Assembly: GCA_003194525.1 (NCBI GenBank)
Contig: NBIV01000173.1
Span: 115,028 to 179,027 of the forward strand
Direction: 5' to 3'
DNA: 64,000 nucleotides
Origin: Gracilariopsis chorda
Lineage: Eukaryota > Rhodophyta > Florideophyceae > Gracilariales > Gracilariaceae
In this document: positions 1 to 64,000 of the stretch, piece after piece
Numbering within the stretch: position 1 is the first letter of the stretch
Layout: the number at the start of each line of letters is the position of its first letter
Position numbers and translations under genes: made by a program
Notes under the pieces: model-generated
What the model was told of the DNA's origin: nothing
The model's database searches: none
The model's input: only the letters and a program-made list of their open reading frames with translations

Positions 1-199
1 TTCGTCGTTTGAAGTATGTATTCCTCCAGCAGCACCTCTAAAACACCCCTTCTCCTCAGACGAAAGTAAAGCAACAGGCAGAAACGACTTCTTTAGATCC
101 ATTATATGTCGCATATCTAGTAATACTCCTTTCTCGGGAGTAAAATGGCGTCAGCCTGAGGAGGCAGGTAGAGGGCGAAATAGAAACAACGGCAAAAAT

Positions 200-365
200 G
201 AAAAAGAGACAAAACGCATTCGTGCGCAGAGTAGTCTCAAACCTTGAGCAGAGTGCATGGCCAGCGCATTCTGCACAAGAGACGAGGGAGGAGTCGAACC
301 CACGATCACCGTTGCAGTAGCGCAGTGAGCATGGCCAGTGCCCACTGTGCTACCGCAGCGATATT
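200..365 (-). ncRNA. tRNA-like double-hairpin small RNA, left inverted copy
   Basis: Third copy of the element also found at 42863-43022 and 57203-57354, here on the minus strand. Read on minus it has an A-box-like TAGCACAGTGGG (352-341), a first hairpin whose arms pair around a CTGGCCATG loop, a B-box GGGTTCGACTC (301-291), a second hairpin closed by GCAGA/TCTGC around another TGGCCATGC, and T-runs at about 198-194 and 205-201 that would terminate RNA polymerase III. It lacks a proper cloverleaf, so it is tRNA-like rather than a tRNA. The transcript ends are estimated. Confidence 0.5.
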
Positions 366-514
366 CGCTTGGCCAACCCCCTCATTCCTCCATCTCTTAA
401 AGCATAACATCATAGCTGTAATTATCTGTAAGGAGTTACTACGTGTAATATGCGTGGCTGAGATAAGAGAGGGTGATGGCGATATTTTTATATGCAGCGC
501 CTGAAAAAACATAG

Positions 515-660
515 TGTGCGGAGATTGGGGAACCCTTCTCCGTTTCCTCGAAGAAATTGTGGTCCAGATGATACCCGCAGCTCCTTTTTCGTAAAGCAAA
601 CCAGAGTATTTTTCGTGTTCCATAATGCACCATGCCCTGTTTGGGGGAACCCTTCCACAC
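515..660. repeat. Degenerate GGGGAA/TTCCCC half-palindromes
   Basis: Two weak versions of the palindromic motif seen at 42.5, 49.65, 50.3 and 63.6 kb: GGGGAACCCTTC near 526-537 and GGGGGAACCCTTCC near 642-655. As in the right-hand units, they sit between a telomere-like array and the small RNA. The motif is decayed here, so the call rests mainly on context. Confidence 0.35.
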
Positions 661-699
661 CGTGGTACGAAAAAGCTCGCACAATAGCGCATCCCTGAG

Positions 700-1140
700 A
701 AAAACCCCCCAGAACCCTCTGAAACCCATTTGGAACCCATCTGTGCACAGAAACCTCAATGAAATGCCTCTATAGTAAACCTGAAACCCTAGAAATCCTG
801 AAACCTTTCGTTAAACCCACGGTAGACCTAAAATCCCACTGAAACACACTCGCTGTCCTAAAAACCACATGAAACCCCATCTAAGTCGTAAAACCGTGCC
901 AAATCCCTCTAATATTCTAAACTCCCTCCACAATCTATGAACTCCATGTGGAATCCAAATAAAATCCCATTAAAATCTTGAAAACCACAAAGCCTATAAA
1001 ATCCACCGCAGTCTTAAAGTCCTAAAATCCTCATCCTCCTTGAAATCCTAAACTCCAGCAACTCCCACCAAATTTCCAAGTCCAAGAAATCCTGTATCTC
1101 TATAGCTATAGATCAAAAAATCCTAAAACGTCCTATCATT
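700..1140 (-). repeat. Degenerate telomere-like array, C-rich orientation
   Basis: About 440 bp dominated by variants of CCTAAAACC, CCTGAAACC and AAATCC, the complement of the T(n)AGGG(G) repeat that ends the window. A TCTATAGCTATAG-type motif lies near its outer edge (about 1097-1109). The same motif, in the opposite orientation, sits at the start of the arrays at 41.98 kb and 56.68 kb, so this looks like the same kind of array inverted. There is no coding capacity worth calling. Confidence 0.55.
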
Positions 1141-1749
1141 CGACTGACCCAGAATTTCAGACACGATCTGTACTTCATCCGAGTCACTCCCCAAGTAGCG
1201 AGCTACCTTCACACTCCCCGTACCTTCCTCCGCAACAGACTTGGGAACAGTAATGGGCGTTAGCCCTTCAGATACAGCACCTGAATTGGCCCCAACGGAT
1301 GTTGAAGCTTCCGCTAAAACAGCGTTCGTGGCGGACATGCCCTGCGACGGATTAGCCACAACCCTTACCACCCCTACATCTTCCGTAGACTTACCACCCT
1401 AAACAGTACCCACAACCTACAAAGCGATGTACGCCTGCTTCGTGTGAGGCGCCATATTCTTAGAGGACGCAGCCCCGTCCCCTGATGGTCTTTCGAACGC
1501 TTGATGTGTTCTTCACACCAGTTCTTGTGAGCAGTAGGTGAGGGATAGTACCGTAGCCATCTATCCTCCATTCTCTTGGCGTTGTAACTTCTGAGCCGGG
1601 AAGCGGAATGGTTTTTCACAGACATGTATTGCGCGATACGGTAGGTAACCGTCGGCTTCACGGGGACCGTGTCGTCGAGCGAGTTCTTCGAGCAATCGCT
1701 GCAGAGCGCTCCTAACCTCGGCTGGTTGCGCCAAACGCCCCTGTTGCAC
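1123..1749 (-). pseudogene. Unrecognised gene remnant beside the telomere-like array
   Basis: Minus-strand open stretches (1749-1561, 1661-1374, 1371-1123) overlap in different frames and look like pieces of one decayed gene. The upstream piece is Arg/Lys-rich and contains W-rich text (WLRYYPSP, KNWCEEHIK); the last piece is Ser/Val/Glu-rich and runs into the array. I recognise no family. Its place immediately upstream of a telomere-like array mirrors the basic fragment at 41.69-41.97 kb, which may be chance. Confidence 0.25.
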
Positions 1750-2399
1750 GAGAAGAAGGCCTAGGGAGTCCTCATGGTCACATTAGGTTTAGGTCCCAAG
1801 CATAAATTCCATAAAAATCATTCCGGGTAGATGCTTCGGAGGGGCTTCGGTTTCTTTAAACGGGTATGGTTAGGCGTTCACCTTCTTCCCGGTTATGGTG
1901 ATTTTCTCACCTCAACCAAATCCTCCCCGGTTTTCGCACACGCAGACAATGGATGCTCGTGGAGAGTGCGGCGAAGCTCGCCTTCGGCCTCAAACACTGC
2001 AGGGATCCCAACACCATCCCCGTTCGCTAGAAGCAGAGACACTGACTCCCCTCGTATGATTGCTGATGACGACATGCTCGTGTGTAGAGTTCTTCCAGAA
2101 CGTAGACGCTTCATGATAGGCACAGACGTACGGTGGAATGTTTCGAGCAATGAAACGATAACGCCAAATGTGCATAGAACACGCTTCACTAACCCTTTAA
2201 CTTAAGCGGTAGCGGATGGACTCACGCGAACAGCTGAAACAACAGCTTAAGACGGCAAAGTACAACGGTTCTGACTATTCCCTCCCTTAATTTACGAGAC
2301 TCTTCTCGGAAGGGGCGCCAACCAAACTATTTTATCAATTCGAATGCGGGCTATTTTGAATACCCCTATTTTTCGAAATTTTGGAACTCTTTCCCATAA
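1750..2399. other. Stretch without a supported gene
   Basis: Opposed open frames overlap at 1831-2205 (+) and 2189-1893 (-). Neither has a recognisable motif or a copy elsewhere in the window. I see no repeat or RNA structure here. Confidence 0.3.
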
Positions 2400-3780
2400 T
2401 GGTGTATTGAGCGAGAGGTCTGGTCATGCACGACAGGAATGAGTTCCTGTCGTGCAAAACTGGTCCTGACGCTTGACACACCCCCCACCATAGGTAAAGC
2501 AAAAATTAAGGGGCGGGCGACGGTGCTTTAGACAAACCCACACTTATTACTCTACGTACACCACTGAAACGTATGTTCGCATTCCTTCAAATATTATTTC
2601 TGTTTTTTGGGCCACCAGCTGTGTCCAGTGACATACCAAGTCTTGCATGGCCGGGCCTGTTGCTGGACACAACCCCCCCCCCCCCCCCCCCCCATAATTA
2701 ATGCAAAAATAAAGCCGTGGGCGACGACGTTTGACACAAACCCAAACTTGTCAGTTTAAGTACCACTCTGACACGTATGTGCATGCGCCACGATCCATGC
2801 GCTTTCCCTGAAAAAACTATTTCAATTTTTTGGGCCACCAAGTGTGTCGAGCGACAAGCGCGGTCGTGCACGACAGGAATGAGTTCCTGTCGTGCACAAC
2901 TAGGCCTGTCGCTCGACGCACCCTCCCCCAAATAATTATGTGAAAACAAGGGCATGGCTTACACGGCTTGGCACAGGCACCCACGTGTGACAGTACGGAC
3001 ACCGCTCACACGTATTTGCAACGTCATGCCCCTTGCGCACTCCTTCAAAAACTATTTTCAATTTTTTGTTGGCCGCCAGCTGTGTCGAGTGACACGTGCG
3101 GTCATGCATGACAGGAATGAGTTCCTGTCATACACGGCCGAGCCTCTCGCTGGACACAACTCCCCCCTCGATAAGTAATCCAAAAATTAAGGCGCAGGCG
3201 ACGGCACTTGACACGAACCCACACGTGTTACTTTACATACACCACTGACACGTATGTACGCATTTCTTGAAATATTATATCTGTTTCTTGGGCCGCCACC
3301 TGTGTCGAGCGACAACCCTAGTCGTGCACAACTGGAATGAGTTTCTGTCGTGCGTGACTGGGCGTGTCGCTCGACAGATCCCACCCCTCCCCCCGAAATC
3401 AATGCAAATATAAAGGCGCGGGCAAAAGCACTTGGCACAGTCCCACGCATGTCAGTTTACGTACAACTATGAAACGTATGTACATGAGCCCCGCCTTTTG
3501 CGCACTGTTCTCATTTCATTCATATGTTTTGGGATCTGATTTGTGTCGAGTGCCACAGCCACTCTTGCACGACGGGAAGTTGTTCCTGCCAAGCACGCAC
3601 GGAGCTGTCGCTCGACAAAACCTGTTCTATCGATTTTCTAAAATATGGTATAAAATTGGGAGCGTTTCAAGGTTTTAAAACGTACACAGGGCACAGTATT
3701 TGTATTACAGCGGTCGTGCACGGCAGGAAATGGCTCCTCTTCGCCGATAACCGAGCTGTGGCTCGACATTACCAGGGAAC
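2400..3780. repeat. Satellite A: ~220-240 bp tandem repeat with nested palindromes
   Basis: Successive units begin near 2400, 2620, 2842, 3081, 3301, 3540 and a decayed one near 3705. Each has an AT-rich lead (TTTTTTGGGCCACCA), then an outer inverted repeat (GTGTCGAGCGACA ... TGTCGCTCGAC) enclosing an inner one (TGCACGACAGGAA, four-base loop TGAG, TTCCTGTCGTGCA). At 2427-2456 the inner arms are 13 bp and perfect; at 2866-2897 they reach about 14 bp. A run of about 22 C interrupts the unit near 2670-2692. Related isolated hairpins occur at 9.27, 12.75, 12.87 and 13.27 kb. The function is unknown; the arms could form cruciforms. Confidence 0.8.
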
Positions 3781-4173
3781 CGCTTACGCCAATACCTGTT
3801 CGTTTCGAATGAACTGGATTTCAAGGTATACCCTTTTATACCAGCTTTCGTCTCACCTCCGACAAAAACGACGCATTCTCTACTACCTCCTCCATCGATT
3901 CGATCTACATATCTCAACATGTCACAATATTCAAGCACAGTGTCCGCATGTTTGGACTTACGTGACAACTATGCCGCTGACCGTACACCGGAAGACCACC
4001 GAAGGGACGTGAAATAAAAGACCATTGCCGAGTTGGCTATAGCAACACGTGGTTCGTCACCGTCTGCCATGGAGTTATGAAAACAGACAATTGGTTCTTC
4101 CGATATATCAACTTTTGGAGACGCGCACGTATGAAGTGCCTTATCTAGCACGCATTCGCCCAACCACAACGCG

Positions 4174-4821
4174 TTGCAACAGGCCTTTCAAATCGCACGT
4201 TCCCTAGATCAGATGGCTAGTGAAGAAAATCGTTGTGTCAAGGACTACTACCACCTATGCCAGGCACGAAGGTTTCCCTTCAATATACGGTATTTACTTG
4301 CCAATATCGTTAGATCTTGTGTGGACGGAATGAGCTTGAGAAGAAAAGGGAGGGAGGAAGTCACTACCGAAGGAGTGACACGCTTTCATGTTCTTCTATA
4401 CCTGAGCATCTACGTTCTGTTAACTCGGCAAATTAAGGCTCTCTCGAAGAAGCTAAAACTCTCTGCTTCCACCGACGACCTATCACAACCTCAGGCGGTT
4501 CCTTTAAAGAATTTCGGGGATCAGAACTGCAATTGAATTGCATATTGCGTGCAACAAATTGTTCGTTCTTGGGACAACCTTGCCACATATCTTGGTTTCT
4601 ACGACACCGAGTATATGCTAAGCACGTGTTTATCCTTTGACTGTTCATCATTAGTTTTCAAATCTCTAACGACTCGCATTGAAATGTTCGTACCGCTCAG
4701 ACAGTCTCTCTCTCTTATGAGAGACATAATCCCCAGAACGACATCACCTGGGTTTGATACCCACGCCTACGGACTTCCGCAAGATGCTAACGATGGACTT
4801 AGAGCTCTGGCAGAAGAATGA
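4174..4821 (+). pseudogene. Unrecognised coding remnant upstream of methyltransferase copy 1
   Basis: Two plus-strand open stretches, 4174-4536 and 4549-4821, give helical, Leu/Arg-rich protein text (for example RFPFNIRYLLANIV and ARRF/CVKDYY segments). I cannot assign a domain. They lie directly upstream of, and on the same strand as, the methyltransferase-like remnant, so they may be the N-terminal part of the same ancestral gene or its neighbour in a mobile element. Confidence 0.3.
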
Positions 4822-4884
4822 CCCAGTGATATTTTTACGGTCATCTCTCACCTACACCTGTACGAAAAAGGAGTTGAACAATGG

Positions 4885-6190
4885 TTGCGACTACTAGAGG
4901 TCCTCCCAGATGTGAAGCGGGTTCAACTGGACCCACAGCATACCCGATATCGTTCGTATCCACAACGATTCAACCGGGTAAGTGAGAATCGTTGGGCTCG
5001 AATCCGAACAGCTAGCGCACAGGTACCTCCTATATGTTATGGCGAAGGAAAACCTTCAACGTTTCGCACGTTGGAAGTCGTTGACCTATTTACCACTCCG
5101 AACAATGAACTGGAACCAGACAGGCCTCCTGAGCAACATCTAAAACCAAAAGAGGCGGACAGCGAGGCTGCTCCAAACGTTCAGCCAACGTCTAACCTCC
5201 CTTACGACGTGGAAGGTACTGGTTTACTTCTGCCAGAAGATAATGTCAGTGGTACGGTTTGGAGTGCAACGGAAATAGTGGAGCGGGTGATGATGAAACA
5301 CTGTGCAATGTACTATATCCCCTAAGAAGAACTCCCTCCAGTCCACAAGACTCTCCCCTTCCCAGATTCTGTCCCGTGTGGAGATGCCCAGTGGGCTTTA
5401 TTGGTGGCTGCAAAGCTCGTTTACGCTGCGGCGGACAGAAGGAACAGTGAGTACGACTCGTTAACCGTGGCTGAAATGAAGGGCGTTGTGATTATTATCA
5501 CTAACGTTCTCCGCAAAGGAGGCCACTTCGTTCTATTCAGTTCTGATGAAATATTCCTTTGTTGGCGGAATTTGTTCAGAAATGAAATGGTGGAGGATGA
5601 GGACGGCAACGAATGACCAGTTTTTCAGGTGGATGCTTTCCCACTTCACTTCATCCGACGGTTAGGTAACATCACAGCCACACCTGAAAGAGCATCTGGA
5701 GAACTAATGACCAATGTGGAATACGCCGTTCACGAGGTAAAGGTTGGTGCATCCCGAGAACAGGAACAATTTCAAATGAATTACATGAATTTTAACCATG
5801 TATCCTCCACGGTTGCTGGTTATAAAACCGTTAAAAATAACGTACCGAGCTTGGATGTCAATGAGACTCTCATGTGATGTGAATTGAACCCAGGTGGCTA
5901 ATCGATGCGCGAAAGGGTCTGGGCTGAACAGAAACCAATTCGTCTTGCGAGGGAACTGATAGCGCAGTTCTTCAACCCGGGTGACACGGTCGTAGACCTC
6001 TTTGCTGGTACTTTTTTCACCCCCTTTCGTGTATGTATTTCAAGCATGTTGAAGGCCGTAAGTTTGTTGGGTGCGAAAAAGATCCGGCATGTTTCTACCA
6101 CGCAAAGCATGCTGCGATAAAATTCTTCTCAAGCCTCATTGCTGAAGACAACGCAAACGTCCCGGTAACTCAAGGGGTTTTGGACGGCGC
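4885..6190 (+). pseudogene. N4/N6 DNA methyltransferase pseudogene, copy 1
   Basis: The reading matches the copy at 33617-34955 segment by segment: the region before GGHFVLF, then VDAFPLHFIRRLGN, then AEYAVHEVKVGAS-type text, then the cofactor-binding motif VVDLFAGTFFT (5989-6021), and past a frameshift ACFYHAKHAA text. The order (catalytic motif first, FxGxG-type motif last) is that of beta-class amino-methyltransferases (N6_N4_Mtase family), which use S-adenosylmethionine to methylate adenine N6 or cytosine N4 in DNA. The DPPY position has decayed to unrelated residues. One frame holds from 4885 to about 6010 despite stops at 5323 (TAA), 5614 (TGA), 5875 (TGA) and 5899 (TAA); a frameshift follows inside or after the FAGT motif. 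It is clearly inactive. A RecQ remnant follows on the same strand. Confidence 0.7.
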
Positions 6191-6395
6191 TCGATTAATA
6201 AGCAACTAATTCCAGACCTGCACTTGCCCTTCAAAAGTTTGGACCCTACACAAACACTTTCCGCATTAACAGAGATTCCCACAACATATTATTTTTCATT
6301 GCGCATCCAAATGGAACGACAACCCATTTGCTTGCAAATATATCAACACAGAACTGTGTCAATGGCCGGCTCAGTATCAAGTCACTTTAAACCTC

Positions 6396-8990
6396 ATGGA
6401 TGCACTAGACTGGGAATGGTCTACGCAATGGCACACCTTTCTGGGAATCGAAAATCTTTTCCCAGCCCAGAACACAAAGAAGCAAACAGGCCCGAAACCC
6501 TTCGATAACTCTATCCTCTCAGAAGGTTCTGAAACCAGAGCAGATCCCGCTGCAAATCCACTTTCCATCCAGGACAGCAACCACTTTACTCTGACTGAAT
6601 CCAGTAAGAAGATATTCCCGTATATGTCGCCCGGGTCGAAGTCTGCAGAGCGACGAGAGCTGCTGAGAGGAGGTGCCGTGTGATATACTCCAGCTCCGAC
6701 AGTATAAGAACATTTAATACCAAGGTTTTTGGACGCCCTCAGGGAGGGGTTACGCAACGATACAGCTCTATTCAAATCGCATGCACAGTTTTTATAACCG
6801 CTGCCGTATGGGAAAAGAGAGACACAATGCTAGTTTTGATGCCCACGTCTTCTGGGAAAACGTTTTCAGTCTTACTACCGATTTACATGGAAAAAGGCGT
6901 TATGACATCTATCATCGTTGTTCCTCTAAAAGCCTTGGCGGCAGAAAACGTGCAGAGGGTTACACGATTCAGTGTAGAGTGCTCAACGACCCCACACCAT
7001 GACGGACGAGAAGAATTTGCAGATTTATACATACTATCGGTGGAAATGCTGGCTTTGGAAGCCTTCCATTCTTTATTTCAACACTTAGCACACCACCGGC
7101 GTCGTGCACGCATTGTACTTGAGGAGGTGCACTGCTATCTGATGTGGCAACAATTCCGTCCGCCACTGGCGCATATGCATGTGGGTCTAAACTATGTACC
7201 CGTTCAAGGTCCTCGAGTGCTGCTGAGTGCAACCCTTCCTCCTGCCGATAGACCATTACTACTATCCCAACTCCAAATTTCAGCTGCTGCCCTCTATCAC
7301 ACCTGCACTGCTCTAGACAATATATCATTCACCGTAACAGACCTCTCAACCACCGCAATCCCCCAAATTCTGAAGCGATACCGGACAGATACTGGCCTCT
7401 ACCGATCTACATTTTCTCAATTTATCTAGCGGGCACTACACGTCTCCGCAAACGATGTTTCCAACTTCTTACTCACAACGGACTACCGGGTGGTTCGAAT
7501 TATTCTCTTTTCCCTGACGAGATCAGACGCAGAATACTGCCACACTAACGTTACCCAACAGGATATAATGCTGTGGTCAGATACAAACCCCGATATAACC
7601 CTCACCCTCTTACTTTACCATGCAGGACTCGCAGACAACGACAAAACCAGCACATACCACAATTCAATATCCCCTCAGCCCTCACAAAGCGCAAATTGTT
7701 ACACCAGACAAGTCCTAATAGTGAGTTCCACAGCGGCGTTTGGAACCGGACTTGACGCACCTGATGTGCGTATCGTTTACAACTTGGGAGGTGTGGCAAG
7801 CTTAGTGGACCTCGCGCAGCAAGCCGGCAGAGCGGGTCGAGACAACAAACCTGCCAAGTGTGTCACAATATACTGCACCTCTTATTTCCAGAAGATAAGG
7901 GACTTGTTATGTACGACCAATAATCAACACAAGCCCGATATTAGCAGAATCTACTTAGACTCAATGGCTCAGAACCGATGGAATAGCTCCAAGGCGTGGA
8001 TGGAATCGGACACAGTTTGGCGGCGAAACGCATTGTACGGGTACGTTGATGGGACTCAACCCGGTATTTGCTTATTCAGCCCCCAGGTTCTCAACTGTGA
8101 TATGTGTAAGGAAAGCAATGGTTCCGGATCCTCCAACCCACATACCGACCCTACAAAGCCAGTTGAACAAGGCGGTATAAAAAACCAATTACATCGACGC
8201 CATCTATGAAAGACCACGTCAGAGTCATTGTAACACCCCCACCGAGACATCATGCTGAAGACGATGAAGAACTTGACTTTGAACTGCAACCGTTACTGAT
8301 GCTGCCTGACTTACACAGAGATGCGCATGAAGCAAGGTTGGGCACCGGTGAGCCCCAAAGAAATCCAACTCAGAAAATACTTGAAGAGGCCGGGGAAAAC
8401 TGCACGCCACCACAGTCATCGGCAAATGCCTTTCACGAGCTCGAACGTATGTCGCCACAGGTTCTCGTACACCACATCCAAGAGCTGGCACGACGTTTCA
8501 CCTCCGTTTGCATACCATGCTTGATGACCGAAAATCGTGTGGTTTCCAAAGATCAACATTCCTGTGCTTATGGAAAGGGAAGATGCTTCCATTGCTTCTC
8601 TTCTCTTCATTAAAATTCGCTCTGCGACGTGAAAACGGAGCACGTAGTACATATTACCATTGTCACATGGGGTACTACAAAGGGTTTAAAAGGCATGCTT
8701 CTCCAGCAACGTTTGGTACCAGGCACTGTGAGTTCATCGCACTTCGACAAGCTGCATGGGTGTTGTGGCGCAAATCTTCGGATATACAGCATAGCATCGC
8801 CGCTGCACCGTTTGACCCAAGCACCCACACTCGTTACAACAACCTGAAGATGGAGATCATGAAAACGGCAAACAAAGATAAGCACAGGGACTACCTATTC
8901 CATGCGTGGGTAACAGCCTCGGATTCTTGTTCGGTGCCCAACATCGCCCGCTACATCACTTGGTGCCGAGCAACGCATTCTATCATGTAA
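6396..8990 (+). pseudogene. RecQ-type helicase pseudogene (telomere-linked helicase type)
   Basis: Superfamily 2 motifs appear in order: LMPTSSGKTFSVLLP (Walker A/motif I, about 6838-6882), VVPLKALAAENVQR (Ia), VLEEVHCYLMWQQFRPPL (decayed DEAH box and RecQ helix), LLSATLPP (III), then VLIVSSTAAFGTGLDAPDVR (V) and QQAGRAGRD (VI, about 7816-7844). The text after the core keeps Cys/His pairs (CIPCL, CFHCF, YYHCHMGYYKG) resembling C-terminal regions of RecQ helicases linked to fungal telomeres. The helicase core stays in one frame from 6680 to 8209 with a single TAG at 7427; frameshifts separate the N-terminal piece (6396-6683), the piece from 8206 and the last piece (from about 8600). Such enzymes unwind DNA 3' to 5'. 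DEAH is altered to EEVH, so even the intact frame would probably be inactive. Confidence 0.85.
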
Positions 8991-9199
8991 TATATATACG
9001 TTATAAATTCACCCGTTATGGCCCTATGTGCATCCACCCACTTGCGTTTCGCGCAAGCTTCCCACGTATACAGAGAGCACAGAACGCCTATCCCGCCCTA
9101 CAAGGACAATGCGCATCGTTCCACAAGAGCAGTGGCTTAACGTCGTCGCAAGGCAAATGTTTCGCTTGGCGCAACCTGCGTGGTCCTTGCAAGAGTGAT

Positions 9200-9360
9200 T
9201 GCAAAACGTGAACGGGTCCCAGTCGAGACAACAAACTCGTGTCGCTCCACAGAAGTCGCACTGTGCCCGGATGCCACTGTGCTCCCACGACAGGAACTGG
9301 TTCCTGTCGTGCAAACACACTCGTGTCGCTCGACACATCACGTGTTCTGCAGAGCCAAAT
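9200..9360. repeat. Isolated satellite A hairpin
   Basis: One inner hairpin, CACGACAGGAA / TTCCTGTCGTG (about 9278-9310), is flanked by GTGTCGCTC fragments of the outer arms. It is a stray copy of the 2.4-3.8 kb satellite between two helicase remnants. Confidence 0.65.
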
Positions 9361-9522
9361 TATTGCTCTCAAAGTAAATCAAAATCTTGTAATGAAAACC
9401 CTTTACATCTGAGTCTCTAAAAATGTCTTGTCACCACGGAGCGCCTGTGCCAAACGCCCACACGTGTAACTTCGTCACCTCACTCTTGGAAGGTCACAAC
9501 CGCTTTTTCACAACAGTAACAC

Positions 9523-12186
9523 TTGTTTATTGATGCACTACACTACGCACATACTCTCAGTCACACGGCATATATCGTCCTAAGCTTCGTGTTATATCGA
9601 GAGACCCTATGTGTTCTTCGGGCTGTACAAATCCCTCCCTCAACGCTCTGCGATACCCTGCCCCACCTCGAAAATCCCCTTTCTCATAAGCATTCATCTT
9701 TAAACCAATATGCCATTGTTTCCTATTGCAGGCGTTCCCGTTTCTTTCCCCCATCAATGTTACGGCACTCAGTTCGCACTGATGCGGTCATAAGCTCGGA
9801 TAAAAAACGTCAACATGCAATCATCAAATCCCCGACAGGTACAGGAAAAACGCTCTCCCTATTATGTTTGACACTCGCTCTTCGCCAATACCTTGTTGAT
9901 GACGAAAAACCCATTGATGCAAGCTCGACTACTATCCACAATGCGTGTCCATCATCTGCGTGTAGTGCTCTTAACTCAGAGGGTAATATCTATGACGATG
10001 TTCATCTTCAAGACGACGACTTTGAGCCACCTAAGCACCCGGCGGATACCACATGGCAAAGGCTTGTTCATTTACGTCCAACTTCCTACAAGGCATTCAC
10101 TACAAGTACGATTTTGTTTTCAGACCTCGTTCCAGCCCCCACCCCCACATCTTCTTCTCATGAAGAGCCACATTGCATTGAACAATTGTCCGTCAATGCC
10201 TCTAATACTTGGGAGGCTCGGGGTTTCTACGGGACAAGAACTCACGCCCAGATATCACAAATGGCCTTGGAGCTACAGAAAACCGATTACGCACCTTGGG
10301 TAGAGATTTTTGGGTCGCGAAATGAGTACTGTATCAATTCTCTTGTTCAGGACTCGTCAAATGACAAAAAGGGCGACTTATGCAAAGCCCTCATTTACGG
10401 CACCCGTGGTTGTCATCTTACGTCTGGAACGGATATGCTTTGCACTTACAAGACCAAAAACACCGAACCTTGATATATCGAGGATTTAGTTCAACTCGTA
10501 CGGAGCTTCCAAGGCTGCCCGTATTATGCGTGCCAGAATCTTTTCCACAATGCTCACTTAGTTTTCTGCCCATACAACAACGCTTTGGACAAACTGTAAA
10601 GAAATGCACGTGGGCCCCATGTTTCCAACCAAATGTCATTTTCAACGAAGCTCTTAATATCAAGGATCGTGCTCGCGATTTTTACAGCTTCGTGGTCGAT
10701 ATCCAACCTTTTCTTAACGCTTCTCAGCTAGCAACGGACCTCCTTAGTTTCCAAAGCACTCAGGAACCGTTCCACACAAGTTTGCATATCATTTCTGAAA
10801 AGCTATTGAAAATGGTACATCTCAGTGAACTAGTACTGGCAGATGCTTCAGCTGTCCACTCCAACCACTTCGATGATCAACTGGTCCAAGGCTCTCTATT
10901 ACTAAAATAGTTGTCTGATGCCGACATAGCCCCTGCCCAAATCCCCTCATGGCAGTCTGCAGATACATACTTTGGAAGGTTCAACCACAGTCATTTACCA
11001 AAGCTTTTTCGGGATTTTCTTAAACTCCAGAAAAAATCAGCTGTTAAATGCTATTCCAACCCTATACATCGCGAAATGGCCTGGCATCACCGCTGAAAAA
11101 CCCACAAAGAACTCTAATATGAAACGTAATGACCGCGCTTTGAACGAAATTCTCCAGAATGGCTTCCAATAAACTGCTCACGTTCTCAACTCCTTCGAAT
11201 ACTTCTTACGTGAGCCGGACGCGTGTACCATGACTGTCACCCGCATTTATGAAGAACCCACAGGACAGAAGGTACAACTCAGTTTTCTGTGCATGACGGC
11301 TTCCGTATGTTTTAGAGATGTTGCGGAAGTCGCTCGAACGGTTATTCTAATCTCCGGTACCCTCAAACCCATGGAAGCTTTGTGATATGAAATGGGAACC
11401 AATTTCCACATAGAGAGCACCCTCTACCATGTGGCAGATGTGCAGGACCAATTATTTCTTGCTTTCGCAACCGGAGTTCCTTCCAACTACCCCTTCTCAG
11501 CCCCATCTCGTGGTGCGACAAACCCCAACTTTCAACAAGAACTGGGAAACGCTCTCCTACATTCCTTTCACGGTATTCCACACTGGATACTGGTCTTTCT
11601 GCCGAGCTACAAATTGTTAGCAAGTTTACAGAACAGCTGGCAAAGTTCCGAGATTTGGGCTTCAATGATTTCTGCAAAGGAATCTGTTTCAACAGAACTT
11701 AAGAACAGAGGACCAGACTTTGAATCTGTCCTCGCAACCTACTCTCACGCAGCAAAATATAACAGTGGAGCTGCGTTATTCGCGATATACAGAGGTAAAC
11801 CTTTTGAAGAAGTTGACTTCAAGCATGAGGCTTCTCGAGCTGTCCTACTCATCGGTAACCCACTCACATATTTCAAGCACCTACCAGTTCGCTCAAAGTC
11901 AATTTGTCGTGATTGCCGAGCAACAGATGTGCAGCAGAGGGTATCCGTTTTCACTGGCGATGAATGGTACTACAACCAAGCCTTCAGTGCTTTAAACCAA
12001 GCGTTGGGGAGAGTGAGTAAACACAAACATGACTATGGCGCCGTCATTTGCATCGATTCCCGTTTAAAGGACGCCCAGTCACACGAAAGGCTACCTTTCT
12101 GGGCGTTTGCTGGTTTGACATCAACCGACGAGCCGCACCATGCTGTAGTGCGTCATTTGAAAACTTTCTTTAGTACGAAATCGTAA
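9523..12186 (+). pseudogene. Fe-S (DEAD_2) helicase pseudogene, FANCJ/RTEL1/DDX11 type
   Basis: Family motifs appear in order: KSPTGTGKTLSLLCL (motif I, about 9823-9867), FYGTRTHAQISQMALEL (Ia, about 10225-10275), GSRNEYCIN (cluster-binding region), VIFNEALNIKD (decayed DEAH box, about 10638-10670), FRDVAEVARTVILISGTLKPME (motif III region, about 11311-11375), WILVFLPSYKLL (IV), and LNQALGRVSKHKHDYGAVICIDSR (VI). This group uses an iron-sulfur cluster and unwinds DNA 5' to 3' in repair or telomere maintenance. The gene is broken by frameshifts between about 10380 and 10473 and between about 10910 and 11220, and by in-frame stops including a TGA at 11383-11385 just after the SGTL motif. The SGTL region looks closest to FANCJ, but I would not name an orthologue. 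Confidence 0.85.
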
Positions 12187-12449
12187 GACATAGCCCTAAA
12201 CCCGTTTTTTATATGTTGGAATGGCGACTTGTCTAATACACAATGAGCTAATTCCCACAGGGAGTTCCAAACACATGGCAACCTAATCTGTTTCAAACCC
12301 CTATCCAACTAACCTATTTTCTCGGTACCTACATTAATTATAGCGGAACTGCAGCCCAGTGCCCTGCTTCAGTTCGTTCCCTGTTTACGTACAAAAGATA
12401 AAAAGGAACTGCTAAAACGCCTAAACCCGCTGTAGGTAAAACGCCTAGT

Positions 12450-13330
12450 GACCCCAACACCCCCCCCCCCCCCCCCCAAGTGGTACGTACACCTTAAGGA
12501 TGTAAGCATGTTCCTACGATACTGGTAACGTGCAGTACAAGAACCTTCTCTCTAAACACAACAAAGTCATAATGCCGCGTAGTAGTAGGCAAATACACAA
12601 ATCGTACTTGCTTGAAACTCTAGTATCCCACCGAAAAACCACCGTGTGCCACATGCTCGGCAGTACTGCTAGAAAACCATGCATAGGTAGTACCCTAAGT
12701 GTAACAGAGGCTTGGGCAGTGTGGAGCGACACCACTTCCGTTGCGCAACAGGAAGGCGTTCCTGTTGTGCGACGCATGTGTAAAGTTCCTCCGCACTGTA
12801 TGCTTATGAGCATTACCAATCCATTGCGACATGTCAACACATTCTCTGCTTTGTCGCACGATACACCTCCGCGCGCACGACCGGAACGTGTTCCTGTCCT
12901 GCACAAACAAATGTTCGCGTGCAAAAACCTTTATTTCTATAACTTTCAACCGATTCTGTACTCCCCAGTAATCAATTTACACGACATTAGTACTAATCTA
13001 TATGCCCCATATATATTAGTACTACTGATTTACGTAAAAGGCCTAAGTTTCAGCACGCCTACAAACAAGGATAGATGTTACGAAAGTACGTGTAACAAAT
13101 GACGTCGGCAGTGTCCAGTGAGACCACCGCCGTTGCATAAGAAGCATGTTTTCGTGACGCGGAACACGAATGTAGAGTTCCTGTAAACTCTTAAGCTCAT
13201 GGTAGTAAACCACCGTGTGCCACGTGTCGGAATATTGTCTGCTGAAATACCTGACACGCCTCACTGTGCGCGACAGGAACGCTGTCCTGTCGCACACAGA
13301 CCAAATGTCGCGTACACATCTCGCTCTTTG
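12450..13330. repeat. Scattered satellite A-related palindromes and a poly-C run
   Basis: A run of about 16 C lies at 12462-12477. Inner-hairpin variants follow: GCGCAACAGGAA/TTCCTGTTGTGCG-type near 12743-12770, GCACGACCGGAA/TTCCTGTCCTGC near 12873-12903, and GTGCGCGACAGGAA/CTGTCGCACAC near 13266-13300. Units are 130-500 bp apart, so the tandem period is lost. Open frames here are by-products of the repeats. Confidence 0.6.
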
Positions 13331-13429
13331 TATAAATAAAACCCTTTCGGTACTCTCTCCTGAGCAATTTGTACGCCTTTTGCCATATTCTGCTAGCACA
13401 CTATTATAAGAGTAAACCTCTATTATCAA

Positions 13430-14390
13430 GAACCCCAACGTTTCAGCAGGGCTACAAAAAGTGGAAGATACCCCAAACCCGCCTACTGTTTACATAGCAC
13501 CAATTTTTCGTACTACAAACCTCTTAAAATCGCTATTGAGAAATGAAAGCATAAAAAACCCGGGAACAGAACACCAGTTAAAACCCCCTAAATGATTCCC
13601 TACTACCTTCCACTATCGCACTCTACACCCCTAAACCTTACTGTATCGGTAACCCAAACCGCGAGACACAACAACCCTTAGTAAAACCCCTCATACAAAA
13701 ACGACGCTAGAAAAAGATTTAGAACCTCTCCGTTTACACAGAGCCCTACTATCCCTAAAACCCCTATACATAAAACCTGTAATTCTCAATACTCTAAAAT
13801 TCTCTAGAGCTCAAAGCACTACAGACTCTTACACCTACTTTTCAATCACAATAGGTCCTATTACGAAAACCTAAGACCTCTGCAGGTGTAGAAACCCCTA
13901 TCCAAGTTTAAAACCTTAAAACTGCATTCGGAACCATTTATGGTACATAGTAAAGCTATAATAAAAACCACTAAAGCTAGAAAAAGTTATCCGGAAAACC
14001 ACCAAGACATCTTCATTTGTAGAGTCCTTTAAAAACCCTAACACCCCTTAGCCTAGATAAAAACCCCTAATAAATACCCTCTAAAAAGCCTATACTAAGC
14101 TGAACAGCTATATGTGAAAACACCGTAGAGCCTAAGCAAGTTCCCGTAAAGTCTCTAAAGAACTCTGCGTGTTAACAATCCACTAAAAATGTCTGAAAAC
14201 CTCTAGCATACATAGGACACCATGTAACCGTAAACCTTCAAAACCGCTGTAGTATGCCCTAGAACTCTATTCGAAAAACCGGTACCTTAGAACCGCTTCC
14301 CTTCCAAAGCGTAATGAAAGCTAAAACCACATAACCAACATGAACAAGCCAATCTTACCCCCGACAACAAACGGGAAGTCCTAAGACAGC
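13430..14390 (-). repeat. Long degenerate telomere-like array, C-rich orientation
   Basis: About 950 bp rich in AAAACCCCTA, CCTAAACC, AACCCCTAA and similar words, with no open frame of note. It reads as a heavily mutated complement of the terminal T(n)AGGG(G) repeat. A short stretch of the same kind recurs at 14870-15030, and another at 18830-18880. Confidence 0.5.
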
Positions 14391-15056
14391 TCTGCGAAGC
14401 CCCATATGTCTCAGGAGCGAAGAAAAACGCAGCTCGGGCGGAGCATTTGCGCTTCACTCACACACGCATAACCACTTGCATGCTTCTAACGGAATACGCA
14501 AAAAGTGATTGTCCCAGAGCACGTTCATCTTGGCACAGAACTTGCCTTTACGTACCTTGGAGACCCACGTTTGTGGTGCAGGCACAAATCACCTGCCTAA
14601 TGCTTTCAAAACCATGTCCTAGGGGGGGGTGAAATATACAAAATTTTGAATCGAGGACAACGTTTTTGCAAAACACTGTCCTGTAAAATCTGTGTCCACA
14701 TTTCTCAGCGCGTCCGGAATGTATCATACAGTGCCTACAGGATAACGTACTTCACAAAAGGGGTCAAATATGCACATACACGCGCATACAGCGTTTCTAC
14801 CACTAGGTCAACGTTCTGTTCCAGAACCATACCCAAGCCGACACCATTTAAGACGCTTTCCTAGCCCATACTTCTAAGTAAAAGTACTATAAATCGAGGT
14901 ACCCTAATAGAAACCCCTAAAAACACCAAACAAAAACTTATAGGATAAGCAGAGCAGTATACCAACGTTTACCGAAAACCTCTGCGTGCTCTTGAGAACG
15001 TTTCAGTTTAAAACCACGCCTTTGTACATATTCATTTCGGGATCTATGTCCCTAGA
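14391..15056. other. Stretch without a supported gene
   Basis: Short open frames at 14447-14632 and 14646-14864 have no recognisable motif and no second copy in the window. The part after 14870 is more degenerate telomere-like sequence. Confidence 0.3.
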
Positions 15057-17230
15057 CTACAGCCCGGATGTTACAGTGGTGTAATCTTCTGCGGTCAAAC
15101 CTGTCGGAGGCGCCCCTATACTTAGCTTGTATGCACGGCTGTTTGCCTCCCTATACGTTTCAGGATTCCTCACATAGTTCACCCCGCATCCATTAGTCGC
15201 ATCCATGCCTTGGAAGATCTTTTGAGAGAGAGGGGTCTTTAAAGCTGTTTTTGCAAGAGCGGGAGTCTCCCCAAACCCATTGACAATATTTCTGTTAGAG
15301 TGCAGAGGCACAAATACGCTCAATCCTTGCATATATGCTCTAGACCATATTCCAAGAAAGTCAAGAATCGTTGGAGTGGGATCTCTTGTAGCTTTCATTT
15401 GTCAAAGCAGTCTCAGCGAGGCGATGCAGTTCTCCACCTGTGGGTACCAAATTTCTCTACTTTAATCATGTTCCCAGAAGTCTCATGTTCGTTTTGTTTC
15501 ATAAGAGAAAACTGGGACTCGTTGCTGGTACCCGTTTGTCACTGAGTTTCGAATATATGCTTTGATATTTAGATGGTTGATAAGATCCGTTGCTTGACGA
15601 ATAGGACTTGATATTCGACAGTGCTGCTGAAGATGAAGGCCATATTGTGGTAAACGTTAAAGCGAATTTTTTAGCAGCGTCCCACCCTCTGGAATATCAC
15701 GATATATAGCTAAAACTCGATTGACATTCGCTTATTCTCCAGCAAGCGTGGTAACAGTTAGCGTGAGTTCTTCTACAATGCTACGTGATGGAAACGGAGT
15801 ATCATACTGTTCATCTCAGTATCGGCCTACCCTTCTCATCAACCGCTCAACGTTGAAGAGGTCGTTATACTCGCGAATGCTTAGGCGAGCAGGGCGAAAC
15901 AGGTGTTTTTGCTGAGATTTCTGTGCATTCGGATGGTCTGGGGGAGGAATAGATAAAGTTTCATGTACTGCATTGTATGCTAGCCTCCGAATGTGAGGAC
16001 GTTGAGTCAAATATACAATATAGCTCTCGATGCGTCCTGATTGTGGATCGATTGTAACTCTAAAGGTCAAAAGAGCTCCCAGGTTCTATTCGGAGCCGAG
16101 GCCGACGAGCTGAGCAGTTAATGCTACGTGTAACATTGAAACTACAGTGCCCATTCTCCGGTTTCCAGGTGGTGTGTGGCCATGTAATATTATGAGCTGA
16201 CCTGTCGTATGCCAGTCGTCGGGTTCCTCAATACAATGCCAATCCATAACCGGTTCCACGCTAACAGGGGCCTCTATATACAGAGAACAATGACGAGAGA
16301 CTACTTCCTGCACAAAAGAACTGAGCTGTCTAACTTGTGGGAGATACCACGTAACGTACGATATGTGAATATAGACAGTGTTGCCATTTCCAGCCAACGA
16401 GAACGCATCATCTGCGTCGATTATTTCGCTATTTTCGTCAATGCAATGAACGGGATTCTCATGCCTGCACCTAATTTCGGCCTCATCATCCTTTGGAATA
16501 GTGGGAATTGGTGTTCCTGCCACCACGGGATTTCTGAACATGGTTACGAGCTGCATGGCTTGTGTATCAAGGGTACTCCGAGGCACTCCAGCAACCGAGA
16601 GCATGGAGTGTTCCAAGTATGGTCCAATGCCCGCTTGCTGTAAAATTCTTTCGCATTGTCACAACCAAGACGCCTTCTTCGGTATGCAATCTGGACATGC
16701 TAAATAAGGATCCGATAAGCAATACATCTTGTTCTACAATCCAGAGCTATAAAAGCGGTACGGTAAGTAGTTTCCTTCCAATCCTCCCCGCCAGGACCAC
16801 GTGTCCTGCCTCTTGCTACGTACGCATGTAGGGCTTCAATGTATAAAAGGATCTCTTTTGGAAAAATGTGGCGCATATTGACAATTTAGTGCTCTAGCAT
16901 TGCACTTCTCAAGGCGTAAACGGGTTGGAGGTCAGAGTAAGGTCCTATTCTTACGTTAGCATGAACATTCTGCTGCTTCAGGTTTACGTTCGGGATTATT
17001 TCATGCCATTGCTGACCAGGCTCCAAAGGCGTGTTCTCTATTTGAAAAAGAACCCCGTTCAAAGCGGTAAGAGTTATGAGAGTAGAAAGAATCTGTACTG
17101 TTTCTATATTTGCACATGACGATAGGTTGAAAAATCGTCTGCATATATGTTCAATTTGAATCGCTTGATGGTGATTAATTTCGTCCACCATAACTCCGTG
17201 TACTGTTGTACTACTAGCAAACCCTTCCAA
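15057..17230 (-). pseudogene. RNase II/DIS3-type (RNB) exoribonuclease pseudogene
   Basis: Read on the minus strand, four pieces follow each other: 17230-16886, 16616-16086, 16070-15816 and 15398-15057. The second holds the RNB catalytic block, IDENSEIIDADDAFSL, followed by VYIHISYVTWYLP, the position of the usual VHIADVSYFV. The third begins LTFRVTIDPQSG, matching the LTFSxxID block of RNB proteins, and the last ends YTTVTSG, where the family has YTxxTSPIRRY. RNB enzymes degrade RNA 3' to 5' with Mg ions held by the Asp cluster. Frameshifts and stops between pieces make this a dead gene; the C-terminal S1-type region is not visible. The N-terminal piece is assigned only by position. Confidence 0.65.
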
Positions 17231-19020
17231 AGCAAGCGTGAGGGTTTGCTGCTCTAGCTTTTTTACAGTGACGAAGGGAGAAAACTCGTCTCTGGTTTTA
17301 CACCCAAAAACTATGTCAGAGAAAAGTTTGGTTTCAATTTACCAATTAGAGAAAACTGCTCTTACCTTGGGGTGTCTGGTTTGATCTAATACACCTAAAA
17401 CCAGCGCAACTGAAAAGTACGAAGGCAAAGGCATTGTTGGAACTGTTCTGTCAACGACTAATACATCGTAACGACAGAGGAAAGAGGACTGTGAATTCGC
17501 AGTACACACGTTACGAAGAGTGGTTGTTTGGGAATAACGTTCAAAACCAAAGGAGCTGGTGTTGGATGAAATAATTAAGCATGACGTAGCTTAGCTGGTG
17601 GTTTAATAGTGCTTCTGCCAAGAGCCTGTAGGCCTCTTCAGTGGGTGAGGTTTAGAACATGCGTTTCTAGTTTCTATCTGGAGTACTTGAGGGGGTTGAA
17701 GGTTTTGTAACCGATAACGGCGACCACTCGTCCCATATGAGCTTAAAGCCCCAAAATGTTAACAAGAGTGATCTTCTTATATGGACAATGTATTGTCTGC
17801 GGAGAAGACTAGGTACTCATTTGGGGATACTACCATAAAGAACGTAGCCCCTCAAACAAGATTATGAAACGCCGTACATATACCAATGCAAATTAACCTC
17901 CCAGGCCTACTTGAAGTTGTATTGTATGTATGTCTATATTTTTACGGGCGCATGCCACTAATTCGGACATCGTTGTACGTACTGTTGTTGATCAATCCCT
18001 TTCTACACAAGACTTCCAACAACTTCTTCGGACATTTCTTCACTGTTTCCGATAGACCAACTACTTGTCTTTCTCGTGCAGATAGGAACGTGTCTCGCTT
18101 GGACTTGGAGCATTGTCTACACTTCATTACAAATTAATCAGCGGTATTTCCAACTCTATCAGAAAACCTTTAATACCTCTTGTGAACATAAAGTAATCCA
18201 TCATTTCAATTTCCTTCCCCTCTCGACGCTATCTTGCAAGCTCATCCAGCTTCGACTCCGCGTGCTCGTCCCCTAGGAGCCCATAACTGTGCAGCAGATT
18301 GTATAGCACAACGAATCCATCATCATCACAGCTGCTAGCGAAAAACACTTGACTAACGTACACATAGTTCCGAGTTCTCACAATAACCATCTCTTTCGGT
18401 GGCAACCCGGTGGTTGAGGCGTAAGTAGTAAAACCCTTTTCAACATCAACCATATTCAAAGCAAGCTTCCGAGAGCTACTGGAAAATTACAAGAATATCT
18501 TTTACAAACGTCTTAACGGCAGAGAGATCTCTAAAACACCAAGAGTACACTAAAACGCGATATTGACTCCGAAGGTTGGAAAAGTTGCAACTAATACGAT
18601 ATTGGCGGTAGAGTTTCCAATGTGATCATGGAGGTCTTGTACAAGAGCGTTGAAATAACTGCTGTCAACATTGCAAGCAAAGGAGACGACGGTAAACCCT
18701 AACAAAATTCAGAAACCTTCATAAGGGCATAACTCAGATCCGGGCCCCGACGGGCATCAGCATTACCTTTTTGTATGTAAGAACTCCCACTGTCTGCCGT
18801 CACAGCAGTGATGGCGCAGTGTTTGGACTCAAAGCCTTTAAAAAATCCCTAAAACATCCCAAACCCCTAAAGACCACGCAGAATTTGTAATGCTCCACGC
18901 TTGTTAGAACCAAATAAAGCGCTCCCTTTTTCGACTCCCAAATGCGCCTCTACTCTTCTTCTCTTCCGCTGTCGCCTACTCTTACTTCTCTTGCTCTGCT
19001 TCCTTTGGTTTTGGTCGTAT
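17231..19020. other. Long stretch without a recognised gene
   Basis: Open frames are short: 18127-17942 (-) with a CxxC start (MKCRQCSKSKR), and 18459-18229 (-), helical and acidic. The piece at 18459-18229 has no second copy here. A few degenerate CCCTAAAAC words lie at 18830-18880. These may be decayed flanks of the RNB gene or another element. Confidence 0.3.
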
Positions 19021-19021
19021 T

Positions 19022-19215
19022 AGTTTAATCCATTTGTGATTAGACACCGGTGTGAGACATTATAATTCGAAAGCCGGGCAAATGTTTGCAGTGTTTTACA
19101 CGTGTTTAATCCACCTGTGACTAGAAACCTGTATGAAACATCATTATCTGTCAGCCAGGAAAAGCTTTGCAGGATTGTTCACGTGTTTAATCCATCTGTG
19201 CTTAGACACGTGTAT
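19022..19215. repeat. Three-copy ~81 bp tandem repeat
   Basis: GTTTAATCCA..TGTGA/CTTAGA..CGTGTAT-type units start near 19022, 19103 and 19184. Each holds GTGTTTAATCCAYCTGTG, then a Cys-free AT-rich spacer with CAGCCAGG/AAGCCGGG and GTTTGCAG/CTTTGCAG words. Divergence between copies is moderate. The repeat lies about 140 bp upstream of the unrecognised plus-strand remnant at 19351. Confidence 0.6.
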
Positions 19216-19350
19216 CGTACAAACTTACTTGCTCCACATAAACTTTGAGTACAGGATGGGAAAGCTCCACACAATTCAGAACAGTGACATAGCATCGTAA
19301 TTACGTGCTCCGTCCATTCTTCTAAGCACAAGAAACTCCCTGCAGTTATT

Positions 19351-20350
19351 ATGGCCTACAATGATCCTGAAACAATTGAAAAAGAATCAAAGGCGCTGTT
19401 TCTCCGGTTAGGAGAGGAACTAGCTGAATTTGAGAGTGAATGTAAATATCCGCGTGTGATACTGGCGTCACTGAAAGTGCATTTCCACATATTCGGCTTC
19501 CTTCACACCTCCGGAACAGAGCTTTTGTTCCATCTGGATGAATCCCCAACATCATGGACAGTTTCCGATTCCCTCATGCTAAATCAAACCGTGTTCTCGT
19601 TGATCAGACGAATGAAGAAACCTTGTACTTCGTCCCTGTAGTACGAGGAGATGAATTGAAATTCGTTTCAAAAAGCGCAGTAAGCAGCTATGAGGATTGA
19701 ATTGGTGGACTGTTGTTGCATCATTCGAAAGAAACGAAACTAATCTGGACCCTTCTTAGAAGGATAAAGTATCAACCCGCGTCAGGGTTCTTCAAGAGTG
19801 TGACACATTTAAACCGTCAGTTCTCATGGAGTATCCTCAACACGAACGCAAATTTTTAGGATGGTTTCTGTGTACAAAATCGCCAAGCATAATCTCTTGG
19901 TTAGATACCTTAGTACATCATGCAGAAGATCGAGGTATCCAACATATTTTTAATGGCAGCAACCCGGCTGGTTTGGGATGGTTGCCGGTCATACTTCGAA
20001 GTATCCATATTAAATGGGAAACAGATGACAAAGATCAGTGCCAGTATAAATCAGTAGCATTTCAAGCTGGTGAAAGGAATATCATGGAATCGCTTAAGAA
20101 ATACAGAAGGTTCAATAATGTCAGTTCTCTAGATTTGGACCTGACGGGCTATGACATCAATGGTCGCAAGGATATCTATGAACCAGTTCGAGTTCATGCT
20201 TGCTTACAGATATCCGTATATCCTACGGATGAAGAATCGCCGCCTTGTCTACACCGGTGGGTATTTAGCGGGGTTATGCTAGACCTTGTTTTGTACATTT
20301 TTTCTCTGTCACGTTTGCTACCTAAGCAGCTCCATCAGAGAGCTAAATAA
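19351..20350 (+). pseudogene. Unrecognised gene remnant
   Basis: Two plus-strand stretches, 19351-19641 and 19826-20350, probably come from one gene. The first begins MAYNDPETIEKESKALFLRL (helical, charged) and the second has a mixed alpha/beta look (HERKFLGWFLCTKSPSIISW, DLDLTGYDINGRKDIYEP, VRVHACLQISVYPTDEE). I recognise no family. The frame is broken between 19641 and 19826. Confidence 0.35.
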
Positions 20351-20870
20351 AATACGAATTATGAATTACGCCGAGATTGCAACGTCGAAAAATGCATTAT
20401 ACATGACTTTGCATCAACAGCCGCAACGTTTTTTAGAATTGGGATTGACGCTGGAAAGCTTTCTAAACTTTTACATGGATTAGCATGCTAATTATGAGCA
20501 TGAAGCATAGTTTTGCTGGGTGCTGGTTGTGACAGAATTATGGGCATATCGGATCACATTGCTCTGCCTTTAGGTTTCTCATTTACGTCTGAGACATAAC
20601 AGAAAACCCTACTAGCCCATCAAGATCAAATTTTGCCTTTTCGTAACCCCAGGCTTTTCTACGCGTACTGCCTATGCGTTTAAAATGATTTTTCTGAGCG
20701 TCATATACGTAAATACGTTCTTTCCCACTTTTGTTTTTGAATAGTTTCCCTGCAAAGAAATGGGTTTTAGAAGAAGATGTGCAGTATCCAATAAAACTGA
20801 GAACTTTGGTGAGCACATTATCTTGTTCGAACTCTGAGGTCCCAAGAACACAATCTCTTAAACGTTTTAG

Positions 20871-21693
20871 TTATTTCTGTTCTTTAAACCCCATTAATAT
20901 AAAAACAACGCACCCGAACTGCTCCATTTTACACTTCGAGTACATTTTCTGGTGAATGAAATGAGCAGGACCTTCTGCAGCATTCCCTCCACATAAAATT
21001 TGTGGACCAATCAGCGTAGCAATGCCATTCATCTTCGTGGTAGTCATCGACAAACTGCTTACTCCAAGCATCCTGGGAAGCAACAGGGATATCACCTGTT
21101 GCACGTTTATGAAGGCGTTTTCACCAAGCGGTGTCCAAGTTCGAAACCCTGGGATTTTCTTTAGAGAATACAGCTCAACTATATCTTGCATGAGAACTCT
21201 GAGATAATCATATGTCCTCATGCGATTTCGTTCTTGGTAAGCACTTCCTTGCTGAACATTGAACAAATTTTTGACAATAAAATGGAATTATATGCATCCA
21301 GAAACATCAAGGGCTAAATTCTTTCCAGTTTCATCCACGCCAAACAGTTTCAGCATTGCAAGCTCCCAAAAGATGTGCGGGAACAGAAAAAGCATTGACT
21401 CTAGGGCAGAGAAGTTCAAACTGTGCAAAACACCATGCTTGTCTTTGAGCGGAACTCCAACTGAAGCGATGTTTTGAATTCCAAGCATACGACCGATGAT
21501 TTCATGAGCCATATTATGCAACAGTAAAATCCGGTAGTTGACATATTTTTGCCAGTCCCTGTTACAAGCATCCTCGCAAACAAATTCAATGTCAAGAGAA
21601 AGAATTTTGAAATACACATAAGCAGTGTTTTTTACTGGTTCAAGACCTACGAGTCGTTGAAAAGCTTCTTGCCAACTTTGGATTTGGAATGTA
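20871..21693 (-). pseudogene. Unrecognised gene, single frame with one in-frame stop
   Basis: The minus-strand frame is open from about 21693 (after a TAA) to 20871, apart from one TAA at 21288-21290. Text before the stop includes QEAFQRLVGLEPVKNTAYVY and HNMAHEIIGRMLGIQNIASV; text after it includes LRVLMQDIVELYSLKKIPGF and ISLLLPRMLGVSSL. There are no indels across about 270 codons, so decay is recent or the stop is bypassed. Codons on either side read naturally as one protein, perhaps with Gln (CAA) at the stop. No domain is recognised. A further stretch at 20816-20583 may be its tail. Confidence 0.4.
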
Positions 21694-22153
21694 GCCCCAT
21701 CTCCTTAAATAGAGGTTAGAACCCAGCTGCTCATTGAGGACCAGTTGAAACGGTCTTTGCAATCCTTCGCAGATAAAAAAGTATCCCCGTGCTTTGCCAA
21801 CAGTACGTAAAGGTTATATGACAAGGGAGTCGATGACAAGTGGGGGACAAACATACTTGAAGGGTGGCGTTCTGACATTCGGTATCTATTTCCCTCACGC
21901 CTAATCCAGGCCTGTCGTCTTCGCCTACTATTCTCATTTATTCCTTATAATCATTCGCAATACGTCTCGCTGTTCCAAGAGCACTTCGATGAACCAACAG
22001 CTGCTGTTCATGGGTTTGCGTTGCATGACTTGTGTCTTTCGGTTTACTTTTGACTCGAAAAATATCACCATCATCGTTCCCTGGTAGACAAATCTCTGAG
22101 GGATTACCGAGATCTGGATTTGTAGGGACCTCATGCATTGCAGTAGAAAGTTC

Positions 22154-22435
22154 CTAGTTTTGGGAGCAAAAATGCTCAGGAAGATCCTGTTCAAACCAAT
22201 CTAAATCCTCCGTTTCTTCAAAGCAGATTGAGCTCAGTACTTCGTCTGCATCGCTAGCATAATTCTCAAGTCCTTCATAAAACACTTTACCAATTTCCTT
22301 CGATTCTTCTTCAGTGATAGCTTCTTCCCCACCCCCAGACTGCAAATCAACCGTCAATGATTCTTGGGAGGTATTCATCCTTCTCTTTTTCTGCGTGTGC
22401 CATTGCTCAATTACTTTTTCCAAACTTGTATCCAT
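22154..22435 (-). CDS. Small acidic hypothetical protein (93 aa), possible gene fragment
   Basis: It starts MDTSLEKVIEQWHTQKKRR, giving a basic helical head, and continues into an acidic Glu/Asp-rich tail (EEAITEEESKEIGK, EETEDLDWFEQDLPEHF). An AT-rich TATATATATG stretch lies just upstream at 22443-22462. It could be the N-terminal exon or fragment of the unrecognised minus-strand gene that follows at 21.7-20.9 kb. No family is recognised. Confidence 0.35.
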   Translation of the reverse strand: MDTSLEKVIEQWHTQKKRRMNTSQESLTVDLQSGGGEEAITEEESKEIGKVFYEGLENYASDADEVLSSICFEETEDLDWFEQDLPEHFCSQN

Positions 22436-22507
22436 TAGTGATAATATATATGTATATATATGTTAGGCACCTGTACGTGGTTTCGAAAGTATGAATAAGA
22501 CAACTAC

Positions 22508-24260
22508 TTGGCAGAAACTAGGGATACAATGATCCGCCGGAATAATAAAGATCGAAAACCCCAAACTTTTTTCAAACCACTGCAAGGTTTTGAAATAATT
22601 CCAGGTATAAAGGAGTATCCACCTAAGGATGTTTTTGTATTTCGTCGCAATGCTGTGCACGCTCTTCTTCTCGATGCTTCTTTCCCTCTTCCTGAAAGAA
22701 CTAACATTCGCTTCAAAAAACACCTAAAGCGCTTCTATCCTCATCGTGAAACCTCCCTCGAATACTGTCCTCTTTGATAGAGGTTCACTTGTTCTTCTGA
22801 CTGCGGCTCAGCTTCGCTTTATCGAAGAAAACTCGAAAGCGATATCAGTACGGATGGTGAGTGAAGAGATAGTTCGAAATCTTGTAGAAGATTTCAATGA
22901 GTATCGCTTCGATCCTATAAGGCGGGGACTTCTTGTCATCGCCGTCGAAGAAAAATCGATTCAGAGTGCGTTTTTCAGAACAATACTTATGGCTGCTCTC
23001 CAGCAAATTAACGTATGGAACATTCACAAGCAGGTAATACATACCTCCATAAAGTGCAGAAGATAGCAAATTATACCCATCTTCTAAAGCGCTCATGCAG
23101 CTCTTTCGATGCACGAATCTGTTTATTACCAGCTCTTTTCTACGGAAAATCCATGAACTTTATCAACTTGTGGTTTCTACGACGCCTTTACCGATCGTCC
23201 TATCCACATATTCGGCAGTTCTTTCTAAGTTACATAACACCTCTCCCTCCTTGAATGAACGATATCAATTGGTTGTAATTGCTTCTGAAATATCCATTCG
23301 CAAGTGTGGCATCAATGCTAAAGAGAAAGAACTTCTTGGCCGGTTATCAAAATGTTTTCTTGAAGCTGTTCCCTCTAGTGTCAAACTTGAGAATATATCA
23401 GACGCTGAGGAAGAAACAATTTCTCTGAGGTCAATGTGATCCTGTCTAACAGATACCTTCAAAAGGTTCTTTGTGCAAGCACACGTCCCTCACGTTATAG
23501 AAAAAGTGAAGAAGGTTATTCGTGCTTTCCCGATGTCTCAGCATCACTTTCACGAGAACTACCTATGGTCTAAGAATGTTTTAGCAAAGATTTACCACGT
23601 TTGGGATCCACCGAGACAAGAAATATGGAATCTTCTGATTATGCCGTAAATGTGGGGGAAAGCAAACAGATTACCTATTCTCATGGGGCATGCGCAGTGA
23701 GTGGTGAACGTAGAAAGAAACACGTTTCCATCAAACACCTTCGGCGGGGAACATGCCAAACATTGTGAAATGGTAGAGGAAACGTTGGATACAGCTTCCA
23801 AAGTCGAGTTCCATAGTGATAGTAGTGGCATAATAACATCTACCTTTCACATCACGAAGGTATATGGGAGTGAAACAGAAGCGCAGCAAGGTGCAGTTCC
23901 GTGTGAAAAAGAGATTAAAGAGGGAAAAGAAAAATCCATAGATCACATGAACCAAGGTGTTGTTCACGTAATGGCTGAAGCAGAGCAAAGTGAACCACTC
24001 AAATGTACTTCTCAGTTCGAGAAAGAGGCAGCCCCATATGCTGATGTGACAACAGATAACATTAGCACCATGCAAAATTCTCAACCCGCGAAAGTGGTGA
24101 GAGAACCAAATGAAAGCGTCATCCACAAGTTGAAAGAGAAAAGTGATAGTCCTCCACAGGGTGAGCAATCTAGCGGTAAATCCAATGGCTTGGTGCTTCA
24201 AGATAAAGAGAAGGATATGAAATTTATTTTCACATATATTTTTGACCGTCATGCACTGCA
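22508..24260 (+). pseudogene. Segmental duplicate, copy 1: unrecognised gene remnant
   Basis: This region matches 34965-37110 closely. Conserved protein text includes VHALLLDASF, LTAAQLRFIEENSKA, EELLGRLSKCFLEAVPSS-type helix text, and a long charged Ser/Glu-rich region (HAKHCEMVEETLDTAS, EPLKCTSQFEKEAA). Frames are broken by stops at about 23437 and 23647 and by shifts near 22774 and 23064. The function is unknown; the C-terminal half looks disordered. A ~203 bp satellite follows at once, as it does after copy 2, so gene and satellite were duplicated together. Confidence 0.55.
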
Positions 24261-24701
24261 CCAAATCAAAGCGCATCCTCCCGCTTTACATATCTGCCAA
24301 ACGTGGACGGGTAAACAATGCTACCAGGCCGCCAGCCCACATTGAACTGTAAACACAGGTCGGGCCGAAGACTGCGGTCCTGCGTTCCAAAGTACTCAAT
24401 CAGTGCCATGATGGAGTACAGGACACTATTTTCCCTTACATTTTTGATGGTCATGCACTGTACCAAATCACAGAGCATCCTCCCGCTTTGGATGTATGCT
24501 ATACGTGGACGCATAAACAATTTCACCAGGCCACTAGCCCACAGTGAGCTGTAAACACCGCTCAGGCCAAGGACTGCGGTCCCGGGTCCCGAAGTACTCC
24601 ATCACTGCCTTGATGGAGTACAGGACATTTATTTTCACTTATATTTCTGATGGTCATGCACTACACCAAACTACAGGGCATCCTCCCACTTTGCATATCT
24701 G
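24230..24701. repeat. Satellite B, left part (interrupted by gypsy element A)
   Basis: Start of the ~203 bp satellite that resumes at 31246. It holds the unit words GCATCCTCCCGCTTTGCATA, AGGACTGCGGTCCCGGGTCC and the inverted repeat TACTCCATCA..TGATGGAGTA (about 24594-24620). The array stops at CATATCTG, where the retrotransposon begins. Confidence 0.75.
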
Positions 24702-25766
24702 TGTCGGTCGCCAAATTGGTAGAATGTTCCAGGACTGCTGGAACACACGTGTAGAGTGCTCCAGGAGTGTCTGGAGCATTCGAAGCTTCGCTGGCCTAGC
24801 AATACCACTGTATTTTGGTGATGCAAGCGCCAGTTGCTAAATTACTATTGGTTAGTGTGCAGCTCCAGAGGCTTCTGGAAGCCCATGAAGTAACCTAGAG
24901 GCACACGTGAGTAAGTAGAAATTATTTTTGCGTTTCTGTGTTGTTTTGGATGGTTTTTGACCCTATGAAAAGGCGAGTTGAGTCCCGAACTTCGGTCTGG
25001 AGTCATCTCAAGGACCACATCTCAAAGTCCTCACCCCCACAACTGTTTCAACTTTTAATATCAACCATCAACTCTCAACCGCATTTAGTGAGGCGTTTGC
25101 CGCTTTTTGCAGACTTGGGGTGGGGCATTACCGTCGCTGAGACCAGTTGAAGCGCCCTTGGCGTGGACGGGAGACGGATAGTGTGTACCAAAGGCGTTTC
25201 TGTCGTCTGCGAGCCCCGAAAGGAGCTTTGCTCGGATAACGGAGGCGGTCGAAAGACCTGGTGGTTTCCGGACGGCGGTGCTTGACGGGAAGCTGTCCGC
25301 AGGTGACGTGCCGTGCAACCTCTCCTGCAAAGGGCCAGAATGGGTATAGAGTGAAAGCATATCCCGCTGTTGATAGTTCTCCTTTGGAAGCCCTGTAAGG
25401 ATTGTGCGCACCTGCTTCTGGTTGGTGCAGAAGTGGGTAGGCTGCAGAAATCACTTCAAATCCGGATTGTCTTACCCGAAGCCGGGAGTCTGACTCGTGG
25501 TAACCCTTGAAATAATTCTTGGGTTGTGCGCCGTTTCAAGAAGTATCAAGAAGTTTGTATTTGGATTGAGCCTTGTGCTCTCCTTTTGTATTTGTTTTTA
25601 TCGTTGCAGGTTGAGTCCTTTTGGTCCCTGCATTGGTTGTTCGTTTGATATTTTGTTCGTGTCGTTTCATTTCGTTGGGGATTCGAGCTACGAAGAACAC
25701 CCTTTTTAAGGCTAATTTGTCATTTATTGTGGCCCCATGCGTCACTGTTTCGTGATGGCGTCCACA
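24702..25766 (+). repeat. Left LTR of gypsy element A (1065 bp)
   Basis: It begins TGTCGGTCGCC and ends GGCGTCCACA. It matches the LTR of element B (37848-38909, reversed) over its whole length. It contains paired GAATGTTCCAG/CTGGAACA words near its start. Compared with the right LTR it has an extra ~220 bp (roughly 24895-25112), which element B also carries, so the right LTR has the deletion. Confidence 0.9.
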
Positions 25767-28700
25767 TGGTACTCTCGAGGAGGGCATTCTTCTGGTTCTA
25801 GCCCTACATTCACTTCTTTTGGTGGATGGTTTTTAGACGTTGTGATGTTTCTCTTCTACTTTGAGAATGTTGCTATGAGAGGAAATACCGAAGACGATAT
25901 GGCGTTCGAGCTTCTTGTCTTTTTAAAGAAGAACGACTCCGAGTTTTATTATGATACTTACGCCATTGATGGTTCCCTCTCCGAAGAAGCAAAAGATTGT
26001 CAATCTGTGAACCACGCTTTTATCAATCGCTTTGGAAAAGTCGAAAAACCTGAAGAGGATATTCGCCTGGCAATATCGGCTAAACTGGACTATGGAGATT
26101 TGGTTAGTTCCTTCAGTCATATAGACACACTCTTCAGAAAAGTTGGATTCAATTGTAAGGCTGGGTTCAATTGTAAGGCAAAATTTGGCCTGTTTAGGAA
26201 AGCGGTGATGGAATACGCTGATTTAGCTCAGTTTATCGTCTTTTGTGGTGCAGAAGATTATGAAGAGTTGAAGGTTCAAGTGAAAGCCTTCGATGCTGCC
26301 AAGAAAGCGATTGGTTCGTATGTTTCATTCATGGGCCCACCGAAGCGTATGGTCCAAAACCACAGGCCATTGGATCATTCGTCCCACCAGGGTTGGGAGT
26401 CCAAAGTCGATAATTTATGCGAATAGTTTGCAGAGCTTACTCTCATGATTAAGAAGTCACAGGCGGAGCGCAGAGATTACGAGAAAACATGCGCCTACTG
26501 TTGGAAGCCCGGTCACTACGCGTCTCAGTGTGATGCCAACCCACACCGTGATACCAGATTTGCTAGTAGTGGAAAGCTTGGGCACTCTGAGCTTGCTTGT
26601 TGGAGGCGTATCAGGCCCTAAGATACTCGAAAGGTGTCGGAAAACAGAGAGGAACAGAGAGATTCTTCGTCCGGCGCACAGAAGAGATCTGATACCGTAT
26701 CCATCGTGATTGAGAACCCTCAGAGTGCCGAAGTCGTCGCTACGACCAAGAGAAGTGCTGATGGTGAAGCGCTCCCGAAGCAGTGACGTTCAGTTTGCAG
26801 AGCACCTATCCCGTCCTTGTTGAATCCACCTGGCTATGAAGAGAGAATACTCCGCGCAAAGGGTCATGAGCAGAAGCAAAAGAAACCAAAACAGAGAATG
26901 TCAAGGAAAGAGAGCATGCAAGATAATGCAAGCAAGTATAATGTTCTAACGGAGCTGGCTAATGCCTCATCTGGGCTCACGTTTGGGCAATTAATCCGTG
27001 GGGACGCCGGTGACGCAAAGAAAGAGATTCGAAAGTTCATTAGCCGAAAAAGCAATGTCTGGCGCTCTTTCGGTGGTCCATTTGGCAGACAGCCTGGACG
27101 TCTGAAAGCAGTTCCTGTAAGGATATATGGAACTGAAACTGAAGCTTTGCTTGATTCTGGTGCTATGCCTAACCTCATGTCTACTAAGCTGTGCATGAAG
27201 CTATCATTGGAGACCGAACCTACCTCAAAGAACATCACGGTTGCCAATGGAACAAACGCTGTATGAAAGGGTATACTTCATGATGTGCCCATTTCGTTCG
27301 GAGGGATTTCAATTCCATTGAACTTCCTTGTAATCGAAGGCCCTCCATTCGACATTATTGTTGCGTGTCCCACACTTGAGATGCTTCAGGCCTGCCTAGA
27401 CCTTGGTAATCTACAAGTTAAGATGAAAATAGCTGGCAAGAAAGTGACACCTGGGTTTGACTATGCTCGCGTTGAAGTATCAGAAGGGGATGAAGGTGAC
27501 ACGGATAGTGACGATTTTACGTCTGACTCCGACGCTGCTTGTGATGAGAGCGATTCCGAGGAGGATGATAAACTGGTCGTCGCTCTAACAGGCAAGACTC
27601 AAGACGAAAGTAATGGCATGATACCAGAGCTGGACATCACTACTAAGGATCAGCATGATGAGTTGTTGTTCTCGAAGCTCTCTCATGTACCAGAGAAAGA
27701 ACAAAAACAGATGAGCTCATGTCTGAAAGAAGCTGATGTAATCGCATGGTCACTAACAGATCTGCACCCTGCCGATGTCCCCGTCTCACATTTCTTCGAG
27801 CTCACCGTTGATAACCCAATATATTTCCGGGCAAGAAGAATGTCCCCGAAGCACAATGAGTTCATTCGAAATGATATAGGTCTCCTACTTGAAGCCGGTA
27901 TTATTACCCCTTCTTCGTCGGCCTGGTCGTTCCCAGTGGTCAAAGCCTCTAAGAAAGATGGATCTCCAAGGTTCTGTGTGGACAACCGAGAACTCGATAG
28001 GGTCATGAGAGCCGATCGCTGGCCACTGCTTCGAATGGAGGAAACCTTTGACGACCTTGGCGGTTGTTGCGTGTTGACTACGCTCGATCTGTTTTCTGGA
28101 TACTGGCAAGTAAGAATGTCTGAAGAATCCAAAGGGATGACCACTTTTGTTTGCATGTATGAGACTTTCATGTTGTTCGAAGTCATGCCTTTTGGTCTAA
28201 TGAATGCTCCCTCTACCTTTCAGCGGATGATGGACCATGTTCTCAGACATCTGCCGTTTGTGAGAGTCTACATTGATGACCTTGCTATATTCTCTAAAAC
28301 CCTAGAATATCATACTGTTCATGTGAAGGTAGTGCTGGAACACATTAGTAAGCAGGGCCTTAAGCTTAAGTTGTCAAAGTGTTTCTTTGCCCTCCCGAGA
28401 ATATCTCTTCTTGGACATGTCATTGATTCCAATGGGATATCTGTCGACTATTCAACGATTCAGAACATACAGGACGCCCCAATCCCCAGAACTACGACAG
28501 AGCTAAGGTCATTTCTTGGATTGGCAGGGTACTATCGCCGATTCATCAGAGGCTTTGCAGAGACATCTTCAGCTCTTCACAGTGCTACATCTGGGACCAG
28601 GACTGTAACATGGACAGATGAGACGCGTGATGCATTTCACAGTTTGAGGAAGAAACTGACAGAGCCCCCATTGTTATTGTTTCCAGACTTCGAGAAGCCT

Positions 28701-30380
28701 TTCATTGTGGAGACCGACCCTTCCAGTGTTTCACTTGGCACAGTGTTATTTCAGAAGAAGGAGGATGGAAAGATTCACCCGCTGCAATTTCCCAGCCGTA
28801 CCATGACTGCAGCAGAGAAAAACTACTCTGCATGGGAAAGAGAAGCTTTGGCGGTCATATTTGCTAATAAGACGTTCAGGGTGTATCTTCCTTCGCCCGT
28901 TCCATTCAAGGTTATCCCTGATCACATGGCTTTGCGTTATGCATTCCAGAAGCAAGATATACATGGAAAATTGGCACGCTGGATCAATTTTCTGGCTGAA
29001 CACGACTTCGAGATTAAGTACCGCACAGGCAAGGATAATGTTGCTGCCGATTATCTCTCTAGGGTCGCTCATGGAAATAAAGTTGAAGTGCACGAAGACG
29101 AAGTGGATTTGGTTTGTCTGGCCTCTCACGCCGTACAGTTTTCTGGACTGGAACGGTACTATGCTAATATTGCTCGCTACCTTCCTGGGTTTCCTTCTGA
29201 TGAGGAAGATGCCTACATCCGTCAGGCGATCCGACAAAACGCTAAGTGGTTCCTTGTCTGGGAAGGGAAGCTCTTCAGAAGAATGTTGAGTCACCTACGA
29301 GTTGTTCCGGACATCAAACTGAGAAAACACATCATCAAGTCGTTTCATGGTGAGATCGGACACTGGGAGGTAAAGGCTACGAGGAAGATGATCACTGAGA
29401 GGTTCTGGTGGCCCAATATATACCAAGGAAATGGGGAATTTGTCAAGAGTTGCGACGAATGTCAGAGAATAGCCACATTGCCCAAGTACTACAACAACAT
29501 GCATACTCCCATGTCCTCTGTTTTTGATGTATACTCGATTGACTTCGCAGGTCCATTCCCGAAAAGCAAGTCCGGGCACAGGTTTTTTCTGGTTTGTGTG
29601 AAGCACTTGACTGGCTGGCCTGTTTCTATTCCCACCAAAAAATCTACGTCCCAAGTGGTTATTGAGTTTGTGAAGAAGATGATCGTATCTCCTTTTGGGC
29701 TGCCTAGAATCATTGTGTCAGACAACGCAACTTGCTTCACTTCTAACTCACTTTCAGCTTTCATGGAAGAAAATGGTATCAAGTGAAAGACAGTCCCCGC
29801 TTACGCTCCCATTTCGAATGGTAGAGCTGAGAGAATGGTTGCTACACTTAAGCGGTCTCTTGGCAACATGGTGCTTGCAAACCGTTCTAGTTGGGACAAT
29901 GAGCTTTCTTCTGTACTGTATGGGTACCGTCGCAGACACCTAGCCAGTAGAATCTCGCCTTTCGAGCTACTTTATGGCGTGAAACCGCGCATGGCCCGAG
30001 AGAAGGACGGCATGTTTACTAGAAGGACGAATTCTACGGACTTATTTAGAGCAGTCGAAGCTTTAGCAGCATCTAACCCCAGGGCAGAGCGTTCTGCGCT
30101 CAGACGCAGGCAAAATGTTGACGAGAAGAAGATGCAGAAGTTTCAAGTTGGCGATCTGGCTCTGGTTGCAAAGGGAAAGGCCTTGAATACAACAATGAAG
30201 TGGCCTGCATTCTCTTCGAAGTTCTTTGGTCCATGTCATGTTATGAGAGCCACGCACCCCCGCTACACATTGGTTTCACCACACAATCGCTACACCAGGC
30301 ATTGCATACACGCTCGTCGCTTGAAGATGTTCTTTCCACGTCCGAATGGAGTTTTGATTTTCAAGATTGCCGCAGCGTAG
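25755..30380 (+). pseudogene. gag-pol polyprotein of gypsy element A, five in-frame stops
   Basis: A single reading frame of about 1540 codons has no indel. Gag has a CCHC zinc knuckle, CAYCWKPGHYASQC (about 26491-26532). Protease has LLDSGAMPNLM (about 27148-27180). Reverse transcriptase has RFCVDNREL, LDLFSGYWQV and YIDDLAIFS (about 28270-28296). RNase H begins VETDPSSVSLG. Integrase has an HHCC zinc site ending CDECQ, then the Asp-Asp-Glu triad in YSIDFAGP, VSDNATCF and GRAERMV. There is no chromodomain. Stops lie at 26424 (TAG), 26619 (TAA), 26784 (TGA), 27264 (TGA) and 29784 (TGA); element B has Trp (TGG) at the last position. The first Met of the frame at 25737 or 25755 lies inside the LTR end, so the true gag start may be 25755 or a downstream Met near 25843-25875. 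Confidence 0.9.
25767..25784 (+). promoter_or_regulatory. Primer-binding site of gypsy element A
   Basis: TGGTACTCTCGAGGAGGG follows the LTR's final CA with no gap. TGG complements the CCA end of a tRNA, as expected for minus-strand priming. I cannot tell which tRNA. Confidence 0.7.
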
Positions 30381-30401
30381 CAACCTTTGGGGCAGGGATT
30401 G

Positions 30402-31245
30402 TGTGGGTCACAAAATTGGAAGAATGTTCCAGCACTGCTGGAACACATACGTAGAGTGCTACGGCAGTGTCTGCAGCATTCTAAGCTTCGCTGGCCCAGC
30501 AGTACTACTGTATCTCGGTGATGCAGGCGCCAGTTGCTAAATTACTATTGGTTCGTGTGCAGCTCCAGAGGCTTCTGGAAGCCAATGTACATACTTGGGG
30601 TGGGGCACTACCGTCGCTGAGACCGGTCGAAGCGCCCTTGGCGTGGACGGGAGACGGATAGTGTGTACCAAAGGCGTTTCTGTCGTCTGTGAGCCCCGAA
30701 AGGAGCTTTGCTCGGATAACGGAGGCGGTCGAAAGACCTGGTGGTTTCCGGACGGCGGTGCTTGACGGGAAGCTGTCCGCATGTGACGTGCCGTGCAACC
30801 TCTCCTGCAAAGGGCCAGAATGGGTATAGAGTGAAAGCATATCCCGCTGTTAGTAGCTCTCCTTTGGAAGCCCTGTAAGGATTGTACGCACCTGCTTCTG
30901 GTTGATGCAGAAGTAGGTAGGCTGCAGAAATCACTTCACATCCGGAGTGTCTTACCCGAAGCCGGGAGTCTGACTCCTAGTGACCCTTGAAATAATTCTT
31001 GGGTTGTGCACCGTTTCAAGAAGTATCAAGAAGTTTGTATATGGATTGAGCCTTGTGCTCTCCTTTTGTATTTGTTTTCATAGTTGCAGGTTGAGTCCTT
31101 TTGGTCCCTGCATTGGTTGTTCGTTTGATCTTTTGTTCGTGTCGTTTCATTTTGTTGGGGCTTCAAACTAGGGAGAACACCCTTTTTAGGCTAATTTGTC
31201 ATTTACCTTGGCCCCCTGCGTCACCGTCTCGTGATAATGCCCACA
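30402..31245 (+). repeat. Right LTR of gypsy element A (844 bp, internally deleted)
   Basis: It begins TGTGGGTCACA and ends ATGCCCACA. It aligns with the left LTR except that the join GAAGCCAATG/TACATACTTGGGG skips about 220 bp present in both other LTR copies. Point differences from the left LTR are scattered throughout, so the insertion is not recent. Confidence 0.88.
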
Positions 31246-32620
31246 CTCTGCTACATGTGGACGCCTACAAAACGCTACCTGGCCACAAGCCCACATGGTA
31301 ATTTAAATAGCACTCAAGCCGAGGAGTGCGGGCGCGTGTCTCAATGTACTTCATCACTGCCATGATGGCGATCATGGCATTTACTATGATTTATTTTTCT
31401 TGACCGTCATGCACTGCACCTAACCACAGCGCATCCTCCCGCTTTGCATATCTGCCACACGTGGAGGCGTAAGCAATGGTACATGGTCACAATCCCATAG
31501 TGCACTGTAAACACCACTCGGGCTGATGACTGCGGTCACGGGTCTCAATGTACTCCATCACTGTTATGATGGAGTACATGACATTGATTTTCAGTTATTT
31601 TCTTGGCCGTCAAGCACACTGCCGAACCGCAGCAAATCCTCTCGCTCTGCGTATATGCCACACCTGGGCGCGTAAAGAACGCTACCTGGGCACTAGAGCA
31701 CAATGTACTGTAAGCACCGCTCGCGACGAGGACTGCGGTCCCTGGTCCTCATGTACTCCATCACTGCCAAGATGTGGTACATGAAATTAATTTTCATTTA
31801 TTTTCATGAACGTCAAGCACAGCATCCAACAGCAGCGCATCCTCTTGCTCTGCATATATGCTACACGTGGGTGCATGAACAACGCTACCTGGCTACTAGC
31901 TCACTGTGCACTTTAAGCACCGCTCTTGCCGAGGTTGCAGTACCGTGTTCCAATGTACTCCATCACTGCCATGGTGGAGTCCATAACATTGATTTTCATC
32001 AATTTCTTTGACCGTCGTGCACAGTACCAAACAGCAGCACATCTTCTCGCTTTGCATAACTGCCACACGTGGAAGCGTAAATACTGCTACATGGTCACAA
32101 TCCCACAGTGCACTGTAAGCACCGCTCGGGCCCAGGACTGCGGTCACGGGTCTCCATGTACTCCATCACTGTTATGATGTAGTACATGACATTGATTTTC
32201 ATTTATTTTCTTGGCCGTCAAGCACACTGCCGAACCGCAGCAAATCCTCTCGCTCTGCGTATATGCCACACCTGGGCGCGTAAAGAACACTACCTGGGCA
32301 CTAGAGCACAATGTACTATAAGCACCACTTGCGCCGAGGATTGTGGTCCCGGGTCCTAATATACTACATCACTGCCAAGATGGGGTACATGAAATTGATT
32401 TTCATTTATTTTCAAGAACGTCGAGCACAGCATCAAACAGCAGCGCATCCTCTTGCTCTGCCTATATGCCACACGTGAACGCGTAAACAACGCTACCTGG
32501 CTACTAGCTCACAGTGAACTGTAAACACCGCTCGCGCCAAGGGCTGTGGTCCCGGGTTCCAATGTACTTTATCACTGCCATGATAGGGTACATGATATTC
32601 AAGAATGCCTCTAATACGAT
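31246..32620. repeat. Satellite B, ~203 bp tandem repeat, main array
   Basis: The word TACTCCATCA recurs at about 31551, 31754, 31956 and 32159, giving a 202-203 bp period, with decayed units on either side. Each unit holds CGTCAAGCAC, CAGCAAATCCTCTCGCTCTGC, a CCACACGTGG-type palindrome, GCTACCTGGCCAC, CTGTAAGCACCGCTCG, and the inverted repeat TACTCCATCA-CTGCCA-TGATGGAGTA. Several units carry in-phase open frames, an artefact of the repeat. Two-unit higher-order similarity is visible (31550 and 32159 units share CTGTTATGATG). Confidence 0.85.
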
Positions 32621-32735
32621 TTTCATTTAATCAGTAAAAGCCCTTCCACAATATAACCCTAACACTCAACAACGCTTTGATACATACTACCCCTCGTGCT
32701 CGTACGAACCCGTCCAGTTTGCTAAACGGAGCACC

Positions 32736-33377
32736 GTGACGGCCGTACATCTCACACTCGATTCCCCCTCCTCACGGAACAACGGAAGAATGTATGGCTC
32801 TGGAGATAAACTGATTGTGTCTTATCTGGTCATTCGTGATAAGTACGACGCCAGCCGACAAAACAGAGATGATCTGAGGAACGATTGGAACACGACGTTT
32901 GTGGATCTTGCAATCCACAATTGGAACGCGCACAATGCCACTCAGAGAATGTTTAAAATCGGGACGCGCACAATGCCACTGCCACAATATTTAAAATCGG
33001 AACGTGCACAGTGCTGCTCAGACAATGTTTAGAACACTCATCGGCCCAGACTACATGTCGTACACGGAAGATGAGCTACGGGCTGTTGCCTTGAAAGGGG
33101 CAGTCCATCAATTGTGTTTCTCAACTCGAATGGTTTGGACTTGAAGGATGGAGATCCGGATAAAAGGGTACGTCAGTTTTGGGACGCCTACTCAACTCAA
33201 TCGTTCAAAGGAATCCCAAAGAATGCGTTGTTGTCCTCGTTCTTTAAGTGGAGGATTCTGGGTGTGAGAAAAACGTGTCTCTTCCTTCCATACGGAAGGA
33301 AGGACTACTTTCGAATTTATCTTATCACCATCTTGTATCCAAAAGATATCGCGGGAAAAGAAATCCGCGTGGCCTAA
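32736..33377 (+). pseudogene. Unrecognised remnant upstream of methyltransferase copy 2
   Basis: Plus-strand stretches at 32736-33032 and 33114-33377 carry text such as SYLVIRDKYDASRQNRDDL and RQFWDAYSTQSFKGIPK. A short ~40 bp tandem repeat (ACGCGCACAATGCCACT..AAAATCGG) lies at about 32925-33030 and shapes the end of the first stretch. No family is recognised. It may be the N-terminal part of the methyltransferase gene or its upstream neighbour. Confidence 0.3.
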
Positions 33378-33616
33378 GAAGAGAAAGACTGGTTCAGGGT
33401 CTCTACGTCCTTTTCCCAAATTCAATGTTTCGGATAGGTTACAAAGCCAGCGCGTTGGATACGGGATTCAAATCGTCACGAAAGCCTAGGACAGGTTCGC
33501 TAAATTTGATAGACCCCCGAAGCTGAGGTCATGATCTTCTCTTACCTCAGGACCAATTTTGCCAACATGCTTTTTGTCAATATCCCTAAACGTACAGAAG
33601 GGTTCCAACGAAAGCA

Positions 33617-34955
33617 TTGCTCGCCAAACTTACTCGATACCCCATACTAGCGGCGGTGAAAACAGATGTGGTCGAATGCGTTACAGATGTGGATACGAAC
33701 TGCGTGAAGCTGAAACCCAGTGAAGAACTTGTTGCGCATGCGAAGGTTGTGTCGATGAACACATCCGCGCACGCAGGCAGTGGGGTACTCCTTGAGGACG
33801 ATGAAGACAAAGAAGAAGAAACCAACACCGTACGAACACAACAGACCGCACCGTTACAGACGGAGCTGTTCGAGAAACCCTCGTACGACGCTATACATAC
33901 TGAAATTCTACCGCCTCCGACCTCGAACACTATAGACTCCCTAATGGCCTATAAACGGTGTGAAACAGAGATGTACAAAAACTTTCGCCTGCACAACTCC
34001 CCGTTTCACCTTCTTTTGGATGTGGACGACAACACAGCTGGAGATGCCGAGCTGTCTAGTGAAGGACGGGTCCAGCTCATTATCATAGACCCGCCATATA
34101 ACGTCCGCGCCATGGCAGGTAGGGAAAATAGTGACCACGACGTTTTGAATGAGAAGAACATGCGCCAGATGGTGGGGCTCATGTCTAAACTACTGCACCC
34201 AGGAGGACACTTCGTCAATTTCTGATCATGGGACCAGGTACATCTCTGGCGCGATATATTGCAGAATGTCGCTTGCAAGGACGATAACGGGGGTGCCAAG
34301 TACTCCTTTCTGGTCGACGAACAACCAATGCACTTTATTCAATCCTTAGGCAACACCATGGGCAATGCCGGACGTCGAGGTATTTGGTTTCATCAGACCG
34401 CGGAGTACGCAGTGCATGGAGTGCGTACCGGTGCTTCTTATTCTCAAATGCATAACATGGTGAACTACGAAAACTTTGACCATGTTCACTCACGCTACCG
34501 GGGATAGTATGCGGTAATTGATGAAGTACCCCCGCTGGTGAAAAGGGAATTATTACAGTGGTCTGTGAAAACAAGCAACGGAGAAGTGAGAAGACGCAGA
34601 GTACCGCCAGAGCAAAAATGCCCAGCGCTAGTAAAGGAAATAATGTGCAGATTGTCTAGTCCCGGGAACATGGTGGTGGACATGTTTGCGAGGACATTCA
34701 CAACTGCCATGGCATGCATGGAGCTCTCGAAGCATCGCAGGTTTGCCGCATCAAAATAGGATAAGGCGTGCTTTGCTCATGCTAAGCACGCCACCGTTCT
34801 ACACTTTGCGAGCACCATCCACCTTGCCGATAATGACATCCCGAAAGCCCAAGAAGTGCGTGGCGTAGCATACACAGTCACATATGCACTCCCGGAAACG
34901 ACAAACAGACTTTCCCGCACCTGGACAGCACCAAAGCACTTCCTGCCAAACCAAA
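33617..34955 (+). pseudogene. N4/N6 DNA methyltransferase pseudogene, copy 2 (DPPY intact)
   Basis: The catalytic block IIIDPPYNVRAM (DPPY at 34088-34099) is followed by LLHPGGHFVNF, then EYAVHGVRTGAS, then PALVKEIMCRLSSPGNMVVDMFARTFTTAMACMELSKHRRF, which is the S-adenosylmethionine-binding region with the usual FAGT changed to FART, then ACFAHAKHA. This is the beta-class layout of DNA amino-methyltransferases. The first ~150 codons are acidic and show no domain. One frame runs throughout with three stops only: TGA at 34223, TAG at 34505 and TAG at 34757. It joins the segmental duplicate near 34960. With the stops it cannot give a full enzyme by standard decoding. Confidence 0.8.
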
Positions 34956-34964
34956 CGTTCCCTC

Positions 34965-37110
34965 CTTATGTTGTAGGATTTCTGTCGCCCAATGTTTTCC
35001 ACGCTCTTCATTTCGATGCTTCTTTCTCTCTTCTTGAAGGAACTATCATTTGCTTCAAAAAACTCTAAAGCGCTTCTATCCTCATCATGAAACCTCCCTC
35101 AAATACTCTTTTATTTGATACAGGTTTACTTGTTCTTCTGACTGCGGCTCAGCTTCGCTTCTTCGAAGAAAACTCGAAAGCGCTATCAGTACGGATGGTG
35201 AGTGAAGAGATAGTTAAAAAGTAGGTAGGAGATTTCAATGAGTATGGCCTCGATCATTTAAGGCTGGGACTTCTTGTAATCGCCGTCGAAGCAAAATCAA
35301 TTCAGAGTGGGTTTTTCAGAACAATACCTATGGCTGCTCTCCAGTACAGTAACGTATGGAACATTCACAAGCAGGTAATACATACCTCCATAAAGGGCAG
35401 ACGATAGCAAACTATACCCATCTTCTAAAGCGCTCATGCAGCTCTTTCGATGCACGAATCTGTTTATTACCAGCTCCCTTCTACAGAAAATCCACGAACT
35501 TTATCAACTTGTGGTTTCTACGACGGCTTTACCGATCGTCCTATCCAGGTATTCGGCAGTTCTTCCAAGGTTACATAACGCCTCTCCCTTCTTGAACGAA
35601 CGATGTCAGTTGGTTTCAATTGCTTCTGAAATATCTGTCAGGAAGTGAAAACCGTTTATTGGAGTGGTATTCTGGCTGTAGGAGCCCTTCCGCTATTCGG
35701 CTAGTGTAGTAGTTGTAGTAGCACACGTGTGTGCCGGTTTCAGCAAGTGCCCCGCGAGCGGTAAGCCATACACGTGTGGCGCGGCCCAGCTGGATATTTA
35801 TTCTCCGCCAGCGCGGCCGACGCCCTCACCAAGTAAACTCAAGGTGCTTCCTACTAGGTTCTTCGTCTTAGTTCCTTGGCACGGATCCTAAGTCGTAGTA
35901 GGAGGCGCAGCTCGTCAAAGTCCTGTACAGGCTGCGCCGTATCGGATATCTACCGTTACATTGGCTCTCTGTTTAGGCGCGTGGTATCTGTTTCGGCTAC
36001 GCGTGTCTCCGTACTCGGCCTCACAGCAGAGGGTCCTGCGCTACTCCGCATCTTCACCGTTCTGCCTTTTCCGACTCGGTAGCCGCACGGCCTTACACCC
36101 CGTTGCGCGATACCCACCGTCACCGTTCCCAGACATTTCACCTGAGTAGGGCGCTCGCGCTCACAACGTCACAATATCCATTTGCAAGCTTGGCATCAAT
36201 GCTAAAGAGAAGGAACTTCTTGGCCGGTGGTCAAAATGTTTTCTTGAAGCTGTTCCCTCTAGTGTCAAACGTGAGCATATATCAGACGTTGAGGAAGAAA
36301 CCATTGCTCTGAGGTCATTATGTTCCTGCCTAACAGATACCTTCAAAAGGTTCTTTGTGCAAGCAGACGTCCCACCCGTTATAGAACAAGCGAAGAAGGT
36401 TATTCGTGCTTTCCCGATGCCTTTGCATCTCTTTCGCGGGAACGACCTATGGTCCGGGAATGTTTTAGCAAAAGATTTACCCCGTTTGGGATCCACCGAG
36501 ACAAGAAATATGGAATCTTCTGAGTATCCCGTAAATGTGGGGGAAAGCAAACAGGTTACAGATTCTCAAGGCGCATGCACAGTGGTGAACGTAGAAACAA
36601 ACACGTTTCCATCAAACATCCTCGGCAGGGAACATGCCAAACATCGTGAAATGGTAGAGGAAACATTGGATACAGCTTCCAACGTCGAGTTCCATAGTGA
36701 TAGTAGTGGCATACAAACATCTACCTTACACATCACGAAGGTATATGGGAGTGAAACAGAAACGCAACAAGGTGCAGTTCTGTCTGAAAACGATATTAAG
36801 GAGGGAAAAGAAAAATCCCTAGATCACATGAACAAAAATGTCCTTAACGTAATGGCTGAAGAAAAGCAAAGTGAACCACTCAAGTGTACCTCTCAGTTCG
36901 AGAAAGAGGCAGCCCTAGATGCTGATGTGACAACAGAAAACATTAGCACCATGCAAAAGTCTTAACCCGCGAAAGTGGTGAGAGAACCAAATGAAAGCGT
37001 CATCCACAAGTTGAAACAGAAAAGTGATAGTCCTCCACATGGTGAGCAATCTAGCAGTATATCAAATGGCTTGGTGCTTCAAGATAAAGGAAAGGATATG
37101 ACATTTATTT
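34965..37110 (+). pseudogene. Segmental duplicate, copy 2: unrecognised gene remnant with a solo LTR inside
   Basis: This matches 22508-24260 from about GTTTTCCACGCTCTTCATTT onwards. It is split by the 538 bp insertion at 35636-36173. After the insertion a long open frame (36357-36965) holds the charged region (HAKHREMVEETLDTAS, DHMNKNVLNVMAEEKQSE), ending at a TAA where copy 1 reads through with Gln (CAA). Elsewhere copy 2 has a stop at about 35221 that copy 1 lacks. Each copy is therefore broken in different places. The function is unknown. Confidence 0.55.
35636..36173. mobile_element. Solo LTR (538 bp) with perfect 5-bp target duplication
   Basis: It begins TGTCAGGAAGTG and ends CAACGTCACA (TG..CA), flanked by ATATC on both sides (35631-35635 and 36174-36178). 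Removing it restores the sequence of duplicate copy 1 (TCTGAAATATCCATTCGCAAG). It is GC-richer than its surroundings and unlike the LTRs of gypsy elements A and B, so it belongs to a different family. It most likely arose by recombination between two LTRs. Confidence 0.85.
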
Positions 37111-37847
37111 TCACATATATTTTTGACCGTCATGTACTGCACCAAACCATAGCGCATCCTCCCGTTTTGCATATCTGCCACACGTGGAAGCGTAAACAAC
37201 ACTACCTGGCCACAACCCCACATTGTAGTGTAAGCACCACTCGCCTCGAGGACTGCGGTCACGGGTCCCAATGAACTCCATCACTGATATGATGGAGTAC
37301 ATGGCATTGCGTTTCATTTATCTCACTAACCGTCAAGCACAGCACCACACCACAGCGAATCCTCTCGCTCTGCATATATGCTACATGTGGGTGCATGAAC
37401 AACGCTACCTGGCTACTAGCTCACTGTGCACTGTAAGCACCGCTCGTGCCAAAATTGCAGTACCGTGTTCCAATGTACTCCATCATTGCCATGGTGGAGT
37501 CCATATCATTGATTTTCATCAATTTCTCTGACTGTCATGCCCTGTACCAAACAGCAGCACATCTTCTCGCTTGGCATAACTGCCACACGAGGAAGCATAA
37601 ACACTGCTACATGGTCACAATCCCACAGTGCACTGTAAGCATCGCTCGGGCCCAGGACTGCGGTCACGGGTCTCAATGTACTCCATCACTGTTATGATGG
37701 AGTACATGACATTGATTTTAATTTATTTTCTTGGCCGTCAAGCACACTGCCGAACCGCAGCAAATCCTCTCGCTCTGCATATATGCCACACCTGGGCGCG
37801 TAAAGAACGCTACCTGGGCACTAGAGCACAATGTACTGTAAGCACCG
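37111..37847. repeat. Satellite B, second array
   Basis: About three and a half units of the same ~203 bp repeat, with the TACTCCATCA..TGATGGAGTA inverted repeat near 37273, 37476 and 37679. The array follows duplicate copy 2 exactly as the first array follows copy 1, and is cut by the LTR of gypsy element B. Confidence 0.8.
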
Positions 37848-38909
37848 TGTGGGCGCCATCACGGGACGGTGACGCAGGGGGCCAAAAAAGTGTAATAATA
37901 AAAGCCAAAAGGGTGCTCTTCGTAGCTAAAAGCCCCAAAACAAGTTGAAAACAGTGGGATCAAAAGAACTAAACCCACTCGATGAAATAAAACAACACTA
38001 GGGAGAGCAAGAGGCTCAATCCCCAAATAAAACTTCGTAACTTCTTGTTGAAACGGCGCGCAACCCAAGAATTATGTCAAGGATCACTAAGGGTCAGACC
38101 CTCGGCTTCCGGTCAGACACTCCGGATGTGAAGTGGATTCTGCAGCCTACCTACCTCTGCACTAACCAGAAGCAGGCGCATACAATCCTTACAGGGGTTC
38201 CCGTGGAGAGCTACTAACAGCGGGATATGCTTTCACTCTATACCCAAGCTGGACCTTTGCAGGAAAGGTTGCACGGCACGTCACCTGCAGATTGCTTCCG
38301 GTCAAGTACTTCTGTCCGGAAATCACCAGGTCTTTCGACCGACACCGTTATCCGAGCAAAGCTCCGGTGGGGCTCACAGACGACAGAAACACCTTTGGTA
38401 CACACTACCCGTCTCCCGTCCACGCCTAAGGCGCTTCAACCGGTCTTAGCGACGGTACTTCCCCACCCTATTGGACAACTAGCGGCACACGCCTCACTAG
38501 AAGCCCTTTATCCAGCGGCGAACGCCTCACTGGTTGTTGATGATAGTTGAAGTGGCTGAAGGTTGATAGGGGGTGGGGCTTAGATGTTGGTCTATCGTTG
38601 AGGTGAGTTCAGACCGAAGTCCGAAGCTCAGAACCTCTTTTTATAGTGTTTAGAGGCACTAAAAACGAGCCAAATACGCATTTCTACTTGCTAGTTACTC
38701 ATGTGTGCGTCTAGGTTACTCCATTGGCTTCTAGAGACCTCTGGAGCTGCACACTAACCAATAATAAAGCGACAATTTGCGCCAGCATCACTAAAATACT
38801 GTAGTCTTTGCTGGGCCAACAAAGCGTGCAATGTGGTAGACACTACTGGAACATTCTACACGTGTGTTCCAGCAATGTCTGGCACATTCCGCAACATTTG
38901 CGACCGACA
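37848..38909 (-). repeat. 3' LTR of gypsy element B (1062 bp)
   Basis: On minus it begins TGTCGGTCGCAA and ends GGCGCCCACA, and aligns end to end with the left LTR of element A, including the ~220 bp missing from A's right LTR. It abuts satellite B at GCACCG (37842-37847). Confidence 0.88.
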
Positions 38910-38953
38910 CAACCCCAACCTCAAGGGTTGCCACGCCGCGGCAACCTGAACAC

Positions 38954-41672
38954 CTAACCTTCCATCGGGCGCGCAATATACTTCTTCAAACGACGGGCGT
39001 GTATTCCATGGCGAGTGTACCAGTTGTGTGGAGAAACCAACGTGTACCTTGGATGGTGAGCCCTCACCACACGACATGGACCAAAGTACTTAGAGGAAAA
39101 AGCAGGCCATTTCACGGTAGTGTTCAGGGCCTTTCCACGAGCCACAAGGACTAGATCACCGACTTCAAACTTCGAAATGGAGACTGCATCGACTTCCTTC
39201 AAAGCCCTCAGAGCAGAACGTTTAGCTCTATGATTCCTTGATGCGAGCAGCTCTACTGAGCGGAACCGGTCGGAGGAGTCCCGAACTCGTGCCACGACAT
39301 CACCTTCATCGGAGGTCATACGTGGTTTCACGCCGTAAAGCAACTCGAACGGAGAGATCCCACTGGCAAGATGTCTGCGCCGGTATCCGTACAGAACCGA
39401 AGGCAGGTGTTCGTTCCAACTTGAACGATTATCCAGAGCTTTCTTTCCTATTGCACTTTTCAGAGTACCAACCATTCATCGGAGGTCATACGTGGTTTCA
39501 CGCCGTAAAGCAACTCGAACGGAGAGATCCCACTGGCAAGATGTCTGCGCCGGTATCCGTACAGAACCGAAGGCAGGTGTTCGTCCCAACTTGAACGATT
39601 ATCCAGAGCTTTCTTACCTATTGCACTTTTCAGAGTACCAACCATCCTTTCAGATCGGCCATTGGACATGGAGGCGTACAACAAGACCGTTTTCCATTTG
39701 ATACCATGGTCCTCCATGAATGAGACGAGCGACTTAGAAGTGAAGCATGTAGCATTGTCCGACACCACGATACGAGGGAAACCAAACACGGCAATGATCT
39801 CTTTTCTCACGAAGTCTATGACGTCCTGTGACGTAGACCATTTTGTCGCTACGGCAAGTGGCCAACCAGTCAAATGCTCAACACAAACCAGAATAAAACG
39901 GTTTCCAGATTCGGTAGTCGTAAGAGGACCTGCAAAATCAATCGAGAAGACGTCAAAGAGAGAGGAAATGGGAGTCCGAAGGTTGCTGTAATACCTCGGT
40001 AGTGGTGCGAGTCTCTGGCATTCGTCACAACTCTTGACGTAGTTGCCGATATCTTCATGCATAGTGGGCCACCGGTATCTCTCAGTGATGAAATTCCTTG
40101 TAGTCTTCAAATCCCAATGTCCAATCTCATCATGAAATGACTTGATAATGATCTGTCGCCGACCAATAACAGGAACAACTCGCAGTGCGTTTGGCATCCT
40201 TCTGAACAATTTTCCTTCCCAGACCAGGAATTTCTTCGCATTTCGTCGGATTGCTTGGCGGAGACGTGCATCAGTCTCATCTGTAGGCAGACCACACAAG
40301 AAGCGCGCAATGTTTGCGTAGTATGGTTCAAGACCGGAGAAGTCGTCAGGCTCAACAGCCATACAACCAAGGTCGCTTTCATCTTCTAACAGCTCGACCT
40401 CCTCTCCGTGAACTATCCTTGACAGATGATCTGCTGCGCCATTCTCCTTGCCTGCGCGATACACTATTTCAAAGTCATACTCGGCCAGAAAGTCTAGCCA
40501 GCGAGCTAAGCGTCCATGTATATCGCGCTTCTGAAATGCGTATCGTAAAGCCATATGGTCCATGATTACCTTGAATGGAACAGACGAGAGTAGATACAAT
40601 CTGAACTTCTTGAGAGCAAAGATAACTGCCAATGCTTCTCTTTCACATGCCGAGTAGTTCTTTTCCGCAGCGGTCATAGTACGACTGGCAAACTGCAGAG
40701 GATGTATCTTCCCTTCTTCCTTTTTCTGAGAGAGAACTGCGCCGAGTGAAACACTAGAGGCGTCCGTTTCCACAATGAAAGGCTGCTCGAAGTTTGGAAA
40801 TGAAAGTACCGGAGGCTCAGTCATCTTTGTCTTCAGACCCTGGAAAGCCTCTAGCATCTCTCCGGTCCAACTCAGATTCTTATTCCCCGATGTAGCACTG
40901 TGAAGCACGGCGGAGGTCTCAGCAAATTTTCTGATGAACCTTCGATAGTATCCGGCTAGTCCCAGAAATGATCGTAGTTCCGTAGTGGTGGCAGGAATTG
41001 GGGCATCCTGGATCTTAGCAATCTTCTCCTGGTCCACGTGCACTCCATCTCCGTTGATGACATGGCCTAGAAGAGACACCTCCCATAGTGCAAAGAAACA
41101 TTTGGACAGTTTGAGCTTCAATCCATGCTTCGCAATCCGACCAATCACAGCCTTCAGGTGAATCACGTGCTCTCTGAAGCTTCTTGAGAATATGACAACG
41201 TCATCAATGTAAACCCGAACGAATGGAAGTCCTCTTAGCACATGATCCATCATCCGTTGAAAGGTGGAAGGGGCATTCATGAGACCAAATGGCATGACTT
41301 CGAACATGAAAGTTCCGTATCTGCACACAAAGGTCGTCAACGCTTTGCAATCCTCAGACATCTTGACTTGCCAGTATCCAGAGAACAGGTCGAGGGTAGT
41401 GGAGACACAGCAACCTCCAAGTTCGTCAAAGATCTCTTCCATGCGTGGAAAACGCCAGCGGTTACCTTTCATGACTCTGTTCAGCTCTCTGTAATCGACA
41501 CAAAACCTTGCGCTTCCATCTTTCTTCGAGGCAATGACAATTGGAAACGACCAAGCAGAGGTTGAAGGGGTGATGATACCAGCTTCGAGAAGAAGATCAA
41601 TCTCCTTGCGTACGAAGTCGTTATGCTTCGGCGACATCCTCCTGGCTCTGAAGTAGATTGGTTTGTCAACTG
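38954..41672 (-). pseudogene. Reverse transcriptase-RNase H-integrase of gypsy element B
   Basis: The frame is open from the truncation point through reverse transcriptase (RFCVDYREL, LDLFSGYWQVKM, YIDDVVIFS), RNase H (VETDASSVSLGAVL), the integrase HHCC site and the Asp-Asp-Glu triad (FSIDFAGP, VSDNATCF, GRSERMV). It has Trp where element A has TGA (GIKWKT). A 170 bp tandem duplication (39307-39476 and 39477-39646) then shifts the frame inside the post-catalytic part of integrase. The tail continues in the other frame to 38954 (HHPRYTLVSPHN, HARRLKKY). Apart from truncation and this duplication it is better preserved than element A. Confidence 0.88.
39307..39646. repeat. 170 bp tandem duplication inside integrase
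   Basis: The two copies start CATCGGAGGTCATACGTGG and are almost identical (one visible change, GTTCGTTCC versus GTTCGTCCC, and CTTTCC versus CTTACC). 170 is not a multiple of three, which explains the integrase frame break. Confidence 0.9.
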
Positions 41673-41689
41673 TGCCTGAAAGGCAGGGG

Positions 41690-41968
41690 GGGTCCAAACC
41701 ACCTACACCGCCCGCTAGTGTTGCCTTCAGTGCTAAGAGTGGAACACCTGCAATTGGTTCTGATCAATCCAGTGCTGTACGTTGGAGCACTAGGCGGAAA
41801 TCCAGTCGTTCTTCGTCGGCGGGTGCGGCTAGTTCAGAGTCGGGACGCAGGACGGAGAGAAGAAACATACGGAGGAAGAAAGGTGGAGCGATATTGACTG
41901 CTGCAACAGTTCAACGTCTGCGAACCTATGAGCCTGACGTTCTTTTCAACTTCTTCAAGGAGTTTTAG
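41690..41968 (+). pseudogene. Basic Ser/Arg-rich coding fragment next to the telomere-like array
   Basis: An open stretch ends FNFFKEF at 41968. Its text is Ser/Arg/Lys-rich (STRRKSSRSSSAGAASSES, RRTERRNIRRKKGG), followed by ILTAATVQRLRTYEPDVLF, which looks like a folded or helical segment. The first codons lie in gypsy element B, so the natural start is lost. It could be the tail of a nuclear basic protein of a previous element. No family is recognised. Confidence 0.35.
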
Positions 41969-42425
41969 GGGTTTTCCCGTCTATAGATATAGGGCAGTGG
42001 GTTTACCAGGATTAATGAAAAAGGGAGGTTTTTTCGTGTTTACCAGGTTTATAGAGGATTTTAGGAGTAATGAGGATTTTAGGGATTTCAAGGTGTTTAG
42101 GATATTGGGAGGGTTTTTGGATTTCAGGAGGATTTTAGGATTAATGAGGGGTTTCAGGATTTCAGGAGGGTTTTCAGAGAAACCGGAGGTTGTTATAGGA
42201 TTTCTGGTTTTTACTGGGGTTTCAGGGTTAGCGAGGACTTTAGGGGTTTTTGGGTTTCCGTGGATTTTTAGGATTTCCGAGGTTTTAGGGCTTTTAGGTT
42301 TTCAGTGGGTTTTTAGGATTTCTAGGTTTTCAGTGGGGTTTTATGACTACCATGGGGTTTTCAATGGGGTTTTTAAAGGTTCCCAGGATTTCATTGGGTT
42401 TTCAATGGGGTTTCAGCTGTAAGCA
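41960..42425 (+). repeat. Degenerate telomere-like array, G-rich orientation
   Basis: About 460 bp of TTTTAGGGGTTTT, TTTCAGGAGG, TTTTAGGATT and similar variants, same polarity as the terminal telomere. It begins with TTTTAGGGGTTTTCCCGTCTATAGATATAGGG-type sequence; a CTATAG-containing motif also lies near the array at 56.65-56.69 kb and, inverted, near 1.1 kb. Open frames across it are repeat artefacts. Confidence 0.65.
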
Positions 42426-42493
42426 CACAGAGACCAGGCCGGTATGGGGTCCTGAATCCGACTGGTGTACACGCACCTGGTTGACCCCTTCCG

Positions 42494-42560
42494 GAATGGG
42501 GGAAACATTCCCCCATTTTCACCATATGCGCCCAAATGGGGGAAACATTCCCCCACTTGA
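42494..42560. promoter_or_regulatory. Two tandem GGGGG/CCCCC palindromes
   Basis: AATGGGGGAA-AC-ATTCCCCCATT (about 42495-42517) and AAATGGGGGAA-AC-ATTCCCCCACTT (about 42533-42557) lie 38 bp apart. The same palindrome occurs once at 49647, once imperfectly at 50323, once perfectly at 63610, and as half-sites at 56.3 and 57.5 kb. I propose, without direct evidence, a recombinase or regulator binding site. Confidence 0.6.
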
Positions 42561-42862
42561 GCACATTTTATGTTTTCAGGCTTTTTCACTGGAACTAACC
42601 GGCACCCACACTACGCGAATCTGTTCTACGTGGCATACGTGTCTGACACGCAGAACACGTAACACTGCATGCATACCACCTATATGGGAAGCGGCCCCGA
42701 CAGCGAAATACGTATGACACGTGACCAACATGTAGCACACGTAGCAGAAACGTATGACACGTTAGCAGCAAAAGGGCTATGGAAGGCACACTCACACACG
42801 CATTACAGTGGGGCTGTAGGGAGTGAAATAGGACCCAGATCGGCGATATTGCCAAGCGAAAA

Positions 42863-43022
42863 TCGCTGTGGTAGCGCAGTGGGTACTGGCCATGCCCACT
42901 GCGCTGCCGCACCGGTGATCGTGGGTTTGAACGCTCACACTACCCGCACATCGTGGTTCATGTACTGGCCATGCACGATACACGATACGCGAGTGGTGTG
43001 TTTGTTTGGGTTTTTTTTTTTT
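42863..43022 (+). ncRNA. tRNA-like double-hairpin small RNA, unit 1 copy
   Basis: The first hairpin pairs GTAGCGCAGTGGG with CCCACTGCGCTGC around TACTGGCCATG and overlaps an A-box-like TAGCGCAGTGGG. A B-box-like GGGTTTGAACG follows (42923-42933, one base off consensus). The second hairpin pairs ATCGTG with CACGAT around another CTGGCCATGC. A 12-base T-run ends it at 43011-43022. Stem sequences differ from the 57.2 kb and left copies while pairing is kept and both loops retain CTGGCCATG. There is no cloverleaf, so it is not a tRNA. Confidence 0.65.
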
Positions 43023-44083
43023 GGCCTAGCATTATCTACCGGGCTTTTACATTCTCGACATATCTAGCTAGTTGCTACGTGTGAACATGGACTGGACTGG
43101 ACTGGACTGGTCTGGGGAGGTAGGAGCTAAGGGTCGGCGTCGATGGCGAGACTCGCAGTTTTGCATGGATGGTTGGGGGCAGTGGGGATGTTGCAAGCAG
43201 TTGACCCCGATCGGGGGCGGGTCAGAAGCTAGGGTTTCTACAGGTCACAGTCTACTCCTACAGTGTAAGGCAATGCGTTAGAGGGAGGGGACATCAGAGC
43301 GTTCAACACCATATCAAAACCACTTCTCAATATGCTGTGATTGTGACCACCTTGCAGCAGAAGCGTCGTGTAGACAAGCAGTAATGTGCAGAATCGACAC
43401 TGTCAAATGGCGTGACAGCGGAGAACGCGAGCATCAATGCGCACGTGACACGTACACACTGCAAACATCGACGCAGCACCGGGGTGGGGGCGAGATTGTC
43501 TGAAGTGGTAATAAAACATACAGGATGACACACGCTGCATTAATACGTAACCATGATAACAGTGGGTAAGAGGGTTGTGCATGTACAGTCACACACCCTA
43601 CATTAGCGCCCATGTCAAAGCTATGTATTGCAGTACCAGCCAACATACATTCGCCGGAGGTCCATTTGTATCCCGAATACACCGCGTAACCGGTACCCGA
43701 GAGTGCGGTGGGAACATTGTCACACGAATACGATACCCAGCGTAGGAGGGAATTGTAGTCACGAATGTAGAGGCCGCACCGCACGCATGTATTTTAAAAT
43801 ACATATCAAACCGAACATACGCGAAACGATAAATCAGTTCGCAGTCTTCGCATGTCACACCTTACACGAGCATGACTTACCGTGCCTTCCCTTCTCGCGG
43901 TAGGATCACCATCACGTTTTCTCTCCCTCGCATCAAGGTCCACTGGGCGTTTCAAAGCGCCATATAAGGAGCAGCTAAACCTCTCGGATTTCCGAAAAAC
44001 TTCGTTCTGAGAATACCATTCCATCCCCTGGCGTTTTCTTTCCACTCTGTCATTCCACATCGTATCACGCCCCCGCCCTCATC
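43023..44083. other. Leader region before the recombinase gene
   Basis: It holds a short GGACT microsatellite (GGACTGGACTGGACTGG, about 43089-43106) and overlapping open frames without motifs. The last ~100 bases before the ATG are pyrimidine-rich (CCCCCGCCCTCATC). I see no TATA box I would defend. Confidence 0.3.
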
Positions 44084-46609
44084 ATGAACCCTGTTCTCCT
44101 CCATCACTTCAGCCGGGGCAAGAAGCGCGGTATGGTACCCAAAGCACCTCTCTCTGTTCGTGTGCCTAATGTCCGCGCCACACACGACCAAGCGAGGCCT
44201 GGGAATGACACCGAGAGGCAGTTGACGTCCCCTATCATACCGCTCCGCAGGGGTAAGCTTCCCGTTTTGACCCATACGATGCAAGCCGGAGAGAAGGATA
44301 CAATCGAATCCTGCCCATCAAAGTCACCTAGGAACGCTAAGCGTTTATCGCCATCATTCAGTGCCCTGTCGCACCGAAACGAGCGTAGGGAATGCGTAGA
44401 ACAGCCAGAGGTTGCTGGCGATAAATTTTTGCCCGATTCATCGACCGTACGCGTTGCAGAGCCGGAAGACGTAGCAGAAAGGGCACAGGACACAGCGGCA
44501 GCAGATGAAGTGCAGCCAGTGAAAGTCTCAAAGCGCATCACCCTTCCTGAACTGCAGTCACAGCGTGGAGTGAGAGACCCGAGTGCGAGACAGGGGAGAA
44601 GTTCTCCATCAAATGCAATCAGGGAAAACGACGTTGATGTGGAGCGATCTGGTGATGATGTTGAGGAAGCAGACGGAATACATGAAGACGGGACAAACGA
44701 GGGAAACCCGGTGAATTTCTCAGCAGTTGCTGAGAACGAGTCGGAGTATAATGAAGAATACGAATATGAAGTTGCAGAAGAAGAGGGAGTAGATGCGGGA
44801 CCTGGAATCGGCACACTGACCCAATTGCAACCGGTTGATCTTGAGTCGCTATTGAAGAACCAGGAAAACGTACTGAAAGAGAGAAACAAAGAGCTCTTCC
44901 ATCACCGGTCCGACATTATCCGCAGCCCCAGAGAACGCGGAGACTCAGCTGCCTTAATCACTGTGCACTCTCTCCAACGGAAAGGAAGCGACGAACCACA
45001 AACTGACTCTCCGAGACGTCGATGGAGGGAGATGGTCGATGACGCACTCGCACGAGATCCAGGGTACTTCAGCAGCAACAGGGCAAGAATGAAGGAAGCA
45101 TCGGCATCGGTTGGGAAAGGAAGCGCTGCCTATCCCGGGTTGAAGGTGAATCGTCGCAATTGCCTCGACCTCGACACCATCTACATGATGAGATACCGAA
45201 CGAAGGAGCTCATGTCCGTATCATCTGGATCCAGCTTCAAGCTCCTCCAGACAATTGTTGGTCAGTTCTTACGTTGGTGTATCAGCTCCAAGCGGACGCC
45301 CAAGGAGGATGGGTGGAAGAAGAAAGCCTTATTCACTCAGTTCGGAAAAGAAAACCTTGTACAGGTCTTCATCAATCATTTCATATCAACCTCAGCTCCT
45401 TCAACAGTGGCGTCCAAGTGCAACGCTCTACAGATAGTTGCCAAATGTGCAGCACTGCAGTTCTCGACCCAGCGTGCCCAGGTTCGCATTGGAAGGGTCT
45501 CACTATATCTGAAAACTGCCTTCAACGCTGCCAAGTGCAGCTACCGAGAAAAGGCACGGCAGCGCCAGGGTACCGACGAACGCATACAGAAGCAGACCAT
45601 TGTCACGGTGGAGCAGACACAAAAAAGGGTAAACCTTGCATGTGCTGTGCTAGGGGACATCATGGACTCATTCCCTGTGTTGTCCAAGAAGAAGGGGCAA
45701 CCAAAGGCGATGAAGATGTTTGAGGACAGTCCATCGTTGGTGGATAAGTGGTGCCTGAACTTTCTGGGTCTCGTTGCGTTGTCGGGCGGTGGACAGCGAC
45801 CCCAAGCATATGCACGTCTGAAATGCCCCGCACGAACCGTTATCGACGAGGCGTACCACGTTGAAGGCTCAGGAGAGGACACATACAGTCTCCAAACGTT
45901 CAGAGAAAAAATGGCCCGGGTGCTCGACATGCCCGACGTAGTTTTCCCTTGGACATATTTCTCCTTTTTTGCGTTTCAAGTCGACTTTATCTGCCCTGTG
46001 CTGATCGGAAAGCGTCGCACTGAACCTTCGGATATCTTTCTCGACAACGATCCTCTCCTGCTCCACAGTCGCACGGGTGAATACATGACGCCAGGTAACA
46101 TCAGTACCTCCATTCGTCGCTACATGGTCAGCGTCGAACCCCGCCTCACAAACGTGACAGCCATGACGCTCCGAGCGAGCTACGCAACATCAATGCTGCA
46201 CAACTACCCGCAGGGAGTTTTTGAGGAGGAAGGGCTCCCGGAAGAACAGTTTCTGGAACTCGTGGCAAAGCAGATGAATACATCTGTCGAGCAGCTCCCG
46301 AATACCTACATGTCTGCCTACTCGAAGGACTTCAAGCAGGCCATGAGGCTATTCACCCGTCACTTCACGGTCACCATGAACGAGAAGGATAACGAACTGG
46401 ACGATTATGTTGAGGAATCACCGGTTGATTACACCGCACGGATTCCACGTGACCAAATTCCCTATATTCCGAAGTCGGCGACCCGCGTAAGAAATAAAAC
46501 AAAGTTTCAAGTGGGCCGTTCGCATACGGAAAGGGATGAAGAAAGCGAGGACGAGGAGGAATTTGAGCGGGGGGTTATGTTCCCTGAAGAAATCGAGGAG
46601 ACGCAGTGA
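44084..46609 (+). CDS. Tyrosine recombinase, unit 1 (841 aa, intact)
   Basis: Proposed to cut and rejoin DNA through a covalent tyrosine link. Residues 1-250 are low-complexity and acidic toward the end (EEYEYEVAEEEG) and probably disordered. From about residue 360 a helical core-binding-type domain begins (LKVNRRNCLDL, LLQTIVGQFLRWCISSKR). The catalytic domain has Arg572 in LSGGGQRPQAYARL (box I), Arg697 in VTAMTLRASYATSML (box II, where the usual HxLRH is TxLRA) and the likely nucleophile Tyr742 (or Tyr746) in QLPNTYMSAYSKDF. The usual second-box His is Thr in both copies. The tail is Glu-rich. The start is supported because the unit 2 copy begins with similar text (MNPVLLHHF here, MKSVLFHHL there). 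ORF2 lies convergent downstream. It is not obviously a Crypton, DIRS or Starship captain, though a distant link is possible. Confidence 0.85.
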   Translation: MNPVLLHHFSRGKKRGMVPKAPLSVRVPNVRATHDQARPGNDTERQLTSPIIPLRRGKLPVLTHTMQAGEKDTIESCPSKSPRNAKRLSPSFSALSHRNERRECVEQPEVAGDKFLPDSSTVRVAEPEDVAERAQDTAAADEVQPVKVSKRITLPELQSQRGVRDPSARQGRSSPSNAIRENDVDVERSGDDVEEADGIHEDGTNEGNPVNFSAVAENESEYNEEYEYEVAEEEGVDAGPGIGTLTQLQPVDLESLLKNQENVLKERNKELFHHRSDIIRSPRERGDSAALITVHSLQRKGSDEPQTDSPRRRWREMVDDALARDPGYFSSNRARMKEASASVGKGSAAYPGLKVNRRNCLDLDTIYMMRYRTKELMSVSSGSSFKLLQTIVGQFLRWCISSKRTPKEDGWKKKALFTQFGKENLVQVFINHFISTSAPSTVASKCNALQIVAKCAALQFSTQRAQVRIGRVSLYLKTAFNAAKCSYREKARQRQGTDERIQKQTIVTVEQTQKRVNLACAVLGDIMDSFPVLSKKKGQPKAMKMFEDSPSLVDKWCLNFLGLVALSGGGQRPQAYARLKCPARTVIDEAYHVEGSGEDTYSLQTFREKMARVLDMPDVVFPWTYFSFFAFQVDFICPVLIGKRRTEPSDIFLDNDPLLLHSRTGEYMTPGNISTSIRRYMVSVEPRLTNVTAMTLRASYATSMLHNYPQGVFEEEGLPEEQFLELVAKQMNTSVEQLPNTYMSAYSKDFKQAMRLFTRHFTVTMNEKDNELDDYVEESPVDYTARIPRDQIPYIPKSATRVRNKTKFQVGRSHTERDEESEDEEEFERGVMFPEEIEETQ

Positions 46610-47618
46610 AGGCAACGTTGTGGGCATGAACTTATGCGGTGACCGTATTGGCCTAGCTCGAGGTATGTGTAACAGGAGTCGGTATTTGATCTGTTGCACC
46701 AGGTTAAGCGTTATGGTATGAGCAAGGTGTCAGGTACTGCTTCGCAAACAGTCTGCAGCCGTACATTCCACGATAGCAGGAGGACTAACAGGAGCGCTGA
46801 AGCTTGGTAAGAACTACTTTGAGTTCGCAGGACACGGACGAATGCTGTGCCTTCGTAGAAATCTGTAAAGCTCGCCACAACTTCCATGGTTGGCAGGTGC
46901 TTGTCAAGTGCTGTTCTTACTTTTGCGATGGGAGTGGGTTATGGAAAACCTTCTGAATGAGAAGGATGATGACATGGACGGCGCAAAAGTTGAATGCGAA
47001 ACCACCAGTGGTGGTAGCAAGTGTGGGAAGGGAACGAAGCAGGTTAGGGAAGAAGGTGGTAAGCGAGACAGCAACGCAGCAAAGCGATTGCCGGTGAGCG
47101 ATAGCGACAGTGAAAGTGACGGTAAGCTCTTATCTCCGCCGCGTAAGGTAAAGCGGTTTTTTCTGCAATGCGTCACATGCCATTAGCACCAGGTCATCTC
47201 ACAGTAATTTAGACGCGGCGTCGGGCAAGGGAAGGCTCCTCTTGGATGACAAGGAGGAAGAGGATGGCAGGGAGGGCATGTTAGTCCAGAATGGTAGCCT
47301 AGGTTGTGGGAATGGAGGGAAGAGTGCAGTAAAACCAGCCCTTTGGCGCACAATGGAAGTTTGTCAGGTTTTTGGCAAGGTGGTATGGTAGAAAATGATG
47401 AGGTTAGGTAGATGGGATGAGACGGTAAGAAGGGTAGTCGCCTGAGAGATACGGCTACTAAACGTGGTGGTGGGGGTGCTGGACATAAAGAGGTGTACGT
47501 TATGTACACGTTGTAAACCTGGATACGTAAGCAGATCCGGTTTAAAAAGAAAAGTCGTTTATAGTCGAACCGGAGACATTCATACCGCCATTGCGTGGTT
47601 TTTGACAACCCTGTGCAC
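46610..47618. other. Convergent intergenic region with a possible recombinase-tail fragment
   Basis: The open stretch 46890-47186 (+) contains RLPVSDSDSESDGKLLSPPRKVKR, which resembles the C-terminal tail of the unit 2 recombinase (DYDGESDVEVPSPKRKVRR). It may be a relic of the 3' end of a former recombinase copy. The rest (47190-47618) holds G-rich low-complexity DNA and an antisense frame I do not support. No terminator signal is clear. Confidence 0.35.
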
Positions 47619-49274
47619 CTACTCGCTGTCCGAAGAGTATTCGGAGCTACTCTCTCCCGAGTTATTCCCATCTCTCTGTGAATGGTTACAATCGCTGCTT
47701 TCTGTACCCGAAGATGATTCGGAGCCACTTATACTATCGAAGTCGTCACCATGTACTTTGTCCCTGGCCTTTAAGCGAAAGTCGCCTTTGCGGCCGGCGG
47801 AGATGGGGAATAGCAATTGGTTTCCGTTCAAGTATTCGAACGAACCATAGGGGACATCATCAATCATGAGTCGGTCCTTGCCCGTTTTGGCCATACATTC
47901 CAAAGCATCTTCTTCTTCAACCGGGCAGGCTTCCATTGCCGACGGTATCTGTATCTTCATTACAGGTGTACGTCGATAGGCCTCCCCCACTCCGGTGCTT
48001 CCCAGCCTGATATTGTAGAAAGGATCAGCGATCTTCTCCCGCACCCTTGTGTTCATCGGCACACTAGGAAGCGAGGGAATGGTTCCCACTGTTCCATAGT
48101 CGTTCGTTCCGCTACGATCGCAAAAATCCACGAAACTCAGCTTGTCTTGTCTCTTCATGAATCGTTCATGGACTACCTCAGTATAGTTTCCATATTCATG
48201 AAGGTCTCGTCGAATAAATGACTTCGGTCTTACTATAAAAGGCTTCTGCACTCCACTCTGTAGTTTAACCCGAACTGAATGCACGAAGACGACAACTTCT
48301 TCCGAGCAATGTGCACCAAGACGGAACGCAAAAGTAATCGGGAGAATAAGGCTACAACCAACAGCCAAAAAGAATGTCTGGACTCTCCTACTCCTCACCC
48401 CTGCGATAACGGGAGCCACCCATTCATAATACCTTCCATACGACTTCCTTGGACCAGTGTGTCTGCTAATAATTTCTTCGGTCACCGTGACATAGATACC
48501 TAGCTTCTCAATGCTTCCTGGGACCAGACCTCCAGACATACTGGGGAGAAGTGTGAGTATCACATACGACGACTGATTATCCATTCCATTCCCACGTAGG
48601 AGCGAGTTGGGCCAGCAGTACTGTTCTTAGGTGGTGTTCTTCGAGGGGAATATCTCCCCAGGGGAGTAGATGGTGCTCCTGTACCTCCCTATGGTGACGG
48701 AGCCCATCGGTGCGTCAATCAATCTCAAGAAGTCTTGCATGCCAGCCAAGGCGAGCAGAGTGACGCAATAACGACAGAAGCTCCGTGTTTTCACGTATTC
48801 AACAGCCGCTGTACCCATACTCACTCCTGGTTCCTCACCTTCCTTAAATGCACTCAGACATACCTCGGATAAAATGTACTGATGGGCTAGTACCAAAGAT
48901 TCCAAGATGTCACAGGTATTCCCACGGTGTTGATCTGTTAGTCGGACAAGTCGCCCAGCAGATTGCTTTCCTAGGTACGCTTCTTCGAGGCACATGGGGG
49001 ATGAAGAGGTTGACAACTCACTTTGCACGTCGTGAGAAGCTGTTTGTAGGTATGTTAAAACTTCGTCATACTCGCATGGGGTAATGTGATGTGTTCCTAG
49101 TCCGAAACCAAAGCCTTCTTGTAAACATCTGAATGCTGCTACCATCATTCTGTCCTTCAAAGAGTCCGTAGTGTCTGTGGGCATGTACTTCTAAGTAACA
49201 AAGAACTCCATGGGCTTGTCCTTCGTGGCGACATACCTAGACCAGCGCTGGCGCATATTGGTTTTCCTGCGCAT
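47619..49274 (-). pseudogene. ORF2 of unit 1, conserved protein of unknown function, two in-frame stops
   Basis: It is homologous over its whole length to ORF2 of unit 2 (63000-61350). Conserved blocks include AAFRCLQEGFGFGLG, RLVRLTDQHRGNTCDILESL, GMQDFLRLIDAP, LLPSMSGGLVP, GIYVTVTEEI, YYEWVAPVIAG, EEVVVFVHSVRV, and a Ser/Glu-rich acidic tail (SSGTESSD, SSEYSSDSE). I know no family; the middle looks beta-rich and soluble. Homology extends upstream of the first long open stretch to an ATG at 49274 (KDKPMEFF matching REKPLEIL), so the gene has two stops: TAG at 49193-49191 and TAA at 48629-48627. No frameshift is present. It is convergent with the recombinase. Confidence 0.65.
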
Positions 49275-49646
49275 TCTGTGTCAATGGGATGCGTCGCACT
49301 CTAGATGATCTGTGTTCGGTTCGCGTATTGCAGGGGAGAGAGAGTTCAGGTCAGTAGCATGGTGTTAGATGGACAAAAGTAGAGAGATAATCATGGGGGT
49401 TTAGGATTTTTCTCGCTGAAGGATAGTAATCAACTCACATCGCTTAGCTCCACGTTCATACGCTCTGAGAGATGACAAGGGTAAGACTAAACGGTCTGCT
49501 TGTGGCAAAGGGTTCAGTAGCTCGTGAAATAGGCCGGGGGCATGTCAGGTTGTATGGGGGGTGGGGGGTTTTGTCAAAACGGGCTTGGTCCAAACGGTGA
49601 GGTGGTGATAGTATGTTCTCTATGTGAAATAATGGCGGGTTGTGGT

Positions 49647-49678
49647 GCGGAAATGGGGAAGGTTTCCCCCATTTCCGC
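49647..49678. promoter_or_regulatory. GGGGG/CCCCC palindrome at the end of unit 1
   Basis: GCGGAAATGGGG-AAGG-TTTCCCCCATTTCCGC: arms of about 13 bp, with one G missing from the left arm. It lies about 370 bp outside the ORF2 start, as the perfect 63610-63644 palindrome lies about 610 bp outside the unit 2 ORF2 start. Confidence 0.7.
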
Positions 49679-49679
49679 A

Positions 49680-50482
49680 ACAGTGGTATGGCTAAAACGG
49701 GAAGATTACAGCCGGTAAGCGTCAATTACAGTACGCAAGTTGGGAAAGGTTGTGATTTACAACAGTGCGGAAAACCCAGAAGCCCGCATCTTATGCCCCC
49801 CCTGGAACGTTACACGGTGACGATATGCTTCATAAAAATTACCGAAAATTTGGTGGCTTTTCATGACGGCCCGGAGCGGTTGTCCCCACGCCTACTCGTG
49901 TATGAGTAACACAGTGGAACGTGGAAGGGTGTCGATGACCGAACGCGTCACGAAAGAGTAGGGAATGGGGCATACGGTTGATGCGTGTCATATGGAATAA
50001 TAAAATTCTGGGTGGACCGGTAACGGTATTTTGGAAACTATTATAAATTTGAAGCAATAGAATGCTTCCACGGGATAGTGTGGCACAACCGGGCGTTACC
50101 GTGTCACGCATGGCTGAACTGTTTCTTCCAGTGCAGCAGTAGATATACAATCTCCACTGGGCCCCGTTACATTGCCGTGGTGTCCTGCTACAGAGAGCGT
50201 GACGGGCTTATGCCCAATTTTTTTCAAAAAAAACCCAGAGGGGTTGACAGTGGAATCGTCGTTTTTACCCCTTCTCTGAGGCATAGTGCGCATATGACAA
50301 CGTTTTGCGTACATTTGCTCGGAGAAAGGGGGAAGGTTTCTCCCATTTGCGCAGGTCCCCCTTTCCTCACCTTCACTCTTTCTCTCCAGCTAAAAAGGAA
50401 CAAAATGTTCTAATTCTTCCGCTTTTCTTCGTCAGATAGCTATCTCTCATCTTCTGCCCTATTCTACTAACCTCTCTCAACC
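49680..50482. other. Region between unit 1 and the ParB/C48 gene, with an imperfect palindrome
   Basis: It has no supported gene. At 50323-50352 GAGAAAGGGGGAA-GG-TTTCTCCCATTT is an imperfect relative of the unit palindromes, 130 bp upstream of the next gene's ATG. The final 60 bp before that ATG are pyrimidine-rich (TCTTCCGCTTTTCTTCGTC). Confidence 0.4.
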
Positions 50483-53400
50483 ATGTCAAATACATCTGTG
50501 CGGGACAGGGACCTTCTAGCGTGCCGCATCAGCCAGTGCATTGAGCAGGCTAGATGCTCACCAACGCGGTACGGTAGTGTCGATCTGTTCATCGGGCCCT
50601 ACATTGGACGTGAAGTTTCGGCTGGACGTCTACGCTCTCTCATTGAGGATATAGGTGTTCCTCAGCATTATCAAAGCAGTCAGCTGGTTCTAGCCGTGAA
50701 GTCAAGACATGGACCCACAAAAGGGTTTCTCATTATTATCGGAGGGGGCCATCGGTACGTGTCATGTAGTCGGGTACTCCATGGAAGTGTGATTCCATAC
50801 AAGCTTGTGAACTTTTCCGGAGTTTTAGGAGACCGAGAGGACTTGGACATAATCCGGAACAAGGGCATCATTGCGTTCCATGTCGAGTCTAACGAACCGC
50901 GTCCACAGCGATATGGTTTCATGGAACAGGTTCTCCTCTACGACAATCTCAAGATGCACTAGACCCGAATGGAGGAAGAGCGAGTGTCCGGCCTGAAAGG
51001 TAGGAAGTGCACTCCTCATAAAATGTCTCACACTAAGCTATTCCAGTTCTACGAGTCTACGTTTGACATGTTGGGTGCTAAATCAAGGTGGGCAATCGAA
51101 TTCCTGTCACGGAAGGATAACCGGCACGTCAATATCTCTGCTGCTACTCGGCGTCAATATATGTCTGGGGCAGACCGTCTTCTGGAGGCTGGTGTGGTAC
51201 CATACTTGTCTTCCCTTGAACAGGAAGGTGTTGCCGTTTTCAACCGAAGTTCGCTTCATGCCGTTCGCAACTGGTCTGTGGACAAAATTAGAAAGTTAGT
51301 AGAGCTATGGAAATCCAGGCGAACTACGGGCGTGAAGATGAGATACCAATTCAGCGATAAGATCGGTCGCGATGTCCATGGCAAAGGTCGTGGTCGGAAG
51401 CCTAGCCAGTCTGTACCTACTGTTGATGAAGACCAGAAGTTGGAAGCCACTCGGGCCTCCTTGAGTCTACAACCCGGTGGTCAAGGAGCTGAGGGTGAGG
51501 AAGCTGCGCCGAGGACAAATGAAGCCGATTTCATCACTACTTCTCCCAAAAGTCCTGGTGAAAACAAGGGCCAAGATAACAAGCCGGATACAGGTGCTCA
51601 GTCAGTTCAGCATGAACTGGTGAAAAACAGAGAACACACCACCATCCCTGAGGATGATTTACGGAGAAGCTCTGGCTTGGATGATATAATGTCTCGCCTA
51701 GAAAAGGTGTTTGCGCCTACTCAATATGGAAGTGCAGAAACTGGGACAGGGTGCACTACATCACATGTTCAGCAATCAGGAGTGGCACGAGCGGAAAGCC
51801 TTATTGGGAAGAAAACGGACGACGCGTTACTGCTTGTTGACCAAAGAGCTCCAGATGGAACGCAGCCGGGCATGACATCAGCCACAGAGAAGTCGGTATT
51901 AGAGGAGGGTGCCCCAAACGAGAATTCAAGTGCGGATTCTGAGTTGATTACGGCAGCGAATGACAGCGGGACTCTGCCACAAAAACATTTACAACCTGTC
52001 GTCCATGTTCTTGGGAATAGCGAAGCATCGCAACCGGCATGCAATTTGGAGACTACTGGTAGTATATCGGAGAAGCAGGATGGTTTGTCCAACTCAAATG
52101 TATTCATTAAGCTCCTCAATCATCTTGCAGAGCATAAGGCTAGGCTCGGGGATCCGGTTTTTGATGTAGATCTGGAAACTGAAATACAAATCGCAACGAA
52201 CCTCACGGAAAGAATGGGATCGGAATGTGGGGTTCAAGGGCCTTCATTTCTTGAGCTTTTGAAGAAATCTGCAATCGAGGTACATGAAAGGGATAGGAGT
52301 GATATTAAGCTCGCCGCCAAAGGCGGGTTTCTCACTACCAGGTTCACATTGTGCGAAAGCGATTTAATGCCAATACGTAATTTTCATATTGGGAACGACC
52401 GCTCGGTTATGCTCACGTTGTCGTTTCTGACGAAGTGGACTGCAGAATGTGCGCGTGGAAGCGTGTTGCACGATTTGGTCAGGACCTGCGGATGGTGGGA
52501 TGTTACGCTTTCTCAAGATAAGCGTAAGCTAAGGAAGCTGATCGAAGGTCTTGACAGGGATGTAGCCTATGGTCGCAGCTTGCGGGAGGATTTGTGGGCA
52601 TCCCATATATGTTTCATGCCAATATGTGGGAAAGGACACTGGTCGCTAATTGTCATATTGAACCTGAACGGGTTTCTGGATAACATAGGAAAACCGACGA
52701 ATACGAGCTTAAGGAGGTCGAAGAAAATGGCTTGCGTTTAATTTGTGGACAGCTTAGGCTCTACATCTCCTCACAAGTGTATTTGTTGGAATCTGTTCTA
52801 CTACCTTTCAGCATGTTGTCCGCATGCATCTAAACCGTCACCACAAAGTCTCGAGAGGAAGGTATGGAAACGTCATTTGCATGTAGAGCTACAGGAGAAC
52901 ATGGAGTGTGGGTTCTTTGTTGGGTATCATGTGTCCCTGTTCAGTCGGGTGACATCGGAGCTCGAACGTAATACTTTGCGCCAGGTTGAAGTGATGATGA
53001 ATGAGTTAAGGAAATCCTACTCTTTCGAGGCGTACAGAAAAGATGTTTTAGAACGTTTGGACTATCTCCTGAAGCCGTATAACGAGTCGAATGGTATCAT
53101 CACGGTACCAATATGGGATTGGTCTAGTGAAGAGCACCCTGAGCAGGACATTGAAGGACGCCCTGGCGGTGAACCCGTCCATATCGAACCAGGAGAAGTG
53201 CCTGCGAACTTGCATGGTACGCCGAAGCGCTCTGCGATGGAAGGAGGCGACAAACGACATTCTAAGCGGGATGGAACGGAGGCCAGAATGGTAGAGAAGG
53301 AGGAGAATGGGCATAAAATGTTTGAAGATGGGGCGGAGAATTGTCAGGGGTTGACCGCCCGTGGCGTTGAAGAGTTACAGAAGGCAGGGAGCAAAGGCAA

Positions 53401-54471
53401 CACATCAGGTTTTCGTACTAACTATGATTCGAATTGCGATGTGAGGTCTACCGTGGGACCTTGGATTTTAGGGGTTTTGTTAGATGTTGTGAAGCAGGCG
53501 ACACATGATATTAGTTATCAAGGAAAGCCCGAGGATTCGAAGGATGCCCCGTCGGATGTGGCGTTGGAGCAATGTGAATATGAAGATCAACCTCTGAGAA
53601 CCATGGCAACGGGACCAGCGGGTTCGCGGCCAGCGCTGACAGGATCTACAAAGACGGTGGCTTTTCCTGGAGATGATCAGAGCGGTGGTCTTCCTGCTGT
53701 ACCAGAATTACAGAGTGTTTTGAACAATTGCGAAGGATCAAGGAATGGTTTTATCGTCCGCGACGACTATGCGTCGAGGGCCGCTGTGGAGCCCTGGGTT
53801 CTTGGAATGCTTTTACAGGTTGTCGGACTTGCAACAAAGGGTAGGTCCAGCGGACAACTCGGCGAAGAGAGAAGAGACCCGACGTTGGGTGGGTTGTTGA
53901 AACTAGGGGCACCACAGGGAGTTGCAGAGCGTCCGCTTAAAAGACTGGCTACTGGAGCAACTTATATGGAGCAAGAGGAGGGGTTTTCGCCGGGATTGCA
54001 TAAGGGTGTGGGTGTTGCTAGCGTACTGAGATGGCAAAACTCATCGGATAAAGACTGTATATCAACCATCGCTTCCAATTCTCAAGCTAGGTACAGTCCG
54101 AAGTCGAATGTGTGGCCATGGATATCCGAATAGTTTCTGATGTTCTGAAGGAAGCCACGCAGGAGAGATTGGGTGATGAACGATACGATAAGGCAAATCA
54201 TGGGTTGCTCCCGTTTGAACGTCCCGTTAGAGTTCCGGGGGGTGTAGGTCATCTTGTGTTTAAGTCCAAGGACACCGAGAAGAACGAGTTCCATGGAGTG
54301 GGAAGGCAAAAACCAGAGAAGATGGAGTTTGTAGATGATGGTTTTTTGGATGTTGTTCAGGAGGCCTCGACACTTGCGAAGAAGGTGAAAAGCAAGGCTA
54401 TAAAAGAACAATGGGATGTGTGTAGAAGGCAAATATACGCACTACTCACGAAGGTGAAAGCAGAGGAATAG
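50483..54471 (+). pseudogene. ParB-like domain fused to C48 (Ulp1-like) cysteine protease, with PW repeats
   Basis: Codons 1-160 resemble the ParB/sulfiredoxin-type fold: LRSLIEDIGVPQHY, then FLIIIGGGHRYVSC (GxGHR at 87-91), then VIPYKLV. A long Glu/Ser-rich linker follows. Codons ~640-830 form a C48 protease with His719 (GKGHWSLIVIL), Asp756 (VDSLGS), Gln804 and Cys809 (QENMECGFFVGYH), the catalytic set of SUMO/ubiquitin-like isopeptidases. The C-terminus has three repeats of a VxPWxLGxLLxVVxxAT motif (about 53454-53499, 53790-53835, 54106-54160). Two stops interrupt an otherwise single frame, TAG at 50960-50962 and TAA at 52739-52741 (between the His and Asp), and a frameshift lies in the third repeat near 54115. 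As standard code it is dead; all catalytic residues are nevertheless kept. Confidence 0.75.
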
Positions 54472-54561
54472 CATGAAGAAGCGCAGATATCTATATGAAC
54501 CGCGCGAATTGAATATGTTGTTGGTCTTCATGAATTTTTATATGTATAAGTGTTTTAGGTT

Positions 54562-54771
54562 ATGAATGATACTCCACTGAAATCAAGTGGGATGATGAGA
54601 AACCAAAGCTCGGCGCAGTACGTTTCGGATACGCTGGAGGCTTTGGGCTTGGGGGGGTCTAAGCTTTTGTCTGATTTCGGTAATAGTGTATTAGGGGTTT
54701 CAGAGCTGGTGCCACCAATGGGCAGTTTGTTTCATGGCTTTTGCTCTCAGTCCAAATTTAGAGATGGATAA
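54562..54771 (+). CDS. Small hypothetical protein (69 aa), weak call
   Basis: Begins MNDTPLKSSGMMRNQSSAQY and continues with Gly/Leu-rich text (DTLEALGLGGSKLLSDFGNS). It follows the ParB/C48 gene by 90 bp on the same strand. There is no known domain and no second copy in the window. The rest of 54772-55372 holds no supported gene. Confidence 0.25.
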   Translation: MNDTPLKSSGMMRNQSSAQYVSDTLEALGLGGSKLLSDFGNSVLGVSELVPPMGSLFHGFCSQSKFRDG

Positions 54772-55372
54772 GTACGGAAGGTTTTAAGCACGTAGTGACC
54801 CACCAGTACTTTGCTGGCCTACCCAGTGTATGTTTTCTTTACATACACCTATTCCTGTTTGTTCCAGGGGACGTCGCACTTTTCCCCCGCACGACGGATT
54901 GGAAATTATGAAACCGGTCTATAGTCATAGTCCCTAAGCGGGCGTCAGAAAGTGAACCTATGAGGTTGCAACTAGCTTACCACTGGAATTTTATCGAGGC
55001 CTTCTCTCAATCGCACATGCTTGTAGAAAACAGGCAAGTGGTATGTTGTGAACGGATTTCATTAGTTCCAAGTGGGAAAGTTCATACGTTAAGGGGGTGT
55101 GGCGTTTTGGGTTTGGCAACCGTTTGTTTATTGTTATCTTCATAAACAGTCGTAACTGTCCCAAATCTCTGAAACAGGTTCACATGGGCGATTCGTAAAC
55201 CTCGATTGTGTTTACAGGCAACTTTATTGGAGACGAGTCGTTGCATATAAAAGAGACACACATAGTTCTTTCTGGTTTTATAAACACATCTAAAGGGAAC
55301 GGGCCTACATCTCAATCCGGGACCCTACTTTACAAATACGCTTTGATTTATTGTACAACCTAAACACCATCC

Positions 55373-56134
55373 ATGTCAAACCAGCCTGGTCCTCCAAACG
55401 TTGGTGGTGTTCCCTCCCAGAGCAGTGCCAACATACAGCCGGCCCCTCAGCCTGCACTGACCACTCTGCCAACGGAGCAGGAGGTGATTGTGGTGGAGGA
55501 ATCCTCAATTCTCCGGCAATCTTCCAGAACTAGGCAGAGAGCTGCTGCTCAGAGGTTTCGGCCAACACCGGTTGCAAGAATGACAGCACCGATTAGGAAA
55601 AAGAAGAACAGTAAGAAGAAGAGTACACCCGTTACGGTTGGTGTAGGCAGTGGAAATCAGTCACAGCAACCGTCCCAACAGCAGCAGCCACAACAGGAGG
55701 TCCAGCCTTCTCCAGCAGCTGGTTTAAGCGGACCATCACTCGGCCCAACGGGACGTTTGCTCCAAGGCTTCAACCTTGTTCGAAATGCAACACAGACTCT
55801 AGGGTTCAGGCAGCCCGAGAATATGGCACAGTTTCTAATGGAGAGTGGTATGTACTACGTGCCTTGGGGTTCACATAATAGAACCTTGCGACTGGAACTG
55901 CGGAAATTGAAGGATGTATTACAGAGTCGAACAAATCAGCTAGTAATCGACATCAATCGGGAAATAGACAACGTCCACCTCGGCGCATACCAGCATACTT
56001 TCATACCAGAGGCTGCTCCATTGCTACACGTCCAAAGCCTGGATATTGCTGGAGATAACAACCCTGGTAACCCAGTAACACTACCTGCACCTGTAGCGGA
56101 TGGCTTAGCCAACCCTTCACCTTCTCAGAGCTAG
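55373..56134 (+). CDS. Basic Gln/Pro-rich hypothetical protein (253 aa)
   Basis: Intact frame. Residues 1-50 are Pro/Ser/Gln-rich; 50-85 are strongly basic (RTRQRAAAQRF, IRKKKNSKKK), a likely nuclear-localisation or nucleic-acid-binding patch; 95-125 hold a poly-Gln stretch (QQPSQQQQPQQE). Residues 130-225 look folded (LLQGFNLVRNATQTLGF, FLMESGMYYVPWGSH, LRLELRKLKDVL, VIDINREIDNVHLGAYQHTF). I recognise no family. It starts MSN, like the ParB/C48 gene, and shares its strand and interval between the two recombinase units, so both may belong to one element. The absence of stops suggests selection or recent arrival. Confidence 0.6.
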   Translation: MSNQPGPPNVGGVPSQSSANIQPAPQPALTTLPTEQEVIVVEESSILRQSSRTRQRAAAQRFRPTPVARMTAPIRKKKNSKKKSTPVTVGVGSGNQSQQPSQQQQPQQEVQPSPAAGLSGPSLGPTGRLLQGFNLVRNATQTLGFRQPENMAQFLMESGMYYVPWGSHNRTLRLELRKLKDVLQSRTNQLVIDINREIDNVHLGAYQHTFIPEAAPLLHVQSLDIAGDNNPGNPVTLPAPVADGLANPSPSQS

Positions 56135-56317
56135 CAGGCACACTACGGAATAGAATCATTTCTCTAGAAAATGCTAAGTAGTAAGTAACAAGTAAAAAAT
56201 GTATTCGAAGGATAGAAATTCGACATGAACGAAGTGTGTTTTTAGTCATAAAGTATGTACGTGAACAAAATAAGTCGGCAAGAATACCTGAACAAGTACT
56301 ACATTAAGTGAACTGTG

Positions 56318-56440
56318 AACCATTCCCCCTTTTTGACCAAAGTCGTAAAATAAGGGAACCATGCCCCATTTTTCACCAAGGGACTGAAGTGGGAGAACCA
56401 TTCCCCATTTTCGACCGAGGTGCTAAAATGGGGAAAACCG
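56318..56440. repeat. Cluster of GGGGAA/TTCCCC half-sites
   Basis: Four spaced half-sites: ACCATTCCCCCTTTTT, ACCATGCCCCATTTTT, ACCATTCCCCATTTTC and AAATGGGGAAAACC, about 30-45 bp apart. They are the arms of the palindrome used elsewhere, here dispersed, just outside the telomere-like array. Another pair lies at about 57505-57540 (TTCCCCGAAATGGG, TTTCCCCGTTTCC). Confidence 0.5.
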
Positions 56441-56449
56441 CCACCCAAG

Positions 56450-56960
56450 TCGCACATGGGAGTTCAGGTTTACCGTGGGTTTCAGGTTTACCGTGGGTTT
56501 CAGGTTTACCATTGGTTTTTAGGGGTTTTTAGGAGATTCTTGTAGTAGTGTTACTTGTAAGTATTGGCTAGGGCAGAGTTTTAGGCGGTTTCGGCTTGGG
56601 CATGGTACTGACACAGAACGTTGACCTAGTGGTGGAAACGCTGTATGCGCGTGTATTTAGGGTTTTCACGTCTATAGCTATAGAGACCAATGTTTTTTTG
56701 GATTAACGAATGGAGGATGGTTTCGTGGATATTAGGTTTTCAGGTTTTCAGGTTTTGTAGGATTATAGGATTCTATAGATATAGGAGGATTTCAGGATTT
56801 ACGAGGTTTTCAGGTTTTCTGTGGTTTTGCGCGGTTTTCAAAGGGTTTTCAGTGGGGTTTTAGGGGTTTTTTAGGTTTTGCGTTGGGGTTTTATTGATAG
56901 AGTGGTTTTACGGTGGTTTTACGGTGGGTTTTCAGTTTATGGGTGGTTTTACGCGGGTAA
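56450..56960 (+). repeat. Degenerate telomere-like array, G-rich orientation
   Basis: It begins with tandem TTTACCGTGGGTTTCAGG, then GTTTTTAGGGGTTTTTAGG, ATTTAGGGTTTTCACGTCTATAGCTATAG and many TTTTCAGG/TTTTAGG variants. Polarity equals the terminal telomere. The CTATAGCTATAG motif links it to the arrays near 41.98 kb and, inverted, near 1.1 kb. Confidence 0.65.
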
Positions 56961-57034
56961 CAGTGGGGTTTCCACCCACGGCAACCGGCCGCTGCCACCT
57001 GGCACGAGCCACCCGCCCAGGCTGGGACCTTGGG

Positions 57035-57115
57035 GTGTGACACGTATTACACACAAGTGACACGCATCACACGCACATGACACGCACCACACGCAGTGAC
57101 ACGCAGCACACGTAC
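57035..57115. repeat. ACACG-type short repeat
   Basis: GACACGYA(T/C)CACACGCA units repeat about six times. A less regular ACACGTAGCA/ATGACACGT stretch occupies the same place in unit 1 (about 42635-42765), just upstream of the small RNA. Confidence 0.6.
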
Positions 57116-57202
57116 GCGATTGCAGCTGGCGCTTTACAACGCATTACACCGCCACTAATTGCTTTAAGAAGAGCAAAGCTGAGGTGTTTTGCCAAATGAA
57201 AA

Positions 57203-57354
57203 TCGCTGCGGTAGCGCAGTGGGTACTGGCCATGCCCGCTGCGCTACCACACCGGTGATCATGGGTTCGATTCTCCACACACGCACATTCTGCACCATGC
57301 ACTGGCCATGCACGCTGCGCAATGTGTGCGTGTGTGGGGGGGTTTTGTTTTTTT
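57203..57354 (+). ncRNA. tRNA-like double-hairpin small RNA, unit 2 copy
   Basis: The best-preserved copy. TAGCGCAGTGGG (57212-57223) fits the A box and GGGTTCGATTC (57263-57273) fits the B box of Pol III genes. Hairpin 1 pairs GGTAGCGCAGTGGG with CCCGCTGCGCTACC (one G-T pair) around TACTGGCCATG. Hairpin 2 pairs GCACATT with AATGTGTGC-side bases around CACTGGCCATGC. The T-run at 57343-57354 would end transcription. The T-arm and acceptor do not pair as a tRNA's would. Confidence 0.68.
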
Positions 57355-57786
57355 CCCGTTACCTTTTTCTACTCTAGGTTGGTTTTAGGAAGGAATTAGC
57401 TTAATCAAATACATTACTAAGTTGTGCAAGTCTCTACGGACCGGGAACGTCAGTCTATGGTGTTTTAGGTGAGGGGTGTCTAGGGTACAGGCTACACTGA
57501 GATTCCCCGAAATGGGTTTAGTGTTTCCCCGTTTCCACCCATCGAGGCCTCCCCGGGAAGGGTTGAAAGGGTTTCTTCCGAATCCCCCCATTCGAGACGA
57601 CTCTCTACTAATTGCTATCACTACACCGTGCAGGTGACAAAGATGTCACCCAAACGAGAGCAGAAGGCATGTGGAAAAAGGACGACACTGCAAGTAGATG
57701 CGTACATCGAGATTTTGATCGTAGAGCAATATACATCGTGCTGTTATGTGATGGAAGGGGTTTACAGGTAGCGCCAGCGCAGAAGC

Positions 57787-57847
57787 ACATTACGTAAAGT
57801 ACAGTGCGCTGCCTTTTTTATTGACAGCACACTGTACATTACGTAAC
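57787..57847. repeat. Inverted repeat with ~20 bp arms
   Basis: ATTACGTAAAGTACAGTGCGCTG and its near complement CAGCACACTGTACATTACGT flank a 13-base spacer containing TTTTTT. Mismatches are few. The rest of 57355-58286 holds no supported gene; open frames there are short or antisense. Confidence 0.6.
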
Positions 57848-58286
57848 ACCGCGCTCTTTGAAATTACACAGTCCATGTGGCACGCGCACCATCGTGTGCC
57901 GTAGACCACATTGTACGCCCTTTGCCTTACCCTTCGAGCTGACGGTGAGGGGTGGAAGGCCGAAAGAAGTGTCCAGTTACTATAAAGCGTGTGTTTGAGT
58001 GACCTGTGTGGCTGAGTAGAGAAGACAGTTGCGCGCGTTGTGTCGATAAAGCGTGACGTACGCAAGGGCAAAGAAGTCACGATGCATCGCTGGTGTATCC
58101 ATCGTTGTTAGTGATCCCAGAAATCAGGAGACGGTTTTCAGTTTTGAAGCATTACCACACCGAGTCGTGAAGTGTACAGAGCTGCAGTCCTTCCGTTTCA
58201 TCTCTGCTCTCCGAATAGTTGCCTACGAACAAAACACACCATCGCCAGTTTGTTCCGTATTCATCGCCGTTAGCTTGATACACAAC

Positions 58287-60934
58287 ATGAAGAGCGTTCT
58301 GTTCCATCACCTCAAATCCAACAATTCTTCACGCCTTGGACTAGCAAAACCAATCCGATCCCTTTACCGGAAGAAAGCTACATCCTCCGACACTGCCGCT
58401 GTGTCGCACGAACGACCACCGACTGCAAACGGCAGTACGAATGGTTCCTCTGCACTTCGCACTGACCAGCCCCCGACGGGTCCGACAGCCGCTCAGGGTG
58501 TGACGAAAAAGCTAGGCGTTGCGGCGTCGTTAAGCTCTCCTGTACGCCGCCGTCAAGCACCGCAAGGTGTTGCATCCAAAGCTCAGAGTACCTCCACACA
58601 TGTTAACGAGGGCAATGCTGTTCCGAAGGGCAACTACCATCCGCAATCCGAAAGCCCAACCCGCATCCTGATTCCGAGTCTGAAAGCCCGAAACGCAAAT
58701 GCTGCAAGTGCGAGGGCAGGTGCTCCAAGGAATGTACGAAGCTCCACTCATAACGCAGAAGTGGTCGCCGGGAACCCCGTAGTACCCGTTGGGGTCCTCG
58801 TTGAGAACGTCGAGGAGTTCTCGAGAGAGGAAATTGGAAAGCAGGTATCAGAAGATGAACAGGAGGTGGAAGCTGTTGAGCAAGCTGGCATTAACGTTGT
58901 TCAGGTCGTTGCAGAGACCCCAGAGGAAGGAAGTGGTTTAGACAACACGGAAGCGGTGCTGGATGTCGACGGAGTTGATACTGAGCGGGTTTGGACGAAG
59001 AAGAACACGAGGAGGAGGTCAGTCAAGATGTTACAGCCAGAGGGGAGGAGGGTCTTGAAGAAACACAGGTCGATCTTCGAGAAATGTTACAAAGGCAAGA
59101 GCGCACCTTGAAGAATAGGAACAACGAACTGTTCCATGAAAGGGCTGACATCTTTCAAAGCCCACGTAACCGGGGTAACGCTGCGGCACTGCTCAGTATA
59201 CATTCACTTCAAGCCACGATGGGTGACCATAGCAACAAGCCTGATACTCCAGAGGGGTTGTGGAAAGGTTTGGTGGATCTTGCAGTAGCTCGCGACCCCG
59301 GCTTCTTTTCCAGTCACGACGCTCGTATGAAGAACTCAAATCGGTGTGTGGGAAAGGGTTCGGCCGCGTATTCCGGACTCAAAGTTAACCGGTACAACTG
59401 CCTTGACCTGAATGAAATCTATACGCTTCGATATCGCACAAAGGAGCTAATGAATATGGCATCCGGATCCAGTTTCAAGCTGTTGCAGTCGATTGTGGGC
59501 CAGTTCCTGCGGTGGTGTATTAGTTCCAAACGATTGGGCCGCTACGATGGATGGAAGGAAAGGGCACTTTTCAGACAACTGGCCAAAGAAGACCTCGTCC
59601 AAGTGTTTGTGAACCATTTCATTACCACCTCTTCGTCCTCAACTGTGGCATCGAAGTGCAACGCTCTTCACATTGTCACAAAATATGCGACGCTTAAGTT
59701 CAATGACGATGCAACCCGTCTTCGGATCGCAAGAGTGGCTTTGTATCTAACAACCACCTTCAATGCGGCAAAGTGCAAGTACAGGGAGGACGCCAGACAG
59801 AAGCAGGATGCTGATCGCCGCGTCAAAGAGCACCGCATCGTAACCGAAAGCCAGATCAAGAAGGGTATTCGTCTGGCAAGGGCCGTTCTGGAAGACATCA
59901 TTGACTCTTACTTTGAAAGGGCGGAGAGGAAGGGGCCAGGGTCTGCGGAGAGGATGTTGGCGAAGACAAGTGGACTAATTCAGAAGTGGTGCCTTAACTT
60001 TTTGGGCTTGCTGACGCTCAGCGGTGGTGGCCAGAGACCCCAAGCGTACGCACGTCTACAATGTCCGCCCCGAAAGGTTTTAGAGGCAGTGTACGGAGAC
60101 GATGAGCTTACCCAGGAGGTTGTCAATGTGAAGACGTTCAGAGAGAAAACCGCTCGTGCCCTCGACATACCGGATGTCACATTCCCAGTCATCGTGCTTC
60201 CATACATTACGTTTCACGTGGACGTGATAAGGCCGATCCTACTCAACCGCCGGCACGTTAAGCCATCTGCTGTCTTCCGAAAGAACGAGCCGCTTCTTCT
60301 CCATACTCGAACAGGAGAGTACATGACTCCCAACCATGTGAGTCACTCCATCCGTGCTTTCATGCGAGGCGTAGACCCAAAGCTCACCAACGTCACGGCA
60401 ATGACCCTGCGCGCAAGTTACGCAACATCCATGCTTCACAGCTACCGGCAAGGAATGTTTAAGGACAGTAAGTTGTCGGAGGACGAGTTCTTGGGTTTAG
60501 TAGCGAAGCAGATGAACACGTCAGTTGAGCAGTTGCGGGGTACTTACATGGCTGCGTACTCCAAGGACTTCACGCAGACGATGAAGCTCTTCACGAAGCA
60601 CTTCAGCATTGTTATGAACGAAAAGGGTGACGATATCGAAGGTTGTGTTGAGAGAGAGGAAAGCGAAGATGATGATGACAAAGTGGAGGTTGGGGACTCG
60701 CGTTTGAAGAGAAGGCGCGCTGAGCAACGTCGTAGAGTACCGAAGGGTTTATTCGACTATGACGGCGAAAGTGATGTCGAAGTACCGTCCCCCAAGCGAA
60801 AGGTGAGGAGGAAGACCAAGGAGACATTGGTAGTTGGTAGTGCAGGTTCCTCGAACAGTGGTTTCGATGGTAGAGACGACGCTGAAAACGTATTCCCAGA
60901 CGAGGAAGAGGAGGAAGAGGAGGAAGCGGAGTAA
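58287..60934 (+). pseudogene. Tyrosine recombinase, unit 2, one frameshift
   Basis: Homolog of the 44084-46609 protein. The ATG at 58287 gives MKSVLFHHL, matching the unit 1 start. The N-terminal ~235 codons are low-complexity. A one-base shift near 58980-58992 (around GAGCGGGTTTGG) moves the frame inside an acidic linker (GLDEEEHEEEV after the shift). The rest is intact to the stop at 60934: helical domain (LKVNRYNCLDLNEIY, LLQSIVGQFLRWCISSKR), Arg in LSGGGQRPQAYARL (60035-60037), Arg in TAMTLRASYATSML, Tyr in QLRGTYMAAYSKDF, then a basic KRKVRRKTK patch and a Glu-rich tail. All catalytic candidates match unit 1, which argues for past selection. The shift may be a mutation, an assembly error at low-complexity sequence, or recoding. 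Confidence 0.8.
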
Positions 60935-61349
60935 ACTTTCCATGAATAGAGTAGCAGCGCGGATATGTGGGAGAAGAGTAAAGCCTCTTGAAACACACGG
61001 TTCGTCAGAATTTCGTGTGCCTTTTCTTATAAAAGGTTGCTGCAAAAGGCTGGCGGTGTATCGTGCGTGCCTACCGAGGTTCTTGCTTGCGGTTTACATA
61101 TCAGGTGGTAGCTAGCATTACACTGGACACTGACATCAACGTCCTCCGGTGTTGATTCCCAGAGGTACACCCTGCTTTACACCAATCTAGGAGCCTCCTA
61201 ATCATCGTTGCTTTGCACCTCCTCCCATTGCTTCACACGATGATTTTACGGGCCACGTGTGCAAACGAGCGGTTGTGGCGTTACCAGAAATAGAATTCAA
61301 TGTTTAGGAAGTGGAGTTTAAGATTCATTGCTTAGGTCTCGCATCTTCT

Positions 61350-63000
61350 TCACTCTGAGTGCCCATCATCGCTTTCTTCAGACTCCGTTCCTGCACTCGA
61401 CTGACTTGAGCTTAAGACTTCACTGCCGTTTTCCCCCTCTTCTTCCCACACCTCGCCAATGCACAGTGGAAATTGCAGAGGTTTTCCAAGTACTCTCTCA
61501 AAGTGGTCATACGGGACATTATCAATCAGGTATCGGTTGTCTCCATGGAGTCCCATCAAACGAACTCCATCCTCTACAACATCACTCTCATCATTTGCGC
61601 CCGCGTTGAGGTTCTTCAGCCTCAAAACCGGAGTTTTCTGATAAGCATTCAGGATTCCCTCACATCCTAACCGGAGATCGGAAGCCGATTCAGCCAATTT
61701 CAAACGCATTTCGGTGTTCAAAGGGACATTGACAACGGAAGGAATCGTCCCAACTACACCAAGGTCCTGCTGCTCATCATCGTCAAAGTAGTCATTCCAA
61801 TCGAGGTAGCTGGTTTTAGACCTGTAGCTCTTCTCAAGAAAATCCGTGTAGTTGTCATACTCGTCAAGATCACGGAACTGGTACGACGCTGGTCTTTTCA
61901 AGAAGGCCAGCTTCCTGTCGCCAGATAAAGTCACACGCACGGCGTGTATGAACACAACTACTTCCTCCTCCGGGTGCGATCCTAGGCGTACAACGCACGT
62001 ACTTGGGACGACTATGCTGCACCCCATCGTAAGATACACGGTTTGAACTCGCTTTCTGGGCTTCCCAGGCATGATGGGAGGAACCCACTCGTAGTAGTTG
62101 CCCTTCTTCCCGTACTCTCCGCTGTGACCACGCACAATCTCCTCCGTTATAGTAATGTAGATACCAAGGGTCTTCAACTTATTTGGAATTAGTCCAGTCG
62201 ACATGCTTGGGAAGAGAGTGTATACCATGAACAAAGCCTCATCGTGCAATCCTTCTTCACTGAGGATGGTATTACTCCAGCAGTAATGTGTCAGAGTCTT
62301 ACCATTCGTGGGGAATGTGCGTTCTCCCGAGTACAATGTACTACGCTCAGAATTCACGGTGACGGATTCGATTGGAGCATCGACTACACGTAAAAAAGTC
62401 TTGCATGCCACAGAGAGCTGGTAGTACAGCACAATAACGAAAACCACTCCATGTGTGAACCTGGTGTTGTGGGCGTTCCTGTCTGTGCTTCTCGGGTTTA
62501 TCGTTCTCTAAGTCATAAAACCCCCCCTTCTCGCAAACCAAACACAATGCGTATTGATGAGCCACAATCATTGACTCAAGTACCGCGCATTTTTCCTTGT
62601 CCCGGTGCTCTGTTAGTCGGACGAGTCTTGCCTTAGATATTGGCCCCACGTAAGAGTTCTGGAGGTCATAAGGTGTGTGAAATGTAGATAAGCCACTTAG
62701 GACGTCGGACGTTGTTGGTTGTAAATAATGTAGGATGTCTGCATAGTTGCAGACTGTGAGATTGTGCATGCCCATGGTGAACCCAAACCCTGTCTGTAGA
62801 TGGCGAAAGGCTGCTATCATAGTGTCTATCTCTTTCGAATTACTCGATGTTTCCTCGTACTCCATGCTGTCGGCAAGGATCTCCAAAGGCTTCTCCCGCG
62901 TTCCTATGAAGTCAAAACACCACTCTCGTCGCATTGATTGAGTACCCATGATACCGGCAGAAGTCTTCGCTTGACGAAATGGAACTGGAGCTGTGTGCAA
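61350..63000 (-). pseudogene. ORF2 of unit 2, conserved unknown protein, one frameshift
   Basis: Two overlapping minus-strand frames, 63000-62347 and 62447-61350, together match ORF2 of unit 1. The frame must change at a run of six T (plus-strand AAAAAA at 62391-62396) in the block GMQDF-LRVVDAP, which is continuous in unit 1. Conserved text: AAFRHLQTGFGFTMG, RLVRLTEHRDKEKCAVLESM, LFPSMSTGLIP, GIYITITEEI, NYYEWVPPIMPG, EEVVVFIHAVRV, LIDNVPYDHFE, and an acidic Ser-rich tail (SSQSSAGTESEESDD). No known family. The six-T run could be a real indel, a sequencing slip, or a recoding site. Confidence 0.65.
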
Positions 63001-63700
63001 AGGGGGGCGTGCGCAGTTACTAGGGGTTGGATTTGAGTTCCAATCGTTCTAAGGCGGTGGGATGCGTTTTAAAACGCCCTGGGTTCTTTTGAAGGTTGCT
63101 GATCGAGTTACCCTTGCTGTTGCGAATGTCTAGATGCTCCGCTTGTTCTGCGTAGTGGTGGTTTCTATGCGGTTTCGACGACGGTATTATGTGTGGAAAA
63201 AAGGGGTTTGTAGGTTTGCAACAAAGAAGGGCTTTCCCTGGTTAGTCAATAGTCTGCAAGTGTATTGGTGGTGGCACTGATCAGGTTGCGTTTGGGGATG
63301 TTCGTTGAGCAGGTGGGTTTTTTAGGGGTGTTGGTGTTTTAGGGGAATGTGAGCTGCAGATCAGACCACGGTATGTAGATGTCTGGCGTGAGGTTGGAGG
63401 GCTTTGTTAGTTTGAGGGGTTTCCATGAACTGGGAGGGGTATGGTCTGGTGAATGCGGTTTTTAGCGGATGTTATTGCATGGTTTCACCTTGTACGTGGT
63501 GCACGTTTGTGCTGGAAAGGTTGGCGTTTGTTGAAAACCCCTCAGCAGAGGGTGATCAGGGTACACGGCGCTTTACGTACGGAGATTCATGTAGGCGTTG
63601 TTGTGGCTTGGACGAAATGGGGGAATGATTCCCCCATTTCGTCCTATGTCATGCCGGGCGTTTTTTTTGGGATGGCGAGATGTGAGTTACACTGGGTGGG
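63001..63700. other. Region between ORF2 and the telomere
   Basis: No supported gene. It becomes progressively TTTTAGGGG-like (for example GTTTTTTAGGGGTGTT near 63317). The palindrome at 63610 is the only clear signal. Confidence 0.35.
63610..63644. promoter_or_regulatory. Perfect 17-bp GGGGG/CCCCC palindrome before the telomere
   Basis: GGACGAAATGGGGGAAT, one G, then ATTCCCCCATTTCGTCC: 17-bp perfect arms around a single base. It lies 58 bp from the first telomeric repeat. It is the best example of the motif seen in unit 1 and before the ParB/C48 gene. Confidence 0.8.
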
Positions 63701-64000
63701 CGTTTTGGGGTTTTTTAGGGGTTTTTAGGGGTTTTTTAGGGGTTTTTTTAGGGGTTTTTTTTAGGGGTTTTTAGGGGATTTTTAGGGGTTTTTTAGGGTT
63801 TTTTTTAGGGGTTTTTTAGGGGTTTTTTTTTAGGGGTTTTTTAGGGGTTTTTTAGGGGTTTTTAGGGGTTTTTTAGGGGTTTTTAGGGGTTTTTTTTTAG
63901 GGTTTTTTTTTAGGGGTTTTTTAGGGGTTTTTTTTAGGGGTTTTTTAGGGGTTTTTAGGGGTTTTAGGGGTTTTTAGGGGTTTTTTAGGGGTTTTTTAGG
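63701..64000 (+). repeat. Terminal telomere repeat array, T(4-8)AGGG(G)
   Basis: About 30 consecutive repeats. The AGGGG part is almost invariant (a few AGGG); the T-run varies, mostly four to six with several of eight. The G-rich strand runs toward the window end, as on the right end of a chromosome. The variable T-run may be real (slippage on the telomerase template) or a homopolymer sequencing effect. Confidence 0.9.

Follow-up and report, generated by a model that had tools for sequence, protein, structure and literature searches.

The stretch of Gracilariopsis chorda DNA analysed here (64,000 nucleotides, called the window below) carries two head-to-tail units with identical part order and polarity, unit 1 from 41963 to 49.7 kb and unit 2 from 56656 to 63702 (Table 1). 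Both run from a telomere-like array through ACACG repeats, a double-hairpin RNA, a recombinase-like gene and a convergent second gene, ORF2, to a palindrome, and the distance from the RNA to the ATG is ~0.9-1.1 kb in each. The coordinates of every part in both copies bear out the first-pass annotation, which had described two head-to-tail units with shared content, orientation and order. The array at 63703-64000 is of the telomere type, so that unit 2 does adjoin the real telomere as claimed; its start had been placed at 56.3 kb and is corrected to 56656, the DNA at 56.3-56.65 kb being of another kind. A reversed copy, unit 3, lies at 190-1128; its left border, array and RNA correspond to those of the other two units. 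In this piece a pattern search found no ATGGGG..CCCCAT palindrome and no ACACG block was seen by eye; of the inverted fragment described at 0.2-1.1 kb, array and RNA stand and a palindrome of this kind does not. Since the window edge truncates unit 3 upstream of any recombinase start, it is possibly a complete third unit; recombinase and ORF2 genes were observed in units 1 and 2 only. The first 237 bases of the window show no similarity to units 1 and 2 above shuffles.

Table 1. Positions of the unit parts and neighbouring features in the window.
Feature	Position	Strand	Remarks
Unit 1 telomere-repeat stub TTTTAGGGGTTTT	41963..41975	+	proximal border
Unit 1 border motif TCTATAGATATAG	41980..41992	+	0 in 100 shuffles
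Unit 1 degenerate telomere-like array	41963..42440	+	G-rich strand toward right telomere; outer limit by eye
Unit 1 two adjacent palindromes ATGGGGGAA..TTCCCCCA(T), left side	42496..42556	.	first found by pattern search, second by eye
Unit 1 period-20 ACACG-type repeat	42710..42768	+	
Unit 1 double-hairpin small RNA	42849..43022	+	A/B-box-like motifs, T12 run
Unit 1 tyrosine-recombinase-like gene	44084..46609	+	841 aa, intact
Unit 1 ORF2	47619..49184	-	in-frame TAA at 48627-48629; no family match
Unit 1 right palindrome	49643..49682	.	16-nt arms, 94% complementary
Ulp1/C48-like protease frame between units	50471..54130	+	Pfam E 0.015, below cut-off; two in-frame stops
Three tandem palindrome-like repeats	56317..56436	.	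39-bp spacing; then telomere-like DNA 56463-56536
Repeat X, flanking unit 2 on the left	56515..56656	+	uninterrupted homologue 14776-14924 (minus)
Unit 2 telomere-repeat stub TTTAGGGTTTT	56656..56666	+	proximal border; first T common to repeat X
Unit 2 border motif TCTATAGCTATAG	56671..56683	+	second motif, TCTATAGATATAG, at 56772-56784
Unit 2 degenerate telomere-like array	56656..56965	+	outer limit by eye
Unit 2 period-20 ACACG-type repeat	57037..57112	+	
Unit 2 double-hairpin small RNA	57189..57354	+	
Unit 2 tyrosine-recombinase-like gene	58287..60934	+	one frameshift; frames 58050-59111 and 58985-60934
Unit 2 ORF2	61350..63000	-	one frameshift
Unit 2 right palindrome	63610..63644	.	17-nt perfect arms; 58 bp short of telomere
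Telomere array, TTTTAGGGG-type, T number variable	63703..64000	+	distal to unit 2
Unit 3 stub TTTTAGGATTTTTT	1128-1115	-	border motif at 1112-1100
Unit 3 degenerate array (reversed)	700..1128	-	limit by eye
Unit 3 double-hairpin small RNA (reversed)	190..380	-	
Further degenerate telomere-like array pointing left	13400..14350	-	beyond repeat X 14924-14776; limits by eye

All three units open with a telomere-repeat stub of 11-14 nt followed by TCTATAGNTATAG, and are joined to unrelated flanks. TCTATAGNTATAG lies 15-17 nt from the stub start in every copy, and its six strand-matches at four places in the window compare with none in 100 shuffles. The first 100 bp align with scores of 195 and 180 in two unit pairs (shuffle maximum 109 each, 0/500 mononucleotide shuffles as good) and of 103 in the third (1/500 as good); the 300-bp flanks show no similarity (44, 92 and 25 of 200 shuffles as good). 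The border of unit 2 is precise because its flank, repeat X, recurs uninterrupted and without a unit at 14.8 kb, and the BLAST match to that copy stops at 56656. An array that is merely an independently internalised telomere was rejected, since border motif and first 100 bp are alike between copies.

Alternatively, the modules could be stable subtelomeric residents that were copied passively from end to end, through break-induced recombination or recombination at telomere repeats, with another role for the recombinase; we consider this possible but rather unlikely. Healing of broken ends would equally leave telomere stubs at all three unit starts, and other gene blocks lie beside telomere-like arrays, namely RecQ-like and FANCJ-like helicases at 6.6-12.2 kb, between the arrays at 13.4-14.9 kb and 0.7-1.1 kb, and an Ulp1-like block at 50.5-54.1 kb. 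However, one 13-nt motif recurs 15-17 nt inside the border in three copies that have diverged and whose flanks are unrelated, which suggests an end coded by the element, and the divergence between units 1 and 2 is much too great for a recent end-to-end exchange. Telomere-linked RecQ helicases and the Y' elements of yeast are gene modules found at many chromosome ends, which are exchanged between ends by recombination and code for no recombinase themselves. The units resemble them as gene modules carried at a chromosome end and differ by their own recombinase-like gene.

Telomere-like repeats are also classical misassembly points, where unrelated contigs or haplotypes can be mis-joined, and the 170-bp tandem duplication at 39305-39645 (98%) could be artefactual. 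We nevertheless regard an assembly artefact as very improbable: the unit borders are built alike in three copies, and units 1 and 2 resemble both the intervening block and the chromosome side in composition (GC 0.46-0.50; tetranucleotide correlations 0.67-0.80). For the short 1.1-kb piece of unit 3 these correlations are 0.40-0.45. Moreover, the internal arrays are heavily decayed, so they cannot be the fresh telomeres that wrongly joined contigs would bring in.

The distal sides of the units are less alike. The pattern ATGGGGN4-12CCCCAT has three matches in the window against 0.02 expected, and no telomere-like DNA directly follows the palindrome of unit 1. At their right ends, units 1 and 2 align no better than shuffles, which leaves the excision ends undefined, and the gaps between RNA and recombinase and between recombinase and ORF2 likewise show no similarity above shuffles.

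The recombinases of units 1 and 2 share 59% amino acid identity over 527 aa (56% in a separate alignment). In NCBIfam their sole matches up to E 10 were XerD, XerA and XerC (E 0.0058-0.09, at the second-arginine box), obtained for unit 1 with the whole protein and a 201-aa piece and for unit 2 via the 201-aa piece only. An hhalign comparison with 8 known recombinases scored above 293/300 column shuffles (7/300 as good); a box II matrix gave no significant score (391 and 167 of 2000 shuffles did as well), with other window frames scoring higher. Pfam yielded nothing at cut-off (best for unit 2 Peptidase_M3_N, E 0.028; a second scan returned none up to E 10), PHROG gave no match up to E 10, and PDB matches were at chance level (best E 0.28 and 0.42, none a recombinase). 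Tyrosine recombinases carry the catalytic pattern R...HxxR...(H/W)...Y. Judged by eye against this pattern, R572 (GGGQRPQ), R697 (TLRASYAT) and Y742 are invariant in both proteins at positions that fit catalytic residues; Y746 is invariant as well, and the two expected catalytic histidine positions read M694 and N732. AlphaFold2 models from two-sequence alignments had a mean pLDDT of 34.5 and 36.9 and were discarded as meaningless. We conclude that the genes probably encode a tyrosine recombinase, on support that is present but weak: the label given at first pass is favoured by the exclusively Xer-family NCBIfam matches and tempered by their E values and by the outcome in Pfam at cut-off, PHROG and PDB.

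ORF2 is 39% identical between the units over 320 aa, 43% over 152 aa and 50% over 34 aa. Codon position 2 is identical in 79% of 521 recombinase codons and 70% of 274 ORF2 codons, versus 39% and 34% at position 3. By their protein identities both genes are old, and by the codon pattern they are under purifying selection. A changed genetic code found no support: the in-frame stops seen are TAG (7427, 50960) and TAA (48627, 52739), and none interrupts the 841-aa recombinase. Strong purifying selection on both proteins, the conserved structured RNA and the terminal position would suit host genes, that is, a domesticated recombinase family serving programmed end rearrangement (gene switching) with ORF2 as partner. 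In contrast, three of the four recombinase and ORF2 copies in units 1 and 2 carry a frameshift or nonsense codon (the frameshifts are possibly base-calling errors), transposons lie nearby and no cassette array was seen in the window, and we hold this explanation to be quite improbable.

The small RNA is 79% identical between units 1 and 2 and forms six hairpins in three copies, every loop reading CUGGCCA; RCTGGCCATGC has 6 matches in the window versus 0.10 expected. With the unit 1 structure as reference, 85/87 cells of hairpin 1 are paired across copies, and its 29 pairs show seven one-sided and one two-sided pair-keeping changes. Folding z-scores range from -5.4 to -6.8 over the three copies. 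A-box-like motifs (TAGCGCAGTGGG/TAGCACAGTGGG) and B-box-like motifs (GGTTTGAACGC/GGTTCGATTCT/GGTTCGACTCC, that of unit 1 being poor) were recognised by eye against the consensus, the longest T runs are 12, 7 and 5, and on these motifs the RNA is a candidate Pol III-type transcript. A tRNA or known RNA family was rejected, as ARAGORN found no tRNA and Rfam gave 0 matches at gathering score in the window (for the RNAs of units 1 and 2, sub-threshold matches only, at E up to 10). No template-like CCCCTAAAA was seen by eye, and a telomerase RNA was rejected. The two hairpins share one (direct) orientation, are separated by 74-79 bp and lie well within the unit. With their inverted arms and 7-bp spacer they might conceivably be recombination sites, by analogy with those in PMC3212892; against this, the arms of hairpin 2 diverge yet stay paired, and the G-U changes favour RNA.

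Telomere-like DNA in the window has a polarity. Among 128 bins of 500 bp, at least 40 telomere-like 9-mers occur on the plus strand in 4 bins, all from 42 kb on, and on the minus strand in 6, all before 19 kb; within this window, which shows one chromosome end, 10/10 bins above threshold thus point outward (left up to 19 kb, right from 42 kb).

From the sequence, we propose at roughly even confidence that units 1 and 2, and probably 3, represent one old family of compact, telomere-directed tyrosine-recombinase DNA elements living at chromosome ends. The recombinase would make a circular or free copy of the element and join it to telomeric repeats at or near an end, and telomerase would then extend the new outer end. 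Each further copy would be added distal to those already present, so that head-to-tail stacks would build up in which decayed telomere-like DNA separates the modules. The RNA and ORF2 are putative cofactors. The element measures ~7 kb, or ~14.5 kb if the Ulp1-like block is counted in unit 1, of which it could be a part. Counting against a telomere-directed family, unit 3 points the opposite way to units 1 and 2. Of the element inserting into or capping telomeres that had been suggested, we recover a precisely bordered, repeated module with telomere-like DNA on its proximal side and, in unit 2, a telomere array on its distal side.

The combination of parts had been called unfamiliar. Telomere-targeting recombinases of this class are in print for TATE and nimaviruses, though these elements are built differently, so that the units vary a known theme. 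TATE, a VIPER-like tyrosine-recombinase retroelement of kinetoplastids, forms tandem end clusters and inserts at one position in the telomere repeat (PMC6681497, PMC2696322). The units resemble it in their probable tyrosine recombinase and in clustering at a chromosome end; at the one end seen, a telomere stub at 3/3 starts, an array after unit 2 and a head-to-tail pair may correspond to such insertion. In contrast, TATE has terminal repeats and frames of the Gag-like and RT/RNase H kinds; the units have no RT in the frames scanned, contain a second, convergent gene as well as a structured RNA, and adjoin a TTTTAGGGG-type telomere unlike the TATE setting. Majaniviruses, pemoniviruses and some whispoviruses have a distinct tyrosine-recombinase family tied to telomere-repeat insertion (PMC10871703); these nimaviruses, likened here by description, have large genomes (579 kb in one clopovirus) and crustacean hosts, and the units ~7 kb and two genes. 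Cryptons are also DNA elements with a tyrosine recombinase (Crypton YR/DUF3504) and no RT (PMC3212892); judged via Pfam and description they appear to differ from the units, whose recombinases lack any Pfam domain up to E 10 (second scan) and whose two copies do not define 4-6 bp terminal direct repeats. No telomere-targeting Crypton was found in the literature searched. Rotifer terminons (PMC6431247) form head-to-tail end arrays of copies shortened by telomere stubs, with accessory genes and a structured RNA element, but have a Penelope-like reverse transcriptase and a hammerhead ribozyme where the units have a recombinase and a tRNA-promoter-like double hairpin.

The use of tyrosine recombinases by TATE and telomere-inserting nimaviruses would also fit remains of larger elements, either a DNA virus that had integrated or a retroelement of the TATE/DIRS kind, whose other genes were lost, and the Ulp1-like frame by unit 1 recalls oomycete CryptonF-2_PS, reported in PMC3212892 with a C48 (Ulp1) peptidase besides its recombinase. 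We judge this unlikely. The same compact gene set is present twice, and the 11 stop-to-stop frames of at least 140 aa in units 1 and 2 (27 of at least 100 aa in all) have neither a Pfam match at cut-off nor RT/RNase H; among the frames scanned, reverse transcriptase occurs only in two Gypsy copies outside the units. No viral genes were detected in the unit frames scanned with Pfam and with PHROGs, which cover viruses of prokaryotes only. Several transposons surround the units. No relatives were recovered from viral contigs (by recombinase, ORF2 and RNA pattern), GTDB genomes (by recombinase) or plasmids (tblastn by recombinase), and ORF2 and RNA had no match in anything searched; the viral-contig and GTDB protein scans were seeded from two to six short peptide patterns and can therefore miss relatives.

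Telomere-directed mobile elements are mostly retroelements. If the proposed family is real, its recombinase, partner protein and own conserved structured RNA would represent a compact route that relies on DNA alone, in addition to those of TATE and the telomere-inserting nimaviruses, a simple system for how such recombinases recognise telomere repeats, and a testable case of subtelomere growth by outward stacking. A far bolder idea, to which we give little credence, is an RNA-assisted recombinase system in which the double-hairpin RNA would position the recombinase on telomeric or palindromic DNA, and outward module addition would build or repair ends alongside telomerase. The UGGCCA in the RNA loops is self-complementary, so that the two loops could pair mutually or with a second molecule.

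Units 1 and 2, the head-to-tail modules on the right side of the window, share one order and one set of strands, as the first-pass annotation had proposed. The order starts with a degenerate telomere-like array, then an ACACG-type repeat with a period of 20, then a two-hairpin small RNA, after which come a tyrosine-recombinase-like gene (the recombinase), a second gene convergent with it (ORF2) and, last, a palindrome. The two recombinases are 59% identical across 527 aa, and ORF2 matches in three pieces (39% across 320 aa, 43% across 152 aa and 50% across 34 aa). Identity at third versus second codon positions is 39% versus 79% in the recombinase (521 codons) and 34% versus 70% in ORF2 (274 codons), which indicates for both genes an old divergence with purifying selection. 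The alignment of the intergenic stretches did not exceed shuffles. The recombinase gene of unit 1 is intact and its ORF2 contains an in-frame TAA, while unit 2 carries one frameshift in each gene; since both frameshifts adjoin homopolymer runs (by eye), a base-calling error is possible.

All three copies, including a reversed one near the left edge of the window, open with a telomere-repeat stub (TTTTAGGGGTTTT, TTTAGGGTTTT and TTTTAGGATTTTTT), followed by the border motif TCTATAGNTATAG, which starts 17, 15 and 16 nt from the stub start in unit 1, unit 2 and the reversed copy, respectively. The copies resemble one another over their first 100 bp: two of the copy pairs scored 195 and 180 (shuffle maximum 109 for each) and the third 103, equalled by 1 of 500 shuffles. 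The 300-bp flanks of the three copies showed no similarity; here 44, 92 and 25 of 200 shuffles scored just as well. The left flank of unit 2 is formed by a repeat (repeat X) with a homologue on the opposite strand (80.5% identity over 149 bp, BLAST) that runs on without any unit and is the best approximation to an empty site within the window. The BLAST match stops at ...CGTGTAT, which is the start of unit 2, and the gapped alignment extends some 20 nt past this point with low identity. The end of this match places the start of unit 2 at 56656 rather than at 56.3 kb as initially annotated.

Features of the window and the evidence for them
Feature	Position	Strand	Evidence
Reversed copy	190-1128	-	
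RecQ-family helicase gene, two frames	6608-8206	+	recQ_fam E 1.2e-11 and 1.1e-15; Bloom helicase as top PDB match
Rad3/FANCJ-type helicase gene, in pieces	9520-12183	+	Fanconi anemia group J protein as top PDB match (E 1.7e-29)
Homologue of repeat X	14924-14776		BLAST
Unit 1	41963-49.7 kb		
Ulp1/C48-like protease frame	50471-54130	+	Pfam E 0.015, below cut-off
Repeat X	56515-56656		
Unit 2	56656-63702		
Telomere array, TTTTAGGGG-type	63703-64000		

To assess the polarity of the arrays, the window was divided into 128 bins of 500 bp, and 9-mers that differ from some rotation of TTTTAGGGG at no more than two positions were counted in each; the threshold of 40 per bin was our own choice (mean about 10). 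Four bins reached it on the plus strand (42.0, 56.5, 63.0 and 63.5 kb) and six on the minus strand (0.5, 1.0, 12.0, 13.5, 14.0 and 18.5 kb). In these bins the left arrays point left and the right arrays point right, so the reversed copy keeps the rule of outward polarity if the left chromosome end is near; from the unit lengths, we predict this end about 6-7 kb beyond position 1.

Outside the coding regions, no match between the two units scores higher than that of the RNA (79% across 174 bp). Two hairpins are predicted in each of its three copies (z of -6.8, -5.4 and -5.6 against shuffles), and all six hairpins carry the terminal loop CUGGCCA. In hairpin 1, 85 of 87 cells are paired and the 29 pairs include seven changes on one side and one on both sides that keep the pairing, a count that leans towards unit 1, from which the structure was taken. 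Hairpin 2 keeps the loop on 16-nt arms that are just 44-81% identical; it is short in the reversed copy and, folded alone, beats shuffles by only a moderate margin (z about -2). Motifs resembling A and B boxes (the B box is poor in unit 1) together with T runs suggest transcription by Pol III. Rfam returned no family at the gathering score, only weaker matches.

None of the 11 frames of at least 140 aa in units 1 and 2 matched Pfam at the cut-off; for the recombinase, the best match was Peptidase_M3_N (unit 2, E 0.028), and a second Pfam scan gave none. PHROGs gave no match up to E 10, and PDB only chance-level matches (best E 0.28 and 0.42), with no recombinase among them. Up to the same E of 10, the sole NCBIfam families were XerD, XerA and XerC (E 0.0058 to 0.09), which fall on the same stretch in both units; the queries were the whole unit 1 recombinase and a 201-aa piece of it, and for unit 2 a 201-aa piece only. 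In a profile comparison, this stretch aligned to a set of eight known recombinases at a score of 19.8, which 7 of 300 column shuffles also attained; reversed columns scored 13.0 and ORF2 13.7. Under a simple box II matrix the recombinase was not distinguishable from shuffles, of which 391 and 167 of 2000 did as well, and it was outscored by other frames of the window. R572, R697 and Y742 are invariant between the units and fit the catalytic pattern by eye; the usual His positions hold Met and Asn. Two structure predictions from two-sequence alignments were of unusable quality (pLDDT 34.5 and 36.9). We regard tyrosine recombinase as a probable label for the enzyme, not a proven one.

What the analysis shows for the units is their anatomy, border, selection, RNA structure and polarity. 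We favour the reading that they are a family of telomere-directed recombinase elements, to which we give about an even chance. Such an element would be excised or copied and joined to telomere repeats, the outer telomere would be renewed by telomerase, and elements would stack. The main rival, that the units are subtelomeric modules spread passively, seems rather unlikely to us; it draws on the neighbouring gene blocks that also adjoin similar arrays, namely the RecQ-like and FANCJ-like helicase genes (6.6-12.2 kb), which adjoin each other, and the weakly Ulp1-like frame (50.5-54.1 kb). The RecQ gene may have an intron that contains its in-frame TAG (7427); left-pointing telomere-like arrays lie close to it, much as in the case of the telomere-linked helicases of fungi. 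The Ulp1-like frame has two in-frame stops (TAG and TAA) and a visible protease-pattern H, D and C (by eye); downstream of it come a set of three palindrome-like repeats and some telomere-like DNA (56317-56536). This block and the repeats downstream could be part of unit 1, whose length would then be about 14.5 kb; unit 2 would in that case be a shorter form that stops at the corresponding palindrome.

In the excerpts of the cited papers, TATE is a retroelement found in tandem at one position within the telomere repeat (PMC6681497, PMC2696322), telomere-inserting nimaviruses have a recombinase family of their own (PMC10871703), and terminons are stacked at rotifer chromosome ends with telomere stubs (PMC6431247). 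As far as described there, none of the three has the recombinase/ORF2 pair and the RNA of the units. The oomycete CryptonF-2_PS, as excerpted, combines a recombinase with a C48 peptidase (PMC3212892) and is a precedent for such a pairing. Among the matches listed from the open-licence literature, no compact DNA element is built like the units, whose anatomy is clean and odd.

Several other repeats were noted. A CGACAGGAATGAGTTCCTGTCG-like hairpin recurs inside longer direct repeats (2400-3620), with single copies near the helicase genes at 9286-9337 and about 13290 (the latter by eye). The Gypsy elements of the window carry RT, RNase H and integrase and, together with the telomere array at its right end, give it a eukaryotic character; the two copies, in opposite orientation (27803-29996 and 41674-39484), are 72% identical, and the match of the second ends at 41674, its protease side seemingly missing just before unit 1. 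This copy contains a 170-bp tandem duplication (39305-39645, 98% matches), either a recent event or an assembly artefact, and a run of 21 C at 2673-2693 is a likely assembly weak point. Related frames lie at 5326-5874 and 33590-34504, the second with sub-threshold similarity to N6-adenine methyltransferases, and a satellite-like tandem repeat family of about 203 bp is common to 24225-24698, 31249-32599 and 37098-37847.
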